A DNA stretch of 64,000 nt, taken from assembly GCF_003721565.1 (NCBI RefSeq), contig NZ_RJJE01000017.1, positions 62,001 to 126,000 of the forward strand. The letters run 5' to 3'. Under the pieces are notes generated by a model. The model was not told the DNA's origin. It did not search any database and saw only the letters and a list, made by a program, of their open reading frames with translations. Positions 1 to 64,000 of this stretch are shown here, piece after piece. The stretch is from Rufibacter immobilis (GTDB taxonomy: Bacteria > Bacteroidota > Bacteroidia > Cytophagales > Hymenobacteraceae). Both the position numbers and the translations under genes were made by a program. Within the stretch, counting starts at the first letter, position 1. Each line of letters begins with the position of its first letter.

Positions 1-295
1 TACTCAGGTTTGCCACCTGCACGGTATCTGTTTTATACCCAATGTAACTGACGGCTACAGCAGTTTGGCCGGCCGGAGCGGGTTTTAGAGTAAAGGCGCC
101 GTTGGCATCGGTGCTGGTGGCTTGGTTGCTGCCTACCCAAACCACAGAGGCACCAATTAGCGGAGCAGCGTTGGCGGCGTCTACTACGCGGCCAGAGAGG
201 TCTTGGGCTACAGCTAAGAATGGAGTTAGCAGCCCCAAAAGTGTCAATGCCCAGAAAGCATGACGTGTATAGGAAAACATAGTATAATTTTTCAT
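1..295 (-). CDS. TonB-dependent receptor, N-terminal part (cut by window edge)
   Basis: The frame read leftwards from an ATG at 295 stays open to the window edge, giving about 98 residues. It starts with a signal peptide (MKNYTMFSYTRHAFWALTLL then GLLTPFLAVAQ) followed by DLSGRVVDAANAAPLIGASV and a TDANGAFTL segment. This is the pattern of the carboxypeptidase-regulatory-like (CarboxypepD_reg) domain that precedes the plug in Bacteroidota outer-membrane TonB-dependent receptors. The receptor barrel itself lies outside the window, so the substrate cannot be read directly. It follows the Cys-rich gene at 374-811 on the same strand with 78 bases between them, probably as one operon, which hints at metal (copper-type) transport. 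An alternative start is the ATG at 280. The domain is clear; the receptor identity is inferred from family architecture. Confidence 0.7.
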   Translation of the reverse strand, partial: MKNYTMFSYTRHAFWALTLLGLLTPFLAVAQDLSGRVVDAANAAPLIGASVVWVGSNQATSTDANGAFTLKPAPAGQTAVAVSYIGYKTDTVQVANLS

Positions 296-373
296 TTAAG
301 TACAACATCAGAAACCTTGACCAACAGACATAGAAAGCCATGCCCAGGTCAGCGGAGCGAAAAATTGATGAAC

Positions 374-811
374 CTAAATGATGAGGATGTGCAGGCGGTG
401 CAGAAGGTCTTTACCCGCCAGCGGAGGTGAAGTGTCTGTATAGAGTGGCCACGTGCTACTTTGCGCTGTGGCAGAAATCTGAGGAAGTAGAAAAGAACTA
501 ACCAGCATTGGCTGCAGCGTCAGTACCTCTACTTTGTCAAACTTGAGCGCAGATTGTACGTCCAGTTTGTGGTGGGTGGTGGAAACGGAGCAGCACTTTT
601 GCTTCTCCACTTTGGCCGCCGCCTCAGGGCAGGAGGTGGGCTTCTGCTTTTTGGTGCAGCATCCCATCGCCTTCATTTCTTTAGAGGCGGCAGGTTTAGA
701 ATCCATTCCCAACATTGCGCAGAAACGCTGGGTTGCAGCCATCCCCACAGACCCTGTGAGCAGGCTAAACACCAGTAGGAGCAGCACAATATTTCTGGAT
801 TTCCACCGCAT
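374..811 (-). CDS. HYC_CC_PP-like Cys-rich exported protein
   Basis: A 145-residue protein with an N-terminal signal peptide (LLLLVFSLLTGSVGMAA). It then shows a cysteine pattern FC near residue 31, a GCC pair near 51, a single Cys near 61 and a KCC pair near 73, and ends with a proline-containing tail (SPPLAGKDLLHRLHILII). Small secreted proteins with this layout are annotated HYC_CC_PP in Bacteroidota and usually sit beside TonB-dependent receptors and RND-type heavy-metal efflux genes. Here a TonB-dependent receptor follows directly. A role in periplasmic copper or other soft-metal handling is inferred from this context only. The first motif reads RFC rather than HYC, so the member is divergent. 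Confidence is good that it is a real gene and moderate for the family. Confidence 0.7.
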   Translation of the reverse strand: MRWKSRNIVLLLLVFSLLTGSVGMAATQRFCAMLGMDSKPAASKEMKAMGCCTKKQKPTSCPEAAAKVEKQKCCSVSTTHHKLDVQSALKFDKVEVLTLQPMLVSSFLLPQISATAQSSTWPLYTDTSPPLAGKDLLHRLHILII

Positions 812-975
812 GCCGCAAAGATATGGAATTTTGCTCCACTTTCCTCCACTTCACACCTTTAGCTTAGTTTCCAAAGATTAACATTAGTCTGTCTTTCTTT
901 AACTTGCTGATACATAGGTATTTGATGGTGTTTCACGTGTTATTTAGTAAATAATACTGAATGGTTTTCCAAAAG

Positions 976-1047
976 TTATCCCAAAGTGAGAGGGTAGAAA
1001 TGTGGATAATGTGTATAAGTGGGGTGGATAACCATGATTTATCCACA
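976..1047. promoter_or_regulatory. DnaA-box cluster
   Basis: Within 72 bases there are three perfect matches to the DnaA-box consensus TTATNCACA: reversed TTATCCACA at 1001-1009, reversed TTATACACA directly abutting at 1010-1018, and forward TTATCCACA at 1039-1047. A one-mismatch box (reversed TTATCCACC) lies at 1023-1031 and a weaker two-mismatch one (TTATCCCAA) at 976-984. An AT-rich stretch lies just upstream. The density is that of an origin or of a DnaA-controlled promoter. The cluster ends three bases before the first MraZ box. Confidence 0.75.
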
Positions 1048-1049
1048 AA

Positions 1050-1074
1050 GTGGGAAAAAGTGGGAAACCGTGGT
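1050..1074 (+). promoter_or_regulatory. MraZ-binding operator (GTGGG boxes)
   Basis: GTGGG at 1050-1054 and 1060-1064 and GTGGT at 1070-1074 repeat every 10 bases with 5-base A-rich spacers. This is the arrangement known for MraZ operators in other bacteria, where MraZ binds direct GTGGG-type repeats on one face of the helix upstream of its own operon. The third box overlaps the start of the promoter, so bound MraZ would be expected to repress the dcw operon. Confidence 0.8.
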
Positions 1075-1103
1075 TGACTTTGCTGCACCCTTTAGTACTT
1101 TTG
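1074..1103 (+). promoter_or_regulatory. Bacteroidota-type promoter of the dcw operon
   Basis: TTGAC at 1074-1078 is followed after 17 bases by TACTTTTG at 1096-1103, which fits the Bacteroidota -7 box TAnnTTTG. Transcription would begin near 1110, about 30 bases before the mraZ start codon. Confidence 0.65.
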
Positions 1104-1140
1104 CTTTGTACCAAAGACTGTAGTCACTACCACAACTGTC

Positions 1141-1608
1141 ATGAACTTCCTCTCCGGCGAATATGAATGTAAGCTAGACCCGAAGGGAAGATTGGTGCTG
1201 CCTGCTAAAATCAAGGCCAATTTGCCAGATGAATGCGGGAATCAGGTGGTGTTGACGCGGGGCTTTGAACCTTGCCTGGTACTTTACCCCAGAACTGAGT
1301 GGAAGACCATTTATGACAAAGTTGCCAACCTGAACGAGTTCAATGAGGAATACCGCCATTTTCAGCGGAATTTCTTCAGGGGGAACACAGAAATAGAGCT
1401 TGACAATGCCGGCCGTTTCATCTTGCCGCGCACCATGGTGCGTTATGCTGAGATTGAGAAGGAAGCCATTGTGGTGGGCTTGGGCAACCGGGTAGAAATC
1501 TGGAACCCAGACAAGTACGATGAATTTTTAATTAAAGACCAGCAGAACTTCTCCCAATTGGCGCAGAAGTTCCTCGGGGATCAACCGAGTGCATTAAAAC
1601 AAGAATAG
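1141..1608 (+). CDS. mraZ: Transcriptional regulator MraZ
   Basis: A 155-residue MraZ, about the usual family length. It has two tandem SpoVT/AbrB-like (swapped-hairpin) halves: residues 1-55 with GEYECKLDPKGRLVLPAKIK and residues 75-130 with ELDNAGRFILPRTMVRYA. The D-x-x-G-R motif that shapes the DNA-binding face is present in both halves (DPKGR, DNAGR). MraZ forms ring-like oligomers that bind GTGGG direct repeats and controls the dcw operon; such repeats lie at 1050-1074. It is the first gene of the operon, with rsmH starting 6 bases after its stop. Confidence 0.97.
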   Translation: MNFLSGEYECKLDPKGRLVLPAKIKANLPDECGNQVVLTRGFEPCLVLYPRTEWKTIYDKVANLNEFNEEYRHFQRNFFRGNTEIELDNAGRFILPRTMVRYAEIEKEAIVVGLGNRVEIWNPDKYDEFLIKDQQNFSQLAQKFLGDQPSALKQE

Positions 1609-1614
1609 AGGCCT

Positions 1615-2541
1615 ATGCAGTACCATCAGCCCGTTTTGTTACAGGAGTCGGTAGATGCGTTGGCTATTAAGCCCGGCGGCATTTACGTAGACGTTACTTT
1701 TGGCGGCGGCGGCCACACTGCGTTCATCCTGGAGAAAATGGAGGGAGGGCAGTTGTATTCCTTTGACCAGGACACGGATGCCGAAAAGCAATCTGAAAAA
1801 TTTATCTCTGAGAAGTTCACGTTTGTGAAGGCCAACTTCCGCTACCTGAAGAAGTACTTGCGGTTGTATGGTGTACGTCAGGTAGATGGGATTTTGGCAG
1901 ATTTGGGCGTTTCTTCCCACCAGTTCAATACCGCCGAGCGCGGTTTCTCCACCCGTTTTGATGGCCCTCTGGATATGCGCATGGACAAAGATGGCGCACT
2001 TACGGCCCGTGATGTGGTCAATACCTATGAGGAAGAGCAGCTGCACAAAATCTTCGGGTTGTATGGCGAGGTGAAGAACGCCAGGACGTTAGCCCGGGAG
2101 TTAGTGTCGGCTAGAAACATAAACCCAATAGAGACCATCGCTGATTTTAAGCAGGCTATTGCCGGTTGTACGCCAAAAGGCAAGGAGAATAAATACCTGG
2201 CCCAGGTTTTCCAGGCACTCCGGATTGAGGTGAATGATGAGCTCAAGGCACTGGAGGAAATGCTGGAGCAGGCAGTAGAGGTGCTGAAACCAGGTGGAAG
2301 GTTGTCGGTGATTTCTTACCATTCCCTGGAAGACCGACTGGTGAAAAACTACATCGGCAAAGGGAAATTCTTTGGTGAAGTAGAGAAGGACTTCTTCGGT
2401 AACGAAATTAAACCACTGGATTCTGTCACGCGCAAGCCTATTGTGCCCAGTGCGCAGGAGTTGCAGGAAAACAACCGCTCCCGCAGCGCCAAGCTTCGGG
2501 TGGCCGTGAAAAGAGAGACGCAGGAATCGTCAAAGAAATAG
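1615..2541 (+). CDS. rsmH: 16S rRNA (cytosine(1402)-N(4))-methyltransferase
   Basis: A 308-residue RsmH (formerly MraW), which uses S-adenosylmethionine to methylate N4 of C1402 in the 16S rRNA decoding centre. The SAM-binding segment YVDVTFGGGGHT is at about residues 24-36, DGILADLGVSSHQ near 90-103 and the conserved VISYHSLEDRLVKNY near 231-246. The length is normal. It sits second in the dcw block between mraZ and ftsL, its usual place, and is probably cotranscribed from the mraZ promoter. Confidence 0.97.
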   Translation: MQYHQPVLLQESVDALAIKPGGIYVDVTFGGGGHTAFILEKMEGGQLYSFDQDTDAEKQSEKFISEKFTFVKANFRYLKKYLRLYGVRQVDGILADLGVSSHQFNTAERGFSTRFDGPLDMRMDKDGALTARDVVNTYEEEQLHKIFGLYGEVKNARTLARELVSARNINPIETIADFKQAIAGCTPKGKENKYLAQVFQALRIEVNDELKALEEMLEQAVEVLKPGGRLSVISYHSLEDRLVKNYIGKGKFFGEVEKDFFGNEIKPLDSVTRKPIVPSAQELQENNRSRSAKLRVAVKRETQESSKK

Positions 2542-2578
2542 AAAGGAAGTAGGGATCGAATAAATTTTACGATTGATT

Positions 2579-3019
2579 ATGGCAGTCAATACTGTACGTC
2601 CGCAAGTGAATCGGCCGAAGGCAAACACCGTACGGGAGGTGCCTAAGGTAGAGAAGCCGCGTCCGGCACGGCCGCCACGCCAGAAGGGAACCAGCTTGTT
2701 TGAGCTGGTAGACAGGTACACCAAAGTGGATTGGTTTTTTGCCGAGGGGCTGCCGGTGCGGTACCTGCCCAAGGTGCTTTTCCTGATGGGGATCACGTTG
2801 TTCTATATAGGCAACACCCACTACGCAGACCGTACGCTCCGGCGCATAGACAAAACCAAAACCGAAACCGAAGATTTACGGGCCGACTACACCACGCTCA
2901 AATCTGAATATATGGAGGCTAGCAAGCAGTCTGAAGTGGCCCGTAACGTGGCACCCCAAGGCTTGGTTGAAAGCTCTACCCCACCCATACAAGTAGTAAT
3001 CAGAAAAGATGAATATTAA
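2579..3019 (+). CDS. ftsL: FtsL-like division protein
   Basis: A 146-residue small bitopic protein starting at the ATG at 2579 (the frame is open slightly further upstream). It has a basic, proline-rich cytoplasmic N-terminus, one membrane segment around residues 60-80 (YLPKVLFLMGITLFYIGNTH) and a periplasmic helix (RRIDKTKTETEDLRADYTTL) likely to form a coiled coil. FtsL proteins bridge FtsQ and the FtsW/FtsI synthase; sequence conservation is poor, so the call rests on topology and on the position between rsmH and ftsI. Its stop overlaps the ftsI start by 11 bases. Confidence 0.8.
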   Translation: MAVNTVRPQVNRPKANTVREVPKVEKPRPARPPRQKGTSLFELVDRYTKVDWFFAEGLPVRYLPKVLFLMGITLFYIGNTHYADRTLRRIDKTKTETEDLRADYTTLKSEYMEASKQSEVARNVAPQGLVESSTPPIQVVIRKDEY

Positions 3020-5162
3020 GAGGTCCATCGTTACGCGAGTACGGGTGGCCTTTTTGGCTATCTGTCTTTTTGCGTTCGCTATTATTTACAAAGTAGGTTA
3101 TATCCAGTTAAAGGATGGTGATCGCTGGCGCGAAATCGCCAATGAGAAGCGGTTCCATTACCAGCCAGTGTACGCGACGCGCGGGAACATCTATTCCAAT
3201 GATGACCGCATCATGGCTACCTCCCTTCCATTTTATAGGGTGGCCTTTGACCCAACCATCTCGCCAGATGATGTTTTTGCCAAAGGCATAGACTCATTGG
3301 CGATCCAGCTGTCGCGTTTCTACGGCGACCGCTCCCCAGAGTATTACCGCCAGAAAATTAAGAACGCCCGTAGCGCCAAACGCAAATATGTGCGCCTGAA
3401 CAGCCGCCTCATCAACTACCAGGACAAGAAGATGATGTCTAGGTGGCCCATCTTCAGAGCAGGTAAGAACAGGGGCGGCGTGATTTTTGAGAAGCTGGAC
3501 CGCCGGTTCCTGCCCTTTGGGTCCCTGGCCAAACGAACCATTGGGTTCATCAATGAAGACCGTAAAGGCGCGGGGCTTGAATTCAGCTTTAACCGCCACT
3601 TGGCAGGCAAGGATGGTGAAGCGCTCTTTGAACGGATGGCGGGTGGGAACAAACCCATCAACGACGGCACTGAAGTAAAACCCATGCCTGGTTTTGATAT
3701 TCAGACCACCATTGATATTAACCTACAGGACGTGGCCGAGAGTGCCCTCAGAAGAGCGCTCACCGAGAATGACGCCCACCACGGCTGTGTGATCTTGATG
3801 GAGGTAAGCACCGGCGAGATCAAAGCCATTGCCAACCTGGGCAAGCACGGAGAAGGGGTATATCTGGAAGATTACAACTATGCCGTTGGTAACCAGGGAC
3901 GCACGGAGCCCGGTTCTACCTTCAAATTGGCTTCCATGATGGCCTTGCTGGAGGAAACCGATCTTCAGTTGACAGACACGGTAGACACTGGCGTGGGCTC
4001 TGAGCGGATTGGCGGAGCGGTGAAGACAGATACCCACGGGTACGGCAAAATTACTTTACAGCAGGTGTTTGAGAAGTCTTCCAACGTAGGGGTAGCCAAG
4101 CTGATTCAGCAGACATTTGAGAACAACCCCCAGAAGTACGTAGACTATTTGCACAAATTTGGGCTGCACCAGCCGCTGGGCTTCCAGATGAACGGTGAGG
4201 CCATTCCATACATCAAATCGCCTAAAGACCGCAGCTGGAGCCGTCCATCGCTGTCCACCATGTCAATTGGGTATGAGCTGAAAATTTCTCCGTTGCAGAC
4301 GCTGGCTTTCTACAATGCGGTAGCCAACAATGGTGTGAAAGTTCAACCCATCATCGTGAAAAGCATTAAACGGGCAGATCAGGTGCTGGAGAAGTTTGAG
4401 GCCAAGGTGCTGAACCCTAAAATCTGCTCAGATGAGACATTAAAGCAGCTGAAACTGATGATGGAAGGTGTGGTAGAGAACGGAACAGCTAAGAATCTAC
4501 GCAGCAAAGACTACAAAGTAGCCGGTAAAACTGGAACGGCCCGTAAAGTGATCAACGGCCAGTACACCCGCAAGTACTCTACTTCGTTTGTAGGTTATTT
4601 CCCGGCAGACAGACCTAAATACAGCTGTATTGTCATCATAGATAATCCGCAGCGCGGGGCCCAGTACGGGGGAGATGTGGCGGCGCCGGTTTTCCGTGAG
4701 CTCGCCGACAAAGCCTATGCCCAGGATCTGGCCATACATGCGCCTATGGCGCGTCGTCCGGCTGGGGTGCAGCCCAAGCTGCCGGTGCTGCACGCGGGAA
4801 GCCAGGAAGAGTTAACAGTTCTCTGCAACAAATTAGGCATCAGTGCCCACCCACTCAGCCCCGAGGAGGATTGGGTGCGGGTAGATACCCAGAAACACTC
4901 CGTGGCCTTGAAGCCGGTGCCCGTGAAAATGGGCCAGGTGCCAGATGTAAAGGATATGACGCTGAAAGACGCGCTCTATCTGCTGGGTAACCACGGGTTA
5001 AAAGTGCGGGCAATTGGATTGGGACGGGTGGAAAGCCAGAGCTTACCGCCCGGGCAGCCCGTTGCCAAAGGAACCATCATTACCATTACATTAAACAGAA
5101 ATGGCGCAACTAGAACACCTGCTTCAGGTACTCCAGCCAACGCGATTGCTCGGGTCCACTAA
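3009..5162 (+). CDS. ftsI: Penicillin-binding protein 3 (septal transpeptidase FtsI) with PASTA domain
   Basis: A 717-residue class B penicillin-binding protein that cross-links septal peptidoglycan. After a short cytoplasmic tail there is one membrane anchor (residues 13-33), then the dimerisation/pedestal domain and the transpeptidase domain. The nucleophile motif STFK is at Ser303, SSN at 357-359 and KTG at 507-509. The C-terminus (about 635-700, GQVPDVKDMTLKDALYLL) is a PASTA domain, as in SpoVD-type proteins and common in Bacteroidota FtsI. The gene begins inside ftsL and ends 62 bases inside murE, a long overlap that suggests translational coupling. Confidence 0.96.
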   Translation: MNIKRSIVTRVRVAFLAICLFAFAIIYKVGYIQLKDGDRWREIANEKRFHYQPVYATRGNIYSNDDRIMATSLPFYRVAFDPTISPDDVFAKGIDSLAIQLSRFYGDRSPEYYRQKIKNARSAKRKYVRLNSRLINYQDKKMMSRWPIFRAGKNRGGVIFEKLDRRFLPFGSLAKRTIGFINEDRKGAGLEFSFNRHLAGKDGEALFERMAGGNKPINDGTEVKPMPGFDIQTTIDINLQDVAESALRRALTENDAHHGCVILMEVSTGEIKAIANLGKHGEGVYLEDYNYAVGNQGRTEPGSTFKLASMMALLEETDLQLTDTVDTGVGSERIGGAVKTDTHGYGKITLQQVFEKSSNVGVAKLIQQTFENNPQKYVDYLHKFGLHQPLGFQMNGEAIPYIKSPKDRSWSRPSLSTMSIGYELKISPLQTLAFYNAVANNGVKVQPIIVKSIKRADQVLEKFEAKVLNPKICSDETLKQLKLMMEGVVENGTAKNLRSKDYKVAGKTGTARKVINGQYTRKYSTSFVGYFPADRPKYSCIVIIDNPQRGAQYGGDVAAPVFRELADKAYAQDLAIHAPMARRPAGVQPKLPVLHAGSQEELTVLCNKLGISAHPLSPEEDWVRVDTQKHSVALKPVPVKMGQVPDVKDMTLKDALYLLGNHGLKVRAIGLGRVESQSLPPGQPVAKGTIITITLNRNGATRTPASGTPANAIARVH

Positions 5163-6564
5163 CCCCGAGCTTTCTGCGTTAACCATGGATTCTCGTCAGG
5201 CGGGCCCGGGCGTGGCTTTCTTTGCCATCAGGGGTACGCTCCGCGATGGCCATGATTACATTGACGCGGCGGTAGCGCAGGGCGTTTCGGTGGTTTTTTG
5301 CGAAAAAGAGCCGCTAAACGCCCCGCAGCAGGTGACCTTTGTGGTAGTACCCAACGCCGCCGAGGCCATGGGCCATGTTGCCGCCGAGTTCTACGGAAAT
5401 CCATCCAAGAAACTGAAATTGGTGGGGGTAACCGGCACTAACGGGAAAACCACCTGCGTCACCCTTTTGCATAAGCTGTACCGTGACTTGGGCTACAACG
5501 CCGGGTTACTCTCTACCGTGCAGAACCAGATCAATGAAACCGTGATCCCGGCCTCGCACACCACGCCAGACGCGATCACCTTGCAGAGCCTGCTGGCCCA
5601 GATGGTGAAAGCCGGCTGCACCCACGCGTTTATGGAGGTAAGTTCGCATGCGCTGGTGCAGCACCGCGTAACGGGCGTGCAGTTTACGGGGGCGGTTTTC
5701 ACCAACATCACCCATGACCACCTGGACTACCACGGCACGTTTGACGAGTACATCCGGGCCAAGAAATTGTTCTTTGACCATTTGGGCAAGAAATCCTTCG
5801 CGCTGGTGAACTCAGATGACAAGCGGAGCATGGTCATGTTGCAGAACACCAAAGCAGAGAAATATACGTACGCCCTGCGCAAAGAAGCCGATTTCAAAGC
5901 TCGCTTGATAGACAATTCCATTCAGGGGCTGCAGCTGGAGCTGGAAGGGCAGGAGGTTTGGTTCCGTCTGATCGGGACGTTCAACGCCTATAATCTTTTG
6001 GCGGTGTATGGCGCGGCCACCTTGTTAGGTGAAGACAAGCAGGAAGTACTGGCTAGTCTTTCTAACCTTACCTCGGCCGCCGGCCGATTTGATTACGTGG
6101 TGTCGCCGGGACAGATTACGGGTATTGTGGATTACGCGCACACGCCAGACGCGCTGGAGAATGTGTTGCAGACCATCAGCCAGATAAGAAAGCCGGAGCA
6201 GAAGGTGATTACGGTAGTAGGCTGCGGTGGAAACCGCGATGCCGCTAAACGCCCCGTGATGGCCGATATCGCCGCCCGGCTGAGCGACCGCGTGATTCTC
6301 ACTTCTGATAATCCACGGGATGAAGATCCGCAGGAAATCCTTAACCAGATGCAGACCGGCGTGAAGCAGCCAGACCTGAAGAAGGCGCTATCAGTAGTGG
6401 ACAGGCGAGAGGCGATTAAAACCGCGGTGCTCCTGGCCGAAGCCGATGACATCATTCTGGTGGCGGGCAAGGGACACGAAACCTATCAGGAAGTGAAAGG
6501 GGTGCGGTCGGCGTTTGATGACAAGCAGGTGCTGCAGGAGTCTTTCGCTCTGCTTCAGAAATAA
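5101..6564 (+). CDS. murE: UDP-N-acetylmuramoyl-tripeptide synthetase (meso-diaminopimelate adding)
   Basis: A 487-residue Mur ligase that adds the third stem residue to UDP-MurNAc-L-Ala-D-Glu using ATP. The ATP loop GVTGTNGKTTC lies near residues 109-119, the central-domain HDHLDYHGTF follows near 207-216, and the C-terminal DNPRDEDP motif near 402-409 is the signature for meso-diaminopimelate rather than lysine. AGKGHETYQ near 457-465 is also typical. The start at 5101 gives the normal N-terminus and overlaps ftsI by 62 bases. Codons for residues 61-74 (5282-5321) resemble the dispersed GTTTAGGGGC palindrome, see repeat entry. Confidence 0.96.
   Translation: MAQLEHLLQVLQPTRLLGSTNPELSALTMDSRQAGPGVAFFAIRGTLRDGHDYIDAAVAQGVSVVFCEKEPLNAPQQVTFVVVPNAAEAMGHVAAEFYGNPSKKLKLVGVTGTNGKTTCVTLLHKLYRDLGYNAGLLSTVQNQINETVIPASHTTPDAITLQSLLAQMVKAGCTHAFMEVSSHALVQHRVTGVQFTGAVFTNITHDHLDYHGTFDEYIRAKKLFFDHLGKKSFALVNSDDKRSMVMLQNTKAEKYTYALRKEADFKARLIDNSIQGLQLELEGQEVWFRLIGTFNAYNLLAVYGAATLLGEDKQEVLASLSNLTSAAGRFDYVVSPGQITGIVDYAHTPDALENVLQTISQIRKPEQKVITVVGCGGNRDAAKRPVMADIAARLSDRVILTSDNPRDEDPQEILNQMQTGVKQPDLKKALSVVDRREAIKTAVLLAEADDIILVAGKGHETYQEVKGVRSAFDDKQVLQESFALLQK
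5282..5321. repeat. Possible coding copy of the GTTTAGGGGC palindrome in murE
   Basis: The right half GAAAAAGAGCCGCTAAACGC at 5302-5321 is a near-exact arm of the dispersed palindrome, and the left half starts GCGTTTCGG where the family has GCGTTTAGG. In the murE frame the family sequence would read GTT TAG; here it is GTT TCG, so the stop is avoided. It encodes VSVVFCEKEPLNA, a stretch where MurE proteins commonly have VAVVCEE-like residues, so the left part may be ancestral. This is the weakest of the coding copies. Confidence 0.45.
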
Positions 6565-6631
6565 CCCCCAATGATTTAAAGATACTTGAAGGGAAGCCCG
6601 CAAGGGAATTTCCCTGGATAAACAGAAACGA

Positions 6632-7849
6632 ATGCTTTATTACCTTTTTGACTTTTTAGACAAGCAGTTTGACCTGTACGGGGCGGGCGTAATGCGCTAT
6701 ATCTCGTTTAGGGCGGGTATGGCGGCCCTGTTGTCGCTCTTGATTGCCATGATCTTTGGCGGGCGCCTCATTAAAATGTTGCAGCGCAAGCAGGTGGGCG
6801 AGTCTATCAGGGATCTGGGGCTGGAAGGGCAGATGGAGAAGAAAGGCACGCCTACCATGGGCGGACTTATCATTCTGCTGGCCATTTTGCTGCCCACGCT
6901 TTTGTTCGCGCGCCTTAACAACGTGTACATCCTTCTCATGTTGGTGTCTACGGTCTGGCTGGGAGCCATCGGGTTCCTGGATGACTACATCAAAGTGTTC
7001 CGCAAGAACAAAGAAGGGTTGGCCGGTAAATTCAAGGTGATGGGGCAGGTTGGCCTGGGTTTGATTGTGGGCCTTACGTTGTTTTTCTCTGAGGATGTGG
7101 TGGTGCGGCAGTACCTCACAGCCAAAGGGTTAACAGCCATTGATTTCTCCAGTACCTACTATGACGTGCGCAAAATGATCACCACGGTGCCGTTCACCAA
7201 GAACAATGAGTTGGATTACCACCATTTCTTCAGCTTCGCGAGCCCTTTGCTGGGTTCTTACGCGCGTTTCCTGTACATCCCGCTGGTGATCATCATCATC
7301 ACGGCCGTGTCCAATGGAGCCAACATCACCGATGGTATTGACGGATTGGCGGCAGGTACCTCAGCGATCATTGGAACCACGTTGGCGGTATTCGCTTGGG
7401 TGTCAGGTAACTCCATCTTCGCCGATTACTTTGACATCATGTACATCCCTAATACCGGGGAGCTCGTGATTTTCTGTACCGCCTTTGTGGGTGCCTGCGT
7501 GGGCTTTCTGTGGTACAACTCGTATCCGGCGCAAGTGTTCATGGGCGATACCGGTTCTCTGTCAATTGGCGGGATTATTGCGGTGCTGGCGTTGATTCTG
7601 CGCAAGGAGCTGCTCATTCCCATTCTGTGCGGGATTTTCCTGGTGGAGAACCTGTCGGTAATGCTGCAGGTGAGCTACTTCAAGTACACCAAGAAGAAGT
7701 ACGGCGAGGGCCGCAGGATTTTCAAGATGTCGCCCCTGCACCATCACTACCAGAAGTTGGGTTACCATGAGTCAAAAATAGTGTCCCGTTTCTGGACCGT
7801 GGGGATCATGCTGGCCATCCTCACGCTGGTGACTTTAAAATTGAGATAA
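6632..7849 (+). CDS. mraY: Phospho-N-acetylmuramoyl-pentapeptide transferase
   Basis: A 405-residue polytopic membrane enzyme that transfers phospho-MurNAc-pentapeptide to undecaprenyl phosphate, giving lipid I. Recognisable MraY segments are [11 protein letters not shown] (about 72-82), the catalytic aspartate pair GFLDDYIKV (about 114-122), [15 protein letters not shown] (about 229-243), [13 protein letters not shown] (about 303-315) and the histidine motif [11 protein letters not shown] (about 368-378). It is about 40 residues longer than the E. coli enzyme, with an extra loop near residues 165-195 ([20 protein letters not shown]), as in other Bacteroidota. It lies between murE and murD. 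Confidence 0.97.
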
Positions 7850-7850
7850 G

Positions 7851-7890
7851 CCGTTTAGGGGCTGTTTTTCCAAAAAGAGCCCCTAAACGG
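7851..7890. repeat. GTTTAGGGGC palindrome between mraY and murD
   Basis: A 40-base inverted repeat with arms CCGTTTAGGGGCT and AGCCCCTAAACGG around TTTTTCCAAAAA. It starts directly after the mraY stop and ends 19 bases before the murD ATG, inside an otherwise tightly packed operon. No U-run follows, so it is not a canonical terminator; it could stabilise, process or pause the message. Confidence 0.9.
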
Positions 7891-7909
7891 AAAACATAAA
7901 ACAAAAGCA

Positions 7910-9262
7910 ATGCAGAAAATAGCCATACTAGGAGCAGGGGAGAGCGGCGTGGGAGCAGCCTTGTTGGCGCAGGCCAAGGGCTATGACGTGTTCGTCTCAG
8001 ACAGAGGTTCCATTGCGGAAAAATACCGGCAGCAGCTTTCTCAGGCGCAGATTCCCTTTGAGGAGGGAACGCACTCGCTGGGGCAGATTTTCGCGGCCGC
8101 TGAAATTGTCAAAAGCCCCGGTATTCCAGAAACCGCCCCGGTCATTGCCGGAGCGCTGGAGAGAAACATCCCCGTGATTTCAGAGATTGAGTTCGCGGGC
8201 AGGTACGCCCAGGGCCGGTTTATCTGCATTACCGGTACCAACGGCAAAACCACCACCACCCTGCTGACTTACCATTTCCTGAAAAGCGCTGGTTTAAAAG
8301 TAGCGCTGGCCGGCAACGTGGGTGAGAGCCTGGCGGGAAAAGTGCTGGAAGGCGGCTATGATTACTATGTGGTGGAACTGAGCAGCTTCCAGTTAGACAA
8401 TATGTATGCGTTCAAAGCGCACATTGGCATTCTGCTCAACATCACCCCAGACCATCTGGACCGCTATGGTTACCACATGGATAATTACGCAGCCGCCAAA
8501 TTCCGCATTGCGCAGAACATGACGGCTGCTGATTTTTTCCTGTACAACCAGGATGATGCCCAGATCCAGAAGTACCGCGCTGCGCACCAGGTGCCGGGCA
8601 CGCAGGTAGCCTTCGGGTTGAAAGAAGCCGAAGGATTAGCCTTAAGATTGGAAGGAAATGCGATTAGCGCCTCTTTTTCCCAAATTGAGGCAAAAGTAGA
8701 TGTTGCCAAATCACCATTGATTGGGCAGCATAACCAATACAATACCATGGCCGCCGTGGGAGCTGCTTTGCTGGTTGGCATCGCGCCCGCGCAGATTGAA
8801 GCCGCCCTGGGTACGTTCCGGAACGCTGATCATCGGCTCCAGCCGGTGGGGGAGATAGAAGGCGTACGCTTCATCAATGACTCCAAGGCCACCAACGTGG
8901 AAGCGGTTTGGTATGCCCTGGACGGTATTCAGCAGCCCATTGTGTGGATAGTGGGCGGTACAGACAAAGGCAATGATTATTCCACGCTGTCGCCGTTGGT
9001 GCGGCAGAAAGTAAAAGCCATTGTGTGCCTGGGGGTGGACAACAGCAAGATTAGAGCCGCTTTTTCCCAAATCTGCCCAAAACTAGCCGAGACGCAGGAC
9101 GTGAACGAGGCCGTAGACTTGGCTAAAAACTTCGCCCAGGCGGGAGATGTGGTGGTGCTTTCACCGGCCTGCGCCAGCTTTGACTTGTTTAAGAATTATG
9201 AACACCGGGGCCGGGCATTCGCCGAGGCAGTAGCCGCCCTCCAACGTACTGTAGCGTCATGA
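7910..9262 (+). CDS. murD: UDP-N-acetylmuramoyl-L-alanine--D-glutamate ligase
   Basis: A 450-residue Mur ligase adding D-glutamate to UDP-MurNAc-L-Ala with ATP. The N-terminal Rossmann-like segment AILGAGESGVGAALLA binds the UDP moiety, the ATP loop ITGTNGKTTTT is near residues 105-115, NITPDHLDRYG near 178-188, IGQHNQYN near 271-278 and the C-terminal VWIVGGTDKGND near 346-357. Two stretches, residues 251-263 (AISASFSQIEAKV) and 380-392 (KIRAAFSQICPKL), share an AFSQI-like core and are encoded by DNA matching the dispersed palindrome family. Both lie in poorly conserved segments. The stop overlaps ftsW by 4 bases. Confidence 0.96.
   Translation: MQKIAILGAGESGVGAALLAQAKGYDVFVSDRGSIAEKYRQQLSQAQIPFEEGTHSLGQIFAAAEIVKSPGIPETAPVIAGALERNIPVISEIEFAGRYAQGRFICITGTNGKTTTTLLTYHFLKSAGLKVALAGNVGESLAGKVLEGGYDYYVVELSSFQLDNMYAFKAHIGILLNITPDHLDRYGYHMDNYAAAKFRIAQNMTAADFFLYNQDDAQIQKYRAAHQVPGTQVAFGLKEAEGLALRLEGNAISASFSQIEAKVDVAKSPLIGQHNQYNTMAAVGAALLVGIAPAQIEAALGTFRNADHRLQPVGEIEGVRFINDSKATNVEAVWYALDGIQQPIVWIVGGTDKGNDYSTLSPLVRQKVKAIVCLGVDNSKIRAAFSQICPKLAETQDVNEAVDLAKNFAQAGDVVVLSPACASFDLFKNYEHRGRAFAEAVAALQRTVAS
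8660..8696 (+). repeat. Coding copy 1 of the dispersed repeat, in murD
   Basis: 37 bases starting GCGATTAGCGCCTCTTTTTC. These match 19 of the first 20 bases of the intergenic copy at 16551 and, by hand alignment, 29 of 37 bases of the copy at 29786. It is read in frame as A-I-S-A-S-F-S-Q-I-E-A-K, just before the conserved IGQHNQYN segment of MurD. Confidence 0.75.
9047..9083 (+). repeat. Coding copy 2 of the dispersed repeat, in murD
   Basis: 37 bases beginning AAGATTAGAGCCGCTTTTTC, matching the intergenic copy at 27243 at 29 of 37 positions by hand alignment. It is read as K-I-R-A-A-F-S-Q-I-C-P-K, in the same reading frame of the repeat as copy 1, within a variable part of the MurD C-terminal domain. 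Confidence 0.75.
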
Positions 9263-10428
9263 ACCCTATCAAAAACTGGCTTCGCGAAAACCTGAAAGGC
9301 GATCCCATTCTGTGGGGGATTGTCTTGGCGTTTGCGCTCATCAGTATTGCCGTGGTGTACTCGGCCACGGGCACGCTCGCGTACAAGAAAATGGGCGGGA
9401 ATACAGAATATTACCTGTTCAAGCACTCCAGCCTTATCTTCATAGGGTTGGCCTTTGTTTGGCTGGCGCACAAGATCAATTACCGCTATTACGCCAAACT
9501 GAGTCTGGTAGCCCTCATTTTCTCGGTGCCCCTGCTCATTTATACCTACCTCAAGGGCTCTAACATCAATGAAGCTTCGCGCTGGCTAACCATTCCCATC
9601 ATCAACCAGACGTTCCAGCCTTCTGATTTGGCCAAACTGGCTTTGATCTCTTATCTGGCCAGCATCCTGAGCAAGCGCCAGATGAACATTGAATCCAAAC
9701 AGACCTTGATTCCGCTGTTTCTATGGAGCGGTCTTATCTGCGGGCTCATTGCCATGAGTAATATCTCCACGGGTTTGCTCCTGTTCCTGACCTGTCTGCT
9801 GCTGATGTTCATTGGCCGGATTCCCATGAAATCTATCATGGTCATGATTCTGGTGGGGGCTTTGTTCGGTTCTATCGCCTTGGCATTGGGGCAACGGATG
9901 CAGACCGCCATCAGCCGGATTGAGAATTTCATGGACCCCAATGATACGGTCTTCCAGCTGGAGCAGTCCTACATTGCCATTGCTACGGGTGGGGTGTTGG
10001 GCAAGGGACCGGGTAATTCAGACCAGCGCAACGTGTTGCCGCACCCTTACTCAGACTTTATCTACGCCATCATCATTGAAGAGTACGGCATGTTGGGCGG
10101 AGCCGTGGTGTTGTTCCTGTACCTGGCCTTTCTGTACCGGGGGATGATTGCGGTGGCCAATAGTTTGGGAGCCTTTGGAGGGCTGCTGTCGGCGGGCATC
10201 AGCTTCAGCCTGGTCATTCAGGCTATGGTGAACATGGGCGTGGCCGTTGGCCTAGGCCCCATCACCGGTTTGCCGCTGCCCTTGCTCAGTATGGGGGGGA
10301 CTTCCTTGATCTTCACCGGGATTTCCATTGGAATTATCCTGAGTGTGAGCCGCAGTGAGCATGAAGCCAAACTGGCCTCAGCGCCTGCCGTGAATAAACC
10401 TGTTAATGTTCTGACGAATGCCGGATAA
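9259..10428 (+). CDS. ftsW: Septal peptidoglycan glycosyltransferase FtsW
   Basis: A 389-residue SEDS-family polytopic membrane protein, the lipid II polymerase that partners FtsI at the septum. Family segments include FQPSDLAKLALISYLA (about 117-132), ENFMDPNDTVFQLEQSYIAI (about 224-243), GGVLGKGPGNSDQRNVLPHPYSDFIYAI (about 245-272), GMLGGAVVL and the C-terminal GLPLPLLSMGGTS (about 338-350). The loop aspartate in YSDFIYAIIIEEYG corresponds to the conserved region needed for SEDS activity. The gene overlaps murD by 4 bases and murG by 11 bases. Confidence 0.95.
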   Translation: MNPIKNWLRENLKGDPILWGIVLAFALISIAVVYSATGTLAYKKMGGNTEYYLFKHSSLIFIGLAFVWLAHKINYRYYAKLSLVALIFSVPLLIYTYLKGSNINEASRWLTIPIINQTFQPSDLAKLALISYLASILSKRQMNIESKQTLIPLFLWSGLICGLIAMSNISTGLLLFLTCLLLMFIGRIPMKSIMVMILVGALFGSIALALGQRMQTAISRIENFMDPNDTVFQLEQSYIAIATGGVLGKGPGNSDQRNVLPHPYSDFIYAIIIEEYGMLGGAVVLFLYLAFLYRGMIAVANSLGAFGGLLSAGISFSLVIQAMVNMGVAVGLGPITGLPLPLLSMGGTSLIFTGISIGIILSVSRSEHEAKLASAPAVNKPVNVLTNAG

Positions 10429-11524
10429 ACAATACAGATTCATCATCAGTGGTGGCGGAACGGGTGGACATATCTACCCGGCCATTGCCATTGCCAATGA
10501 AATTAAACGGCTGCACCCAACGGCAGAAATCTTGTTTGTTGGGGCGCAGGGCCGAATGGAAATGACACGGGTGCCCGAAGCCGGTTACAAAATCATAGGT
10601 CTCTGGATCAGTGGTTTACAGCGGCGCCTTACGGTAGACAACCTGTCTTTTCCGCTCAAGGTGATTTCCAGCATCCGGAAAGCCTACAAAATCATCAAAG
10701 ACTTTAAGCCAGATGCCGTAGTGGGCGTGGGCGGCTACGCGAGTGGGCCTTTGTTGTATGCTGCCACCAAAATGGAGATTCCGTCCCTTATTCAGGAACA
10801 GAATTCCCATGCTGGTATCACGAACAAGCTGTTGGCGAACAAGGTAGACAAAGTGTGCGTGGCCTATGACAGCATGTACAGGTATTTCCCTAACGCTAAG
10901 ATTGTCCTAACCGGTAACCCGGTGCGCCGCGACATTACCGAGCTGGAGGGGAAGAAGTCAGAAGCCATGGAGTTATTCGGACTTGCCCCTCACCGACCTA
11001 CTTTTTTGGTAATTGGGGGAAGTTTGGGAGCACGGACTTTAAATCAAAGCACGGGATCAGCGCTGGAGAAAATCAAGGAGGCCGGTTATAACCTCATTTG
11101 GCAAACCGGTAAGCTTTATTTCCCGGAGGCGGAAGCCGCTGCGAAAGCCTTTCCGGCAGATCAGGTCAAAGCCTTTGACTTCATCAGAAAAATGGATTTG
11201 GCGTACGCCGCCGCCGATGTAGTGATTTCCCGGGCGGGGGCGCTCTCTATCTCTGAGTTGTGCCTGGCCCAGAAGCCATCCATTTTAGTTCCGTCGCCCA
11301 ACGTGGCGGAAGACCACCAGACTAAAAACGCGATGGCCTTGGTGCAAAAAGAGGCCGCCGTCTTAGTAAAGGATGTAGAAGCGGCACAGTACTTGTGGCC
11401 TGCTGCCTTTGCCTTGGCAAAGGATGCAGCAAAACAGCAGTTGCTGCGGAAGAATATTGCTCAATTGGCCAAGCCACATGCCGCCGAAGACATTGTTCAG
11501 GAACTTTTGAAACTTATAAAATGA
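10418..11524 (+). CDS. murG: UDP-N-acetylglucosamine--MurNAc-pentapeptide-PP-undecaprenol GlcNAc transferase
   Basis: A 368-residue GT28-family enzyme that adds GlcNAc to lipid I, giving lipid II at the inner face of the membrane. The first glycine motif ISGGGTGGHIYPAIAIA is at residues 9-25, GVGGYASGPLLYAA at about 104-117, IQEQNSHAG near 127-135, VIGGSLGARTLN near 195-206, and the donor-site SRAGALSISELC near 271-282. Length is normal. It overlaps ftsW upstream, and its stop overlaps the murC start as ATGA. Confidence 0.97.
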   Translation: MPDKQYRFIISGGGTGGHIYPAIAIANEIKRLHPTAEILFVGAQGRMEMTRVPEAGYKIIGLWISGLQRRLTVDNLSFPLKVISSIRKAYKIIKDFKPDAVVGVGGYASGPLLYAATKMEIPSLIQEQNSHAGITNKLLANKVDKVCVAYDSMYRYFPNAKIVLTGNPVRRDITELEGKKSEAMELFGLAPHRPTFLVIGGSLGARTLNQSTGSALEKIKEAGYNLIWQTGKLYFPEAEAAAKAFPADQVKAFDFIRKMDLAYAAADVVISRAGALSISELCLAQKPSILVPSPNVAEDHQTKNAMALVQKEAAVLVKDVEAAQYLWPAAFALAKDAAKQQLLRKNIAQLAKPHAAEDIVQELLKLIK

Positions 11525-12930
11525 ATCTGCACCAATACCGACATATCTACTTCCTGGGGATAGGAGGCATTGGGATGAGCGCCATTGCCCGATGGTTTTT
11601 GGCCAAAGGATTCGCCGTGGCCGGATATGACCGCACGCTAACCCCTCTAACCAAGCAATTGGAAACAGAGGGAGCCCGTATTCACTTTGAAGATGACGTA
11701 GCGTTGATACCAGCGTCCTTCAAAGAGAAAAAGACAGAGACACTGGTGATCTTAACACCTGCGGTGCCTGTCACTCATAAAGAACGGCAGTTTCTGGAAC
11801 AGGAGGGTTTTACCATTATGAAACGCTCCCAGGTGTTAGGTCTGCTCACTCAGGACCAATATTTGGTGGCAGTGGCGGGCACCCATGGTAAAACTACCAC
11901 ATCCAGCATGGTGGCGCACCTGTTGCACCACGCCGGAGTTTCCACCTCTGCCTTTTTGGGAGGAATTTCCACTAATCTGGGTTCCAATCTGTTGTTGCCT
12001 CATCAAGAGGAAGAGCGGGCCTTGGCAGTGGTAGAGGCCGATGAGTATGACCGTTCTTTCCTGACGCTGCACCCAGACATTGCCATTGTTACGTCCACAG
12101 ATCCAGATCATTTGGACATTTATGGCGAAAAGGAAGCCTTGGTAGAGTCTTTCCGGCAATTTGTGCGGCAGATTAAGCCCAATGGCTATTTACTGCTAAA
12201 CCATACTGCAGACCAAACCTTAGCCGATGCGGTAGACCCAACGGTGCAGGTAATCCGGTACGGATTGGAAGGAGAGGAACTTTGCGCCACTTCCGTTACC
12301 ATTGCAGAGGGGACTATGCATTTTTCTGCTCAGGGTAGAAATTTACAACTGTCCCAAGCTGCTTTGCAGGTGCCTGGTTTCCATAATGTAGAGAATGCAT
12401 TGGCCGCAGTGCAGGCAGTTTCACTTTTAGATGTGTCTGCTGACGAGTTAAGAAACGGTATCGCAGCTTATACCGGAGTAAAGAGACGGTTTGAAAAGGT
12501 AGCTTCCTGCGGAGACAAAATCTTCTTAGATGATTACGCGCACCACCCCCGGGAAATAGAGGCATTCCTACGTTCGGTGCGGGCGCTGTACCCCCAGAGA
12601 AAATTGCGGGTGATTTTCCAGCCCCACTTGTTTACCCGTACCCGTGACTTTCTGGAAGGTTTCGCCCAGAGTTTGTGTCTGGCAGATGAGGTCTGGCTGC
12701 TGGAGATCTATCCGGCCCGTGAACTACCTATAGCCGGCGTTACTTCCCAACTTCTCTTTGACCAGTTGCCTTGCCAAAATAAAAAGCTTTTGGCTAAAGA
12801 AGATGTGCTAAAGGTGTTGGCAAAAGATTTGGATTTTAATGTGTTGGCCACAGTGGGGGCAGGGGACATAGACACCTTGGTCCCAGAGATAAAAAAGCTA
12901 TTGGAGGAGAAGGCCCATGTTTTGGAATAG
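11521..12930 (+). CDS. murC: UDP-N-acetylmuramate--L-alanine ligase
   Basis: Starting at the ATG at 11521 gives a 469-residue MurC, which adds L-alanine to UDP-MurNAc with ATP. The frame is open further upstream, but that part lies inside murG, and MNLHQYRHIYFLGIGGIGMSAIA is the expected N-terminus with its glycine-rich nucleotide motif. The ATP loop VAGTHGKTTTSSM is near residues 117-129, VEADEYDRSFL near 171-181, TDPDHLDIYG near 193-202, and LDDYAHHPREIEA near 338-350. It overlaps murG by 4 bases and ftsQ by 14. The second half has a lower GC content than murD or murE. Confidence 0.96.
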   Translation: MNLHQYRHIYFLGIGGIGMSAIARWFLAKGFAVAGYDRTLTPLTKQLETEGARIHFEDDVALIPASFKEKKTETLVILTPAVPVTHKERQFLEQEGFTIMKRSQVLGLLTQDQYLVAVAGTHGKTTTSSMVAHLLHHAGVSTSAFLGGISTNLGSNLLLPHQEEERALAVVEADEYDRSFLTLHPDIAIVTSTDPDHLDIYGEKEALVESFRQFVRQIKPNGYLLLNHTADQTLADAVDPTVQVIRYGLEGEELCATSVTIAEGTMHFSAQGRNLQLSQAALQVPGFHNVENALAAVQAVSLLDVSADELRNGIAAYTGVKRRFEKVASCGDKIFLDDYAHHPREIEAFLRSVRALYPQRKLRVIFQPHLFTRTRDFLEGFAQSLCLADEVWLLEIYPARELPIAGVTSQLLFDQLPCQNKKLLAKEDVLKVLAKDLDFNVLATVGAGDIDTLVPEIKKLLEEKAHVLE

Positions 12931-13678
12931 AAAGGTCAAAGCGCTTTTATTTGCGGTATTTTGCCTGGCAGGCTTTATTTTTCTGGCAGGTTTCTCTAAA
13001 GCCAGGCAAGAGCAAAAAATATGTAAAAAAGTCAATATTAAAATTGATAATGAGTATAACAATTACTTTCTTAGTGATTCAGAAGTGATGGCGCTGCTGA
13101 CCCGCAATGGAAGTCAGCCACTCACAGGTATGAAAAAAAATGAGATTGACCTCAAGCGGCTTGAAATGCGAATCAAATCGCATAAATTTGTAAAGCAAGC
13201 AGAGGTCTCTCGTGATCTGGAAGGGAATATCAACGTCACAATACAGCAGAACAGGCCCATCGCCCGGCTGCTCAGCACTGAGAAGGACGTGTACGTGGAC
13301 GAAGAAGGAAATCAGCTTCCTTTGTCTGCGCTGTATACGGCCCATGTTATTCCCGTGACAGCCTCTTTGGGAAGATCCGCCAAAGCCAGTTCCTTTTTTC
13401 AGGACTCTGTAGGAAGAGAGTATCTCTCTCTGCTGCAGTTTATAGAAAAAGACGCCTTTTGGAATGCCCAGCTTGCCCACATGGACATTGACCAGAAGGG
13501 GAAAGTGAGTTTTTTGACACAGGTGGGAAACCAACGCATTGAATTTGGAAAGCCGGTAGAGGTGCAGGAAAAATTCAGGAAACTTTTCATCTTCTATAAA
13601 GAAGTGATGCCCGTGGTCGGCTGGGACAGGTACAGCCGCTTAAATGTAGAGTACAAGGATCAGATTATTTGTGAATAG
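12917..13678 (+). CDS. ftsQ: Cell division protein FtsQ/DivIB
   Basis: A 253-residue bitopic division protein. It has a short basic N-terminus, one membrane segment (residues 7-27, VKALLFAVFCLAGFIFLAGF), then a periplasmic POTRA-like part (NIKIDNEYNNYFLSDSEVM to SHKFVKQAEVSRDLEGNINV) followed by IQQNRPIARL and a beta domain with SRLNVEYKDQIIC near the end. FtsQ links FtsL and other late proteins to the septum. Identification rests on topology, the I-x-Q-x-R-P-I-A-R motif and the position between murC and ftsA. The coding sequence is visibly more AT-rich at its start than its neighbours. Confidence 0.88.
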   Translation: MFWNRKVKALLFAVFCLAGFIFLAGFSKARQEQKICKKVNIKIDNEYNNYFLSDSEVMALLTRNGSQPLTGMKKNEIDLKRLEMRIKSHKFVKQAEVSRDLEGNINVTIQQNRPIARLLSTEKDVYVDEEGNQLPLSALYTAHVIPVTASLGRSAKASSFFQDSVGREYLSLLQFIEKDAFWNAQLAHMDIDQKGKVSFLTQVGNQRIEFGKPVEVQEKFRKLFIFYKEVMPVVGWDRYSRLNVEYKDQIICE

Positions 13679-13686
13679 TTAATGAT

Positions 13687-15021
13687 ATGACGCAGAACGA
13701 CAAAATAGTTGTAGGCTTAGACATTGGAACAACCAAAATTTGCGCGCTGGTAGGTAGGAAGAACGAGTACGGTAAACTAGAGATCCTTGGCTTGGGCAAA
13801 GCAGTATCTGAAGGGGTAGTGCGGGGCATGGTCAGCAATATAGATAAAACTGTTGAGGCTATCCGGAAGGCGATCAGGCAAGCCGAGGAGCAGTCTGGCA
13901 TTGATATCAAAGTGGTGAACGTGGGCATTGCCGGGCAGCATATCAAGAGCCTGCAGCACAACGGCAGCATTACGCGCACGTCATTGGACAGTGAGATCAC
14001 CGTGGAAGACGTGAACCGCCTTACCAATGACATGTACCGTCTGGTTACCCCGCCGGGCAGCGAGATCATCCATGTAATGCCACAAGATTATAAAGTGGAT
14101 TATGAGGATGGGATCATGGACCCCGTGGGTATGTCTGGCGTGCGTTTAGAGGGTAACTTCCATATCATTACGGCGCAGTCTAACGCGGTAAACAACATCA
14201 CCAAATGCATTACCCGCGCCGGTCTTGAGATTGATCAGCTTATTCTGGAGCCTCTGGCGTCTTGCATGTCTGTGCTGAGTGAAGAGGAGCGGGAAGCAGG
14301 CGTAGCGCTCATTGACATTGGAGGCGGTACCACAGATTTGGCCATCTTCAAAGACAATATCATTCGTCATACCGCAGTTTTGCCTTTTGGGGGCAATATC
14401 ATTACCTCAGATATCAAGCAAGGCTGTATGGTGATGCAAAACCAGGCAGAGCAGCTGAAGGTGCGGTTTGGGAAGGCGATTGCCGATGAAGCCTCTGAAA
14501 ATGAAGTAGTTTCCATCCCTGGATTGCGTGATCGGACCCCCAAAGAAATTTCCTTGAAAAATCTTGCTTTTATCATAGAAGCTAGAATGGAGGAAATTGT
14601 TGAACTCGTTTACTCAGAAATTGTTAGGAGCGGGTATGCCAATCAGTTAGCGGCGGGCGTTGTGATTACCGGAGGCGGTGCGCAACTGCAGAATTTGGTG
14701 CAATTGGTAGAGTATTTGACTGGCCTTGATGCCCGTATCGGATATCCGAATGAGCATTTGGGTAAGAGCAAGATAGACTCTGTGAAGAGCCCCATGTATG
14801 CGACCACCGTTGGCTTGGTTTTAGCAGGCTACCAGGCGCTGGATGAGCGGATTAACCGCTATACCCAGATTGCCGCCAATAGCAACGTAGAGAACCGGGT
14901 GGTAAATGAAGTCAAACCAGTTCAGAAAACCAGTGGTGGCAGTGACTTCTTCAAGAGGATCTTTGAGCGCACCAAAGGCATGCTGATCGATGATTTTGAC
15001 GACAAGCAACAGAACTATTAA
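13687..15021 (+). CDS. ftsA: Cell division protein FtsA
   Basis: A 444-residue actin-fold ATPase that tethers FtsZ filaments to the membrane. The phosphate-1 motif VVGLDIGTTKICALVG is at residues 8-23, the SHS2 (1C) domain follows, phosphate-2 VALIDIGGGTTDLAIF near 206-221 and the adenosine motif VVITGGGAQLQNL near 323-335. The C-terminal segment SDFFKRIFERTKGMLIDDFD (residues about 420-440) looks like the amphipathic membrane-targeting helix. It lies 8 bases after ftsQ and 23 before ftsZ, the standard arrangement. Confidence 0.97.
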   Translation: MTQNDKIVVGLDIGTTKICALVGRKNEYGKLEILGLGKAVSEGVVRGMVSNIDKTVEAIRKAIRQAEEQSGIDIKVVNVGIAGQHIKSLQHNGSITRTSLDSEITVEDVNRLTNDMYRLVTPPGSEIIHVMPQDYKVDYEDGIMDPVGMSGVRLEGNFHIITAQSNAVNNITKCITRAGLEIDQLILEPLASCMSVLSEEEREAGVALIDIGGGTTDLAIFKDNIIRHTAVLPFGGNIITSDIKQGCMVMQNQAEQLKVRFGKAIADEASENEVVSIPGLRDRTPKEISLKNLAFIIEARMEEIVELVYSEIVRSGYANQLAAGVVITGGGAQLQNLVQLVEYLTGLDARIGYPNEHLGKSKIDSVKSPMYATTVGLVLAGYQALDERINRYTQIAANSNVENRVVNEVKPVQKTSGGSDFFKRIFERTKGMLIDDFDDKQQNY

Positions 15022-15044
15022 CGCGTAATTTCAGGAGAGATAAC

Positions 15045-16550
15045 ATGAGTGTTTCATCGTACAAGTTTGAAGTGCCATCACACTCCAAATCCATCATCAA
15101 GGTAATTGGTGTTGGCGGAGGGGGAAGCAATGCCGTGAACCACATGTTCAACCAAGGCATTAAGGACGTGGAGTTTGTGGTGTGCAATACCGATGAACAA
15201 GCCTTAAAAAGCAGCAGCGTACCTAATAAACTTCAGATTGGAACCACCCTTACCGAAGGTTTGGGGGCAGGTGCCAACCCGGAGCGTGGTAAGCAGGCCG
15301 CCTTAGAAAGCAAAGAGGAAATACGGGAACTGCTGGGAGCGCATACCAAAATGGTCTTCATCACGGCTGGAATGGGTGGTGGTACCGGTACTGGTGCCGC
15401 TCCGGTTATTGCCAAAGTGGCCAAAGAACTAGACATTCTTACCGTAGGCATTGTAACTGCTCCGTTTGCTTTTGAAGGAAAAAAGAAGCGCCTAGCCGCT
15501 GACAATGGTATCAAAGAACTCAGCGAGAACTGTGATACCGTTCTGGTTATCTTGAATGACAAATTGCGCGAAATGTTCGGGAACCTACCCATAAGGTCTG
15601 CGTTCGCGAAAGCTGATAATGTCTTAACCACCGCTGCCAAAAGTATTGCCGAGATCATTACCGTAACCTCTGAGGTGAACGTTGACTTTGAAGACGTGAA
15701 AACGGTGATGAAAGACTCTGGCGCTGCCGTAATGGGCTCTGCCATCACAGAAGGCGAGAACCGTGCGCTGCGTGCCGCCGAGGAATCTCTTTCTTCTCCG
15801 TTGCTGAACAACACTGACATTCACGGAGCGCAGAAGATTCTCCTTTCCATTATGTCTGGTGATCAGGCTGAACTGGAAATGGATGAGCTTACGGAGATCA
15901 CAGACTACATCCAGGAGAAAGCCGGCGATGATTCTGAGGTGATCTTTGGCCATGGCATTGATTCCAGCTTAGGAGCCAGCATTAGAGTTACGGTGATTGC
16001 GACAGGTTTTGCCCGTGAAATGGTTAGCCTTCCGCAGCCAAAAAAGACCGTTGAGGCCGGGGGACCACCCATCGGAGCAACTGCGCCTCAGGCTGTAACT
16101 GAAATAGTTACAGAGCCAATCGCTCCGGTTGTGTCTACTACCTATACTGTGGCTCCGCCCGCAACCGCCAACCAGTTGGTAGTGAACGAGCCCGTGCGGC
16201 AACCTGCTCCGGTGGTAGACAACAACAAGATCATTTTTGACCTAGACTCCAGCAACGAGCTATTCACCCCAGCTTTTGAAGAAGAGCCAGAGGTGCCCGC
16301 TATCCAGAACGTGGTGGACCCTATGCAGTCAAAAATTGAGGAGCGCCGGGCCCGTCTGCGCAAATTGAGCACCGATGCTTATTCAGATGCCTCTATCAAA
16401 GAGAAGCTGGAGGTGCCTGCCTATCTGCGCAGAAATATTCAGTTGGAGAATGTGGTGCCGTCTGCCGAGCAGAAGATTTCCCGCTTCAACCTGAACGATG
16501 ACAACGAGCTACTTGGAGACAACCGTTTCCTGCACGATAATGTAGACTAG
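15045..16550 (+). CDS. ftsZ: Cell division protein FtsZ
   Basis: A 501-residue tubulin-like GTPase that builds the Z-ring. The N-terminal GTP-binding glycines GVGGGGSNAVNHM are near residues 22-34, the tubulin signature GMGGGTGTGAAPVIA near 108-122, and NVDFEDVKTVMKDSGAAVMG near 207-226. A long proline- and acid-rich linker (about 330-440) leads to the C-terminal peptide ending FLHDNVD, the form seen in Bacteroidota FtsZ that binds FtsA. It is the last gene of the dcw block and is followed by a repeat copy and a strong terminator. Confidence 0.98.
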   Translation: MSVSSYKFEVPSHSKSIIKVIGVGGGGSNAVNHMFNQGIKDVEFVVCNTDEQALKSSSVPNKLQIGTTLTEGLGAGANPERGKQAALESKEEIRELLGAHTKMVFITAGMGGGTGTGAAPVIAKVAKELDILTVGIVTAPFAFEGKKKRLAADNGIKELSENCDTVLVILNDKLREMFGNLPIRSAFAKADNVLTTAAKSIAEIITVTSEVNVDFEDVKTVMKDSGAAVMGSAITEGENRALRAAEESLSSPLLNNTDIHGAQKILLSIMSGDQAELEMDELTEITDYIQEKAGDDSEVIFGHGIDSSLGASIRVTVIATGFAREMVSLPQPKKTVEAGGPPIGATAPQAVTEIVTEPIAPVVSTTYTVAPPATANQLVVNEPVRQPAPVVDNNKIIFDLDSSNELFTPAFEEEPEVPAIQNVVDPMQSKIEERRARLRKLSTDAYSDASIKEKLEVPAYLRRNIQLENVVPSAEQKISRFNLNDDNELLGDNRFLHDNVD

Positions 16551-16590
16551 GCGTTTAGCGCCTCTTTTTCAAAAATAAGCCCCGAAACAG
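16551..16590 (+). repeat. Asymmetric copy of the dispersed repeat after ftsZ
   Basis: Starts GCGTTTAGCGCCTCTTTTTC directly after the ftsZ stop codon and ends with AAGCCCCGAAAC. Its right part forms the left arm of the ftsZ terminator, so the repeat and the terminator are physically fused. Confidence 0.8.
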
Positions 16591-16616
16591 AAAGCTGCTT
16601 CGGGGCTTATTTTTTG
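16571..16616 (+). terminator. Intrinsic terminator of the dcw operon
   Basis: The stem AATAAGCCCCGAA pairs with TTCGGGGCTTATT across a 12-base loop and is followed by a T-run, 25 bases after the ftsZ stop. Runs of A upstream let it work on the opposite strand as well. Confidence 0.9.
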
Positions 16617-16636
16617 CTATGCTTTCAAGGAACCCA

Positions 16637-16672
16637 GTTTGGTCCTGTTTTTAGAAAAACGGCCGCTAAACG
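16637..16672 (-). repeat. Asymmetric copy of the dispersed repeat
   Basis: On the minus strand it begins CGTTTAGCGGCCGTTTTTC and ends GGACCAAAC. It lies between the ftsZ terminator and the end of the FMN reductase gene. It is the closest intergenic relative I found of the coding copy in the tlpA-like gene (26 of 35 bases by hand alignment). Confidence 0.75.
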
Positions 16673-16694
16673 TAAAAGTAGGACCGCAGTTTCT

Positions 16695-17219
16695 TTAGAA
16701 TGAAAGAAACTCCTCTATCTGCTCTTCCAGTAACTGGAGGTAAAGCGGATTGGTGAATGCTCCCTCTTGCAGATGTTTGTGTATAAAGGGAAGGCGGGGT
16801 TTCTGCGCCAATACATGCAAACCGCAATAGTGCAGCACATCAGTTAAGTGGCTAAGGGCAATGTTTCCGCCCTGACTCCCGGTGGAGAGGCCCACCAAAG
16901 CCCCTTTCTTTCGGCGTAAGGCATGCGGATATTCCAGTCCATCGATAAAAGCTTTGAGAACCCCAGGATAAGAACAGTTGTACTCTGGAACGATGAACAC
17001 TATTTTCTGTACATCGGCCACCCGCTGGCGTAGCGCCATAAACTCCTGGGAGTACAGTTCGCGCTTGTAAAGGGAAGGAGAGGCAAAATCCAGGGGGAGT
17101 TCCTGCAAATCAAGAATCTCAGACGCTTGATTTCGGGCTGTAAGTAAACTTTGGTATAGTTTGGCTACCTTAAGGGTGATGGAGTTAGGCCTGTTGGTGC
17201 CAGATATAATCAGTATCAT
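16695..17219 (-). CDS. NADPH-dependent FMN reductase family protein
   Basis: A 174-residue flavodoxin-fold protein. The N-terminal ILIISGTNRPNSITLKVAKLY is the phosphate-binding loop of FMN_red (PF03358) enzymes. VFIVPEYNCSYPGVLKAFIDGL (about 93-114) is the characteristic flavin-contact P-E-Y-N motif, and KKGALVGLSTGSQGG follows. These cytosolic enzymes reduce FMN, quinones or azo compounds with NAD(P)H; the physiological substrate cannot be told from sequence. It is a single gene read towards ftsZ, with no operon partner. Confidence 0.88.
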   Translation of the reverse strand: MILIISGTNRPNSITLKVAKLYQSLLTARNQASEILDLQELPLDFASPSLYKRELYSQEFMALRQRVADVQKIVFIVPEYNCSYPGVLKAFIDGLEYPHALRRKKGALVGLSTGSQGGNIALSHLTDVLHYCGLHVLAQKPRLPFIHKHLQEGAFTNPLYLQLLEEQIEEFLSF

Positions 17220-17312
17220 CAGGTTAGGGCTTGGGCTTGTATAACCACTAAAGTAGGGCTAAAGTTACAGGTATTTCCACGCAAAGCCCCATGGTTGAAG
17301 TAAACCAGCTTT

Positions 17313-17350
17313 GCGTTTAGCGGCTCTTTTTCTGAAATCCTGCCTAAAAC
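17313..17350 (+). repeat. Asymmetric copy of the dispersed repeat beside the sdhB terminator
   Basis: Begins GCGTTTAGCGGCTCTTTTTC and ends CTGCCTAAAAC, abutting the sdhB terminator. The copy inside folK matches it at about 31 of 37 positions by hand alignment. Confidence 0.8.
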
Positions 17351-17387
17351 AAAAAGCCGAAGCCTTGGGTGAGGCTTCGGCTTTTTT
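17351..17387 (-). terminator. Terminator of the sdhCAB operon
   Basis: AAAAAGCCGAAGCC pairs with GGCTTCGGCTTTTTT around a short TTGGGTGA loop, 18 bases past the sdhB stop on the minus strand. A/T runs on both sides would allow action in both directions. Confidence 0.9.
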
Positions 17388-17404
17388 GAAGAGAGCTGCG
17401 GCGC

Positions 17405-18187
17405 TTACACGTTCTCAGACGTGAAAGAAGCACCAATGTACTCGCGGTTCAGCATCGCGATGTTCTCCAGGGAGATACCTACCGGGCATTCGGCGGCGCA
17501 GGAACCAATGTTGGTACAAGCCCCAAAACCTTCTTTGTCCATCTGGGCCACCATGTTCTCCACACGCGTTTTACGCTCCACTTGACCTTGCGGCAACATA
17601 GCCAGCTGAGATACTTTGGCAGAGGTGAATAGCATGGCAGAACCGTTCTTACACGCCGCCACGCAGGCACCGCACTGAATACAGGTGGCGGCATCAAACG
17701 CTTTGTCAGCGATTGGCTTAGGAATAGGAATCTCGTTGGCGTCTGGAACCCCACCGGTGTTCACAGAAATGTAACCACCCGCTTGTTGAATACGGTCTAA
17801 GGCTGAACGGTCTACGCAAAGGTCTTTCAGGATAGGGAACGGGCCGGCTCTCCAAGGCTCAATGGTGATGGTGTCACCGTCAGAGAACTTACGCATGTGC
17901 AGCTGGCAGGTGGTAGTACCACGCTCTGGGCCGTGCGCCCGTCCGTTAATGTAGAGACTGCACATTCCGCAGATACCTTCGCGGCAGTCATGGTCAAACG
18001 CGATAGGATCTACGCCGCTACGGAGCAGGTCTTCGTTCAGCACGTCCATCATCTCCAGGAAAGACATTTCCGGGGAGATATCTTTTACTTGATATGTTTC
18101 CAGTGTACCAGCCGCCTGGGAGTTCTTCTGTCTCCACACTCTCAGCGTCAGGTTCATTGGTTTGCTGTTAGGATTATTACCAGCCAT
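17405..18187 (-). CDS. sdhB: Succinate dehydrogenase/fumarate reductase iron-sulfur subunit
   Basis: A 260-residue iron-sulfur subunit that carries electrons from the SdhA flavin to the cytochrome b. Cysteines for the [2Fe-2S] cluster are in CREGICGMC (about residues 67-75) and the downstream TTCQLH. The [4Fe-4S] and [3Fe-4S] ligands are in [11 protein letters not shown] (about 167-177) and in the C-terminal [13 protein letters not shown] segment. Length is normal for the Bacteroidota class-B type enzyme. It is the last gene of sdhCAB, separated from sdhA by 112 bases holding an inverted repeat, and is followed by a strong terminator. Confidence 0.96.
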
Positions 18188-18203
18188 TTTCTTTCTAATT
18201 AAG

Positions 18204-18290
18204 AATTAAGAATCTGGAATTAGGAGTGGAGGAAAGGGATGGGCGCAGCGTTTGCTGATTTTACCCATTCATTCTCCACTCCTAATTCTT
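18204..18290. repeat. Inverted repeat between sdhA and sdhB
   Basis: A left arm GAATTAGGAGTGGAG at 18217-18231 pairs perfectly with CTCCACTCCTAATTC at 18274-18288 around a 42-base loop. Outside this the pairing continues with ATTAAGAAT and ATTCTTAAT, with a 5-base insertion in the left arm. It is unrelated to the GTTTAGGGGC family and could tune sdhB expression relative to sdhA or stabilise the message. It may be a copy of another dispersed repeat. Confidence 0.75.
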
Positions 18291-18299
18291 AATCATTCA

Positions 18300-20213
18300 T
18301 TATTTGTAGCTACGCTGCGTCAGTTTCACATTCTCAAACTTCAGCTCCTCTTTGTGCAGCACGGCGGGCTGGTTAGGACCAGTGTATTGCCAAGCGGCCA
18401 CATAGGTGTAGTTCTCATCATCACGGAGGGCTTCGTTCTCTGGGGTCTGGTATTCTTCCCGGAAGTGACCGCCGCAAGACTCGTTACGGTTCAAGGCATC
18501 ATCTACCATCAGTTCTCCCAGTTCCAGGAAGTCGGCCACGCGGCCCGCTTTCTCCAGGGTGATGTTCAGCTCCTCGTTCGTGCCTAGGATTTTTACATCA
18601 CTCCAGAACGCTTCGCGGAGTTTTCTGATCTCCTGCTTGGCGTACTGCAAGCCTTCGGCGTTACGGGCCATACCGCAGTAATCCCACATGATGTGGCCTA
18701 ATGCCTTGTGGAAATCATCTACGGTACGGCTTCCGTTGATGCTTAGAAGTTTGTCTACATCGGCGCGAACGGCGGCTTCGGCTTCTTTGAAAGCAGGGTG
18801 GCTGGTTTCAATGCGGGTAGTAGGGTTCTGCGCCAGGTAATCGCCAATGGTGTAAGGAATCACGAAATACCCGTCGGCCAAACCTTGCATGAGGGCAGAA
18901 GCTCCTAAGCGGTTGGCGCCGTGGTCTGAGAAATTACACTCACCAGTGGCATACAAGCCGGGCACGGTGGTCATGAGGTTATAGTCAACCCAAAGACCGC
19001 CCATGGTGTAGTGTACCGCCGGATAGATGCGCATGGGTTGCTCATACGGATTCTCGCCGGTGATCTTGGCGTACATGTCAAAGAGGTTGCCGTACTTCTG
19101 GCTGATTTTTTCTAAACCTTCGCGTTTGATGGCATCTGCGAAGTCAAGATAAACGGCCAGCTTGGTGGTTCCTACGCCGCGTCCTTCGTCGCAGGCCAGT
19201 TTGGCGTTACGCGAAGCCACGTCACGCGGCACCAAGTTCCCGAAGGATGGATATTTACGCTCCAGGAAGTAATCACGCTCGTCTTCCGGGATCTGACCCG
19301 GAGCACGGTTATCGCCTACGGCTTTAGGAACCCAAACGCGTCCATCGTTCCGAAGTGATTCAGACATCAGGGTCAGTTTAGACTGATAGCCGCCCGATAC
19401 CGGGATACAGGTAGGGTGAATCTGGGTGAAGCAAGGGTTGGCGAAGAACGCACCTTTCTTGTAGGCTCTCCAGGCCGCTGTGGCGTTGGACCCCATGGCA
19501 TTGGTAGAAAGGTAGAACACGTTGCCGTAACCACCGGTGGCCAGAATCACGGCATGGGCGCTATGTGATTCAATTTTACCAGTGATTAAGTGGCGCGTGA
19601 TGATACCGCGGGCTTTGCCGTCTACCATCACCAGGTCCAGCATCTCGGTACGTGGGTACATCTTCACTTTTCCGTAGGCAATCTGACGGTTAAGGGCAGA
19701 ATAGGCACCTAACAGCAGCTGCTGGCCCGTTTGGCCCCGGGCGTAGAAAGTACGGCTTACCTGCGCACCCCCGAAGGAACGGTTCGCCAGTAATCCGCCG
19801 TACTCCCGCGCGAAAGGAACCCCCTGCGCCACGCACTGGTCAATGATGTTCACGCTCACCTGGGCCAGACGGTATACGTTGGCTTCACGGGCGCGGTAGT
19901 CACCGCCTTTGATGGTGTCATAGAACAGGCGGTACACGCTGTCACCGTCGTTCTGGTAGTTCTTAGCGGCGTTGATACCCCCTTGCGCGGCAATAGAGTG
20001 GGCGCGGCGTGGGCTGTCCTGGTAGCAGAACGCCTTTACGTTGTAACCCAGCTCGGCTAAGGTGGCGGCGGCGGAAGCTCCGGCCAGACCGGTTCCCACC
20101 ACAATGATATCGTATTTACGTTTGTTCGCTGGGTTCACCAGCTTCACATTGAATTTATGCTTGTCCCATTTCTCGGCCAATGGCCCTTCGGGAATTTTTG
20201 AATCTAGAATCAT
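18300..20213 (-). CDS. sdhA: Succinate dehydrogenase/fumarate reductase flavoprotein subunit
   Basis: A 637-residue flavoprotein that interconverts succinate and fumarate at a covalent FAD. The FAD motif [20 protein letters not shown] is near residues 35-54, and [15 protein letters not shown] (about 68-82) includes the histidine that carries the flavin. The active-site region has THPTC-like HPTCIPVSG and [14 protein letters not shown] near the C-terminal half. The length and the insertion pattern match the Bacteroidota/epsilon-type (class B) enzymes. It sits between sdhC (10 bases upstream) and sdhB. It feeds electrons to menaquinone in these organisms, by family knowledge. Confidence 0.96.
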
Positions 20214-20223
20214 AGCGTACTGC

Positions 20224-20916
20224 TTAGCTCAAAACAACGTCTTTGATGAAAAAGTAAAGGGGCATGGAGGCAAAACCGGCAGGCACCACAATAGAGAAGA
20301 AAGCCCCAAACTTTTGGATGGCAGGGGTATATTTCTTGTGGTTCAGGCCCAGCGTGTGGAACGCGCTGGAGAAACCGTGGTAGAGGTGATAGCCTAGGGC
20401 AATCTGGCCCAATACATAGATTAATACATACCACCACAGGTGGAAGGACTGCACCACCACAGAGTAAAGGTCGTCATAGTCCGTGCCTTCAATTGGAATC
20501 ATGTTAGGCTCCCCGAAGCGGGCTCTCCAGAAGAAGTTGTACAGGTGAATGATGAGGAACACCAAAATAACGGTTCCCAACAAACCCATATTGCGGGAAG
20601 ACCAGTTGCTGTTATCCTGCGGGCGGTTGTAGGCATACGCTACCGGACGCACACTTTTGTTGCGGCGGGTAAGCACCAAGGCTTCATAGATGTGAAACCC
20701 AAAACCCAACACCAATACAATCTCCATGGTGCGGATCAAAGGGTTGGTAGCCATGAAGTGGGAGTAGATGTTGAAGGAAGCTCCTCCATCACCTTTGAAC
20801 AACTGCAGGTTGCCCACCAGGTGCACCACTAAAAAAGAGCAGAGAAACAGACCAGTGACGGCCACCAGAAGTTTCCGGCCAATGCTACTGGAAAACGTTT
20901 TAGAAAACCAACTCAT
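20224..20916 (-). CDS. sdhC: Succinate dehydrogenase cytochrome b subunit
   Basis: A 230-residue integral membrane cytochrome b. It has five predicted membrane helices: [21 protein letters not shown] (about 14-34), [61 protein letters not shown] and [20 protein letters not shown]. Histidines in the first, second, third and fourth helices are candidates for binding two b haems, as in class-B enzymes with a single large anchor subunit. No separate sdhD is present, as expected for this class. It is the first gene of sdhCAB and has a promoter at 20970-21000. Confidence 0.94.
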
Positions 20917-20969
20917 TTTGTTGTGTTAAGGTTGATAAATAGGTGTGTAAAGGTTTGGTAAAATCTTTT

Positions 20970-21000
20970 CAAAGGTACATGGCGCGGGTTTCTCAAGCAA
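20970..21000 (-). promoter_or_regulatory. Promoter of sdhCAB
   Basis: On the minus strand TTG (20998-21000) is followed after 20 bases by TACCTTTG (20970-20977), a good match to the Bacteroidota TTG-N17-23-TAnnTTTG promoter. The start site would lie near 20963, about 47 bases before the sdhC ATG. Confidence 0.65.
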
Positions 21001-21070
21001 TTGAACTTTCTATTTTGAATAAATCTAAATTGAAAGCCTGCTGTGGGTTATCGCTTTGAGTTATTTTCTT

Positions 21071-21107
21071 GTTTTGGCCCTCTTTTTGAAAAAATAGCCC
21101 CTAAACA
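21071..21107. repeat. Degenerate copy of the dispersed repeat
   Basis: GTTTTGGCCCTCTTTTTG on the left and ATAGCCCCTAAAC on the right. The right arm is well conserved and the left arm is degenerate. It lies in the sdhC upstream region. Confidence 0.7.
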
Positions 21108-21231
21108 GGAAATGGGTAGCTATCCTTACAACAGTGGCACCGGGAATTCGTTATAGCCATACATTCGGCTAAATATACCTATGGTACAATGCTTTTGTTG
21201 TAATTGTACAGGTGAAAGTCACGGATTCTGT

Positions 21232-21239
21232 TAAATTTG
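21232..21239 (+). promoter_or_regulatory. -7 box of the type B sorting-domain gene
   Basis: TAAATTTG matches TAnnTTTG. A TTG lies at 21204-21206, 25 bases upstream, slightly far for the -33 element. If used, transcription starts near 21246, which excludes the upstream ATG at 21237 and supports the start codon at 21264. Confidence 0.5.
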
Positions 21240-21263
21240 TTCTTGCATGCAAAACGCTACCCT

Positions 21264-24011
21264 ATGCCTCTAGTTTTACAGAAAGTAAGAGCCTTGCTGT
21301 TTGTGCTGTGTGGGCTGATCCTATCCATCGTTTTCTTTTCCAAAGAAGCACAGGCCACGCACTTGCGGGCGGGCAACATCTACGCCGTGGCTGATACCAC
21401 GGCCAATCCGGTGCCGGGGCGCTTCTTCTTCACCCTCATCACCTTCAGCGTGGCCCCGCCTCCCTTTGAGGACCTGAAAGCCACCCTCTACTTCGGGGAC
21501 TGCACCAAACTGGAGGTGGACCGTGAGTCCAGAACCCTGCTCAACAACGGGCAGAACAACACGTTTGTGAACGTCTACCGCTTCGAGCACATCTACGGGC
21601 CGGGCACCTACACGGCCACCTTCGTGGGGGAGAACCGCAACGGGGGCATCGTGAACATCTCCTCCTCCGTGACGCAGACCTTCTTCCTGCAGACCACCGT
21701 CACCGTGGACCCGCTGCTGCTTAGGAACCGCTCGCCGCGCATGCAGTACCCGCCCGTGGACGTGGCCGTGCGGGGGCAGGTGTTCGTGCACAACCCCGCC
21801 GCCTTTGACCCCGACGGAGACAGCCTGGCCTTCAAGTTGCTGGAGCCCCGCATCTTCGACCGGTTCGACGCCTGCGGCAACCCGCTGGGCAAGGTGGCGC
21901 CTGGCTACCAAGGGCTGGAGAACTACCTGAGCGGCCAGCCCATTTCCGGCCGCCCCGCCGGCCTCACCCTGGACGTGCGCAGCGGCCAACTGACGTGGAA
22001 CAACCCCGGCAGGCTGGGCGAGTTCAACATCGCCTTCGTGGTGGAGGAGTGGCGCGGTGGGAGGCTCATCGGGCGTGTCATCCGGGACATGCAGATCTTC
22101 GTGCGGGAGGACCCCAACCGCCCGCCGGTCATCACCGTGCCCCGTGATACCTGTGTGGTGGCGGGTACTTTGTTAAGAGACACTATCACGGTGACAGATC
22201 CAGACCGGCACCCGGTTATATTTACGGCTCTGGGCAGTATGCTTCCGCCCAACTCCAATAGAGCAAGCTTTGTGCTGCGCAATGACACCACCGGTATTTT
22301 CTCTTGGCAAACCACTTGCCAGGATGTGCGCCTGGAACCATACCAAGTGGTGTTCCGGGCGGAAGACCAGCCTCCTACGGGCATCAAACTGGTAGATTTG
22401 CAACCATGGCGAATTACCGTGGTTGGTCCGCCACCCGTGCTGTTAACAGCTGTGCCGCAGTCTAGTAGCAGCATTAGGCTCAATTGGGAAAACTACACCT
22501 GTCCCAATGCCACCAGAATGTACATCTACCGTAAAATAGGCCCATCAGACTTTGTTCCCGAGGCCTGTGAGACAGGAATACCGGCCTCTGCGGGATATGT
22601 ATTGGTGGGGCAGGTGAGTGCAGGGGTAACAACGTTTCTGGACAATAATAACGGTAGGGGCTTAGAGCGAAATCGTACCTATTGTTACCGGATCTATGCT
22701 GAATTTCCGCAGCCGGGCGGAGGGAAAAGCATTGCCTCTAATGAACTGTGCGCTACCCTAGAATCTATCTCTATCACCAAAGTGAGTGTTACGGAAACCA
22801 ATGCTGCTACTGGTAAAATACGAGTAGAGTGGAGCAAACCCAGAACTGCTGTACTGGCAGAGTATACCGCCCCCTTCCTGTACCGCTTGTTACGTGCTGA
22901 AGGACAGAACAGAGGTGCCGGGGCTAATTTTGTGCCGGTAACCGGGTATAACTTCAGGAGCCTCAACGATACTGTCTTCACAGACAATAACCTCAACACC
23001 CAGGATACCTCTTTCACCTACCGGGTGGAGTTCTATCATTCCGGTACCACTGGTTCACCTACAGTGTTGGTAGATTCCTCTTCGGCTTCCAGTGTCCGCT
23101 TGAACGGGCGGGCCAACGGACCGACTATGGAACTGAACTGGACGTATAATGTGCCTTGGAACAACGCTAGCACCACCGCAGATCCGCGCTACCATATTAT
23201 TTGGGTAGACTCCACCGGAAACAGAGACTTTATTAAACTAGATAGCGTGTTGGCTACCGCTACATCGGGCACGTTCAGCAGAAGAATTCCGCTTACCGCC
23301 GGAAAGCAGTATTGCGTGTATGTGCAGACCGAAGGAACTTTCGATAATCCTTTTCTGCCGGACCCAATCCTGAATAACAGCCAGGAACTCTGCCTCACCC
23401 GGTTATGTGTGCCGGTACTGGAAATAGACCGCCTGCCATGTGATGAGACCTTTGTTCCTAACCCGCCGTTCTTTAACCGGTTGCGGTGGTCTATCCCGCC
23501 CGGCTGTGACCCAAGCGCCATTGATTTCTACACCTTATATTATAGAGAGACAGATGACGGCACATTTGTGAAAATTGGTACGGTAGACAATACCGGCCTA
23601 GCCACGTATGAGTTCATTCACCAGGGCTTGGCCTCCTATGCCGGGTGCTACCTGGTTACCGCCACAGACTTTGCCGGGATGGAAGGGGAGCAGAGCAACA
23701 TTGTCTGCAATGAGAACTGTATTGTTTTCTCCCTGCCTAACATCATCACTCCTAACAGTGACGGCAAGAATGATGTCTTCACGCCAAAACAAGGAGCAAC
23801 GTTCATCAAGAGAGCTACTTTAAGGGTGTTCAACCGTTGGGGAAACAAGGTGTATGAAAGCAGCAGTGAGCCTGGCCTTAACTGGGCTGGGGTAGACAAT
23901 AACGGCAAAGCGCTGTCAGAAGCGACGTATTTCTACCAAGTGGAAGTTGAGTTCTACGGCCGTACTCCAGATATCAGAACCTTCAAAGGCTGGGTAGAGA
24001 TTGTCCGGTAA
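21264..24011 (+). CDS. Large secreted protein with type B T9SS (CHU_C) sorting domain
   Basis: Starting at 21264 gives about 915 residues. A signal peptide (VRALLFVLCGLILSIVFFSK, cleaved near EAQA) is followed by a part with PxxDVAVRGQVFVHNPAAFDPD-type stretches resembling cadherin/Ig-like folds. Then come several fibronectin-III-like units (for example SSSSIRLNWENYTCPNATRMYIYR, TGKIRVEWSKPRT, TMELNWTYNVPW). The C-terminus, SLPNIITPNSDGKNDVFTP to FKGWVEIVR, is the gliding-motility-associated C-terminal domain that directs export and surface attachment by the type IX secretion system. The function of the body is unknown; adhesion is plausible. Codon use changes sharply inside the gene: the 5' third is much more GC-rich than the rest. 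Confidence 0.88.
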   Translation: MPLVLQKVRALLFVLCGLILSIVFFSKEAQATHLRAGNIYAVADTTANPVPGRFFFTLITFSVAPPPFEDLKATLYFGDCTKLEVDRESRTLLNNGQNNTFVNVYRFEHIYGPGTYTATFVGENRNGGIVNISSSVTQTFFLQTTVTVDPLLLRNRSPRMQYPPVDVAVRGQVFVHNPAAFDPDGDSLAFKLLEPRIFDRFDACGNPLGKVAPGYQGLENYLSGQPISGRPAGLTLDVRSGQLTWNNPGRLGEFNIAFVVEEWRGGRLIGRVIRDMQIFVREDPNRPPVITVPRDTCVVAGTLLRDTITVTDPDRHPVIFTALGSMLPPNSNRASFVLRNDTTGIFSWQTTCQDVRLEPYQVVFRAEDQPPTGIKLVDLQPWRITVVGPPPVLLTAVPQSSSSIRLNWENYTCPNATRMYIYRKIGPSDFVPEACETGIPASAGYVLVGQVSAGVTTFLDNNNGRGLERNRTYCYRIYAEFPQPGGGKSIASNELCATLESISITKVSVTETNAATGKIRVEWSKPRTAVLAEYTAPFLYRLLRAEGQNRGAGANFVPVTGYNFRSLNDTVFTDNNLNTQDTSFTYRVEFYHSGTTGSPTVLVDSSSASSVRLNGRANGPTMELNWTYNVPWNNASTTADPRYHIIWVDSTGNRDFIKLDSVLATATSGTFSRRIPLTAGKQYCVYVQTEGTFDNPFLPDPILNNSQELCLTRLCVPVLEIDRLPCDETFVPNPPFFNRLRWSIPPGCDPSAIDFYTLYYRETDDGTFVKIGTVDNTGLATYEFIHQGLASYAGCYLVTATDFAGMEGEQSNIVCNENCIVFSLPNIITPNSDGKNDVFTPKQGATFIKRATLRVFNRWGNKVYESSSEPGLNWAGVDNNGKALSEATYFYQVEVEFYGRTPDIRTFKGWVEIVR

Positions 24012-24045
24012 AGACCGTAAATCAACTTAATTTAATCTTGTAAGC

Positions 24046-24080
24046 ATGGTGCCTGTTCTAAGAGAATGGGCACCATTTTT
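24046..24080 (+). terminator. Terminator of the type B sorting-domain gene
   Basis: ATGGTGCC at 24046-24053 pairs with GGCACCAT at 24069-24076 over a 15-base loop, followed by a T-run. It lies 35 bases after the stop codon at 24011. Confidence 0.85.
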
Positions 24081-24081
24081 A

Positions 24082-24089
24082 TATATTTG
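24082..24089 (+). promoter_or_regulatory. Possible -7 box of fabD
   Basis: TATATTTG matches TAnnTTTG just after the upstream terminator; no good -33 element is seen. The resulting leader of about 75 bases would contain the whole palindrome at 24114-24153. Confidence 0.4.
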
Positions 24090-24113
24090 TCACCGTTTTA
24101 TTTTTTATCAAAT

Positions 24114-24153
24114 CCGTTTAGGGCCTGTTTTTAGAAAAAGAGCCCCTAAACAG
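24114..24153. repeat. GTTTAGGGGC palindrome in the fabD leader
   Basis: Arms CCGTTTAGGGCCTG and GAGCCCCTAAACAG around TTTTTAGAAAAA. It ends 15 bases before the fabD ATG, so in RNA the hairpin would stand directly upstream of the ribosome-binding region. Confidence 0.85.
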
Positions 24154-24168
24154 AAACCCACGAAACGC

Positions 24169-25044
24169 ATGAAAGCATATATTTTCCCCGGACAGGGTTC
24201 TCAGTTTGTAGGCATGGGCAAAGACCTGTATGAGCAGCACCAGGTAGCCAAAGATCTGTTTGAGCAAGCCAATGAGATTCTTGGTTTCCGCATCACTGAC
24301 ATCATGTTCAACGGAACAGAAGAAGAGCTGAAGCAGACCAAAGTAACCCAACCCGCCATCTTCCTGCATTCTGTAATCCAGGCGGCGGTGGCCCAGGACT
24401 TTGCCCCAGAAATGGTAGCCGGCCACTCCTTGGGTGAGTTTTCGGCCTTAGTGGCCAATAAAGTGCTTTCCTTTGAAGATGCCCTGCGTCTGGTGTCTAA
24501 GCGCGCGTTGGCCATGCAGGCGGCTTGTGAAGAGCAGCCCTCTACTATGGCGGCTATCTTAGGCCTGGAAGATGAGAAAGTGGAGCAAATCTGCGCCGGT
24601 ATAGACGACGTGGTGGTGGCCGCCAATTACAACTGCCCGGGCCAGTTGGTTATTTCTGGCTCAGTACCTGGGGTAGAGGCTGCCTGTGAGCAAATGAAAG
24701 CGGCCGGGGCCAAACGGGCCTTATTGTTACCCGTAGGTGGCGCTTTCCATTCGCCGCTCATGAAATCTGCGGAGGCGGAGTTGGAGGCAGCTATCAGACA
24801 AACAGAGTTTAAACAAGGCATCTGCCCTATCTACCAAAACGTAGATGCCCAGGCGCACACAGAGCCTAGTGAGATTCAGCAGAATTTAATCAAACAACTT
24901 ACCGCTCCCGTACGTTGGACCCAGTCTGTGCAACAAATGATCGCAGATGGCGCTACACTGTTTGTAGAATGCGGCCCGGGCAAAGTATTGCAGGGGCTGG
25001 TGAAGAAGATAGACAAGTCAGCTGAAGTGGCGCAGGTAAGCTAA
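24169..25044 (+). CDS. fabD: Malonyl-CoA:ACP S-malonyltransferase
   Basis: A 291-residue transferase that loads malonyl groups onto acyl carrier protein for fatty acid synthesis. The frame is open to 24046, but MKAYIFPGQGSQFVGMG at 24169 is the canonical FabD N-terminus. The nucleophile elbow GHSLGEFSALV places Ser87, the histidine lies in GGAFHSPLM near residue 200, and CGPGKVLQGL is near the C-terminus. The length is normal. It stands alone here, not in a fab cluster, and a palindrome sits in its leader. Confidence 0.96.
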   Translation: MKAYIFPGQGSQFVGMGKDLYEQHQVAKDLFEQANEILGFRITDIMFNGTEEELKQTKVTQPAIFLHSVIQAAVAQDFAPEMVAGHSLGEFSALVANKVLSFEDALRLVSKRALAMQAACEEQPSTMAAILGLEDEKVEQICAGIDDVVVAANYNCPGQLVISGSVPGVEAACEQMKAAGAKRALLLPVGGAFHSPLMKSAEAELEAAIRQTEFKQGICPIYQNVDAQAHTEPSEIQQNLIKQLTAPVRWTQSVQQMIADGATLFVECGPGKVLQGLVKKIDKSAEVAQVS

Positions 25045-25077
25045 AAGACAACAATTTAGGAATTTAATTCTTTGAAG

Positions 25078-26985
25078 ATGGGGCACATGCAGCAGTTGGT
25101 GAGGCAGAAGATGCCAAAGCAGCTTGTCTTTGGAATAGACATTTGCCTGTGTGCCCTCTCTTTTTTGGTGGCGTATCTGCTCCGGTTCAACTTTGACCTG
25201 AGGAAATACACGGAGCTCTCCGTGGCCCAGATGCTCCCTATTGTGCTAGGCGTGCGGGCAGTGGCCTTTTATTACACCAGAACTTACGCAGGAATTCTTC
25301 GCTATACCAGCTTGGATGACCTGCGTAAGCTTTTTATAGCGCTCTCAAGTAGCTCCTTTCTTTTGGTGGCCGCCCAATTGGTAAACAATAAGATTCTGGG
25401 CAACCAGAACTTCATTCCCATCTCGGTATTGCTCATTGATTACCTCATCAGCATGCTGGCCCTGTCTCTCATGCGTGTTTGGGCCAAGATTGTACACTAT
25501 GAATGGAGCCATACCAGCACCCAGAAGGTGAATGTAGCCATCTTCGGGGCCGGCGAGGTGGGGCATATTACCCTCAGGACCCTGCAGCAGGACATGGGCA
25601 CCTATTACCGCTTTGTCTCCTTCCTGGACGATGATGCCCAAAAGGAGAATCTACTCATCAACGGCGTGCCTATAAGGAGGCCGGTGGAGGATTTGGTGGA
25701 GCAGCTTACTTCCTTGCAGATAGATTTGCTCATAGTGGCGGTGCAACAGCTTCCTATTGCCAGAAAACGGCAGTTGGTGGAAGCCTGTCTCAATGCTGGG
25801 GTACAGGTCTTGGTGGTGCCGCCGGTGTACAAATGGATCAACGGGGAACTAAGTTTTAAGCAGATCAGGGAAGTGCGCATTGAAGATGTGCTGGATCGGC
25901 CGGCGGCCGAAATAGACTCACCCCTGCTGCACAAGGAACTGCAAAACCGCGTCGTTCTGGTGACTGGGGCGGCCGGTTCCATTGGCAGTGAGTTGGTGCG
26001 GCAACTGATCAAATTCAAACCTAAGCAGCTGATTCTGCTGGACCAAGCCGAGTCTTCACTCTACGACCTGGAACTGGAACTGACGGAGCTGTACGTGAAG
26101 CTTCACTTTGAGGTAGTGCTGGGCGATATCTGCAACAAACCCAGAATGGAGGCTGTGTACCAGACGTTTCGGCCTGAGGTGGTATTCCATTGCGCCGCTT
26201 ACAAGCACGTGCCTGTGATGGAGGAAAACCCCACGGAGTCATTGAGTACCAATATTCTGGGCACCAAGGTGCTGGCAGATCTGGCCGTGAAGTACCAGAC
26301 CCAGAAGTTTGTGTTGCTGTCTACAGACAAGGCCGTGAACCCTACCAGCGTGATGGGGGCATCCAAGCGCCTGTGCGAAATGTACGTGCAGGCCATGCAC
26401 CACTACCTCCGCGACACCGGCAGCAAACGCACCCGCTTCATCACCACCCGGTTTGGGAACGTGTTGGGCAGCACCGGTTCTGTGATTCCGCGGTTCAGGA
26501 AACAGATAGAGGAGGGAGGGCCGCTTACGGTAACCCATCCAGACATTTCGCGGTTCTTTATGTCCATCAGGGAGGCCTGCCAATTGGTGCTGGAAGCAGC
26601 GGCCATGGGCAACGGCGGCGAGATCTACATCTTTGACATGGGTGATTCCATCAAGATTGTGGATCTGGCTAAAAAGATGATTAAACTCTCGGGTTTAACC
26701 TTGGGCAAAGACATCCAGCTGGTATATACCGGCTTGCGGCCCGGCGAGAAGCTGGAAGAGGAGCTGTTCCACGAAAATGAGTTTGTGCAGTCCACAGACC
26801 ATCCTAAGATAAGGTTAGCCAACCACCCCATCCCCAACAGTGAGAAAGTGATTCAGGAGATTCAGGTACTGATTGATTTGTTCTCCTCACAGAACAACGT
26901 GGCGGTGATCAAGAAGATGAAGCAGCTGGTGCCGGAGTACGTGAGCCAAAACTCGGTGTATCAGAAGTTTGATGTGCGGAAGTGA
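25078..26985 (+). CDS. CapD/FlaA1-like nucleoside-diphosphate sugar epimerase/dehydratase
   Basis: From the ATG at 25078 the protein has about 635 residues. The N-terminal 140 residues form four membrane helices (for example FGIDICLCALSFLVAYLLRF and ISVLLIDYLISMLALSLMRVW). A CoA-binding-like Rossmann domain (VAIFGAGEVGHITLR, about 152-166) follows. The catalytic short-chain dehydrogenase domain has VLVTGAAGSIGSELVRQ (about 294-310) and then FHCAAYKHVPVMEENP and STDKAVNPTSVMGASKR in place of the usual YxxxK. This is the membrane-bound WbpM/CapD class of UDP-GlcNAc 4,6-dehydratases that start surface-polysaccharide sugar synthesis. The exact sugar is not determined. There is no glycosyltransferase cluster beside it. 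Confidence 0.92.
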   Translation: MGHMQQLVRQKMPKQLVFGIDICLCALSFLVAYLLRFNFDLRKYTELSVAQMLPIVLGVRAVAFYYTRTYAGILRYTSLDDLRKLFIALSSSSFLLVAAQLVNNKILGNQNFIPISVLLIDYLISMLALSLMRVWAKIVHYEWSHTSTQKVNVAIFGAGEVGHITLRTLQQDMGTYYRFVSFLDDDAQKENLLINGVPIRRPVEDLVEQLTSLQIDLLIVAVQQLPIARKRQLVEACLNAGVQVLVVPPVYKWINGELSFKQIREVRIEDVLDRPAAEIDSPLLHKELQNRVVLVTGAAGSIGSELVRQLIKFKPKQLILLDQAESSLYDLELELTELYVKLHFEVVLGDICNKPRMEAVYQTFRPEVVFHCAAYKHVPVMEENPTESLSTNILGTKVLADLAVKYQTQKFVLLSTDKAVNPTSVMGASKRLCEMYVQAMHHYLRDTGSKRTRFITTRFGNVLGSTGSVIPRFRKQIEEGGPLTVTHPDISRFFMSIREACQLVLEAAAMGNGGEIYIFDMGDSIKIVDLAKKMIKLSGLTLGKDIQLVYTGLRPGEKLEEELFHENEFVQSTDHPKIRLANHPIPNSEKVIQEIQVLIDLFSSQNNVAVIKKMKQLVPEYVSQNSVYQKFDVRK

Positions 26986-26990
26986 TATTG

Positions 26991-27014
26991 GCCGTTAGCT
27001 GAACGGCTTTTCTA
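26991..27014 (+). terminator. Terminator after the epimerase gene
   Basis: GCCGTT pairs with AACGGC across an AGCTG loop and is followed by TTTT, six bases after the stop. The stem is short but well placed. Confidence 0.6.
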
Positions 27015-27242
27015 TGGCTTTAAGTGCTATGTTGTTTCATCTTTGGCGGTAAGCGCTCACGGCCGCGGGGCCCAGTCTTCCCCTCTCGCACTGCCCTTGC
27101 GGCCATGTGGATGCAGTTGGCGTTTAGTTTCATTGTTACTTGGCCACAAGCGAGGCGCTCTAGGGAAAGACTGGAAATGGTGCTGGTAAGTAAAGGCTTT
27201 TCTAGCTAGAGACAGATCAGCTCTTTTTTTGCGGAAACAATT

Positions 27243-27279
27243 GCGTTTAGAGCCTCTTTTTCCTAAATCTGCTTCAAAC
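27243..27279 (+). repeat. Asymmetric copy of the dispersed repeat
   Basis: Begins GCGTTTAGAGCCTCTTTTTC and ends TGCTTCAAAC. It shares 29 of 37 bases with the second coding copy in murD. Confidence 0.75.
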
Positions 27280-27346
27280 TACCGTTACACATTCAAGCCG
27301 CTAAATCGCTCATAGCTATTGCTGAACGTCTGATAAGGTAACAGCT

Positions 27347-27838
27347 TTATTCTGCGGTGCGGAAGAGGCTTACTTCCAGGTCATCTGGGCATTCTGCCAA
27401 TAGTTGGGTCACCGTTTTCTGGAGAACCGGATGCACAAAATCAGGGGCTACCTCAGCCAAGGGAACTAAGGTGAACCGGCGAAGGTGCAGTTGCGGGTGG
27501 GGGAGGTGCAGCGTCTGGGTCTGGAGGATTTCCTGCCCGTAGAAAAGCAGGTCTATGTCAATGACCCGAGCCCCCCAGCGCTCTTTCCTGATGCGGCCTA
27601 ATTCCTGTTCTACCCGTTGCGTGGTTTCCAGAATCTGCTGCGGGGCTAAGTCAGTCTCAAACAACAGCACCTGGTTCAGGAAAGCGGGTTGGTCTTCCAC
27701 GCCCCAGGCAGCGGTTTCATAGAAGCTGGAGTATTGGCAAGATTTCCCAAAAACGGCCGCTAAACGCGCGGCGGCCTCTTCCAGATAAAGTACCCGGTCG
27801 CCTAGGTTGCCGCCCAGGAGCAGAAACAAAGAAGTCAT
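27347..27838 (-). CDS. folK: 2-amino-4-hydroxy-6-hydroxymethyldihydropteridine diphosphokinase
   Basis: A 163-residue HPPK that transfers pyrophosphate from ATP to 6-hydroxymethyl-dihydropterin in folate synthesis. LLLGGNLGDR at the N-terminus, SSFYETAAWG near residues 38-47, AFLNQVL near 53-59, and RWGARVIDIDLLFYG with LHLPHPQLHLRRFTLVPLAEVAPD make the identification secure. Residues 24-36 (RLAAVFGKSCQY), just before the conserved S-x-x-Y-E-T, are encoded by DNA matching the dispersed repeat. The gene's start codon overlaps the hydrolase stop by one base, so the two are probably cotranscribed. Confidence 0.95.
   Translation of the reverse strand: MTSLFLLLGGNLGDRVLYLEEAAARLAAVFGKSCQYSSFYETAAWGVEDQPAFLNQVLLFETDLAPQQILETTQRVEQELGRIRKERWGARVIDIDLLFYGQEILQTQTLHLPHPQLHLRRFTLVPLAEVAPDFVHPVLQKTVTQLLAECPDDLEVSLFRTAE
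27731..27767 (-). repeat. Coding copy of the dispersed repeat in folK
   Basis: On the minus strand it reads GCGTTTAGCGGCCGTTTTTG, then GGAAATCTTGCCAATAC. By hand alignment about 31 of 37 bases match the intergenic copy at 17313. It is read in a different frame from the murD copies (CGT TTA GCG GCC, giving R-L-A-A-V-F-G-K), one of the two forward frames of the repeat that lack a stop. Confidence 0.75.
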
Positions 27839-28695
27839 TACAGGCGCGCTAAGGTGTCTCTGAAGAATTGAATGGTTTTGTTGGCCGCCGCCTGGGCCAG
27901 TTGGGGCAATTCCTGTGCCTCATACGGGTGCCGCCCACCAAAGGAATGGTCGCCGCCGGGCAGCAGGAACAGCTCCGCGAACGGGTTTAGGGCGTGCAGG
28001 TCGTGGGCCATGCGTACCGGCAGGGTTTCGTCCTGCTCCCCGTGCAGAATGAGCAGCGGAATCTGGAGTTTCTCCACGGCCTTGGGTATGTCCAGGCGCT
28101 GCCGGTTGGCGTGGTAGTTCTCCACCAGTTGGTAATACAGCGGCATCTGCTGGCCGGTGCGCCCGTTCAGAATGTACTGCACTCCGTCCTGCTTCCACTT
28201 CTCCATCACTTCTTGGGACCACCGCTGGTCAATATCACTGATCGCCGACCAGGTGGCCACACCGGTCACATGCGCGTTCTCCGCAGCTTTGAGCAGCACC
28301 AGGCCACCGCCGCGGCTGTGCCCGATGAGGAAGAGATAATCTGCGTCCATTTCCTGGGCGGGTATTTCTGAAGGATTATTTTTCAGGTGTTCCAGCAGGG
28401 TTTCCACATCATCTAATTCAATGCAGAAATTGTTGTTCCCGAAGGCCTCCATATTGGTCAAATCAGACCCGTCTGGTTCTACGCCGTTGTGCGAGAGGTT
28501 GAGTTTCACGAACACAAAACCGTGCCTGGCGAAATAGTCGGCCAGAAGGTTAAAGTGCCCCCAGTCCTTGAATCCTTTGAAACCGTGCACAAAGACCACC
28601 ACCGGTTTGGCCTGTCCGTCCTGGAGCCAGCGGGCATCTACGGCGAAGCTGCGGCCGTGCGGGGAGGGGAGAAGAAAATCTGCGCGTTGAATCAT
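27838..28695 (-). CDS. Alpha/beta hydrolase family protein
   Basis: A 285-residue cytosolic alpha/beta hydrolase. VVVFVHGFKGFKDWG (about 32-46) supplies the oxyanion region, the nucleophile elbow GHSRGG places Ser127, and HGEQDETLPV (about 212-221) and GGDHSFGG (about 247-254) supply the acid and histidine. The Ser motif G-H-S-R-G-G and overall length resemble dienelactone hydrolase or prolyl-oligopeptidase-type esterases. No substrate can be assigned. It lies directly upstream of folK on the same strand and shares one base with it. Confidence 0.85.
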   Translation of the reverse strand: MIQRADFLLPSPHGRSFAVDARWLQDGQAKPVVVFVHGFKGFKDWGHFNLLADYFARHGFVFVKLNLSHNGVEPDGSDLTNMEAFGNNNFCIELDDVETLLEHLKNNPSEIPAQEMDADYLFLIGHSRGGGLVLLKAAENAHVTGVATWSAISDIDQRWSQEVMEKWKQDGVQYILNGRTGQQMPLYYQLVENYHANRQRLDIPKAVEKLQIPLLILHGEQDETLPVRMAHDLHALNPFAELFLLPGGDHSFGGRHPYEAQELPQLAQAAANKTIQFFRDTLARL

Positions 28696-28800
28696 GGGCG
28701 TGAATATCTGAAAAAGGTGCGGAAGTAACGCCTGAAAAACGGCAAATGCAAGCGCGGCGTTTGCTTCTGAGGGCGCAGCCTCGTAATATTGCGCCCGAAG

Positions 28801-29778
28801 ATGAGCAGCCCCTTAAACCAGATACAGGCCCCGATTGCAGTGGAGATGCAGGAGTTCGAGAAGAAGTTCCGCCAGTCCATGCAGTCAAACGTGCTGTTGC
28901 TGGACAAGATCATGGGCTACATTGTGAAACGAAAGGGCAAACAGATGCGCCCCATGTTCGTTTTCTTCATGGCCAAGCTCATCCAGGAGCAGATCCCAGA
29001 TGCCACTTACCGGGGCGCCGCCCTCATTGAGCTGCTGCACACCGCCACCCTGGTGCATGACGATGTGGTGGACGACTCCAACTACCGCCGGGGTTTCTTC
29101 TCCGTAAACGCCCTCTGGAAAAACAAGATTGCCGTACTGGTAGGCGATTACCTACTTTCCAAAGGCCTGCTGCTTTCGCTTAACAACGATGATTTCGGGC
29201 TGCTCAAGATTGTGAGCAACGCCGTGCGCGAAATGAGCGAGGGCGAACTGCTCCAGATGGAGAAAGCCCGCCGCCTGGACATCACCGAGGAAGTCTACTT
29301 TGACATCATCCGGCAGAAAACCGCTTCCCTCATTGCCTCCTGCTGCGCCGTGGGCGTGGCCTCCGTAGGCGCCGATGCGGAGACGGTAGAACGTGCCCGC
29401 CTCTTTGGCGAGAAAGTGGGGCTGGCTTTCCAGATCAAAGACGATTTATTTGACTACGGCACCGCCGAGATTGGCAAACCCGTGGGCATTGACATCAAAG
29501 AGAAGAAGATGACCCTGCCCCTCATCTACGCCCTGCACCAAGCCGATTGGCTCACCAAACGCCGCGTCATTTACAACGTCAAGAACAACAACGGCAAAGC
29601 CGATAAAATCAACGCTGTCATTGACTTCGTGAAGAAGTCCGGGGGCTTGGAGTATTCCATTCAGCGCATGAACGCCCTGCACGCCGAGGCCCTGCAACTG
29701 CTCCACACCTTCCCCGCCTCGCCCTCCCGCGACTCCCTGGAGCAACTCATCCGGTACACCATAGAACGCGAGAAATAA
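28801..29778 (+). CDS. Polyprenyl diphosphate synthase (octaprenyl type)
   Basis: A 325-residue trans-isoprenyl diphosphate synthase, starting at the ATG at 28801. The first aspartate-rich motif DDVVD is at residues 87-91 and the second in FQIKDDLFDYG near 211-221. GKQMRPMFV (about 46-54) is the conserved substrate-binding Gly-Lys-x-x-Arg-Pro segment. The enzyme condenses isopentenyl diphosphate to make the side chain of menaquinone; chain length is not read directly but IspB-like proteins have this length. The gene is divergent from the hydrolase-folK pair. Confidence 0.93.
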   Translation: MSSPLNQIQAPIAVEMQEFEKKFRQSMQSNVLLLDKIMGYIVKRKGKQMRPMFVFFMAKLIQEQIPDATYRGAALIELLHTATLVHDDVVDDSNYRRGFFSVNALWKNKIAVLVGDYLLSKGLLLSLNNDDFGLLKIVSNAVREMSEGELLQMEKARRLDITEEVYFDIIRQKTASLIASCCAVGVASVGADAETVERARLFGEKVGLAFQIKDDLFDYGTAEIGKPVGIDIKEKKMTLPLIYALHQADWLTKRRVIYNVKNNNGKADKINAVIDFVKKSGGLEYSIQRMNALHAEALQLLHTFPASPSRDSLEQLIRYTIEREK

Positions 29779-29785
29779 GCCACTC

Positions 29786-29822
29786 CCGTTTAGCGGCTCT
29801 TTTTCCTAAATTGGGTTAAAAC
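29786..29822 (+). repeat. Asymmetric copy of the dispersed repeat
   Basis: Begins CCGTTTAGCGGCTCTTTTTC eight bases after the polyprenyl synthase stop codon and ends GGGTTAAAAC. It matches the first murD coding copy at 29 of 37 positions by hand alignment. Confidence 0.8.
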
Positions 29823-29895
29823 TGTGTAGTGGGAGTTTCAGGAGCAGAAGATTAACTTTAAGGTTCTGGACGAGGGAGAAAGAAGAAGCCTTTGC

Positions 29896-30549
29896 ATGAA
29901 TATGATGAACATTGAGAAAAAGATCTGTATTTACGGAGCAGGCGGCTTTGGCCGGGAAACGCTCTGTGCCCTTATTGATAGCATTGCTCCGCACGGGCTC
30001 AAGATTGAGGATGTGGCCTGCTTTATGGTAGATGACCAGTTCTATCGTGAGCCCAGAATCATGGGTGTAGAGGTGATCAAGCGCTCATCCTTTGATCCGG
30101 CTATCTATGATGTGGTGGTGGCCGTGGGAGATCCTGCTGCCCGCAGAAAACTGGTGGAAGAATTGCCTGCTTCCACTACCTTTGGCCGGGTGGTGCACCC
30201 CAGTGCTGTGCTCTCCCAGTGGGTAGATATTGGCGAAGGCTGCATCATCACAGCGGGTACTGTCCTTACCTGTAACATCAAAATAGGCAAACACGCCCAT
30301 CTCAACCTGCACACCACCATTGGCCATGATTTTGTGGCAGGAGACTTCTTCACTACAGCGCCGGCGGCTAACGTGAGCGGCAACTGCACCTTCGGGGATG
30401 GGGTTTACCTGGGAACTAATGTGTCTGTGCGCGAAAAAGTGACCCTTGCGTCTGGCGTAATCATTGGCATGGGGGGCGTGGTCTTGAAAGACATTCAGGA
30501 GGCGGGGGTGTACATTGGAAACCCGGTGAAGAAACTGGAGAAAAAATAA
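29896..30549 (+). CDS. NeuD/PglB-like sugar O-acyltransferase
   Basis: A 217-residue protein. An N-terminal nucleotide-binding-like segment (KICIYGAGGFGRETLCAL) is followed by a left-handed beta helix built of hexapeptide repeats (GCIITAGTVLTCNIKIGKHAHLNLHTTIGHD to GVIIGMGGVVLKDI). This is the sialic-acid O-acetyltransferase NeuD family, whose members acetylate sugars or sugar amines with acetyl-CoA. The H-x-x-x-G-H region (NLHTTIGHDF) contains the likely catalytic histidine. The substrate is unknown. The next gene is a small membrane protein, and no glycan cluster is visible. Confidence 0.88.
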   Translation: MNMMNIEKKICIYGAGGFGRETLCALIDSIAPHGLKIEDVACFMVDDQFYREPRIMGVEVIKRSSFDPAIYDVVVAVGDPAARRKLVEELPASTTFGRVVHPSAVLSQWVDIGEGCIITAGTVLTCNIKIGKHAHLNLHTTIGHDFVAGDFFTTAPAANVSGNCTFGDGVYLGTNVSVREKVTLASGVIIGMGGVVLKDIQEAGVYIGNPVKKLEKK

Positions 30550-30638
30550 AAACCACCTCTGGCGAAAGGCTGGTTTGCACTGGCTGCTTGCCGAAGATGT
30601 CTTAATCTTTTACCTTTAATAAAACTTAATCAGAATTG

Positions 30639-30812
30639 ATGGCTGCTTTCGCGAAAAGAAAATATACGGTTTACCAGGTGGTCCTGGCGTTGCTGTTGCT
30701 GGCCTTGGTGTTCGGTGGGGAAGTGGAGAAAAACATTGTGGCCGCCTGTTCGCTGGGGTTATTGAATGTCTTGAATCTGTTCAGGGTAGTGAAAGAATGG
30801 AAGACCGCTTAG
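30639..30812 (+). CDS. Small membrane protein of unknown function
   Basis: A 57-residue open frame from ATG 30639 to TAG 30812. It has a basic N-terminus (MAAFAKRKYTVYQ), one strongly hydrophobic segment (VVLALLLLALVFGGEV), a second weaker one (NIVAACSLGLLNVLNLF) and a charged end (RVVKEWKTA). The two-helix hairpin layout, the AT-rich leader before the start and the position in a gap between genes support a real gene. I do not recognise the family. Confidence 0.6.
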   Translation: MAAFAKRKYTVYQVVLALLLLALVFGGEVEKNIVAACSLGLLNVLNLFRVVKEWKTA

Positions 30813-30835
30813 CACGTTAAGGAAATAACTATAGT

Positions 30836-30874
30836 GCGTTTAGGGGCTCTTTTTCCTAAAATAGCCCCTAAACT
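30836..30874. repeat. GTTTAGGGGC palindrome beside a terminator
   Basis: GCGTTTAGGGGCTC and AAATAGCCCCTAAAC around TTTTTCCTAAA. It runs straight into the terminator hairpin at 30872. Confidence 0.85.
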
Positions 30875-30915
30875 CAAACGGCGCAGTTCTTCTAAGAACC
30901 GCGCCGTTTGAGTTT
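30872..30915. terminator. Bidirectional hairpin between the small membrane gene and the tlpA-like gene
   Basis: ACTCAAACGGCGC pairs with GCGCCGTTTGAGT, with a second short stem (GTTCTT/AAGAAC) inside. It lies between convergent genes and ends about 20 bases past the tlpA-like stop. The flanking A/T is modest. Confidence 0.7.
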
Positions 30916-30933
30916 AGGGATCACCGTGATAGA

Positions 30934-32187
30934 TTACTTCTCGGCCAGCAGTTGGTCAATGGTCTTGTTGAAGTCCTGCACGAATTCCTCGTAATACTTA
31001 CCAGTGCCGGGGCCCGAGAAGCCGGTATGGATCTTACGCACTTTGCCCTGCTTGTCAATGAAGATGGTGGTAGGGAAGGACAGCACGTGGTTGAGCGCCG
31101 GCAGTGATTTGGCCACCAGTTCCTTGTCTTTGGTGCCGCCTATCAATAAGGGGTACGTGACGTTGAGCCGGTCGCGCATTTTCTCCACACGTACTTTGGC
31201 TTTGTCAAACTCTGGGCTCACCTCATACCCAAGACCCACTACCTCTACGCCGCGGTCTTTGTTTTTGGCGTACCAGGGCGCCAGGAATTTTGTCTCGTCC
31301 ATGCAGTTGGGGCACCAGGACCCAAAAATCTGCGCCACCACCACTTTGCCCTTGAACTGCGGGTCTGTGAGCGCTACCTTCTTGCCGCTCAGGTCTGGGA
31401 AAGAAAAGTCCAGGCGGTCAAAACCGGGTTTCAGGTAGGTGAGGGTATCGGCGGAAGCCAGTTGGAAGGCATCGTTGCGTTTGGCAGTCCAGGTCTCGTG
31501 GCTATTCTGTCCGGCGTAGAAATCACCCGCTAGGGTTCCGTCTGGGTTGCCCTGGGCCGTGAAAAGGTAAGCGTGGGCGCCGTCAAAGGCAGAAAGCTTC
31601 AGTTGGTCTCCGGCAACTTCGCCCTGCAGGTAGCGATAGTCGCCGGTGGTGGTCAGGAAGGTGCCGGTGAGGGCGTTGCCTTTCTGCACGAACTCGCCAA
31701 TGGCGGGGTAAGTTTTGCCTTCGTCATCGGTGAACTGTACTTCCCATTTGCCGCTCACCTCCAGCGTTGGTTTGGCCGGATTTTGGGAAAAACGGCTGCT
31801 ATTCCCATGCTCAGCGGTGAACGGCAGACTGTACGGGGTGGCTTGGTCTTTCCGCTCCCAGCGGCCGGTAAGTTTGTTTCCCTCTACCTTGGCAATGAGC
31901 GCGGCGTCAAAAATGTGCATCTGCAAACGCACACTGTCTTGAGAATGAGAAATTTCATTAATCAAAATTCGTTCTTCTCCGTTTATTAGATGAGCCACCT
32001 GTTTTCCGGCCTCTTCAGACACGGTGAAATTGAAGGGCATCTCCTGGCCGCTTACCTCAATGGTACCACGCCAGGTGCCGGCGCTTAGCTGGTCTGGGGA
32101 GGAGGAAGAAGAAGTGCAGGCCTGGGTGCCCACGGCAGCCGAAAGGAGGGCGTAGAAAGCGTATTTGCGGAGCGAATTCTTGTTCAT
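30934..32187 (-). CDS. TlpA-family thioredoxin-like lipoprotein
   Basis: A 417-residue exported protein. A signal peptide ends in VGTQAC, with Cys24 as the likely lipid anchor. Residues 35-245 form two similar beta-rich modules (WRGTIEVSGQEMPFNF and GKWEVQFTDDEGKTYP). The C-terminal thioredoxin domain carries SWCPNC with Cys292 and Cys295, followed by VEVVGLGYEV and FPTTIFIDKQGKVRKIHTGF. TlpA/ResA proteins reduce disulfides in the periplasm, for instance during cytochrome maturation. Between the first two modules, residues 129-141 (NSSRFSQNPAKP) are encoded by a repeat-like stretch. Confidence 0.9.
   Translation of the reverse strand: MNKNSLRKYAFYALLSAAVGTQACTSSSSSPDQLSAGTWRGTIEVSGQEMPFNFTVSEEAGKQVAHLINGEERILINEISHSQDSVRLQMHIFDAALIAKVEGNKLTGRWERKDQATPYSLPFTAEHGNSSRFSQNPAKPTLEVSGKWEVQFTDDEGKTYPAIGEFVQKGNALTGTFLTTTGDYRYLQGEVAGDQLKLSAFDGAHAYLFTAQGNPDGTLAGDFYAGQNSHETWTAKRNDAFQLASADTLTYLKPGFDRLDFSFPDLSGKKVALTDPQFKGKVVVAQIFGSWCPNCMDETKFLAPWYAKNKDRGVEVVGLGYEVSPEFDKAKVRVEKMRDRLNVTYPLLIGGTKDKELVAKSLPALNHVLSFPTTIFIDKQGKVRKIHTGFSGPGTGKYYEEFVQDFNKTIDQLLAEK
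31769..31804 (-). repeat. Coding copy of the dispersed repeat in the tlpA-like gene
   Basis: On the minus strand it reads GAATAGCAGCCGTTTTTCCC and then ends CGGCCAAAC. It matches the intergenic copy at 16637-16672 at 26 of 35 positions by hand alignment. It is read as S-S-R-F-S-Q-N-P-A-K, the same frame as the two murD copies, at a linker between beta modules. Confidence 0.65.
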
Positions 32188-32264
32188 GCCGTAAAAGTAC
32201 GTTGCCCTCCTGAAATTGCCACACCGTGGCCTTAAAACCTTTGCGGAAGGTGGCCTTTTAAAAG

Positions 32265-32296
32265 TTTGTGTAAAAGTGTTCTGTTTGCGACATTTG
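32265..32296 (+). promoter_or_regulatory. Possible acnA promoter
   Basis: TTTG at 32265-32268 is followed after 20 bases by GACATTTG at 32289-32296, one base off TAnnTTTG. A start near 32303 would leave a leader of about 40 bases. Confidence 0.4.
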
Positions 32297-32342
32297 TGCG
32301 CGACGTTAGTAGCACTGAACTTAAAAAATACAAAGCAGATCT

Positions 32343-34616
32343 ATGGCATTTGATGTAGACATGATCAAGGCTGTGTACGCGAATCTGGGCGACCGGATTT
32401 CCGCGGCACGTAAGGCGGTAGGCCGGCCTTTAACTCAGACAGAGAAAATTCTTTACGCTCACTTATACAATGGTGCCGCTACGGAGGCGTATGAGCGAGG
32501 TAAGTCTTACGTTGACTTCGCACCAGACCGCGTAGCCATGCAAGACGCCACCGCCCAGATGGCTTTGCTTCAGTTCATGCAGGCCGGCCGCCCTACGGTA
32601 GCCGTTCCTTCCTCTGTGCACTGCGACCACTTAATTCAGGCTCGCGTGGGCGCAGACCAAGATCTGGCAGAAGCATACGCAGAAAACAAAGAGGTCTATG
32701 ACTTCCTGGCTTCTGTGTCTAATAAATATGGAATTGGGTTCTGGAAGCCGGGTGCGGGTATCATCCACACCGTGGTATTTGAGAACTACGCCTTCCCGGG
32801 CGGAATGATGATCGGGACAGACTCACACACGCCTAACGCAGGTGGTCTGGGGATGATCGCGATTGGTGTGGGCGGTGCCGATGCCGTGGACGTAATGGCC
32901 GGTATGGCCTGGGAACTGAAATTCCCGAAAGTGATTGGCGTGAAACTGACCGGTAAAATGAGCGGTTGGACTGCCCCTAAAGACGTGATCCTGAAAGTGG
33001 CGGGTATCCTGACTGTAAAAGGCGGTACCGGTGCTATTGTGGAGTACTTTGGGGAGGGCGCTGCCAATATCTCCTGCTCCGGTAAGTCTACCATCTGTAA
33101 CATGGGTGCCGAAATTGGAGCCACTACCTCGGTTTTCGCCTATGATGAGACCATGGCCGAGTACCTGAGAGGCACTGAGCGTGGCGAGATCGCCGAACTG
33201 GCCAGCCAGGTAGCAGAGCACCTTCGCGCCGATGACGAGGTGTACGCTAACCCAGAAATGTACTATGACCAACTGATTGAGATCAACTTAGATGAGTTGG
33301 AGCCGCACGTGAACGGTCCGTTCACGCCAGATGCCGCTTGGCCTATCTCTCAGTTTGCCGCTGCCGTGCGTGAGCACAACTGGCCAGCCAAACTGGAAGT
33401 AGGTTTGATCGGATCCTGCACCAACTCTTCTTATGAAGACCTTACCCGCGCTGCCTCTTTGGCAAGACAGGCAGTTGAGAAAGGCCTTACCGTAAGTGCC
33501 GAATACACCATTACCCCAGGTTCTGAAGTAGTGCGTTACACCGCACAGCGCGATGGCATCTTGGAGACCTTCTCTGAGATTGGCGGGGTAGTATTGGCGA
33601 ACGCCTGCGGTCCGTGCATTGGTCAGTGGGCCCGTCATACCGACGATCCGAAGCGTAAGAACTCTATCATCACTTCGTTTAACCGTAACTTCGCCAAGCG
33701 GAACGACGGTAACCCGAACACTCACGCCTTCGTGGCCTCTCCTGAGATTGTAACGGCGTTCGCGATTGCGGGTGATCTAACTTTCAACCCATTAACCGAC
33801 ACCCTGACCAACAAGAACGGGGAGCAGGTAATGCTAGACGAGCCAACAGGTATCCAGTTCCCAGTGAACGGATTTGCGGTGGAGGATGCCGGTTACGTAG
33901 CGCCTGCCGCTGACGGTAGCAGCGTACAGGTGGTGGTAGATCCTACTTCTGACCGTCTGCAACTGTTGGCTGGTTTTGAGCCTTGGAACGGACAAGACTT
34001 TACCAACCTTCGTCTTTTGATTAAAGCGCAAGGTAAATGTACCACAGACCATATCTCCATGGCAGGTCCTTGGTTGAAATACCGTGGTCACCTGGACAAT
34101 ATTTCCAACAACATGCTCATTGGTGCCATCAACGCCTTCAACGGCGAAGCCAACAGCGTGAAAAACCTGCTGGTACAAGGCGAAGGCTATGATGAAGTGC
34201 CTAAAGTAGCCCGTACCTACAAAGCAGCCGGAGTTGGTTCTGTGGTGGTAGGTGATGAAAACTACGGTGAAGGTTCTTCCCGCGAGCACGCCGCTATGGA
34301 GCCTCGTCACTTAGGTGTGAAAGTGGTATTGGTGAAATCGTTCGCCCGTATCCATGAGACCAACCTGAAGAAGCAAGGAATGCTGGCGCTGACTTTCGCC
34401 AACAAAGAAGATTACGACCGCGTTGAAGAGGCAGACGTAATTGATGTGCTGGGCTTGACTTCCTTCACACCGGGCGTTCCGTTGCAGGTAAGACTGACCC
34501 ACAAAGATGGTACTACGTACACCTTTGAGGCCAACCATACCTACAACCAAGGCCAGATTGAGTGGTTCAAAGCTGGTTCAGCCCTTAACCTGATCCGCTT
34601 GCAGCAAAAGGCGTAA
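32343..34616 (+). CDS. acnA: Aconitate hydratase
   Basis: A 757-residue aconitase of the mitochondrial-like type, which interconverts citrate and isocitrate through cis-aconitate in the TCA cycle using a [4Fe-4S] cluster. [20 protein letters not shown] (about 159-178) is the first signature. Cluster cysteines are in [14 protein letters not shown] (near 355-368) and in [10 protein letters not shown] (near 420-429). The swivel-domain [19 protein letters not shown] is near 639-657. The length fits the family. The sequence shows strong translation-adapted codon use, as expected for an abundant enzyme. Confidence 0.97.
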
Positions 34617-34630
34617 GCATTAGCTGTACC

Positions 34631-34678
34631 TATAAAAACAGAAGAGGCGACCCTTTGGTCGCCTCTTCTGTTTTTATA
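34631..34678. terminator. Bidirectional terminator between acnA and the subtilase gene
   Basis: TATAAAAACAGAAGAGGCGA pairs perfectly with TCGCCTCTTCTGTTTTTATA around a CCCTTTGG loop. A and T runs on both sides serve both convergent genes. Confidence 0.92.
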
Positions 34679-34684
34679 GGATTT

Positions 34685-34723
34685 CCGTTTAGGGGCTCTT
34701 TTTCCAAAAAGAGCCCCTAAACG
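34685..34723. repeat. GTTTAGGGGC palindrome abutting the subtilase stop codon
   Basis: CCGTTTAGGGGCTC and GAGCCCCTAAACG around TTTTTCCAAAAA. It begins seven bases after the bidirectional terminator and ends on the base next to the subtilase stop codon. Confidence 0.9.
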
Positions 34724-37540
34724 CTATTTGGTCAACAGTACCTTCTGCGTGAGTACGCCTTCATTGGAAATAAACCTGAGGTGGTACATGCCCGCGGGCA
34801 GATGGGAGAAATCAAAGTCTATCTTTTCCTGTCTCTGATAATTCCCCTGCGGAAGAATATTCCCTTTGTGATCCACCAATTGGACCGTCACGGAAGCTTG
34901 CTGCAGCGCCGTAGGAAGTGTCACTGTTACCTTCCCCTGCGAAGGGTTAGGATGCAGAGAAATACTCCTTTTGCTGATGTCTGCCGGAACAGACGTAACC
35001 GTTCTGCCCACCTGAAACTGCCGGTACTTTTGGAGCGCGGCAGCTGCATTCTTTTTTATCTCAGCTCTGGAACCGCCTGCCACTATGGCAAAGGCAACCG
35101 TGTCAGTTTGGGAGGGTGCCAGGCTGCTGATGCTGGAGGAAATAATGAAAGAAACATCTTTTCCATCAATGCCACCTGCCCGTTGGCGCTGCACCCCACC
35201 AGAGAGGGCCCGGTATTTCTCCTCGGTAGAGAAGCCGTCGGTTGTGTTGATGTTACCATCATCCATGACATTGTCTAGAGCGAAGAACCCTGGTGCGCCC
35301 GCCGTCAATACCTGTATGCCGGCCCAAATACTGGTGTCTGAGGTGTGTCTGGTAATGCCCAACCGTAACTGATCATCCCACTCGGTGACGTTTTTGCCCG
35401 CACTGATGATGTCCCAATCCGCGAACATACCGGCATAGGCATCTTTGATCGTTTCAGTGGTACGGTTGGTCAGGATGTACTCCAACACCACGTAGTCTTT
35501 GTCTGAGGGGGTGTTCCAGGCAAAGACGTTCTGCTGAATACGGAGGCTCTTGTTCTTAGAGGCTGTTAAGGAATCCTCAAAAATGTTGGAACCATGGAAG
35601 GCCGCGTACGGCGAATTGCCTTTGCGCTGCAGATTAGTTACAGCGTAAAAGTCATTATCGGTGAGGCTATTTTCATTCCTAACATTGTCAGACACAAGGG
35701 TGCTGGAATAGCCAATCAGGAGCCCACCTTCGGCAATGAGTTGATCGCCGCCCCGGTAAGTAACTCCTTCTCCCTGGCTGAAAGCCAATCCGTCATACCC
35801 AATGTTGCCGGCGCTCATCACCGACATCCGCAGGTTGTTTACGTCTGTGGTAAGGAAGCTGGGGTTCACGATCAGTTTGATGTATTGGTAGTCTGTGTAA
35901 GAACCACTGGAAAACCCTAACCTGAGCGTCACCTGGGTATTGGAAGGTGCGTCATCGGCTATTTTCAGCCGGAAAGGGGCCGTTTGGTTGTTCGTCTGGG
36001 CTAAGGTAGCCATGCTGCCTAAGTTGAGCGTTCCGCGCAGCACCTGCACGTATTTGCTGGAAGAGGTGAGCGTCACGTTAATGCCGTTAGAAGGACTTAA
36101 GAAGTTCTGGAAGCTTCCGTAAAGCTGAATTTCACCGCCTGGGCCCAACTCTGAATCACTGGTCATACCCCAAGAGCTAAGTCGTACAGAGATGGGGTTT
36201 TCCTCCGTCAGGGCCCGGTATACGTTTAATTTGCCTTTCCCCAGTTTATCAATGAAACTGGCATTGCCGGGGAGATGGTAAATATCATCGGCGGTAACCC
36301 GTAGCCGCTCAATGATTTGCAGAGCATTGAGGGATGGGAAATGACTGCGGAGTAGTGCCGCCGCCCCGGCTACCATAGGTGTAGCATAGGAAGAACCCGT
36401 GCCTGTGCCATACCGTGCGTCATTAGCATTGCCGGTGCTGTACACATCTACGCCCAAGGCACCTAGATCAATGTTGTAACTGTAGGTATGGGAGGCACCC
36501 TTTACGCCGTTTTTATCCAAGGCGCCAACTGAAAGTACGTTCTGGTAAGAGGCGGGGTAGAAGTCAAGATCACCGTTGGTATTACCGGCCGAAGAGACAA
36601 TCACCACATCACGATTAATGGCTGCGTAATTAATCACATCTTGCTCAAACGCTGAGGGAAAACTGGCGCCGCCCCAGGAGAGGTTGATTACTTTGCAACC
36701 ATGCTCTGCGGCGTACACAATGGCCTCATAACCCCGGAAGGAACCGAAGGGGGTGGAGGGAAACACTTTTACCGGCAAGAACTTACTGTTATACCCAATA
36801 CCGGCAATCCCCACGCTGTTATTGGCCTGCGCCGCGGCTATCCCTGTCACTATGGTTCCATGCCCATTGGTATCTGCCGTAGGATTATTGTCATTGTCGG
36901 CCAGGTCCCAGCCGTGGAAATTGTCTACGTACCCGTCCCCGTCATTGTCAATGCCGTCAATGGGGTCTGCATAGTTGTATTTGAGGTTATTCTTCAGGTC
37001 TTCGTGGGTGAGGCGTACCCCCGTATCTAATATCCCGATGACCACGTTGCTGTCTCCCTTGCTTACTCCCCAGGCGTTATAGGCGTTGACGAGTTTAAGA
37101 TACGTCTGGGAACCAGAGGTAGAGTCAGCTTTGGGGTCGTTGGGCTGGTGTAGCGGCTCATGCACATACAGTGGCTCCACGTATTCTACCATGCCAGTGG
37201 CCAGCAGCTGTTTCTTCACCTCAAGAAAGCTTTGGTTAGCGTTATAGCGCAACTGGTAGATGAGTGAGAGATCTACTGCGTTTTTCTTTGTAGTTCTGGC
37301 CTGCGCGGGTGAAAGAACAGACGGAAATTTGCGTTCGGCTTTTCCTTTGGCCACCCGCTGTACCACCTGTTGTAAGGCAGAAGTGCCGGCCATACGGATC
37401 ATGGCGGCGGGTGCAGAGGCTTTCAGTTTAAAGACTAAAGTGTTAGGTTCTGTCTTAGGGGCATTCTGAGCCCTAACGGGGCTCAGAATGCCCCAGCAAA
37501 GAACTATCACCAAAGCGAGGAGACGGTAAAAATATTTCAT
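34724..37540 (-). CDS. Secreted S8 (subtilisin-like) serine peptidase with type A T9SS domain
   Basis: A 938-residue secreted protease. A signal peptide (LLALVIVLCWGILSPVRAQ) is followed by a propeptide and the catalytic domain. The triad is Asp172 (GILDTG), His227 (NGHGTIVTG) and Ser384 (GSSYATPMVAG), with the oxyanion Asn in SSAGNTNGD. A beta-rich middle region of about 350 residues follows. The last 75 residues (SLHPNPSQGKVTVTLP to VLTQKVLLTK) form the type A sorting domain recognised by the type IX secretion system. It probably digests external protein as a surface or released enzyme. No dedicated inhibitor or partner gene is adjacent. Confidence 0.93.
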   Translation of the reverse strand: MKYFYRLLALVIVLCWGILSPVRAQNAPKTEPNTLVFKLKASAPAAMIRMAGTSALQQVVQRVAKGKAERKFPSVLSPAQARTTKKNAVDLSLIYQLRYNANQSFLEVKKQLLATGMVEYVEPLYVHEPLHQPNDPKADSTSGSQTYLKLVNAYNAWGVSKGDSNVVIGILDTGVRLTHEDLKNNLKYNYADPIDGIDNDGDGYVDNFHGWDLADNDNNPTADTNGHGTIVTGIAAAQANNSVGIAGIGYNSKFLPVKVFPSTPFGSFRGYEAIVYAAEHGCKVINLSWGGASFPSAFEQDVINYAAINRDVVIVSSAGNTNGDLDFYPASYQNVLSVGALDKNGVKGASHTYSYNIDLGALGVDVYSTGNANDARYGTGTGSSYATPMVAGAAALLRSHFPSLNALQIIERLRVTADDIYHLPGNASFIDKLGKGKLNVYRALTEENPISVRLSSWGMTSDSELGPGGEIQLYGSFQNFLSPSNGINVTLTSSSKYVQVLRGTLNLGSMATLAQTNNQTAPFRLKIADDAPSNTQVTLRLGFSSGSYTDYQYIKLIVNPSFLTTDVNNLRMSVMSAGNIGYDGLAFSQGEGVTYRGGDQLIAEGGLLIGYSSTLVSDNVRNENSLTDNDFYAVTNLQRKGNSPYAAFHGSNIFEDSLTASKNKSLRIQQNVFAWNTPSDKDYVVLEYILTNRTTETIKDAYAGMFADWDIISAGKNVTEWDDQLRLGITRHTSDTSIWAGIQVLTAGAPGFFALDNVMDDGNINTTDGFSTEEKYRALSGGVQRQRAGGIDGKDVSFIISSSISSLAPSQTDTVAFAIVAGGSRAEIKKNAAAALQKYRQFQVGRTVTSVPADISKRSISLHPNPSQGKVTVTLPTALQQASVTVQLVDHKGNILPQGNYQRQEKIDFDFSHLPAGMYHLRFISNEGVLTQKVLLTK

Positions 37541-38350
37541 TGATGGGAAAGTAAAAGTTTTTTCAAAGGCAACCCGTAAATATTTGACTAAAGACTAAAA
37601 TAACCTGATGAAGTTGGTAGTGTAGGAGTTGTATTATTCTACCTTACGAATAGAAGTCTTAATCGGATATAAATTTACTATGGAAATTTTTAATTATTTG
37701 ATAAGCCATATTTAGCTATAAAGGGGGTGGTACAGTGATTCTTTTCATGGAGAGTAGATGAGATTAGGTGGCAAATCTGTAATTTTGTGAAAATGAGGCT
37801 GAAAATAGGAGGATGGATTTAATGTAAAATCTTATGTCTTGGACTTTAGCTAATCATTTGTGATGTTGATTATGCCGGAAAAAGTATATTTTTATATTTT
37901 GGTTGATTTGTAGGATACTGAATGGTTGAAATATAAGGTAACGCAGGGTTCTGCTAAAAGCTTATGGTAGCCTGAGGGATACACCATAACCCTAGGCGGT
38001 AACAGCTATTTTTTGGTTCACTAGGCTATTCTGTCATGCTCTTCCATAGTGGAGCGTGGTGGGTCTCTAGAAGTTTCTAGTGCTAATGTTCCCGCTTCTA
38101 AGGTTTGGTGGTATATATTTTAAACCGTAACTTTCAAAAGACATGAGCGACTATTTTTCAGAGCTACACGTTGGTAGCGGTGGCGTTTAGGGGCTATTTT
38201 TCTGAAAACAGGGGCAAAACACAAAACAAAAAATTGGGGCTTAATGACTATAGGCTCCAGAAAGCATGATTGCAGATAATCAGTGGCTTTAAGCCAGAAC
38301 CGTGGGTTGAATTGCTGTGCATCAAATAATAGACAGACATTAAAAATTAC
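37541..38350. other. 810-base gap with one repeat copy
   Basis: An AT-rich region between the divergent subtilase and histidine-kinase genes. The only structure I can support is the repeat copy at 38183-38220. No tRNA-like fold, open frame with family signature or clear promoter is visible. Confidence 0.5.
38183..38220 (+). repeat. Asymmetric copy of the dispersed repeat
   Basis: Begins GCGTTTAGGGGCTATTTTTC and ends ACAGGGGCAAAAC. It lies 130 bases upstream of the histidine-kinase start. Confidence 0.75.
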
Positions 38351-40210
38351 ATGATCGAAAGTATTACAGATGGTACTGCTCTTCCTCGCGAAAGAGAAGA
38401 CTATCGGATTCTGTTTGAGAATAACCCGCTGCCCATGTGGGTATTTGACACAGACAGCCTACAGTTCTTAATGGTGAATGCATCGGCGGTGAAGCTGTAC
38501 GGGTACTCCAAAGAGGAGTTTCTGCAGATGACCATCAAAGACATACGGCCTCAGGAAGACATTTCAACTTTGCTTCAGGTAACGGCCAGTTCCAGAGAAC
38601 CGCTCAATTACGCTGGGGAGTGGGTGCACCTTAAGAAAGATGGCACCCAACTTTACGTGGAGGTGGTGTCACACGCGCTGCAGGAAGATGACGGAGTGAA
38701 ACGCCTGGTAGTGGTGCACGATATCACCGCCCGTAAGCTCGCTGAAAAGCAGCTGGCAGAAGCAGAACGGCATGCGCAGACTATTCTCGCCAATATTGTG
38801 GAAATCATCTTCTCTTTCAATGATAAAATGGAGATGACCTACGTGAGCCCTCAGTGCTACAGTATTCTGGGGTACACGCCGCAGCAGTTCTATGAAGACA
38901 AACTCCTGTGGTTTAACCTGGTACACCCAGAAGACAGGTATCTCTTTGAGGAGGCATTACCTAAGATCCGCACGTCGCAGGAGCAGTTCCAGATGGAGTA
39001 CAGAATCAAGACAGCCTCCAATGATGAGAAATGGTTTATTACCCGCTGTACCGGGCAGTTGAACAAAAACGGGTACATGACCCGCATGGATGGCAGCGCC
39101 ATTGATATTACCCACCGCAAGGTAATGGAGGAGAAGCTCCGGTTCGCAGATTTCTCTATTGAGCGCGCTTCGGAAGCCTTTCTCTGGAGCAGGCCAGACG
39201 GTAGTTTGGTGCGCGTAAACCGGGCCGCCTGCGTTATGTTGGGCTTTCGGGAAGAAGAACTGCTGGGTTTGCGCATGTATGAGATCGCCCCTAGTTTTGG
39301 GCAGCAAGACTGGGCGAAACAATGGGCTTCGCTGGAAGAACTCCACAGCCTCACGGTTGAAACTGAGGTCAAAGACGCGGCTGGCGAGTTGCATCCGGTA
39401 GAAATGCAGCTGAACTACTTTAATTTTGAGCAGAAAAGCTACAGTTTCACCTCCATCCGGCAGATTGTGGAGCGCAAGCAGGCCGAGGCAGAGAAGGCTG
39501 CCCTCACAGAAGAGATGGCGCGCCAAAACGAACACTTGCGGCAGTTCGCTTACATCGTTTCCCATAATTTGCGCGCCCCGGTGGCCAACATTGTAGGGCT
39601 TACCAACTTGTATAACCGCAAGAGCAGCGCAGACCCTATCAACAGTGTGCTCATCAGTAAACTGGAGCGCACCTCACAGCGGCTGGACACCACCATCCGG
39701 GACCTCAATGAAATTCTGTCTATCAGGAGCAAGACGGAGCAGGTCTTGGAGAAAATTGACCTGCAGCAGGTTTTCGCAGATATAAAAGAAAGCTTGTCTG
39801 GGCAATTCATCCAGTACACAGGCAGAATCCACGCAGATTTCTTGGAGGGCAAAGAAGTGATGGGGGTGAAAGGGTACGTACACAGCATTTTTTTGAACCT
39901 GATCACCAACGCTATAAAATACCAGGATGAAGCACGTGATTTGGAAATTCACATTAATACCGTATTTTCAAACGGGTATTTGTGCCTGCAGGTCCAGGAC
40001 AATGGATTAGGGATTGATCTGGTAAAGCAGGGAGGGAAAATCTTCGGGCTTTACCGCCGGTTCCACCCACACATAGACGGCAAGGGGCTGGGTTTGTACA
40101 TGATTAAGACCCAAGCGGAGACCATGGGCGGTTGGGTAGATGTAGAGAGTGAAGTTGGAAAAGGATCTATATTTAAAGTTTATTTTCAAATACCACCATA
40201 TAATGACTAA
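38351..40210 (+). CDS. Multi-PAS sensor histidine kinase
   Basis: A 619-residue kinase without clear membrane helices, so probably cytosolic. Three PAS domains follow each other: about residues 20-130 (LFENNPLPMWVFDTDSLQFLMVN), 140-260 (TYVSPQCYSILGYTPQQF) and 265-385 (DGSLVRVNRAACVMLGFREEELLG). The H-box YIVSHNLRAPVANIVGL places the phospho-accepting His405. The ATPase domain has NLITNAIKYQD, DNGLGIDL and GKGLGLYMIKTQAETMGG. The kinase gene overlaps the next response-regulator gene by 8 bases, so the two form a signalling pair. The signal is unknown. Confidence 0.92.
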   Translation: MIESITDGTALPREREDYRILFENNPLPMWVFDTDSLQFLMVNASAVKLYGYSKEEFLQMTIKDIRPQEDISTLLQVTASSREPLNYAGEWVHLKKDGTQLYVEVVSHALQEDDGVKRLVVVHDITARKLAEKQLAEAERHAQTILANIVEIIFSFNDKMEMTYVSPQCYSILGYTPQQFYEDKLLWFNLVHPEDRYLFEEALPKIRTSQEQFQMEYRIKTASNDEKWFITRCTGQLNKNGYMTRMDGSAIDITHRKVMEEKLRFADFSIERASEAFLWSRPDGSLVRVNRAACVMLGFREEELLGLRMYEIAPSFGQQDWAKQWASLEELHSLTVETEVKDAAGELHPVEMQLNYFNFEQKSYSFTSIRQIVERKQAEAEKAALTEEMARQNEHLRQFAYIVSHNLRAPVANIVGLTNLYNRKSSADPINSVLISKLERTSQRLDTTIRDLNEILSIRSKTEQVLEKIDLQQVFADIKESLSGQFIQYTGRIHADFLEGKEVMGVKGYVHSIFLNLITNAIKYQDEARDLEIHINTVFSNGYLCLQVQDNGLGIDLVKQGGKIFGLYRRFHPHIDGKGLGLYMIKTQAETMGGWVDVESEVGKGSIFKVYFQIPPYND

Positions 40211-40634
40211 GTACCAGAAAGTCTTTTTAATTGATGATGACGAGATTCACAATTTTCTGTGCGAGAATGTGATCAGGGGGCAGCAATTCTCAGAATCTGT
40301 GAACAGCTTTTTGTGGGCCGAAGAAGCCTTAGACGCTTTGAAGGCCATTGTAGACAACGATCCCCAAAGTTTTCCTGAAATTATTTTCCTGGATATTAAC
40401 ATGCCCGGGATGGATGGTTGGGAGTTTATTGAAGAGTACAAGAAACTGCCCAAGGAGCTGACCCAGCAATGCCTGCTGTTTGTGCTTTCCTCTGCCGTAG
40501 ATAAAAATGACATTACCCACGCCCGCAATCTCTCTGAGGTGAATGACTTTTTCTCCAAACCGCTCACCTCAGACATCCTCAACATCATTAAGGAGCAATA
40601 CTCCATGCCTAATCCTGATATAACCCAAAAATAA
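40203..40634 (+). CDS. Single-domain response regulator
   Basis: A 143-residue CheY-like receiver with no output domain, starting at the ATG at 40203. Acidic residues are in FLIDDDE (11-13), the phospho-acceptor is Asp64 in FLDINMPGMDGW, and the conserved Lys lies in FFSKPLTSD. It overlaps the PAS kinase upstream and is presumably its phosphorylation target or part of a phosphorelay. It is closely similar in layout to the regulator at 46256-46648 (both have LDINMP and an EYKKLP helix). Confidence 0.92.
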   Translation: MTKYQKVFLIDDDEIHNFLCENVIRGQQFSESVNSFLWAEEALDALKAIVDNDPQSFPEIIFLDINMPGMDGWEFIEEYKKLPKELTQQCLLFVLSSAVDKNDITHARNLSEVNDFFSKPLTSDILNIIKEQYSMPNPDITQK

Positions 40635-40755
40635 GAAAAGCAGGCGCTAAACCCAATCCAAGCCATGTGCTCTCCAGTGAACGGGAGATGCGAATGTTTC
40701 TGGAAAATATAGTCCTTCGCTGATTTTAAAAGACCAAGCAGGTACTTATAAGGTA

Positions 40756-40821
40756 AAGACCACAGAGGGCGTTTAGGGGGCCTTTTTCGAAAAAAGCCCC
40801 CTAAACGCCCTCTGTGGTCTT
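40756..40821. repeat. GTTTAGGGGC palindrome inside a 66-base perfect inverted repeat
   Basis: The core (GCGTTTAGGGGGC around TTTTTCGAAAAA) is flanked on both sides by a locus-specific arm, AAGACCACAGAGG and CCTCTGTGGTCTT, so the pairing extends to 66 bases. It lies between the response regulator and a convergent small gene and probably acts as a two-way terminator. Confidence 0.9.
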
Positions 40822-40854
40822 GGGTGAGCGGGTGCCTGCGGAAGCACAGCAATC

Positions 40855-41151
40855 TTAAAATAGCTTCTTTATTCCCTCGGTGAGATCGTCCAGGCCACGT
40901 TTAATCTCTTGCCACGTGCTTTCTGAGTGTTCTGTATGGTTGTCTAACTTTTGAGCAATAAGGGCCCGTTTGGCTTCCAGGGCGGCAATATGTTCATGGT
41001 AAGTGTGTGAAGAGTCTGCGGTGGTGGCGTGCGCCCGGCCTTGCAGTACTTTTATCTTTGCATCCAGCTCATCCAGGCTCTGGCGTATCTCCTTCTCATT
41101 CAGGTGTTCGGGAGCGCGCATGTTTTCCGGTTTCAGGTTATAAGTATCCAT
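40855..41151 (-). CDS. Small coiled-coil protein of unknown function
   Basis: A 98-residue soluble protein rich in charged helix-forming residues (NEKEIRQSLDELDAKIKVLQ and HEHIAALEAKRALIAQKLDN), ending EIKRGLDDLTEGIKKLF. Two heptad-like helices separated by a Ser/His/Thr-rich hinge suggest an antiparallel coiled coil. It resembles in general layout the sll1863-type stress proteins, but I cannot confirm that. No partner gene is adjacent on the same strand. Confidence 0.6.
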   Translation of the reverse strand: MDTYNLKPENMRAPEHLNEKEIRQSLDELDAKIKVLQGRAHATTADSSHTYHEHIAALEAKRALIAQKLDNHTEHSESTWQEIKRGLDDLTEGIKKLF

Positions 41152-41273
41152 CGTAGTCTTAGGTTAGTGGTTGTTTTTGCTTTTAAGTACTTTGGTAAAC
41201 GGAAAATGTTCCGCCGTGTCTGCCATTGCACCGTATAGGTGCTGTTACGCAACGGAACCCAAGAAGTGCAACA

Positions 41274-43097
41274 ATGAACCAACTTCAGAAGAAAACTCCC
41301 TTAACCCCGTTGCAGGCGGCCATGGAACATGTGCCGCCTATGGTGGCTTTGCTGGACAAGTTCCTGCTGTACCTGAGCGGGTTTGCCTTGCTGGTGTTCC
41401 TGTACGACATTGGGTTTGAACACGCTCCCTATGCGCCCCGGCTGCTGCACTATTTCTACCATACCTTCTTTCTGGTGGTGCTGGTATGTCTGGCCGTGCG
41501 TGTATTCCTGCTGCTGAGAAACAGGGTGCGGCGGCCGTCGCTGATCTTTGAGGGGCTGTTGCTCTTCTTTATGCTGCTGGCGCTGGTTTCTAGGTTTGTG
41601 TTGCAGAACCAGGTCACCAGCGCCAGTACTTTGCTGCGTTTCTTTGACAGTGAGCAGCCCATCTATTTCATTATCTTCTACGTCTTTCTTATAGAAGTAT
41701 CTAAAAAGACCCTGCTTTTTTACCGGAGCACAGTGCACCCCGCCCAGATGTTTGTGCTCAGCTTTGTGTTTCTGGTAGCCGTGGGTACATTTCTGCTGCT
41801 GTTGCCGCAGGCCACCTATGAAGGGATCAGTTTTATAGATGCCCTGTTCACGGCCACCAGCGCGGTATGTGTAACGGGGCTGGTGACGTTAGATACGGCT
41901 ACCGCGTTCACCCCTACCGGAAAGGTCATCCTCCTTATCCTGATTCAGGTGGGCGGGTTGGGAATTATGACGTTTGCCAGTTTCTTCGGGATTTTCTTTC
42001 AGGGGTCCTCCCTCAAGAGTTCTCTGTTCATGAAAGACTGGCTCAATGAAGACAATCTGGGGCAGATCACCAGCACACTGTTCAAAATTGTGAGTTTTAC
42101 CTTAGCACTGGAACTGGTGGGCGCACTTTTAGTCTATGTTTCCATTCTAGAGATACCAGAGGCCGCTTTGCCAGATAAATTCAGCTTTGCCATTTTCCAT
42201 GCGGTCTCTGCGTTCTGCAATGCGGGTTTCTCCACGTTGAGCCTGGGGCTGTATGATCCTATGCTGCGGTTCAATTATCCGTTGCAGCTCATCATTGCAG
42301 TACTCATTATTGTGGGCGGGCTTGGGTTCCCCATTGTCTTTAACCTGTACCGGTACCTGCGTTATAAAACGCTTACATGGTTAGGCAGTTTAAGCACCGG
42401 GAGCCGGGTGAAGCACACGCCCAGGGTCCTGAACGTGAACACGCTGCTGGTGGCTATTACTACCTTGGTGCTGCTTAGTGTAGGTACTGTGCTGTACTTT
42501 CTGCTGGAATACCGCAATACCTTAGCGGAGCACGGGCTGGCCGGAAAAATGGTGGGGGCATTTTTTGGGGCTGTCACACCGCGCACGGCTGGCTTTAGTA
42601 CAGTAGACATGGCAGCGCTCACGGCGCCCACCGTTTTGCTGTACCTGCTGCTCATGTGGATAGGGGCCTCGCCAGCCTCGGTAGGGGGCGGTATCAAGAC
42701 CACCACCATTGCGGTGGCTATCCTCAACATTATCAGTCTGGCGCGGGGCAAAGACCGGGTGGAAGTTTTTAAGCGGGAGATTGGGAAAGAATCGGTGTAT
42801 AAAGCCTTCGCCATTATTCTGCTGTCCTTGATGGTGATTGGGCTGGCCGTGTTTCTGGTGACTTTCTTTGATCCTCAGTTGGAGCTGGCCGCCGTGGCGT
42901 TTGAGTGTTTCTCTGGTTTTGCCACCGTGGGGCTTACCGTGGGCATCACTACCTTGTTAAGCACTCCCAGTAAAATGGTCATCATCATCACCATGTTTTT
43001 AGGCAGGGTAGGCACGCTTACCCTCATTGTGGGCTTACTGCGTAAAGTATCTACCTTGCGCTACCGGTACCCTAAAGAAACCATCATCATCACGTAA
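41274..43097 (+). CDS. TrkH/KtrB family potassium channel subunit
   Basis: A 607-residue membrane protein from the ATG at 41274 (preceded by AAGAAG). The C-terminal 430 residues have the four-repeat Trk/Ktr fold with selectivity-filter-like loops ATSAVCVTGLVTLD, SAFCNAGFSTLS, TPRTAGFSTVDM and SGFATVGLTVG. The N-terminal 160-170 residues carry about five further membrane helices not found in short KtrB proteins; long forms of this kind occur in Bacteroidota. With the RCK protein encoded 14 bases downstream it forms a potassium uptake system driven by the membrane potential and/or sodium. Confidence 0.93.
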   Translation: MNQLQKKTPLTPLQAAMEHVPPMVALLDKFLLYLSGFALLVFLYDIGFEHAPYAPRLLHYFYHTFFLVVLVCLAVRVFLLLRNRVRRPSLIFEGLLLFFMLLALVSRFVLQNQVTSASTLLRFFDSEQPIYFIIFYVFLIEVSKKTLLFYRSTVHPAQMFVLSFVFLVAVGTFLLLLPQATYEGISFIDALFTATSAVCVTGLVTLDTATAFTPTGKVILLILIQVGGLGIMTFASFFGIFFQGSSLKSSLFMKDWLNEDNLGQITSTLFKIVSFTLALELVGALLVYVSILEIPEAALPDKFSFAIFHAVSAFCNAGFSTLSLGLYDPMLRFNYPLQLIIAVLIIVGGLGFPIVFNLYRYLRYKTLTWLGSLSTGSRVKHTPRVLNVNTLLVAITTLVLLSVGTVLYFLLEYRNTLAEHGLAGKMVGAFFGAVTPRTAGFSTVDMAALTAPTVLLYLLLMWIGASPASVGGGIKTTTIAVAILNIISLARGKDRVEVFKREIGKESVYKAFAIILLSLMVIGLAVFLVTFFDPQLELAAVAFECFSGFATVGLTVGITTLLSTPSKMVIIITMFLGRVGTLTLIVGLLRKVSTLRYRYPKETIIIT

Positions 43098-43111
43098 TTC
43101 CAGAATCAGCT

Positions 43112-43798
43112 ATGCGCTACATTGTTATAGGTTTGGGCTACTTCGGGTCTTCGCTCTCCATGAAACTCACTGAGATGGGGCATGAGGTCATTGCCGTGGA
43201 CAAAGACATGCACAAGGTGGAAACCTACAAAGACCGGGTAACCCACACCATCTGCCTGGATGCCAGCGACCAAAGCTCTTTGTCTACCTTGCCCACCGCT
43301 GAGACCGATGTGGTGGTGGTAGGCATTGGCGAAGATTTTGGGGCTTCAGTCATGGCCACGGCCATTTTCAAGCAATTAGGGGTAAAGCGGCTCATGAGCC
43401 GGGCCATTTCCCCGCTGCACCAGACCGTGCTGGAGGCCATTGGGGTAGACCAGATCATCAGGCCGGAGCAGGAAAGTGCCGAACGGCTGGCCAAGAAGCT
43501 GGAGATGCGCGGTGTGATTGACTCCTTTGACTTAACCGAGGACTACAACATTATTGAAGCCACGGTGCCTGAGCGTTACGTGGGCATGACCATTGCCGAG
43601 TCTAATTTTAGGGCCAAGTACCAGGTGAACGTGCTCACCATTCTCCGCTACCGCGAAAGCCGGAACCTGTTTGGTAAAACGCAGCAGAAAGCCACGGTCT
43701 TGGGCGTGGTCAAAGCCGAGACTGTCTTTGAAGCCGGTGACATTTTGGTGGTGTTCGGGAAGATACAGGACATAGACCGGCTGCTGCATACCCGTTAA
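43112..43798 (+). CDS. TrkA/KtrA-type RCK regulatory subunit
   Basis: A 228-residue cytosolic ring-forming gating subunit. The N-terminal RCK_N Rossmann domain begins MRYIVIGLGYFGSSLSMKL and binds NAD(H) or ATP/ADP; VVVGIGEDFGASVMATAIFKQLG follows. The RCK_C domain occupies about 140-225 (TVPERYVGMTIAESNFRAKY to FEAGDILVVFGKIQDIDRL). It is encoded directly after the TrkH/KtrB gene and controls that channel. Confidence 0.93.
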   Translation: MRYIVIGLGYFGSSLSMKLTEMGHEVIAVDKDMHKVETYKDRVTHTICLDASDQSSLSTLPTAETDVVVVGIGEDFGASVMATAIFKQLGVKRLMSRAISPLHQTVLEAIGVDQIIRPEQESAERLAKKLEMRGVIDSFDLTEDYNIIEATVPERYVGMTIAESNFRAKYQVNVLTILRYRESRNLFGKTQQKATVLGVVKAETVFEAGDILVVFGKIQDIDRLLHTR

Positions 43799-43811
43799 AT
43801 TGTTTTCAATG

Positions 43812-43859
43812 CCTTGCGTTTAGGGGCTTTTTTTGGAAAAAGAGCCCCTAAACGCAAGG
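43812..43859. repeat. GTTTAGGGGC palindrome with extended arms
   Basis: The core is flanked by CCTT/AAGG, giving a 48-base inverted repeat (CCTTGCGTTTAGGGGC ... GCCCCTAAACGCAAGG). It lies 14 bases after the RCK gene and 73 bases before trehalase. Confidence 0.9.
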
Positions 43860-43931
43860 AGAGCAGGTACATGATAATATCCTTTGGGGAAGGCTTCTGC
43901 GTAAGAGGGGAACTGCAATCAATCTTACGCT

Positions 43932-45518
43932 ATGAGTTATAAATCTTCTGCTTTGGCCCGTGCCGTTAGAATGCCCTTGGTGCTGCTGTTTCTGGTGCTG
44001 CTGCAAAGCTGGGCTCAGGCCCAGTTCAAGCCTCATGAAGAACTGGGCGCCCTGTTCAAAGACGTACAACTGGCCCCGGTTTTCCCAGATTCCAAAACTT
44101 TCCCAGACTGCAGGCCCAGAATAGCCCCGGAGCAGATCCTTCGGGCGTATGCCCAGGAGAAAGATAAGCCGGGCTTTAGCCTGCAGGAATTTGTGCTGCG
44201 GCATTTTGAGGTGCCCGTTGAGCCAGCCAATGAGTTTAAATCAGACCCATCTAAGCCGGTGGCCGAACATGTGCAGACCCTGTGGCCGGTGCTAACCCGT
44301 CAGCCCAAGGCGGAGCAGACTTCGCTTATACCGTTGCCCAATGCCTACGTGGTGCCCGGGGGCCGTTTCCGGGAAATCTATTACTGGGACAGTTACTTTA
44401 CCATGCTGGGGTTGCAGGAAAGCGGCCAGGTAGGGCTCATTCAGGAAATGGTGGACAATTTTACGCACCTGATCAATACCTTGGGCCACATCCCCAACGG
44501 CAACCGGAGCTACTACGTGAGCCGGTCGCAGCCGCCATTCTATGCCCTTATGCTCAGGATTATGGCGCAGGAAAAGGGGCAGCAGGTGCTGGCCCAATAC
44601 GCTCCGGCGTTGCAGAATGAGTACGAGTTCTGGATGCAGGGCCAGGACACTCTTTCCCCCACCCACACGGCGCACCGCCGCGTGGTGCGCATGCCCAACG
44701 GAAGTTTCCTGAACCGCTACTGGGACGATGATCCTACGCCCCGCCCCGAGGCCTACAAGGAAGACGTGGAAGTGGCGCACAATTCGGGCCGCCCCGCCCA
44801 GGAGGTGTACCGTGACCTCAGGGCCGCCGCTGAGTCGGGCTGGGATTTCAGTAGCCGGTGGTTTGCAGACGGCAAATCCCTGCACACCATCAGGACCACC
44901 CAGCTTATTCCCGTAGACCTCAATGTCCTGCTGTACCACACAGAACTCACCCTGGCAGACATGGCCGAACTGCGCGGAGACAAAGCGCAGGAACGGCTGT
45001 ACCGCAAAAGAGCGATAGAGCGCAAAAAAGCCCTGATCACCTACTGCTGGAACCCCAAAGACCAGTTCTTCTATGATTATGACCTCAAGAGCCAGCGCAC
45101 CACAGACATTCCTACGCTGGCGGCGGTAGCTCCGCTGTTTTTCTGCATGGCCTCCAAAGCACAGGCCAAAGCGGTGGCCCAACGGCTGGAACGCGATTTT
45201 CTAAGGCAAGGCGGTCTTGTCACCACGTTAACCCATTCTGGGCAGCAATGGGATGCACCCAATGGCTGGGCACCGCTGCAATGGATGAGCATCCAGGGAC
45301 TGAGAGCCTATCATCAGAATGCCTTGGCGAACACGGTGGCGCAACGCTGGGTGCAGCAGAACACGCACGTGTACCAACTGTCTGGCAAACTCACAGAGAA
45401 GTACAACGTGGAAAAAGCCGGTACAGAAGGCGGGGGAGGCGAATATCCCAACCAAGACGGTTTTGGCTGGACGAACGGCGTATTGCTGAAACTGCTGAAG
45501 CAACAGCAGGGGCAGTAA
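43932..45518 (+). CDS. treA: Periplasmic trehalase (GH37)
   Basis: A 528-residue trehalase hydrolysing trehalose to two glucoses. A signal peptide (VRMPLVLLFLVLLQSWAQAQ) sends it to the periplasm. LAPVFPDSKTFPD opens the domain. Both GH37 signatures are present: PGGRFREIYYWDSY at 142-155, and QWDAPNGWAPLQW near 439-451. GFGWTNGVLL lies at the C-terminus. The length is normal. It follows the potassium transport genes and may relate to osmotic stress, but no trehalose synthesis genes are nearby. Confidence 0.95.
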   Translation: MSYKSSALARAVRMPLVLLFLVLLQSWAQAQFKPHEELGALFKDVQLAPVFPDSKTFPDCRPRIAPEQILRAYAQEKDKPGFSLQEFVLRHFEVPVEPANEFKSDPSKPVAEHVQTLWPVLTRQPKAEQTSLIPLPNAYVVPGGRFREIYYWDSYFTMLGLQESGQVGLIQEMVDNFTHLINTLGHIPNGNRSYYVSRSQPPFYALMLRIMAQEKGQQVLAQYAPALQNEYEFWMQGQDTLSPTHTAHRRVVRMPNGSFLNRYWDDDPTPRPEAYKEDVEVAHNSGRPAQEVYRDLRAAAESGWDFSSRWFADGKSLHTIRTTQLIPVDLNVLLYHTELTLADMAELRGDKAQERLYRKRAIERKKALITYCWNPKDQFFYDYDLKSQRTTDIPTLAAVAPLFFCMASKAQAKAVAQRLERDFLRQGGLVTTLTHSGQQWDAPNGWAPLQWMSIQGLRAYHQNALANTVAQRWVQQNTHVYQLSGKLTEKYNVEKAGTEGGGGEYPNQDGFGWTNGVLLKLLKQQQGQ

Positions 45519-45525
45519 CCATGTC

Positions 45526-45587
45526 AGCCGCCACTTGCGTTTAGGGGCTGTTTTTCCAAAAACAGCCCCTAAACGCAAGTGGCGGCT
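45526..45587. repeat. GTTTAGGGGC palindrome inside a 62-base perfect inverted repeat
   Basis: The core is flanked by AGCCGCCACTT and AAGTGGCGGCT. The outer arms are different from those at the other loci but pair perfectly. It lies 7 bases past the trehalase stop, between convergent genes. Confidence 0.92.
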
Positions 45588-45608
45588 CGGCTTACAGATA
45601 ATTGCTGA

Positions 45609-45956
45609 TTAAACGCGGTGGGCCATTCTAATGGTAGCCAAGCACTGTAATGCCAAAGTCTCATTGTAGCGGCGTACCACAGAAGGAATTCTGAAAAGGT
45701 CTATAAACCACCAGATACCCAGTCCGCCAGCCGTAATCCAGAAGAGGAATTGCAGGCCCCATCGGTTCACGTAGGCATAGTGCAGACCGAAGATAACCCA
45801 TAGCAGATAGGCAAATCCGGTTGATTTTTTCCTTTGCACATACTGGCTAAAGAAATCATTCTGAATCTGGGGGGGGAGATTAGGAAGATCTACTTGTGCA
45901 GTGTACGGAAGTTGCTGAAGAAAAGAAGTTGGCAGAATACTAGACGCAGCCCCCAT
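45609..45956 (-). CDS. TM2 domain protein
   Basis: A 115-residue membrane protein. Residues 43-93 are a TM2 domain: KSTGFAYLLWVIFGLHYAYV, a turn RWG, then LQFLFWITAGGLGIWWFIDLF and RIPSVV. The N-terminal 40 residues are soluble and proline-containing. The function of bacterial TM2 proteins is unknown. A run of eight C in the coding strand (G at 45869-45876) lies in the N-terminal part and could be a slippage site. Confidence 0.85.
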   Translation of the reverse strand: MGAASSILPTSFLQQLPYTAQVDLPNLPPQIQNDFFSQYVQRKKSTGFAYLLWVIFGLHYAYVNRWGLQFLFWITAGGLGIWWFIDLFRIPSVVRRYNETLALQCLATIRMAHRV

Positions 45957-46255
45957 AAAAAGTTAAGATTTAAATAACAATATTGAATAAAGTAAATTTT
46001 CGCTATAAATATAGATAAACTATTGTATAACTGTGTCTTTTATTTGGACTAATCTTTGTAGAGGATCTTCATTCTTACACACTTACTGCTTTGGGTACCC
46101 ATGAAATAAGCAAGATGAGACAAATACAGGCAACTACAGATAGTTTTATTTTATATGATATTAATTTTTTTTCAAAAGTTTTGCGGCAAATACGGCTAGT
46201 TTCATCCTTTTACCGTTATTTTACAGCACTAACCCCTTCTAGCATTTAAGAACCC
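45957..46255. other. AT-rich gap upstream of a response regulator
   Basis: A 299-base AT-rich region between divergent genes. I see no repeat copy and no secure promoter. Confidence 0.4.
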
Positions 46256-46648
46256 GTGAAAAAAATAAAGTCAATCTTGCTCATAGAGGACGATGAGATC
46301 ACCAATTTCTTAAACCAGACGGTTATTGAGGAAACAGACTTGGCAGAGGAAATCATTACTGCTTTGAACGGATACGAGGGACTGAAGTACCTGCAGAGCC
46401 TTACCTCGGCAGAAGAATTTCCGTCTTTGATCCTGCTGGATATTAATATGCCGGTGCTAGATGGCTTTTCTTTTATGGATGAGTATAAAAAGCTGCCTTT
46501 GGCCCAGGAAGCTGCCACTAAAATAGTGGTGCTGTCTACGTCTTCAAATGCCACAGATGTGGGCCAGATGCGCTACCTGGGTATTTCAACCTGCTTGCTT
46601 AAACCCCTGAACAGCCAAGATTTCCAGAAAGTGGTGGAAAGCCTTTAA
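46256..46648 (+). CDS. Single-domain response regulator (GTG start)
   Basis: A 130-residue CheY-like receiver beginning at a GTG (46256). LLIEDDE supplies the acidic pocket, Asp62 in LLDINMPVLDG is the phospho-acceptor, VVLSTSS carries the conserved Ser/Thr, and CLLKPLNSQD the Lys. No output domain is present. The GAF kinase at 46744-47961 converges on it and is the nearest candidate partner. Confidence 0.9.
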   Translation: MKKIKSILLIEDDEITNFLNQTVIEETDLAEEIITALNGYEGLKYLQSLTSAEEFPSLILLDINMPVLDGFSFMDEYKKLPLAQEAATKIVVLSTSSNATDVGQMRYLGISTCLLKPLNSQDFQKVVESL

Positions 46649-46668
46649 GTAACTTGGTTGCTACTGTT

Positions 46669-46726
46669 GAACCCCTTGCGTTTAGGGGCCGATTTTCCAA
46701 AATCGGCCCCTAAACGCAAGGGGTTC
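46669..46726. repeat. GTTTAGGGGC palindrome inside a 58-base perfect inverted repeat
   Basis: The core GCGTTTAGGGGCCG/CGGCCCCTAAACGC is flanked by GAACCCCTT and AAGGGGTTC. It lies between the convergent response regulator and histidine kinase, 20 bases past the regulator stop, and probably ends transcription from both. Confidence 0.92.
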
Positions 46727-46743
46727 CCTTTGAATTTTTAAAT

Positions 46744-47961
46744 TTATTGGGAGGCGAACGGAAAGCTGAGGACGAAGCAGGCGCCTGTTTCTCCATCCGG
46801 ACGGTCGGTGAGGCGCACCGTTCCGCCCATTTTCTCCGTCAGCGATTTCACCGTGGCCAAGCCTATGCCCAAACTATCGTCCTGTGCCTCTATTTTAGAG
46901 CCCAGGGTTTCAAACAGATGGAAAGCTTTCTCGCGCAGGTCTTCGGCAATACCCGGCCCATTGTCCATGACGGTGAGGCTGAAACCTTTAGGCTGGAGTC
47001 TATAGTCAATGCTGATCAGGCCCGCGGGTTTGTCCATGTATTTTACGGAGTTGGTGATCAGGTTCTGTAAGATCTGGTAGAGCCCAATACGGTGAGAGGG
47101 AACCACTATGGTATCTGCCGGCTGTTCCACCTTGATAGAAGGTGGCATTTTGCAATGGTCCAGTATTTCTCCCAGCAGTTCTTTCAGATCTACCTGGTCT
47201 GGTTCGCGCAAGCGCAGGTTAGTAGATTTAGAGAAAAGCAGAATACCGTCAATGAGGTGCTGTAGCTGCGAGGAACGTTTCTGGATCAGGTTCAGGTAGT
47301 TAATGCCCTGGTCATCTAATTTGGGAGTATATTCCTCCAGCAGCCATTCAGAGAGCGACTTAATACCGCGGAGTGGAGTTTTCAGGTCATGCGTCACCCG
47401 GTAGGAGAACTCGGTCAGGTTCTGGTTGAGTACCTTAATCTCCTGGTTAAGCGCCTCCAGTTCAATGTTTTTGCGGCGTAATTCCATCTGGCCCATCGCC
47501 TGGTTGGCCAGTGCCTTTAGAGCTTCCAGTTGGTCGGCGGAAAGTTCATGCGGTTTATGGTCTATCACGCACAAAGTACCCAGGGCGTGCCCGTCTGGTG
47601 TGTTAAGCGTGACCCCGGCATAGAATACCACATTGGGGTCTCCGGTTACCAGCGGGTTTTCAGAGAAGCGCGCATCTTTGGTGGCATCTGGTACAATGAA
47701 CGGCGCCTCTGGATTGTTGATGGCGTGGGCGCAGAAGGCCAGGTCACGAGGCGTTTCAGAAGCCTCAAGCCCCAAGACCGACTTGAACCATTGCCGATCG
47801 GTGTCTATAAGGGTGATAAGCGAAATAGGGGTTTGGCAGATAGCGGCAGCCACCTTGGTCAAATCATCAAAATCTTTCTCCGGCAGAGAATCCAGAATCT
47901 GGTAACGATCCAGCGCTTGCATCCTCTGTGCTTCGTTTGCAGGTATGGCAGGTTTGGTCAT
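46744..47961 (-). CDS. GAF-domain sensor histidine kinase
   Basis: A 405-residue soluble kinase. Residues 1-165 form a GAF domain (CQTPISLITLIDTDRQWFKSVLGL, LGTLCVIDHKPHEL). A coiled segment leads to the H-box FSYRVTHDLKTPLRGIKSL with His191. The ATPase domain includes NLITNSVKYMDK, DNGPGIAEDL and SLGIGLATVKSLTEKMGGTV. The GAF subtype with this start (RYQILDSLPEKDFDDL) is common in phytochrome-like and redox-responsive kinases, but no chromophore cysteine is evident. It converges with the regulator at 46256. Confidence 0.92.
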   Translation of the reverse strand: MTKPAIPANEAQRMQALDRYQILDSLPEKDFDDLTKVAAAICQTPISLITLIDTDRQWFKSVLGLEASETPRDLAFCAHAINNPEAPFIVPDATKDARFSENPLVTGDPNVVFYAGVTLNTPDGHALGTLCVIDHKPHELSADQLEALKALANQAMGQMELRRKNIELEALNQEIKVLNQNLTEFSYRVTHDLKTPLRGIKSLSEWLLEEYTPKLDDQGINYLNLIQKRSSQLQHLIDGILLFSKSTNLRLREPDQVDLKELLGEILDHCKMPPSIKVEQPADTIVVPSHRIGLYQILQNLITNSVKYMDKPAGLISIDYRLQPKGFSLTVMDNGPGIAEDLREKAFHLFETLGSKIEAQDDSLGIGLATVKSLTEKMGGTVRLTDRPDGETGACFVLSFPFASQ

Positions 47962-48520
47962 AAAATAGCAGACCTTTATTGTAATTAAAGACGATTCTAA
48001 ACTAATGTAAAGGTAGTGATAATCTACAAGTTATTAAATGATGAGGTCAATTAGCAGTCCCAAAAATTGCTTTGTAGGGCGTTTTCTGTAAAGCTTTTTT
48101 CAAAATAGTGCCGCAGTTGCATTAAAGCTTTATAATGGTACAATTTTGATAGAGAAGTAATGTAAGAGAGAGGTAGTGACATACTGAATTCTTTGAAGAA
48201 GTATGCTGGTGTTTTAAAATTTATAAACAAACAGAAGAGGAACCTTAATTTATAATATGTTCTTTCCAATTGCTTGATTTCTAGGGAAGAAGTTGTTAAG
48301 GGTAGCGGTTTAATTAGACTGTTATAAAGCTTCCTGTTCAGGCTTCGGTAGTCTGATTTTCATTTTTTGCAAAGAAATATATAACCAATTGAAGGGATGC
48401 ATAGTATTTAGGATGGTAAATGAAAACATCCTTTCTGGGTGGGGGAGAGAAGACAGCAGTAGGAAGAAAGGAAAGAAGTATGTTTAACCCTTTTTTCAGT
48501 CCATATAAATTTTTAAAACT
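47962..48520. other. 559-base AT-rich gap
   Basis: The gap lies between the GAF kinase and the YqaE/Pmp3-like gene. A 72-codon open frame at 48051-48269 (minus) has no start context or domain and biased composition, and I do not accept it. I see no repeat copy or clear promoter. Confidence 0.4.
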
Positions 48521-49126
48521 ATGAAATTTAGAAGTCTACTGCAGTTTGTCATGGTTGTGTTGGTAGGTCAGTTCCTATTCTCTTGTAGCTCTAAGGAGTA
48601 CTACCGCTTCTCTTCTGCCAAACCTGAAACGTACCAGAAAACCATAGCCAAAGCAGAACCTGTGACCACGGCCACAGAAGTTGCCTCTACTGAAGCGGTT
48701 GCGCCAGAAGCGGAACCCGTTTTAGAAGCCAATGCAGGTGCTCCCGTACCAGTGCTGTTTGAAACGAAGAAAGTAGCCGCCAAACCCGCCGCCCCTAAAC
48801 CAGCAGCGGTTGCCCCAACCGAGACAGCCGAGAAGGCTACCCTGCAGCCTCAGGAAGCCGCCATGTTAGAATCAGCGAAGCATAAGCTGGCCACCATGAC
48901 CAAGGCAGAGCGCAAAGAGTTTAAGAAAGAGGTGAAGGAAGCCCTGCGGCAGACCCATGACACCAACAAAATTCTCTTGATCATCCTGGCCATCCTTATC
49001 CCGCCGTTGGCAGTAGGTTTGTACGAAGGCATCACCAGCAGATTCTGGATCAGCCTTCTGTTAACCCTCCTGTTCTTCGTGCCAGGTTTGATTTACTCAC
49101 TGTTGGTAGTAACAGACTCCATCTAA
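48521..49126 (+). CDS. YqaE/Pmp3-like membrane lipoprotein
   Basis: A 201-residue protein. A lipoprotein signal (VVLVGQFLFSCSS, Cys22) is followed by a low-complexity Ala/Pro/Glu-rich region (about 40-110). A charged helix (KAERKEFKKEVKEALRQ) leads to a C-terminal YqaE/Pmp3 domain with two helices: ILLIILAILIPPLAVGLYEG and FWISLLLTLLFFVPGLIYSLLVV. Pmp3 proteins are small hydrophobic proteins linked to ion and membrane stress; this fusion to a lipid-anchored linker is typical in Bacteroidota. The function is not established. Confidence 0.85.
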   Translation: MKFRSLLQFVMVVLVGQFLFSCSSKEYYRFSSAKPETYQKTIAKAEPVTTATEVASTEAVAPEAEPVLEANAGAPVPVLFETKKVAAKPAAPKPAAVAPTETAEKATLQPQEAAMLESAKHKLATMTKAERKEFKKEVKEALRQTHDTNKILLIILAILIPPLAVGLYEGITSRFWISLLLTLLFFVPGLIYSLLVVTDSI

Positions 49127-49146
49127 GCAAAGAACTTAGGAAATCA

Positions 49147-49198
49147 CCGTAAACAAAGAGCCCCTGGCATTGTAATGCCAGGGGCTCTTTGTTTACGG
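49147..49198. terminator. Bidirectional terminator
   Basis: CCGTAAACAAAGAGCCCC pairs with GGGGCTCTTTGTTTACGG and an inner TGGCAT/ATGCCA stem. It is a perfect 52-base inverted repeat between convergent genes, with A/T runs in the stem. It shares the AGAGCCCC element with the dispersed repeat but not its order. Confidence 0.88.
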
Positions 49199-49217
49199 AA
49201 ACTGTTAAGAAGGATGT

Positions 49218-49616
49218 TTACATGACCAATAGCCAGTTTTCGGCCGAAGCTCTTTCCTCAAAGCTGAGGATGATGATGCCGTTAATGTCATGCTTGAGTG
49301 TTTCTTTGGTGGAGAGCTGGCTGTAGATTTCCGGCGAAAGCAGCCAAGCGAAATACTTTACCCCCGCTTTGTACATGGCCGGGAACCATACTTTGGCTCC
49401 CCACTGGGCGGCATCGGACCAATTTCCCGTCACTAGACTGTTGTCATTGAATACTTTGCTCGCCCGGGTGCTAACTACATGTTTCAATATTTTGTCGCAG
49501 CCGTCGCGCACGGTGGCCTCGGTTTGCTCACCGGTCCATTCTACATGCAGAATTTCGGTGAGGACATCATACTTGATGGTAACGTGGGGTTCAGATAATA
49601 AGACTCTGTTATGCAT
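49218..49616 (-). CDS. Unknown protein, paralogue of its upstream neighbour
   Basis: A 132-residue soluble protein (MHNRVLLSEPHVTIKYDVLT; TEILHVEWTGEQTEATVRDG). The alternating strand-helix pattern and a short conserved-looking ASKVFNDNSLVTGNW segment suggest a STAS/SpoIIAA-like fold. The gene at 49633-50046 encodes a similar N-terminal pattern (LSLEYDPATDILEMVWPDFD) in the same place, so the two are probably paralogues in one short operon. I do not recognise the family. Confidence 0.65.
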   Translation of the reverse strand: MHNRVLLSEPHVTIKYDVLTEILHVEWTGEQTEATVRDGCDKILKHVVSTRASKVFNDNSLVTGNWSDAAQWGAKVWFPAMYKAGVKYFAWLLSPEIYSQLSTKETLKHDINGIIILSFEERASAENWLLVM

Positions 49617-49632
49617 TTCTTCAAGTTTCAGA

Positions 49633-50046
49633 TCAGGAAGCCAGTTTAAGCCAAGTCAAGGCAGAAGCACGATCCGGGAAATTCTGCAACTCAAAGTGAG
49701 CGTCCAGGCTGGCTTGTAGCCTATACATACTTTCCTGGGTCTGTGTTTCCCTTCTGGCGTTGCTAGACTGAATTCTGGCTATTTTCTGTAGACGGGTTGC
49801 GTTCAGGTCAGCGGCAAATTGCTGCAGGGCGGCAAGATTCTCCTCATCAGAAACCGTGATTCTGGCGTTACTGCCGTCTATGAGTAGCTTTTTTACATCA
49901 TAAGTCCTGATGGACTCCACCATCATCTGGAGGGCATGCTTTGTCTCCAGCATGGTGTCTGTGTCAAAGTCTGGCCACACCATTTCCAGGATATCCGTTG
50001 CCGGGTCATATTCTAAGCTAAGAACGCTGTCCTGGTAAAGTAACAT
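49633..50046 (-). CDS. Unknown protein, STAS-like fold suspected
   Basis: From the ATG at 50046 the protein has 137 residues (MLLYQDSVLSLEYDPATDIL). The frame extends upstream to 50151, but the added residues are Cys-rich and not matched in the paralogue. KKLLIDGSNARITVSDEE is the segment equivalent to SKVFNDNSLVTGN in the neighbour at 49218-49616. Sixteen bases separate the two genes. Their function is unknown. Confidence 0.6.
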   Translation of the reverse strand: MLLYQDSVLSLEYDPATDILEMVWPDFDTDTMLETKHALQMMVESIRTYDVKKLLIDGSNARITVSDEENLAALQQFAADLNATRLQKIARIQSSNARRETQTQESMYRLQASLDAHFELQNFPDRASALTWLKLAS

Positions 50047-50185
50047 AGGCTTTCCGTGACATGGTGAACAATTCAAATATACTGCTTTTTGCTTTGGGTG
50101 AGCACCGCAAGGGCAAAAACTGTACAACCTCGCTGGGCCACTTCCTCTCAAATCAAGCCTAATTGGGCCCGAGCCGGTGATTCTG

Positions 50186-50220
50186 GTTTGGCGTTGTTTT
50201 CAGAAAAAGAGCCCCTAAAC
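50186..50220. repeat. Degenerate copy of the dispersed repeat
   Basis: The right arm GAAAAAGAGCCCCTAAAC is intact and the left arm GTTTGGCGTTG is degenerate. It abuts the hairpin at 50221-50259. Confidence 0.75.
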
Positions 50221-50259
50221 GGCAAATCCTCCCAGAGAATAACGCCAGGAGGATTTGCC
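50221..50259 (-). terminator. Hairpin downstream of the M16 peptidase gene
   Basis: GGCAAATCCTCC pairs with GGAGGATTTGCC around a 15-base loop, 42 bases past the stop of the minus-strand peptidase gene. No T-run follows directly on the minus strand; the repeat arm with its T-run comes about 15 bases later. Confidence 0.6.
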
Positions 50260-50300
50260 ATATTTTACCGCAACAGTAGGTTTTGCGGCCGGTAACGCTT

Positions 50301-53132
50301 TTAATTGAGAAGAACCGGTTTCCCGAAGCCCAGTTGCTCCAGTTTCTTCAGTTGGGTGGCCGCATCACCTACCACCAGGTAGTACATCTGGTTGGGGTTC
50401 ACGTATTGGCGGGCCAGGGTTCTGATTTGATCAATGGTCATGCCCTGTACCAGTTCTTCCCGGCGTTTGGCGTAGTCGTAGGGCAGGCCATAGCTGCTAA
50501 TGTTGTTGAGCATCCCCAGTTTGGCGGCCATGGTCTCAAAAGCCCGGGCGTTGCTCTTGATTAGGAAGCCTTTGGTCACTTCCAGATCCTGCGCCGAGTA
50601 GTTAGGGCCGTAGTTCTGCAAAATTTGCTTGATCAGATCAGCAGACTCAAAGGTGACGTTGGATCTTACCCCGCTCTGGATCAGGAAAGGACCCGGTACG
50701 CTGGAGCCCGAGAAGGAGGAACTGATGCCGTAGGTATACCCCTTCCCTTCGCGGAGCTGTTGCGTGAGCTGTGAGGCAAAACCTCCGCCCCCCAGTATGT
50801 AGTTCATGACCTGCACCGCGTAATAATCTGGATGCGTGGCCGGCAACGCCAGGTACCCAAACCGCAATACAGACTGTTTAGCCCCCGGTACATCATAGAA
50901 ATAGACTTTAGAGGCGGTAGGGGCTGACGGTGCCTTAAACTGCGGAATACGTACTTCCTTGGCTTTCCAGGCCTGGTTGAGGTTGGACAGGGAGTTCAGG
51001 ACCTCCTGCCGGTCTACCGCCCCCACCGCCTGGAACGCTGCCACAGACGGAGAAAGGTACTGATTGTAATAAGCCTGGAGATCTTGCATTGTGATGGCTT
51101 TGATAGACGCCTCAGAACCTAAGATGTTACGGGAAAGGATGTGGTCTTTGCCGTACAGCAGGCGCTGGAACTGGTTATTGGCAATGGCGTTGGGGTTGGC
51201 TTTCTGTTGTTTCAGCTGGCTTTCTACCTGCTGTTTCACCAGGGAGAATTCCTTTTCATCCCACCGCGGCTGCAACAGAATCTCCTGCACCAGCGCCATG
51301 GTGGGGGCGTAGTTGCGGGCCAGGGTACGGCCGCTTAGGGTAAAGCTCTCCTCACCGGCCATGATGTTGATGGAGGCCCCTAAGGCTTCTATGGCTTCTT
51401 CCAGTTCTTCGGTGGTTTTGGTTTTGGTGCCTTTGAGCAGGAGCTCGGCCAGCAGGTTAGACACGCCAACTTTAGCGGAATCTTCCAGCAACAGGCCGCC
51501 GCTCAGGCGCAGGTTAAACTGCACCAGCGGCACTTCCCGGTCTTCAATACCTAGTGCCTTGAGGCCATTGTCCAATTTGCTTTCCCACACGTTGGGGACT
51601 CTGGTTTGGGGGGCTTTGCCGTACGGAGGCTCTTTGGTGCGGTCAAAGCTGGAAGGGGTGCGGGTGTAGGCGGCCTGACCAGAGGCATCGAATTTTTCTT
51701 CGGCACCCTCCACAATTTTCTCTTCCACCACCTGGGCTTTCTGTGAGCCGGCCAAGGCCAGATTTGCCTGGCCTTTCGGAACAAAGCTGGTGACAATGTA
51801 CGGTTTGCCTTTGATGTACTGCTGGTACACGCGCATGATGTCTGCCCGGGTAACGGCCAGCATGTTCTGGATGTCTTTGCTGATGAAGCCCGGGTCATTG
51901 GCGAAAATCTGGTACTGCGCCAATTGGAACCCTTTGCCCTGCACACTGGCCAGACCGTTGTAGAAGTTCACTTCCTGGGCGGTTTTGATGCGGTTGAGGT
52001 CATCGTCAGAGAAACCTTCTTTCTCAAAACGGGCAAAAGCCTCTTCTGCGGCGGCGTGCACTTTGTTCAAGTCTACCTTTTCATACCCGCGTATGCTGAG
52101 CATGAACTGACCCGCTAATTCTGAGCTGGACTGGTACACGTTTACCCGCCCGGCCAGTTGTTTCTCGTCTACCACTACTTTATTGAAGGGTGTTTTCTTG
52201 CCATCGGCTAAAAGCGTAGCCAAGGTTCTGAGGGCGTAGGAATCTGGGTGGTAGGTGTAGACGCTGGGCCAGGTCATGGTGAGCTCAGGCAGGCGGGCGA
52301 AATTGTCTTCATGGTAGAGCTTCTTCGTCTGTGACAAAGTGACCGGCCGTTTTTCCTGTTTAGGAATGTCCTGGCCTTTCTTGATCTCGCCAAAGTATTT
52401 CTCTACCCATGCCTTGGCCTGGCCCGGATCAAAATCGCCGGAGACGGTCAGGATCACATTGTTGGGGACGTACCAGCGGCGGTAGAATTCTTTTACGTCT
52501 TCCAGGGTGGCATTTTGCAGATCTTCCAGTGAACCGATGACCTGCCAGTGGTAAGGGTGGTCTTTGGGGTACAGGTTCTGATCAATCACGTATGACGTAT
52601 GGCCGTAAGGCTGGTTGTCTACGCTCTGGCGCTTTTCATTCTTCACCACCTGTTTTTCCTTAGCCAACACTTGATTGGTCACGGTATTGATGAAGAAACC
52701 CAGTTTGTCGGCCTCGGCCCAGATCATTTTCTCTAGAGCATCATTGGGCACGGTCTGATAGTAATTGGTACGGTCACGGCTGGTGGAACCGTTGGCCCCG
52801 GAGCCGCCAATGCGGGCGCTCATTTTATCCAGGCCGCCTTTGCCCAGGTTCTCAGATTCCAGGAACAGCAGGTGCTCAAACAAATGGGCAAACCCGGTGC
52901 GGCCTTCTTTCTCGCGGGCCGAACCCACGTGGCTGGTGAGTGCCACCGCCACCACCGGATCAGATTTGTCTACGTGGAAGACCACCGTAAGTCCGTTGTC
53001 TAAGGTGAACTTCTGGAAGTCTACGTCAAAGGTCTGTTTCTCCGTCTTGGATTTGCTCTGCTGCGGGCGTTGGCAAGACCAAAACCCCACCAGAAGGAGG
53101 CAGAGAAAGGGAAGGGTTTTATTTAATTTCAT
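50301..53132 (-). CDS. M16 family zinc metallopeptidase lipoprotein
   Basis: About 943 residues in a duplicated insulinase-like arrangement. A lipoprotein signal ends LLLVGFWSC (Cys20). The zinc motif HLFEH is at residues 83-87 with the third ligand Glu in the following helix (about 75 residues on). The first M16 half spans about 35-470. The second half (about 510-930, VWESKLDNGLKALGIEDREVPLVQF) lacks the HxxEH motif, as usual. Such periplasmic or outer-membrane-bound peptidases degrade peptides. The frame has an ATG two codons upstream (53138). Confidence 0.9.
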   Translation of the reverse strand: MKLNKTLPFLCLLLVGFWSCQRPQQSKSKTEKQTFDVDFQKFTLDNGLTVVFHVDKSDPVVAVALTSHVGSAREKEGRTGFAHLFEHLLFLESENLGKGGLDKMSARIGGSGANGSTSRDRTNYYQTVPNDALEKMIWAEADKLGFFINTVTNQVLAKEKQVVKNEKRQSVDNQPYGHTSYVIDQNLYPKDHPYHWQVIGSLEDLQNATLEDVKEFYRRWYVPNNVILTVSGDFDPGQAKAWVEKYFGEIKKGQDIPKQEKRPVTLSQTKKLYHEDNFARLPELTMTWPSVYTYHPDSYALRTLATLLADGKKTPFNKVVVDEKQLAGRVNVYQSSSELAGQFMLSIRGYEKVDLNKVHAAAEEAFARFEKEGFSDDDLNRIKTAQEVNFYNGLASVQGKGFQLAQYQIFANDPGFISKDIQNMLAVTRADIMRVYQQYIKGKPYIVTSFVPKGQANLALAGSQKAQVVEEKIVEGAEEKFDASGQAAYTRTPSSFDRTKEPPYGKAPQTRVPNVWESKLDNGLKALGIEDREVPLVQFNLRLSGGLLLEDSAKVGVSNLLAELLLKGTKTKTTEELEEAIEALGASINIMAGEESFTLSGRTLARNYAPTMALVQEILLQPRWDEKEFSLVKQQVESQLKQQKANPNAIANNQFQRLLYGKDHILSRNILGSEASIKAITMQDLQAYYNQYLSPSVAAFQAVGAVDRQEVLNSLSNLNQAWKAKEVRIPQFKAPSAPTASKVYFYDVPGAKQSVLRFGYLALPATHPDYYAVQVMNYILGGGGFASQLTQQLREGKGYTYGISSSFSGSSVPGPFLIQSGVRSNVTFESADLIKQILQNYGPNYSAQDLEVTKGFLIKSNARAFETMAAKLGMLNNISSYGLPYDYAKRREELVQGMTIDQIRTLARQYVNPNQMYYLVVGDAATQLKKLEQLGFGKPVLLN

Positions 53133-53427
53133 GGGCATAAGGGTTGAAAACGTAGGGTAGAGGAAGTAGCGCAGTGTCTACCCCTCTTCTTACAGACAAA
53201 GGTAACAGAGCAGCCTGTATAATAATGAATAAGCGTACTGCCAGGCCAACAATAGGTACCTTCTCAGACGATTCAGGAAATTAAACTCAGCAATGTGCTT
53301 CTACTGGACAAATCTGCAGGGAATTAGTGCTAAATCCTGAAACGTTTCCTACTTTGTGCAGTCTTTGCCAATTCAGGGGCAAAGGCAAAACCAATCTTTT
53401 ACAAGCTTAACAAACACCCAGACAGCA
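53133..53427. other. Divergent intergenic region
   Basis: 295 bases between the two divergently read metallopeptidase genes. The region must carry both promoters, but I cannot place boxes with confidence. Confidence 0.4.
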
Positions 53428-55914
53428 ATGCTGAAATTGTACAAGACCCTGGGCTGGGCAGCGCTGGTGGTATTGACCCACTCCGCCTGTACCAGTTCTA
53501 AGGCAACCAAAAAAAGCGGGACCGCGCCCTCCACGGAAACAACCGCAAGACCTAAATCATCAGAATCTGGCATCAAGAGTTACAGCCAGGTAATTACCAA
53601 AGACGCCAAGTCTGATCCCGGGCTTTTCACCATCCATAAGGTAGGGGAAAAGTATTTCTATGAAATTCCAGATACCTTGTTGCAACGGGATTTCCTCTGG
53701 ATTACCCGGTTCGCGGAACTTCCGGCGGGGTTAGGCGGCGGTTATGTGAACGCGGGCTCCTCTGTGAACGAGCAAATGGTGGTATGGCAGCGGGTAGACA
53801 ATAAACTCCTGCTCAGAACTAAGTCTTATAGTGCCACCGCCGCAGACTCTTTGCCCATCAGCTTGTCTGTCAAAGCTAATAATTACCAGCCTACGCTGTA
53901 CGCGTTTGATATTGCCGCTTTAAGTCGAGACTCCAGCGGCTACGTGATAGACGTGACCAAGTTCTTTCTAAGCGATGTGAAAGCTATAAGCGGTTTGAGC
54001 GCCAACCTGCGCCGCGACTATAAAGTGAACCGCCTGGACGAGTCGCGCAGTTTTATTGCCAGTGCCAAGAGTTTCCCCATGAACATTGAGGTGCGGCAGG
54101 AAATGACCTATGATGCTTCTGAGCCCCCTTCCAACTCGGCTACCGGTTCTATCAGCCTGGTCATGAACCAGTCTATGGTGCTGTTACCCAAGGTGCCCAT
54201 GATGCCCCGCATAGATGATTACCGGGTAGGGTACTTCAACATCCGGCAGATTGACTATGGCTCTGAGGCTCTCAAAGCCGATGAGAAAACCTACATCAGA
54301 AGATGGCGTCTGGAGCCCAAGGATGTAGAGGCGTATAAAAGAGGCGAACTGGTAGAGCCGGTAAAGCCCATTGTCTACTACCTGGATCCTGCTACACCCA
54401 TGAAACTGCGCCCTTACATCAAAGCAGGGGTGGAGCAATGGCAGAAAGCGTTTGAGACCGCCGGTTTCAAAAATGCCATTCTCGCCAAAGATCCGCCTAC
54501 CCCGCAGGAAGACCCAGACTTCAACCCAGAAGATGTACGCTATTCGGTGATTCGGTACGTAGCCAGCACTACCCGGAATGCGGTGGGGCCAAGTGTCTCA
54601 GATCCTCGTTCCGGGGAGATCATTGAAAGTGACATTATCTGGTACCATAACCACTTACGGTCTTACCGCAACCGCTATCTGCTGGAAACCGGTGCCGCCA
54701 ACCCCAATGCCCGTACCCTCAATACGCCCATGGAAGATCTGGGCGAAATGATGCTGGAGGTAATTACCCATGAAATAGGCCATGCCCTAGGTTTGCCGCA
54801 CAACATGATGGCCAGCGCGGCCTATCCCACAGACTCTCTTCGTTCAGGCAAGTTCACGCAGGAATATGGCATTGCCGCCACCATTATGGACTATGCCCGC
54901 TATAACTATGTGGCGCAACCCGGCGACAAAGGCGTTCGGTATGTGCGGCAGCTGGGACCGTATGACCACTATTCCATTAACTGGGGCTACCGGTATCTGC
55001 CCAACGCGAAGACTCCTGAGCAAGAAGTGCCTACGCTTTCTAAATGGATTGAGGAAAAAAGCGGAAACCCCTTGTATCAGTTTGGAAGCGGAAATGGTGG
55101 CCATGACCCCTATAGTCAAACGGAAGGGATTGGACGCGATGTGGTGAAAGCAAGCACCTATGGCCTCAATAACCTGAAGCGCGTGGCCCCGCAGTTATAC
55201 AACTGGACCGCCGCCCAAACTAATGATTATGAAGACCTGTCTGAACTCTATGATGAACTGCTGGGCGTGTGGAGCCGCTACATAGGCCACGTAGCTACCA
55301 ACGTAGGCGGGGTGTACGAAAATCGTCTGAAGCCCAGCCAGCCCGGCTACATCTATACTGCAGTGAGCAGCAAAGATCAGAAAGCCTCCATGGATTGGTT
55401 ACTGACCCACGCCTTCACTTCGCCGGAATGGCTGCACCAGGCTAAGATCAGCAGGAACATAAACCCGGCTAACCAGGTGGAAAGCATCAGAAGCCTACAG
55501 GTGCGGCATCTGGACAATCTACTTTCCTCGGCCCGTCTGGCCCGCCTGATGGAGAACGACGTAAATAAAGTAGGGTATAATGTGCTGGACATGGTGCGCC
55601 AGTTGCAGAACGGCCTCTGGAGCGAAGTGTACACCGGCAAACCCATTGATATTTACCGCCGCAACCTACAGAAAGCGTACCTGGAAAGAGCCAATTACCT
55701 TCTGAACGTAGATCCGCCGCAGCCCGCCCGTACGTTCGGGGCTCAATTGAACCTGAACCAGTCAGACATCCGGTCGGTGATACGGGGTGAGTTGGTAAGG
55801 CTCCAGAAGCAGCTGCGGAGCACTGGCAGCCGCTCTAAAAATGAACTGACCAAGTACCACGTAGAGGATGCCTTGGTAAGAATAAACCTCATCCTGAACC
55901 CGGAGAAGAAATAG
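53428..55914 (+). CDS. Zinc-dependent metalloprotease lipoprotein (DUF5117/DUF5118 type)
   Basis: Starting at the ATG at 53428 gives 828 residues with a lipoprotein signal (LVVLTHSACTSS). An N-terminal region with GLFTIHKVGEKYFYEIPDTLLQRDFLWITR resembles DUF5118/DUF5117 of this Bacteroidota family. The active site HEIGHALGLPHN (His448, Glu449, His452, His458) is of the metzincin form HExxHxxGxxH, followed by a Met-turn candidate (TIMDYARYNYV). The protein is probably surface- or periplasm-attached and degrades protein. The frame extends upstream to 53356, but the lipoprotein signal sets the start. Confidence 0.9.
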   Translation: MLKLYKTLGWAALVVLTHSACTSSKATKKSGTAPSTETTARPKSSESGIKSYSQVITKDAKSDPGLFTIHKVGEKYFYEIPDTLLQRDFLWITRFAELPAGLGGGYVNAGSSVNEQMVVWQRVDNKLLLRTKSYSATAADSLPISLSVKANNYQPTLYAFDIAALSRDSSGYVIDVTKFFLSDVKAISGLSANLRRDYKVNRLDESRSFIASAKSFPMNIEVRQEMTYDASEPPSNSATGSISLVMNQSMVLLPKVPMMPRIDDYRVGYFNIRQIDYGSEALKADEKTYIRRWRLEPKDVEAYKRGELVEPVKPIVYYLDPATPMKLRPYIKAGVEQWQKAFETAGFKNAILAKDPPTPQEDPDFNPEDVRYSVIRYVASTTRNAVGPSVSDPRSGEIIESDIIWYHNHLRSYRNRYLLETGAANPNARTLNTPMEDLGEMMLEVITHEIGHALGLPHNMMASAAYPTDSLRSGKFTQEYGIAATIMDYARYNYVAQPGDKGVRYVRQLGPYDHYSINWGYRYLPNAKTPEQEVPTLSKWIEEKSGNPLYQFGSGNGGHDPYSQTEGIGRDVVKASTYGLNNLKRVAPQLYNWTAAQTNDYEDLSELYDELLGVWSRYIGHVATNVGGVYENRLKPSQPGYIYTAVSSKDQKASMDWLLTHAFTSPEWLHQAKISRNINPANQVESIRSLQVRHLDNLLSSARLARLMENDVNKVGYNVLDMVRQLQNGLWSEVYTGKPIDIYRRNLQKAYLERANYLLNVDPPQPARTFGAQLNLNQSDIRSVIRGELVRLQKQLRSTGSRSKNELTKYHVEDALVRINLILNPEKK

Positions 55915-55918
55915 CCTC

Positions 55919-55952
55919 ACAAAACGCCCCTGCCAGCAGCAGGGGCGTTTTG
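55919..55952 (+). terminator. Terminator after the metalloprotease
   Basis: ACAAAACGCCCCTG pairs with CAGGGGCGTTTTGT around CCAGCA, 5 bases past the stop, and is followed by a T-rich stretch. Confidence 0.9.
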
Positions 55953-56004
55953 TTTTACAAAGCCAGGAGTGGTTTTCTGCTTCTGTTCTTTAGTAGAATA
56001 ACCT

Positions 56005-57015
56005 TTATGGCGTAGCCGCCAGCTTCTTCACCTGAGGCAACACGTTCTCCCCAAAGAAATCTATGTACTGTTCCTGAGCCAGGTTCACGTTGTGCAGGTG
56101 TAGGTGTGTGAAACCCAGTTCCAGATCTTTGGCCAGCCAATCTACGTGCTGCTGGGCGCTGTCTGAGATGCGCACATGCGGTTCCAGTTCCTGGGGTTGC
56201 ACCATGCTGCCAGCCGCGTCAAAGCCTTGTACAGTGGGTATGTCTGATAGCAAGGCAGAGGGGAAGACATTGTTTTTCCACTGCTCATGCGCTCCCTGCC
56301 GGGCTTTTTCCAGAGTGGCGTCATAAGAAAGCTGTACCTTCAAATGCATGGGCTTGCCTTCGCCGCCGCCTTTGTGAAAGGCTTCCACCACTTTTTGCAG
56401 TTTCTCCAGCGGTTGGGAAATGGTGATCAGGCCATCGGCCCAGCTGCCTACCCATTGGGCGGTTTCGGGGGTGATGGCGGCTCCCAGCACTTGTGGTGTA
56501 TAGTCTGGGCGGGTATAAAGTTTGGCGTTCTCCACGTCTACCAAACCTTTATGGGTAACGGTTTCACCGCGCCAGAGGGCTCGCATAATATCTATGCAGA
56601 GTTTGAGCCGTTCATTCCGTTCCTGCTTGTTGGGCCACTTTTGCCCGGTAATCCGTTCGTTCAGGAACTGGCCGCTCCCGGCGGCCAGAAAGAAACGGTG
56701 CGGGAAGAGCTCGCATAAGGTAGCCACTTTCTGCGCCACAATGGCCGGGTGGTACCGCTGCCCCGGCGCCGACACCACCCCGAAGGGCAGATTAGTGGCT
56801 TGCATGGCGGCTCCAAGCCAACTCCAGGCGTAACCGCTCTCGCCCTGGTTTTCGCTCCAGGGATAGAAATGGTCAGAGGAGAGCACATTCCCGAAACCGG
56901 CGGCCTCGGCCCGCTGCACCAGTTGTATCAGGTGACTGGGTTTGAACTGCTCGTGAGACGCATGGTAACCAATTGAAAAGTCTTTGCCTGCCATAACTGC
57001 CGGGGTATAGGTCAT
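56005..57015 (-). CDS. LLM-class flavin-dependent oxidoreductase (TIGR03885-like)
   Basis: A 336-residue luciferase-like monooxygenase/F420-type TIM-barrel protein. Typical segments are GKDFSIGYHASHEQFKPSHLIQLVQRAEAAGF, SDHFYPWSENQGESGYAWSWLGAAM (about 47-71), SAPGQRYHPAIVAQKVATL, FFLAAGSGQFLNERITG, and the C-terminal FTHLHLHNVNLAQEQYIDFF. The sequence around YHPAIVAQ and AAGSGQ..NE is like the TIGR03885 family of FMN-dependent enzymes. The substrate is unknown. The start may be the ATG at 56994 (MAGKDFSIGY). Confidence 0.85.
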   Translation of the reverse strand: MTYTPAVMAGKDFSIGYHASHEQFKPSHLIQLVQRAEAAGFGNVLSSDHFYPWSENQGESGYAWSWLGAAMQATNLPFGVVSAPGQRYHPAIVAQKVATLCELFPHRFFLAAGSGQFLNERITGQKWPNKQERNERLKLCIDIMRALWRGETVTHKGLVDVENAKLYTRPDYTPQVLGAAITPETAQWVGSWADGLITISQPLEKLQKVVEAFHKGGGEGKPMHLKVQLSYDATLEKARQGAHEQWKNNVFPSALLSDIPTVQGFDAAGSMVQPQELEPHVRISDSAQQHVDWLAKDLELGFTHLHLHNVNLAQEQYIDFFGENVLPQVKKLAATP

Positions 57016-57113
57016 TGAATGAAACTCGGGAGCCGGATTGAGAACTAACTCAGTCTATTGCCAAAGGTGTACGGGCAGAGAAAGGGGAGGTTAAACGCAA
57101 AACTCTGCTGAAG

Positions 57114-57148
57114 GGAAAAAGAAAAGGTGCGAGGGATAGCCCGCACCT
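57114..57148 (-). terminator. Terminator of the small membrane protein gene
   Basis: On the minus strand AGGTGCGGGC pairs with the CGCACCT half (one mismatch or bulge) and is followed by TTTTCTTTTT. It lies 31 bases past the stop of the gene at 57179-57439. Confidence 0.7.
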
Positions 57149-57178
57149 GTCTGTAAAGGTAAACCGGAGTAGGTCTGC

Positions 57179-57439
57179 CTATTGGTTCTTTTTTACGTTC
57201 AGGTTGTTTCCGCCGCCTTTCTGACCAGCCGACGTCCCGCTTTTCTTGCTGCTTCGGTTCAGGAAAAGGCCATAGGCAATAAGCCCGATGCCTGCCGCGA
57301 ACGCTACGTACTGTTTGTCTTTGTTAGAGAGCGCCTGGTAGAATTTAACCCCAGACTCTGCCGGATCAGAGATAATGGCAGAAATTTCGGAAGGGTTCTC
57401 AATTAAATCTGTGAGTGCTTTTGGTTCTTGATTTTCCAT
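57179..57439 (-). CDS. Small one-helix membrane protein, unknown function
   Basis: An 86-residue protein with an acidic N-terminus (MENQEPKALTDLIENPSEIS), one membrane helix (about 46-61, YVAFAAGIGLIAYGLFL) and a basic Gly/Ser/Asn-rich tail (RSSKKSGTSAGQKGGGNNLN). The inside-positive tail suggests it ends in the cytosol. I do not recognise the family. Confidence 0.6.
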   Translation of the reverse strand: MENQEPKALTDLIENPSEISAIISDPAESGVKFYQALSNKDKQYVAFAAGIGLIAYGLFLNRSSKKSGTSAGQKGGGNNLNVKKNQ

Positions 57440-57782
57440 AGTAAATGTAGGTTAACGAGAATTAGGTACGGCATTCTGCCGCGATAGATGCTTTCCAGCA
57501 CCTAAATAATTTTTTCATCCTCTTTTTCCTTACCAAGTAGCTTTCAGAACTAATCTTAAAACCACTGCTGATGTAGGGGGAGATTTACCTTAAACCTCAA
57601 GAAATCAATAAATAGCCCGTGCTTCTTTCCTTTTTAACCTTTTGCTGGAAGGAGCCTGTTAAGGTGCCGTCTCTTTATTTAGTTATATTATAAATTGTGT
57701 AAAGTGGGTGTCACTGTGAAACATAGCAACGGGTGGGAGCGGTATAAAACAGAAATGAATGTTGAACTTAATACCCAAAGAT
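57440..57782. other. 343-base gap
   Basis: AT-rich sequence between divergent small genes. Nothing further can be supported. Confidence 0.4.
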
Positions 57783-58025
57783 ATGGACGCGACTTGCAAT
57801 CAATGTACCCACTGGGTGCAAGACCAGAAAGTAGTAGAAGTACAGAGCAAGGATTTTGGGGTGTGCGATGAGCTCTCCGGAAAACCAGCCATGAACCCCG
57901 AGTACGTGTTGCCGGTAGTGCATGAAGCCGGTATGCCCGCCAGCCAGCCCAAACCATTTGAGATGGTGACCGGCGCCATGTTTGGCTGCAACCATTTTGA
58001 AGGCCGCCGCAGCTGGATCCAGTAA
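57783..58025 (+). CDS. Small Cys-rich protein, possible zinc ribbon
   Basis: An 80-residue soluble protein from the ATG at 57783. Cysteines lie in MDATCNQCTHWVQ (5 and 8), FGVCDELSG (about 26) and FGCNHFEGR (about 70), a spacing that could bind a metal (CxxC-C-C). The frame is open to 57759, but the Cys pair just after ATG 57783 fits better. I do not recognise the family. Confidence 0.65.
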   Translation: MDATCNQCTHWVQDQKVVEVQSKDFGVCDELSGKPAMNPEYVLPVVHEAGMPASQPKPFEMVTGAMFGCNHFEGRRSWIQ

Positions 58026-58026
58026 G

Positions 58027-58063
58027 GCGTTTAGGGGCCGTTTTTCTGAAATCAGGCCTAAAC
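58027..58063 (+). repeat. Asymmetric copy of the dispersed repeat
   Basis: Begins GCGTTTAGGGGCCGTTTTTC one base after the upstream stop and ends CAGGCCTAAAC, 12 bases before a terminator. Confidence 0.8.
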
Positions 58064-58075
58064 CAGCCCATAAAC

Positions 58076-58110
58076 AAAAAGCCGCCCCAGGTGAAGGGGC
58101 GGCTTTTTTA
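58076..58110. terminator. Bidirectional terminator
   Basis: AAAAAGCCGCCCC pairs with GGGGCGGCTTTTT around AGGTGAA, between convergent genes, with T-runs on both strands. Confidence 0.92.
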
Positions 58111-58133
58111 TGCGATATGCTTGCGCGATAACC

Positions 58134-58568
58134 TTAGTTACCGGGCCAGGAGATCCAGGGAATACGGCTCAGGATCAGGAGTAAACCCAGACCGTAGAAA
58201 ATAGCGATGGTCTTAAAACCGGAGGTAGTGCCCATCTGGCGCTTGGCTTTAGAATAACCAATGGTGATGAGCACCACCGCCAGCACCATCATGAGAGGGT
58301 GCTCCAGGAAATACAGACGCGAAGTGGCATCTTTCATGGCATCGCCGGAGGCGTTAGACATACCCAGCGGCGAGACAAAGTAGAGGATAAGACCCAACAC
58401 CCACTGCAAGTGCGTGGGAATAAGCCCTAACAAGCTCAACTTTCTGTTTTTGTCGGTGAACGTGCTTCCGCCAAAGAGTCCGGCCGAGGCGGCCAGCAGA
58501 GAAATCGCGACGCCTATGAGCACCAGATAGGCCAAAGCCGAGTGCGCGTGCTGTAATCCTGTATACAT
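58134..58568 (-). CDS. Four-helix membrane protein
   Basis: A 144-residue membrane protein with four hydrophobic helices: ALAYLVLIGVAISLLAASAGLF, LLGLIPTHLQWVLGLILYFVS, EHPLMMVLAVVLITIGYSKA and TIAIFYGLGLLLILSRIPW. The start MYTGLQHAHSALAY contains two histidines in the first helix, and another pair is in THLQW and LEHPLMM. Proteins with this start are labelled cytochrome b in some Bacteroidota genomes. That label is unproven. Confidence 0.65.
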   Translation of the reverse strand: MYTGLQHAHSALAYLVLIGVAISLLAASAGLFGGSTFTDKNRKLSLLGLIPTHLQWVLGLILYFVSPLGMSNASGDAMKDATSRLYFLEHPLMMVLAVVLITIGYSKAKRQMGTTSGFKTIAIFYGLGLLLILSRIPWISWPGN

Positions 58569-58883
58569 AGATTTTCATTAAGTTTTGCTGTGTAAATATA
58601 CACATTACCGGCATCTGTCTAGGCTCCTAGCGCACTTGCTTTAAAATTGCTTTTTTATTGATCTGATAATAAGCCCAATGGAGATGTTTGGTCTTTCACC
58701 GGCTAAAGCTCCCGCCCAGGATTTGTGGCAGGAGAAACTTCCACCGGAAGGGGTTGTGCGGTGGGAGTGGTAGAAGCAAGCTTTTGCGTTTAGGGGCTGT
58801 TTTTCCAAAAACAGCCCCTAAACGCAAAAGGCAATGTGCCATCAACGACAATCAACAATGAGTCATCAAACATTTGTAATCCA
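58569..58883. other. Intergenic region with one palindrome
   Basis: 315 bases between the membrane-protein start and the hrpB stop. It holds the palindrome at 58781-58830 and no clear coding sequence. Confidence 0.5.
58781..58830. repeat. GTTTAGGGGC palindrome with extended arms
   Basis: A 50-base perfect inverted repeat: core GCGTTTAGGGGCTG around TTTTTCCAAAAA, with flanking CTTTT/AAAAG. It lies 53 bases past the hrpB stop. Confidence 0.92.
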
Positions 58884-61322
58884 TTACCGCCACTCTACCT
58901 TCGGGAACCGTGCTTTCAAAGAGCCGCGCATCAATCTATATTCTTCCTGCCAGAAATAGCGCAAACTGGTCACCACTTTTAAGGGCTTCAAGTCTGGGGA
59001 GAGCAAATGCAGGGCCACACCTACGTCGCCACCGTCAACGGTGGGGTGGTTCTCCCACGCAAAGATGTCTTGCAAGCGTACTTCCAACACCGGCGGCTGC
59101 GCGTTCTCTGGGTAGTACAACTCCATCTGGTGGCCGTCTGGCAAGGTAAGCGTGGAGGGGGCCAGCTCGTCCAGCCGTTCGCGTTGCTCCCGGGTGAGCA
59201 TGTTCTGGAGCAGGGGCAGCAGGTCAATGTCCAGCAGGTCCTGGCCAATCTGCACGTCTTCCAGGTGATAGGCCAGCCACTCGTTACAGGTGAGCAGGAG
59301 GGTAGGAGTGCTGATGTCCGGGAAGCCTTCGGTGGGGTGCCATTTTCTTAGGCAGAGCACACGGTTCTGGAACTGGGTGACGGCTTCTGAGAAATTGAGC
59401 CAGTGTTCACCTTCGCGCTTGAGGGTCTCGCAGATGGCGGGGAGCAGGAAGCGCTCGTCGGGCTCGGGGAGGGGTTTGCTCTGGAGCACGATGTTGCCTA
59501 TGCGCAGGTCGCGGGAGGCGGTTAATTCGCCTTCTTCGGGGTCCCAGGTAACCACGTCTTTCTGCTTCACCAGCGGGGCCAGGTCTTTGGGGTTGAGCGG
59601 CGAGGCCAGGAAAATGCGGCCCACGCCTTCGCCACCGGCGTGCAGGTGGGCAATAGCCAGCCAGGGGTCATGGGCCAGGTCGTCGCGGTGACCGGCAGAG
59701 GCGTATTTGCCGTTGGCCAGCTGGAACTGGGCGTTGTTGCCGGGGCGGGCGCAGGCAATACGCTCGGGGTAGCAGTTGGCCAGCAGGAAACCCGTTTCAT
59801 AGGGGTCCACGGCGGTGTTTTCAGCCTCAATCTGGAACATACGCCGGTAAGAGGCGGCAATCTTGTCAATCTTCGCGAAGCGTTTCTGGTGCAATTTCTC
59901 TTTGCGGGTACGCCGCAAGGCCTCTAGGCGGAGGTTCAGGTCTATACCGGCTTCGCGGGGCAGCGGGTCGCGCTCTTCCAGCAGGGCGGCAATGTCGGTG
60001 GCCAAGGCTAGCTGACCGCTTTCCTGGGCGGCCAGCAGCATGTGGGCCAGGCGCGGGTGCGTGGGCAGGGCGTGCATGGTGCGACCGTGCTCGGTGATGC
60101 GGCCGTTCTCCAGAGCGTTGAGCTGGTGCAGGGTTTCCTGGGCGTGCAGCAGGGCGGCTTTGGGCGGCGGCGTGAGCCAGGTGAGGGCCCTGATATCGGT
60201 GATGCCCCAGGCGTCCATGTCCAGCACCAACGGGGCCAGATCGGCTTCCTGAATCTCAGGGGTGCGGTGCGGGGCCAGGCGGGCGTGCAGGTTCTCCGTC
60301 CAGAGGCGGTAACAGGTGCCGGGGCCTAAACGCCCGGCCCGACCGGCGCGTTGGTCGGCGGCGTCTTTGGAGATGCGCACCGTTTCCAGGCGGCTGAGGC
60401 CGGTGGCGGGGTCAAAGCGCTGGGTTTTGGCGAAGCCGGTGTCTACTACCACGGTCACGCCCTCAATGGTAAGGCTGGTCTCAGCGATTGAGGTAGCCAG
60501 CACCACTTTGCGCCTGCCGTTGCGGTCTGGCATGATGGCGGCGTACTGTTTGCCGGGGGGCAGCATGCCGTACAGCGAGTGGATGGCCACGTCGCGCAGG
60601 CCGCGCCGCAGCAGGGCCTCAACTTTTCTGATGTCCTGCTCGCCGGGCAGAAACACCAGCACATCGCCTTCTTTCTCTTGCAGGGCCTGGCGCACGGCGC
60701 GGTCGGTCATCTCGTGCAGCAGTTGGGCATCGGTCTCGCCTGCGTACTGCACGTCTATGGGGTATTGCCGCCCCTCGCTCACCACGGCCGGGGCGTTGAG
60801 CAGGCGGGTGAGCTGGGGCATGTTGAGGGTGGCGCTCATGACCAGAATACGGAGGTCGGGGCGCTGGGTGGACTGGGCTTCGCGGGCGAGGGCCATGGCC
60901 ACATCGGCGTGGATGCTGCGCTCATGAAACTCGTCAAAAATGACCAACCCTATACCCTTGAGGGCGTTGTCTGAGTGCAGCATGCGGGTGAGAATGCCCT
61001 CGGTGACTACCTCCAGGCGGGTCTTCTCTGAGATGCGGTTCTCAAACCTTATGCGGTAGCCCACGGTCTGGCCCACTTCTTCGCCCAGCAGCTGCGCCAG
61101 CCGTTCGGCAATGGTGCGGGCCGCCAGCCGACGGGGTTCCAGCATAATGATTTTCTGCCCTCTTAGCCAGGCCTCGTCTAAGAGGGCCAGCGGCAACAGG
61201 GTACTCTTGCCCGCCCCCGGAGGTGCGTTCACAATGAGCGTGTTCTGGGCGGCAAGGTGTTCCCGCACGGCAGGGATAATCTCCCGCACGGGTAGGTCTA
61301 TGGTAAATGGGTTGAAAGGCAA
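58884..61322 (-). CDS. hrpB: ATP-dependent RNA helicase HrpB
   Basis: An 812-residue DEAH-box (DExH) helicase. Walker A NAPPGAGKSTLLPLAL is near residues 33-48, motif II IFDEFHER near 128-135, motif III VMSATL near 161-166, and motif VI QRAGRAGR near 333-340. The C-terminal half has the HA2/OB and HrpB-specific C-terminal domains (WLAYHLEDVQIGQDLLDIDLL). The length is typical. HrpB's biological role is unclear; it is distinct from HrpA. No neighbour suggests a specific role. Confidence 0.95.
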   Translation of the reverse strand: MPFNPFTIDLPVREIIPAVREHLAAQNTLIVNAPPGAGKSTLLPLALLDEAWLRGQKIIMLEPRRLAARTIAERLAQLLGEEVGQTVGYRIRFENRISEKTRLEVVTEGILTRMLHSDNALKGIGLVIFDEFHERSIHADVAMALAREAQSTQRPDLRILVMSATLNMPQLTRLLNAPAVVSEGRQYPIDVQYAGETDAQLLHEMTDRAVRQALQEKEGDVLVFLPGEQDIRKVEALLRRGLRDVAIHSLYGMLPPGKQYAAIMPDRNGRRKVVLATSIAETSLTIEGVTVVVDTGFAKTQRFDPATGLSRLETVRISKDAADQRAGRAGRLGPGTCYRLWTENLHARLAPHRTPEIQEADLAPLVLDMDAWGITDIRALTWLTPPPKAALLHAQETLHQLNALENGRITEHGRTMHALPTHPRLAHMLLAAQESGQLALATDIAALLEERDPLPREAGIDLNLRLEALRRTRKEKLHQKRFAKIDKIAASYRRMFQIEAENTAVDPYETGFLLANCYPERIACARPGNNAQFQLANGKYASAGHRDDLAHDPWLAIAHLHAGGEGVGRIFLASPLNPKDLAPLVKQKDVVTWDPEEGELTASRDLRIGNIVLQSKPLPEPDERFLLPAICETLKREGEHWLNFSEAVTQFQNRVLCLRKWHPTEGFPDISTPTLLLTCNEWLAYHLEDVQIGQDLLDIDLLPLLQNMLTREQRERLDELAPSTLTLPDGHQMELYYPENAQPPVLEVRLQDIFAWENHPTVDGGDVGVALHLLSPDLKPLKVVTSLRYFWQEEYRLMRGSLKARFPKVEWR

Positions 61323-61686
61323 GGGGAGAGTTTTAAAAGATATAAGTAATTAAACGTCTAGGTATCATCAATGAGGAGTTTTAGGGCATTACCTATTGGT
61401 AGGTTGAGCTGCAATAAATTTTTTCAATTGCTTAATCTGACTACAGGTCTAATAGTTTATGTGTTGTATTTACAATAAATCTGTTTAAAGCTTTTGATTA
61501 GCGCTGGCTTAAGTATCAGACCACTTAGATAGAATTGTTTAAAACAAAACAACCCAAACCAGTTAGTTTGCAATAGAATTATGGCAGAAGCAACGCCCTG
61601 AATTATATTGGTAGAATAACTCTGAACTGATGCAATGGGTTATTCAATATTACCTAATGAGATCATTAAGATGTAAGTTTTTGTAT
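61323..61686. other. 364-base AT-rich gap
   Basis: Sequence between the hrpB start and the stop of the delta-60 protein gene. I see no terminator, repeat copy or coding sequence. Confidence 0.4.
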
Positions 61687-64000
61687 TTACTGTTTTACCA
61701 CCTTATATGTATTATTCAATTGTCCTTGGCTAATCTGAAGCAAATAAATTCCTGGTGGTAATTTTTCTAAGGAGGTAATGGTTAAATGATTAGTTTCAAT
61801 TTTTAATTTGACTTTATAATTAAAAACTGTTCTACCAAAGGTATCTGTAATTTTTGCCTGGACTTCTTCTTTTGGATGTCCAAAAGGTAAGGGGAAAGTT
61901 AATTCTGAAGTAAAAGGGTTAGGATAGGTAATACCTTTGGTTAAGGTATAATCTTTTTCAAGGCTAGTAAGTGTTCTATTACCATAAATTCTAGCTAATC
62001 TATTCCTGCCCACCCCATCAAAAGAGGTGAAGCTTCCCCCAATTATTATATTGCCATCATGTTGTAAAGAAATGGTTTCAATGGTAGAATGACGAGGATT
62101 CATGGCCCCCGTGCCCGGATCAAAGGTAGTATCTAAGGAGCCGTCAGTATTCAAACGGGCTACATTATTCCTGGGCATGCCATCAAAAGTTGTAAACTCT
62201 CCCCCTATCAAAATGCGTCCATCTGGTTGAAGCTCAATAGCTTTTATTTGCTTATTAGCTCCTGCGCCGCTTTTGAAACTTGTATCTAAGGTGCCGTCAG
62301 AATGAAGGCGAGCTATATGGTTTAGAGGTACTTCGTTATAATTAGTAAAATTACCCGCAATTATAATTTTTTTGTCTAACTGAATAGCGGCAGTGTACAC
62401 TGTCTTTTCATGGACCAAGGTATCTGATTTATCTGGGTACTGAACAACAGAAAAAGAATTGTCAAGGGTGCCATCTGAGTTCAGTCGAGCGAGTTTCACA
62501 AAAGGAGCATCTTGTGAAACCTGGAATCTGCCTCCAATGATGATCTTACCATCTTCCTGAAGGGAGGCTGTATGAATTACACCAGAGATGATCTGTTTAA
62601 ATGTATTATCAACCTTACCGTCTGCATGGAGCTTTGCAATGCTATAGAATGGGGCTTCTTTAGGCATTACAAAGCCACCGGCTAATATCTTACCATCTGG
62701 AAATGGTAGGATTGTTAAAATGTATCCACCACCACCTAGTGGGAGGCTTAATGAGGGATCATGTGACCCATCTGTATTTAAGCGGGTCAGGTAAGAAGTA
62801 GGGTTACCATTTGTATGGGTGAATCCGCCAGCCACCAAAATTTTTCCATTTACTTGTACGGCAACTGTATGTGCGCCAATTTCTAAATGACCTGTGCTAT
62901 ATCCTTCAATTCCAGCTTCAGGGTTGAAACTATAATCTATACTTCCATCTTCATTTATTCTGACAATGCTTCTTCTAGCTGAGCCATTGTAACCGGTAAA
63001 GTTACCTACTGCCAAAAGTTTCTTGTCTGGAAGTACTATCGTTTTAAAAACATAGGATTGCTCATGCCTTTTATATTCATTTAGATCATAATAGGAGAAA
63101 TGAGCACCATTGATCCCTGATCCTTTATTAAAGGTAGTATCAATTGATCCATCTGGCAGCAAAAAAGCAAGCCTACTATAGTTATGACCATTTATCCCAT
63201 TGAAAAGGCCTCCAATTAAAACTCTCCCGTTATTTAGATAAGCCGTGGTCTTAACAGAGGAAAACAGATATGTTAAATTAGCTAAAGAATAAGGTAATGT
63301 TTCTGTGAGTCCGGAAAAGGTGTTTTGAAGGCTCCCATTTTTACTTAAAATGGCTATATGGCTAGTCTTAATGCCATTGTATGTGTTGAATTTGCCACCA
63401 ATAACTATTCTTTCATCAGGTAAAACCAAGACAGATTCAATTTCATTGTCTGACCCTTTTTCGGGCGTAAAGGTATGGTCAATTGTACCGTCTTCATTTA
63501 AGCGAATGATTCTGTTAAAGGAAGAACTATTGAATTTTGTAAAATTTCCAACAAGAATTATTTTACCGTCTTTTTGCATTGCAGCAGAATATACAATATC
63601 ATTTGCCCCAATTTCTGAGCCAAAACTAAGATCTAATGTTCCATCTGTATTTAGGCGCGCCACACTGCCACGAGCCACACCATTGTAATGAGTAAAAAGA
63701 CCACTAATGATTAATTTTCTATCTCCTTGAATTAAAACGTTTCTAATATTTGAACCTGAAAAAAAAGGGGATTGGTCTCTAGAATGTGTAAAGCAGGAAC
63801 CTACTTTAAAACTGTCATCTAATTGGCCGTCAGGTTGTATGCGAACTAAATTTGTTCTAGAAACTCCATTGTATTTGCCAAATTCACCTCCTGCTATAAT
63901 TTTTCCATCTGGTTGTATGGCTGTAGAAAAAACAGAGGCAGTTCTATGAATAAACCTTGAAGTAAAGCTAATGCCAGGATTGAAGCTTGGGTCTATAGAA
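61687..64000 (-). CDS. Delta-60 repeat secreted protein with type A T9SS domain (5' end outside window)
   Basis: The reading frame is open from the stop at 61687 to the window edge, so at least 771 residues are visible. Upstream of the apparent GTG start at 63678 it continues as [20 protein letters not shown]. The protein is a chain of repeats of about 50-60 residues with the pattern [14 protein letters not shown], [22 protein letters not shown], i.e. the delta-60 repeat (TIGR02608) that forms beta-propeller-like solenoids. The last 80 residues ([16 protein letters not shown] to NNTYKVVKQ) are the type A sorting domain for type IX secretion. It is AT-richer than the rest of the window. Confidence 0.88.

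What the first reader, a model, noticed from the sequence alone, without database searches (positions are those of the whole stretch)
8660..31804. Dispersed palindromic repeat that is also read as protein in murD (twice), folK and a tlpA-like gene
Four coding stretches (8660-8696, 9047-9083, 27731-27767, 31769-31804) match intergenic members of the family over about 35-37 bases: 29/37 to the copy at 29786, 29/37 to 27243, about 31/37 to 17313 and 26/35 to 16637, by hand alignment. Each is in frame without a stop. Three use the same frame and give x-F-S-Q-x-x-x-K, and folK uses the other stop-free forward frame. All lie in variable segments. Rickettsia palindromic elements are the known precedent for protein-coding palindromes. 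I know of no report in Bacteroidota.
Basis: partly seen in the sequence, partly recalled or inferred. Interest (0 to 1): 0.92.

Follow-up and report, generated by a model that had tools for sequence, protein, structure and literature searches.

The report
Genus-wide DNA mark evolving in place
A 38-base mirror-symmetric DNA motif occurs hundreds to thousands of times in all 16 genomes examined of one bacterial genus, each species spelling it its own way, and in several core genes it arose by letter changes rather than by insertion, which suggests a DNA-reading system not yet identified.

Summary
The four coding matches are real, and a fifth, stronger one lies in murE. They are not insertions: orthologs in the congeners aligned have the same length there, as do outgroup MurE and MurD site 2. 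The larger finding is a genus-wide 38-bp dyad, GTTT-N9-TTT-N4-AAA-N9-AAAC: 1,309 places in this genome and 186–1,561 in each of 15 congeners, against 0–3 in 134 other family genomes. Sites recur at orthologous places (35 of 42 comparable gaps), but each species has its own arm dialect. Coding sites follow the dialect (murE, murD twice, folK, tilS; mraY does not pass), and synonymous codons are biased to the motif. Pontibacter and Hymenobacter lack it in murE, murD and mraY. It is scarce on one congener's second replicon. Best reading: a DNA-level recognition mark written in place by substitution, perhaps driven as DNA uptake sequences are. Against uptake: no type IV pilus ATPase over cut-off in the genus. 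The protein that reads it is unknown.

The parts
   Evidence: score 38.8; 15 of 15 species aligned (G006 not in the data), same length, absent in 6 outgroups; synonymous bias p<0.01 in 14 of 15, dialect statistic 2.77 above the null maximum 2.32
8661..8698 (+). coding site 1 in murD (7910-9262), read ISASFSQIEAK
   Evidence: score 15.4; positive in 15 of 15 species aligned (this one included), no indel; synonymous bias p<0.01 in 15 of 15; dialect test 10 of 1500. Its second half-site is weak here
9048..9085 (+). coding site 2 in murD, read KIRAAFSQICPK
   Evidence: score 16.8; 14 of 15 species (not G013); dialect test 0 of 1500
27729..27766 (-). coding site in folK (27347-27838, minus strand), read RLAAVFGKSC
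   Evidence: score 17.5; 12 of 12 species with ungapped windows; dialect test 4 of 1500. Its second half-site is weak here
31768..31805 (-). weak coding site in a TlpA-like thioredoxin-fold gene (30934-32187, minus strand), read SSRFSQNPAK
   Evidence: score 8.9; synonymous bias p<0.01 in 11 of 15 species; AhpC-TSA/Redoxin match
7582..7619 (+). mraY place where 11 of 15 species carry a coding site but this species does not
   Evidence: own score -18.5; 17.7 to 32.7 in 11 species; peptide [14 protein letters not shown] in all 15
7852..7889 (.). intergenic copy 2 bp after the mraY stop, before murD
   Evidence: score 61.7; copy near the same stop in 4 of 5 congeners compared
17314..17351 (.). 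intergenic copy at a similar offset in 5 of 5 congeners compared
   Evidence: offsets 94/93/90/96/88/84 bp; aligned in 8 species beside an ordinary hairpin
21070..21107 (.). intergenic copy between divergent genes at a similar offset
   Evidence: offsets 153/154/154/153/151; absent in G012
34686..34723 (.). intergenic copy between convergent genes
   Evidence: offsets 69/65/68/68/82/58; G012 has a second copy
45538..45575 (.). near-consensus copy
   Evidence: score 62.3
16552..16589 (.). copy 1 bp after a stop codon
   Evidence: score 45.1; 5 of 5 congeners compared have one in this gap
16635..16672 (.). copy
   Evidence: score 41.0
24115..24152 (.). copy; inside ORF 24046-25044 only if its first ATG is used; the acyl transferase domain starts at residue 45, after the copy
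   Evidence: score 57.5; intergenic in 3 of 5 congeners
27244..27281 (.). copy
   Evidence: score 30.9
29787..29824 (.). copy
   Evidence: score 29.3
30837..30874 (.). copy
   Evidence: score 49.1
38184..38221 (.). copy
   Evidence: score 46.9
40770..40807 (.). copy
   Evidence: score 47.2
43817..43854 (.). copy
   Evidence: score 58.8
46679..46716 (.). copy
   Evidence: score 53.4
50184..50221 (.). copy
   Evidence: score 44.5
58028..58065 (.). copy; overlaps a 129-aa ORF (57688-58077, minus strand) without Pfam match
   Evidence: score 43.9
58787..58824 (.). copy
   Evidence: score 62.3

Best explanation
The repeat is a DNA-level recognition mark, not an inserted element. It is a 38-bp dyad whose two half-sites are held at fixed spacing, and a protein shared by the genus probably reads it on double-stranded DNA. 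Marks arise and are kept in place by base substitution, in spacers and, where the protein tolerates it, in coding sequence. Shown: the motif, its genus limits in the genomes sampled, similar positions across species, dialects, coding members without indels, and DNA-level constraint in codons. Inferred: the reader protein and the driver. The driver I think most likely (about 0.35 on its own) is preferential uptake and recombination of marked kin DNA, as for DNA uptake sequences, through machinery that is not a type IV pilus.
For: Skeleton counts 1309 in this genome and 186-1561 in 15 of 15 congeners, against 0-3 in 134 other family genomes. In a class-wide sample of 345, in which no other congener was drawn, only this genome exceeds 3. 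Profile density is 388-567 sites per Mb in all 16 species with control hits 0-1. Of 42 comparable gaps with a copy here, 35 have one in the congener (one gene-call artefact left out of 43). Of 34,593 coding windows in 31 gene alignments, four places stand apart after merging neighbours (mean 26.8, 24.0, 21.2, 19.2; next 3.2). Dialect statistic against 1500 random coding windows: folK 4, murD1 10, murD2 0, mraY 208 at or above the observed value. tilS (2.73) and murE (2.77, profiles retrained without it) exceed the null maximum 2.32. Synonymous resampling gives p<0.01 in 12/12, 15/15, 14/15, 11/15, 11/15, 16/16 and 14/15 species for folK, murD1, murD2, mraY, tlpA, tilS site 1 and murE. Among the aligned species only this one has AG at the dialect-diagnostic place in murD1, murD2, tlpA and tilS; in murD2 this gives Arg where the others have Leu, Ile, Phe or Val, in tilS Arg where they have Leu or Gln. 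Six Pontibacter and Hymenobacter genomes lack the motif in mraY, murD and murE. 6 of 311 strong half-sites lack a partner. On contig 2 of G012 there are 5 sites in 100 kb against 132 in 280 kb of contig 1, and 4 of 31 gaps against 85 of 142.
Against: No reader protein was identified. 0 of 16 genus genomes have a type II/IV secretion ATPase (PF00437) over the cut-off, only weak matches in 8, so the pilus of known uptake-sequence systems seems missing. ComEC is in all 16 but in 18 of 19 relatives too. Known uptake sequences are not obligate dyads (recalled; PMC3630211 does mention dyad pairs in some species). Two of the six half-sites without a good partner are the murD site 1 and folK copies themselves. 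Some pairing signal exists: arm matches 5.24 of 9 against 5.11 expected, combined z 3.6, and G-T 453 against A-C 339 mismatches in transcript sense, which leaves room for a hairpin role. mraY did not pass the dialect test. 7 of 42 orthologous gaps lack the copy, and one coding site (dimethylformamidase-like gene) is in only 5 of 15 species, so sites do come and go. The largest site-free stretch is a core oxidase operon rather than foreign DNA, so absence from islands is not shown; the base-composition correlation is confounded.
Confidence: 0.55

Rival explanations
1. Binding site of a chromosome-organising or segregation protein (works like Noc, SlmA or MatP sites; those names are recalled), maintained by selection on the chromosome, with no DNA uptake involved.
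For: Near-obligate dyad with almost invariant T and A runs 11 bp apart; concentrated on the main replicon of G012.
Against: About 390-570 sites per Mb is far denser than recalled systems of this kind; weak selection on each site hardly explains residue differences in MurD and TilS that follow a dialect.
Confidence: 0.27
2. REP-like element: a palindrome at gene ends that acts as a single-strand or RNA hairpin and was once spread by a RAYT transposase, homogenised later.
For: Distribution like that described for REPs (PMC3733652): 3.39, 2.06 and 1.02 sites per kb in convergent, tandem and divergent gaps; in tandem gaps median 56 bp from the stop against 138 bp to the next start; weak pairing covariation and a G-T excess; one RAYT-like gene in this genome.
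Against: No GTAG or CGTC tag in the flanks; RAYT-like genes are not genus-specific and G006, with 607 copies, has no match; coding sites show no insertion; pairing covariation is absent in this species by profile-picked sites (z -1.3) though z 1.9 by skeleton-picked ones.
Confidence: 0.13
3. Protein-coding palindromic insertions as in Rickettsia.
For: Palindromes are read in frame in unrelated genes.
Against: No length change at the coding sites examined across congeners, nor in MurE and MurD site 2 against outgroups.
Confidence: 0.02
4. Chance resemblance of codon strings (S-F-S-Q and the like) to the repeat.
For: The tlpA match is weak and a few shuffles reach 5 to 13.6, mostly at the same places.
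Against: 34,593-window survey, synonymous resampling and dialect tests.
Confidence: 0.01

Closest known systems
DNA uptake sequences (DUS) and their dialects, Neisseriaceae (PMC3630211; outline, abstract and passages read)
   Same: Very many copies, species dialects, copies inside genes and in spacers, frequent inverted pairs.
   Different: Here a near-obligate 38-bp dyad, mostly in spacers, in Bacteroidota, with no type IV pilus ATPase over cut-off; uptake is untested.
REP sequences, GTAG- and CGTC-tagged (PMC3733652; passages and section 15 read)
   Same: Short palindromes, high copy number, next to stop codons, convergent more than divergent gaps, some inside genes.
   Different: No tag, similar orthologous places across species, no insertion in coding members, RAYT match absent in one carrier species.
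Rickettsia palindromic elements (as described in PMC3733652; otherwise recalled)
   Same: Palindromes read as protein in unrelated genes.
   Different: Rickettsia elements are inserts; these are substitutions in place.
HIP1 of cyanobacteria (PMC4390886; start of abstract and passages read)
   Same: Highly iterated palindrome of uncertain function spread over a lineage.
   Different: HIP1 is an octamer tied to methyltransferases; here 38 bp, mostly in spacers, methyltransferases untested.

Membership tests
Rickettsia palindromic element | inserted into reading frames, lengthening the protein | tested here: not met
   no indel at the sites in the congeners aligned and in outgroup MurE and MurD site 2
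REP (GTAG/CGTC) | GTAG or CGTC tetranucleotide at one end | tested here: not met
   oriented consensus of own sites shows weak ttg then CGTTTAG, no such tag; congeners' flanks not tested
REP (GTAG/CGTC) | high-copy short palindrome at 3' ends of genes | tested here: met
REP (GTAG/CGTC) | associated RAYT transposase | tested here: inconclusive
   15 of 16 genus genomes have a Y1_Tnp match, G006 none; 26 of 33 other relatives have one too; flanks of the gene not examined
DNA uptake sequence | very many copies with species dialects | tested here: met
   exact skeleton counts 186-1561; profile densities 388-567 per Mb on 60-464 kb samples, which would extrapolate to roughly 2000 per genome
DNA uptake sequence | copies in coding sequence kept without insertion | tested here: met
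DNA uptake sequence | type IV pilus uptake machine | tested here: not met
   PF00437 over cut-off in 0 of 16 genus genomes; other pilus genes not searched
DNA uptake sequence | marked DNA is taken up preferentially | not testable with these tools
   needs a transformation assay
Intrinsic terminator | stem followed by a run of T | tested here: inconclusive
   scan of 15001-35000: 30 terminator-like sites against 23.7 (sd 5.4) in shuffles; one copy (34686) appears with its whole stem, three others in part; an ordinary hairpin lies beside the copy at 17314
HIP1 | cognate DNA methyltransferase | not tested
   no methyltransferase search was made

The most novel reading that the evidence does not exclude
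A genus-wide DNA mark of a new kind: a dyad read by an unknown protein, spread by a molecular drive that rewrites chromosomal sequence in place, strong enough to change residues of core enzymes such as MurD and TilS, and re-specified species by species.
Probability: 0.4. Interest if true: 0.93.

Novelty: new variant of a known kind. Interest (0 to 1): 0.86.

Why it matters
Concerted change of hundreds to thousands of sites that largely keep their places, including sites inside core cell-wall genes, needs a driver. The genus offers 16 species with different dialects, two of them (this one and G012) with sharpened ones, so co-evolution of motif and reader can be tested directly. If the driver is DNA uptake, it would be a sequence-specific uptake system in Bacteroidota without a type IV pilus; if not, an unknown chromosome-marking system.

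Tried and rejected
Insertion reading: rejected by same-length alignments.

RNA hairpin or terminator as the main role: in this species the profile-picked sites show no arm-pairing excess (position 7 of skeleton-picked sites does), and G-T and A-C mismatches are balanced (95 and 87). The genus-wide count leans to G-T, 453 to 339, with some excess of T over A in the same sites, so a minor RNA role stays open. No Rfam match in the window.

RAYT as driver: not genus-specific. Absence from genomic islands: base-composition correlation, but the largest empty stretch is a cytochrome oxidase operon, so not claimed. Viral contigs: the 80 matches listed of at least 120 show one place per contig, taken as chance and not followed. 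Plasmid records: no match to one copy with its flanks.

Corrections made on the way. The impression that the family was confined to this species (strict own-dialect pattern) was wrong; the dialect-free skeleton corrected it. A notebook entry saying 54 of 55 convergent gaps confuses sites with gaps; the figure is 45 of 55 gaps of at least 45 bp. My simple codon-score gene caller missed murE, so the copy at 5283 was counted as intergenic until, it is one of the 'intergenic' training sites (murE was retested without it), and coding and spacer counts are approximate. The apparent coding copy at 24115 is probably a start-codon artefact. In one search, three of five cases of 'empty here, occupied in congener' are that same artefact.

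Literature: ten searches showed no report of this motif in their listings; they cover open PubMed Central only.
Full report
Observation. The window is 64 kb of a 4.77 Mb genome (G000). The nearest named MurD relatives found are Pontibacter at 62-65% (records very near this genome may be left out there). The family is therefore taken as Hymenobacteraceae and the genus as likely Rufibacter; both are my inference. A profile of the window's palindromes finds 19 further copies and only the four reported coding places above a score of 5. Genes were identified as MurD, HPPK (folK) and an AhpC-TSA/Redoxin protein. Synonymous shuffling gives about 0.12 hits of this strength per round outside one doubtful gene call, against 4 real. 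One of the 19 copies, at 5283, is inside murE, so five copies are coding.

Not an insertion. Orthologs from congeners show no length change at the sites: 14 congeners for murD, 15 for folK (one fragmentary upstream) and tlpA, 14 for murE. At MurD site 2 the 18 outgroup proteins aligned are equally long; at site 1 Pontibacter is equally long and others differ by a few residues nearby. MurE of six Pontibacter and Hymenobacter is equally long at the site and lacks the motif (-16 to -36). Congener DNA at the murD, folK and tlpA codons also resembles the motif, sometimes more than here.

The family. With the dialect-free skeleton GTTT-N9-TTT-N4-AAA-N9-AAAC, this genome has 1309 places with no control match. 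The 15 congeners have 186 to 1561 (controls 0-2), and 134 other family genomes 0 to 3. In a sample of 345 genomes of the class, with no other congener drawn, only this one exceeds 3. Species profiles trained on places outside called genes give 388 to 567 sites per Mb in all 16 species, with 0 or 1 control hits; information content is 23 to 45 bits, highest here and in G012. Each species has its own arm spelling.

Position. In gaps with orthologs in five congeners, 35 of 42 comparisons with a copy here have one in the congener (35 of 43 as printed; one row is the murE gene-call artefact). Offsets are similar, for example 94, 93, 90, 96, 88 and 84 bp, and 153, 154, 154, 153 and 151 bp in a divergent gap where G012 has none. 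An alignment of the first gap in 8 species shows the copy beside an ordinary hairpin. Density is 3.39, 2.06 and 1.02 sites per kb in convergent, tandem and divergent gaps; 45 of 55, 91 of 141 and 20 of 55 gaps of at least 45 bp have one.

Anatomy. Both halves fit one consensus. Only 6 of 311 strong half-sites lack a partner, two of the six being the murD site 1 and folK copies. In this genome halves come in two states, 278 of 398 with at least 7 of 8 diagnostic bases, and diagnostic bases within a half go together. Arm pairing beyond the consensus is weak overall: 687 sites, 5.24 against 5.11 matched pairs, combined z 3.6; for this species z -1.3, or 1.9 with skeleton-picked copies. The centre dinucleotide is rarely self-complementary.

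Coding members. Over 34,593 ungapped windows of 31 gene alignments (murE not included), folK, murD twice and mraY stand apart (means 26.8, 24.0, 21.2, 19.2; next 3.2), and tlpA ranks seventh at 1.3. Relative to 1500 random coding windows, which share the same relatedness, the dialect statistic is matched or exceeded by 4 (folK), 10 (murD1), 0 (murD2) and 208 (mraY). Synonymous resampling is significant at 0.01 in 12/12, 15/15, 14/15, 11/15 and 11/15 species for folK, murD1, murD2, mraY and tlpA; 500 random windows had mean z 0.01, sd 0.56, maximum 2.85. tilS site 1 is present in 16 of 16 species without indel, significant in 16 of 16, with dialect statistic 2.73 against a null maximum of 2.32; tilS site 2 is positive in 13 of 16 (two tilS matches carry an in-frame TGA). 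murE is significant in 14 of 15 with dialect statistic 2.77, using profiles retrained without it. A dimethylformamidase-like gene has the site in 5 of 15 species at unchanged length, that is, gain or loss in place. The diagnostic AG of this species appears in murD1, murD2, tlpA and tilS only here among aligned species; it gives Arg in murD2 (others Leu, Ile, Phe, Val) and tilS (others Leu, Gln). Three Pontibacter and three Hymenobacter lack the motif in mraY and murD (best scores -3.9 to -35).

Second replicon. On contig 2 of G012, where 10 proteins searched include multicopper oxidases and P-type ATPases, 100 of 155 kb hold 5 weak sites (median 26.5), while 280 kb of contig 1 hold 132 (median 52.3). 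4 of 31 gaps against 85 of 142 carry one. That it is a plasmid is inferred.

Mechanism. A transposed hairpin does not explain coding sites born without insertion. A terminator or gene-end signal does not explain the nearly empty second replicon or sites inside murE, murD and tilS. A mark read on DNA and rewritten in place fits all. Uptake-sequence drive (PMC3630211) is the best-known process of this sort, but the genus has no type IV pilus ATPase over cut-off and ComEC is uninformative. I therefore hold the mark itself as likely and the uptake driver as the leading but unproved option.

Noticed in passing
62119-63921: Several short direct repeats (families D3, D5, D7, spacings such as 153, 297 and 720 bp) inside or next to a minus-strand ORF (61687-63678), suggesting a repeat-domain protein.
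   Followed up: no
7618-7643 and 9303-9328: A 26-bp stretch shared at 88% between mraY and the start of the gene after murD.
   Followed up: no
L209:7355-20000 and L210:1-6229 (G000:C1 27355-46229): Largest site-free stretch (18.9 kb, G+C 0.44) in 400 kb; seven proteins searched there include cytochrome oxidase, NrfD and cytochrome c families.
   Followed up: partly
L410-L414 (G012 contig 2): 155-kb second replicon with repeated copper and heavy-metal genes and few marks; the five found score low under the G012 dialect.
   Followed up: partly
G000:C1:452724-452942: Single RAYT-like (Y1_Tnp) match in this genome; its flanks were not checked for the palindrome.
   Followed up: no
own and G012 sites: The central two bases of the dyad are rarely self-complementary (5% against 35% expected here, 14% against 42% in G012).
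   Followed up: partly
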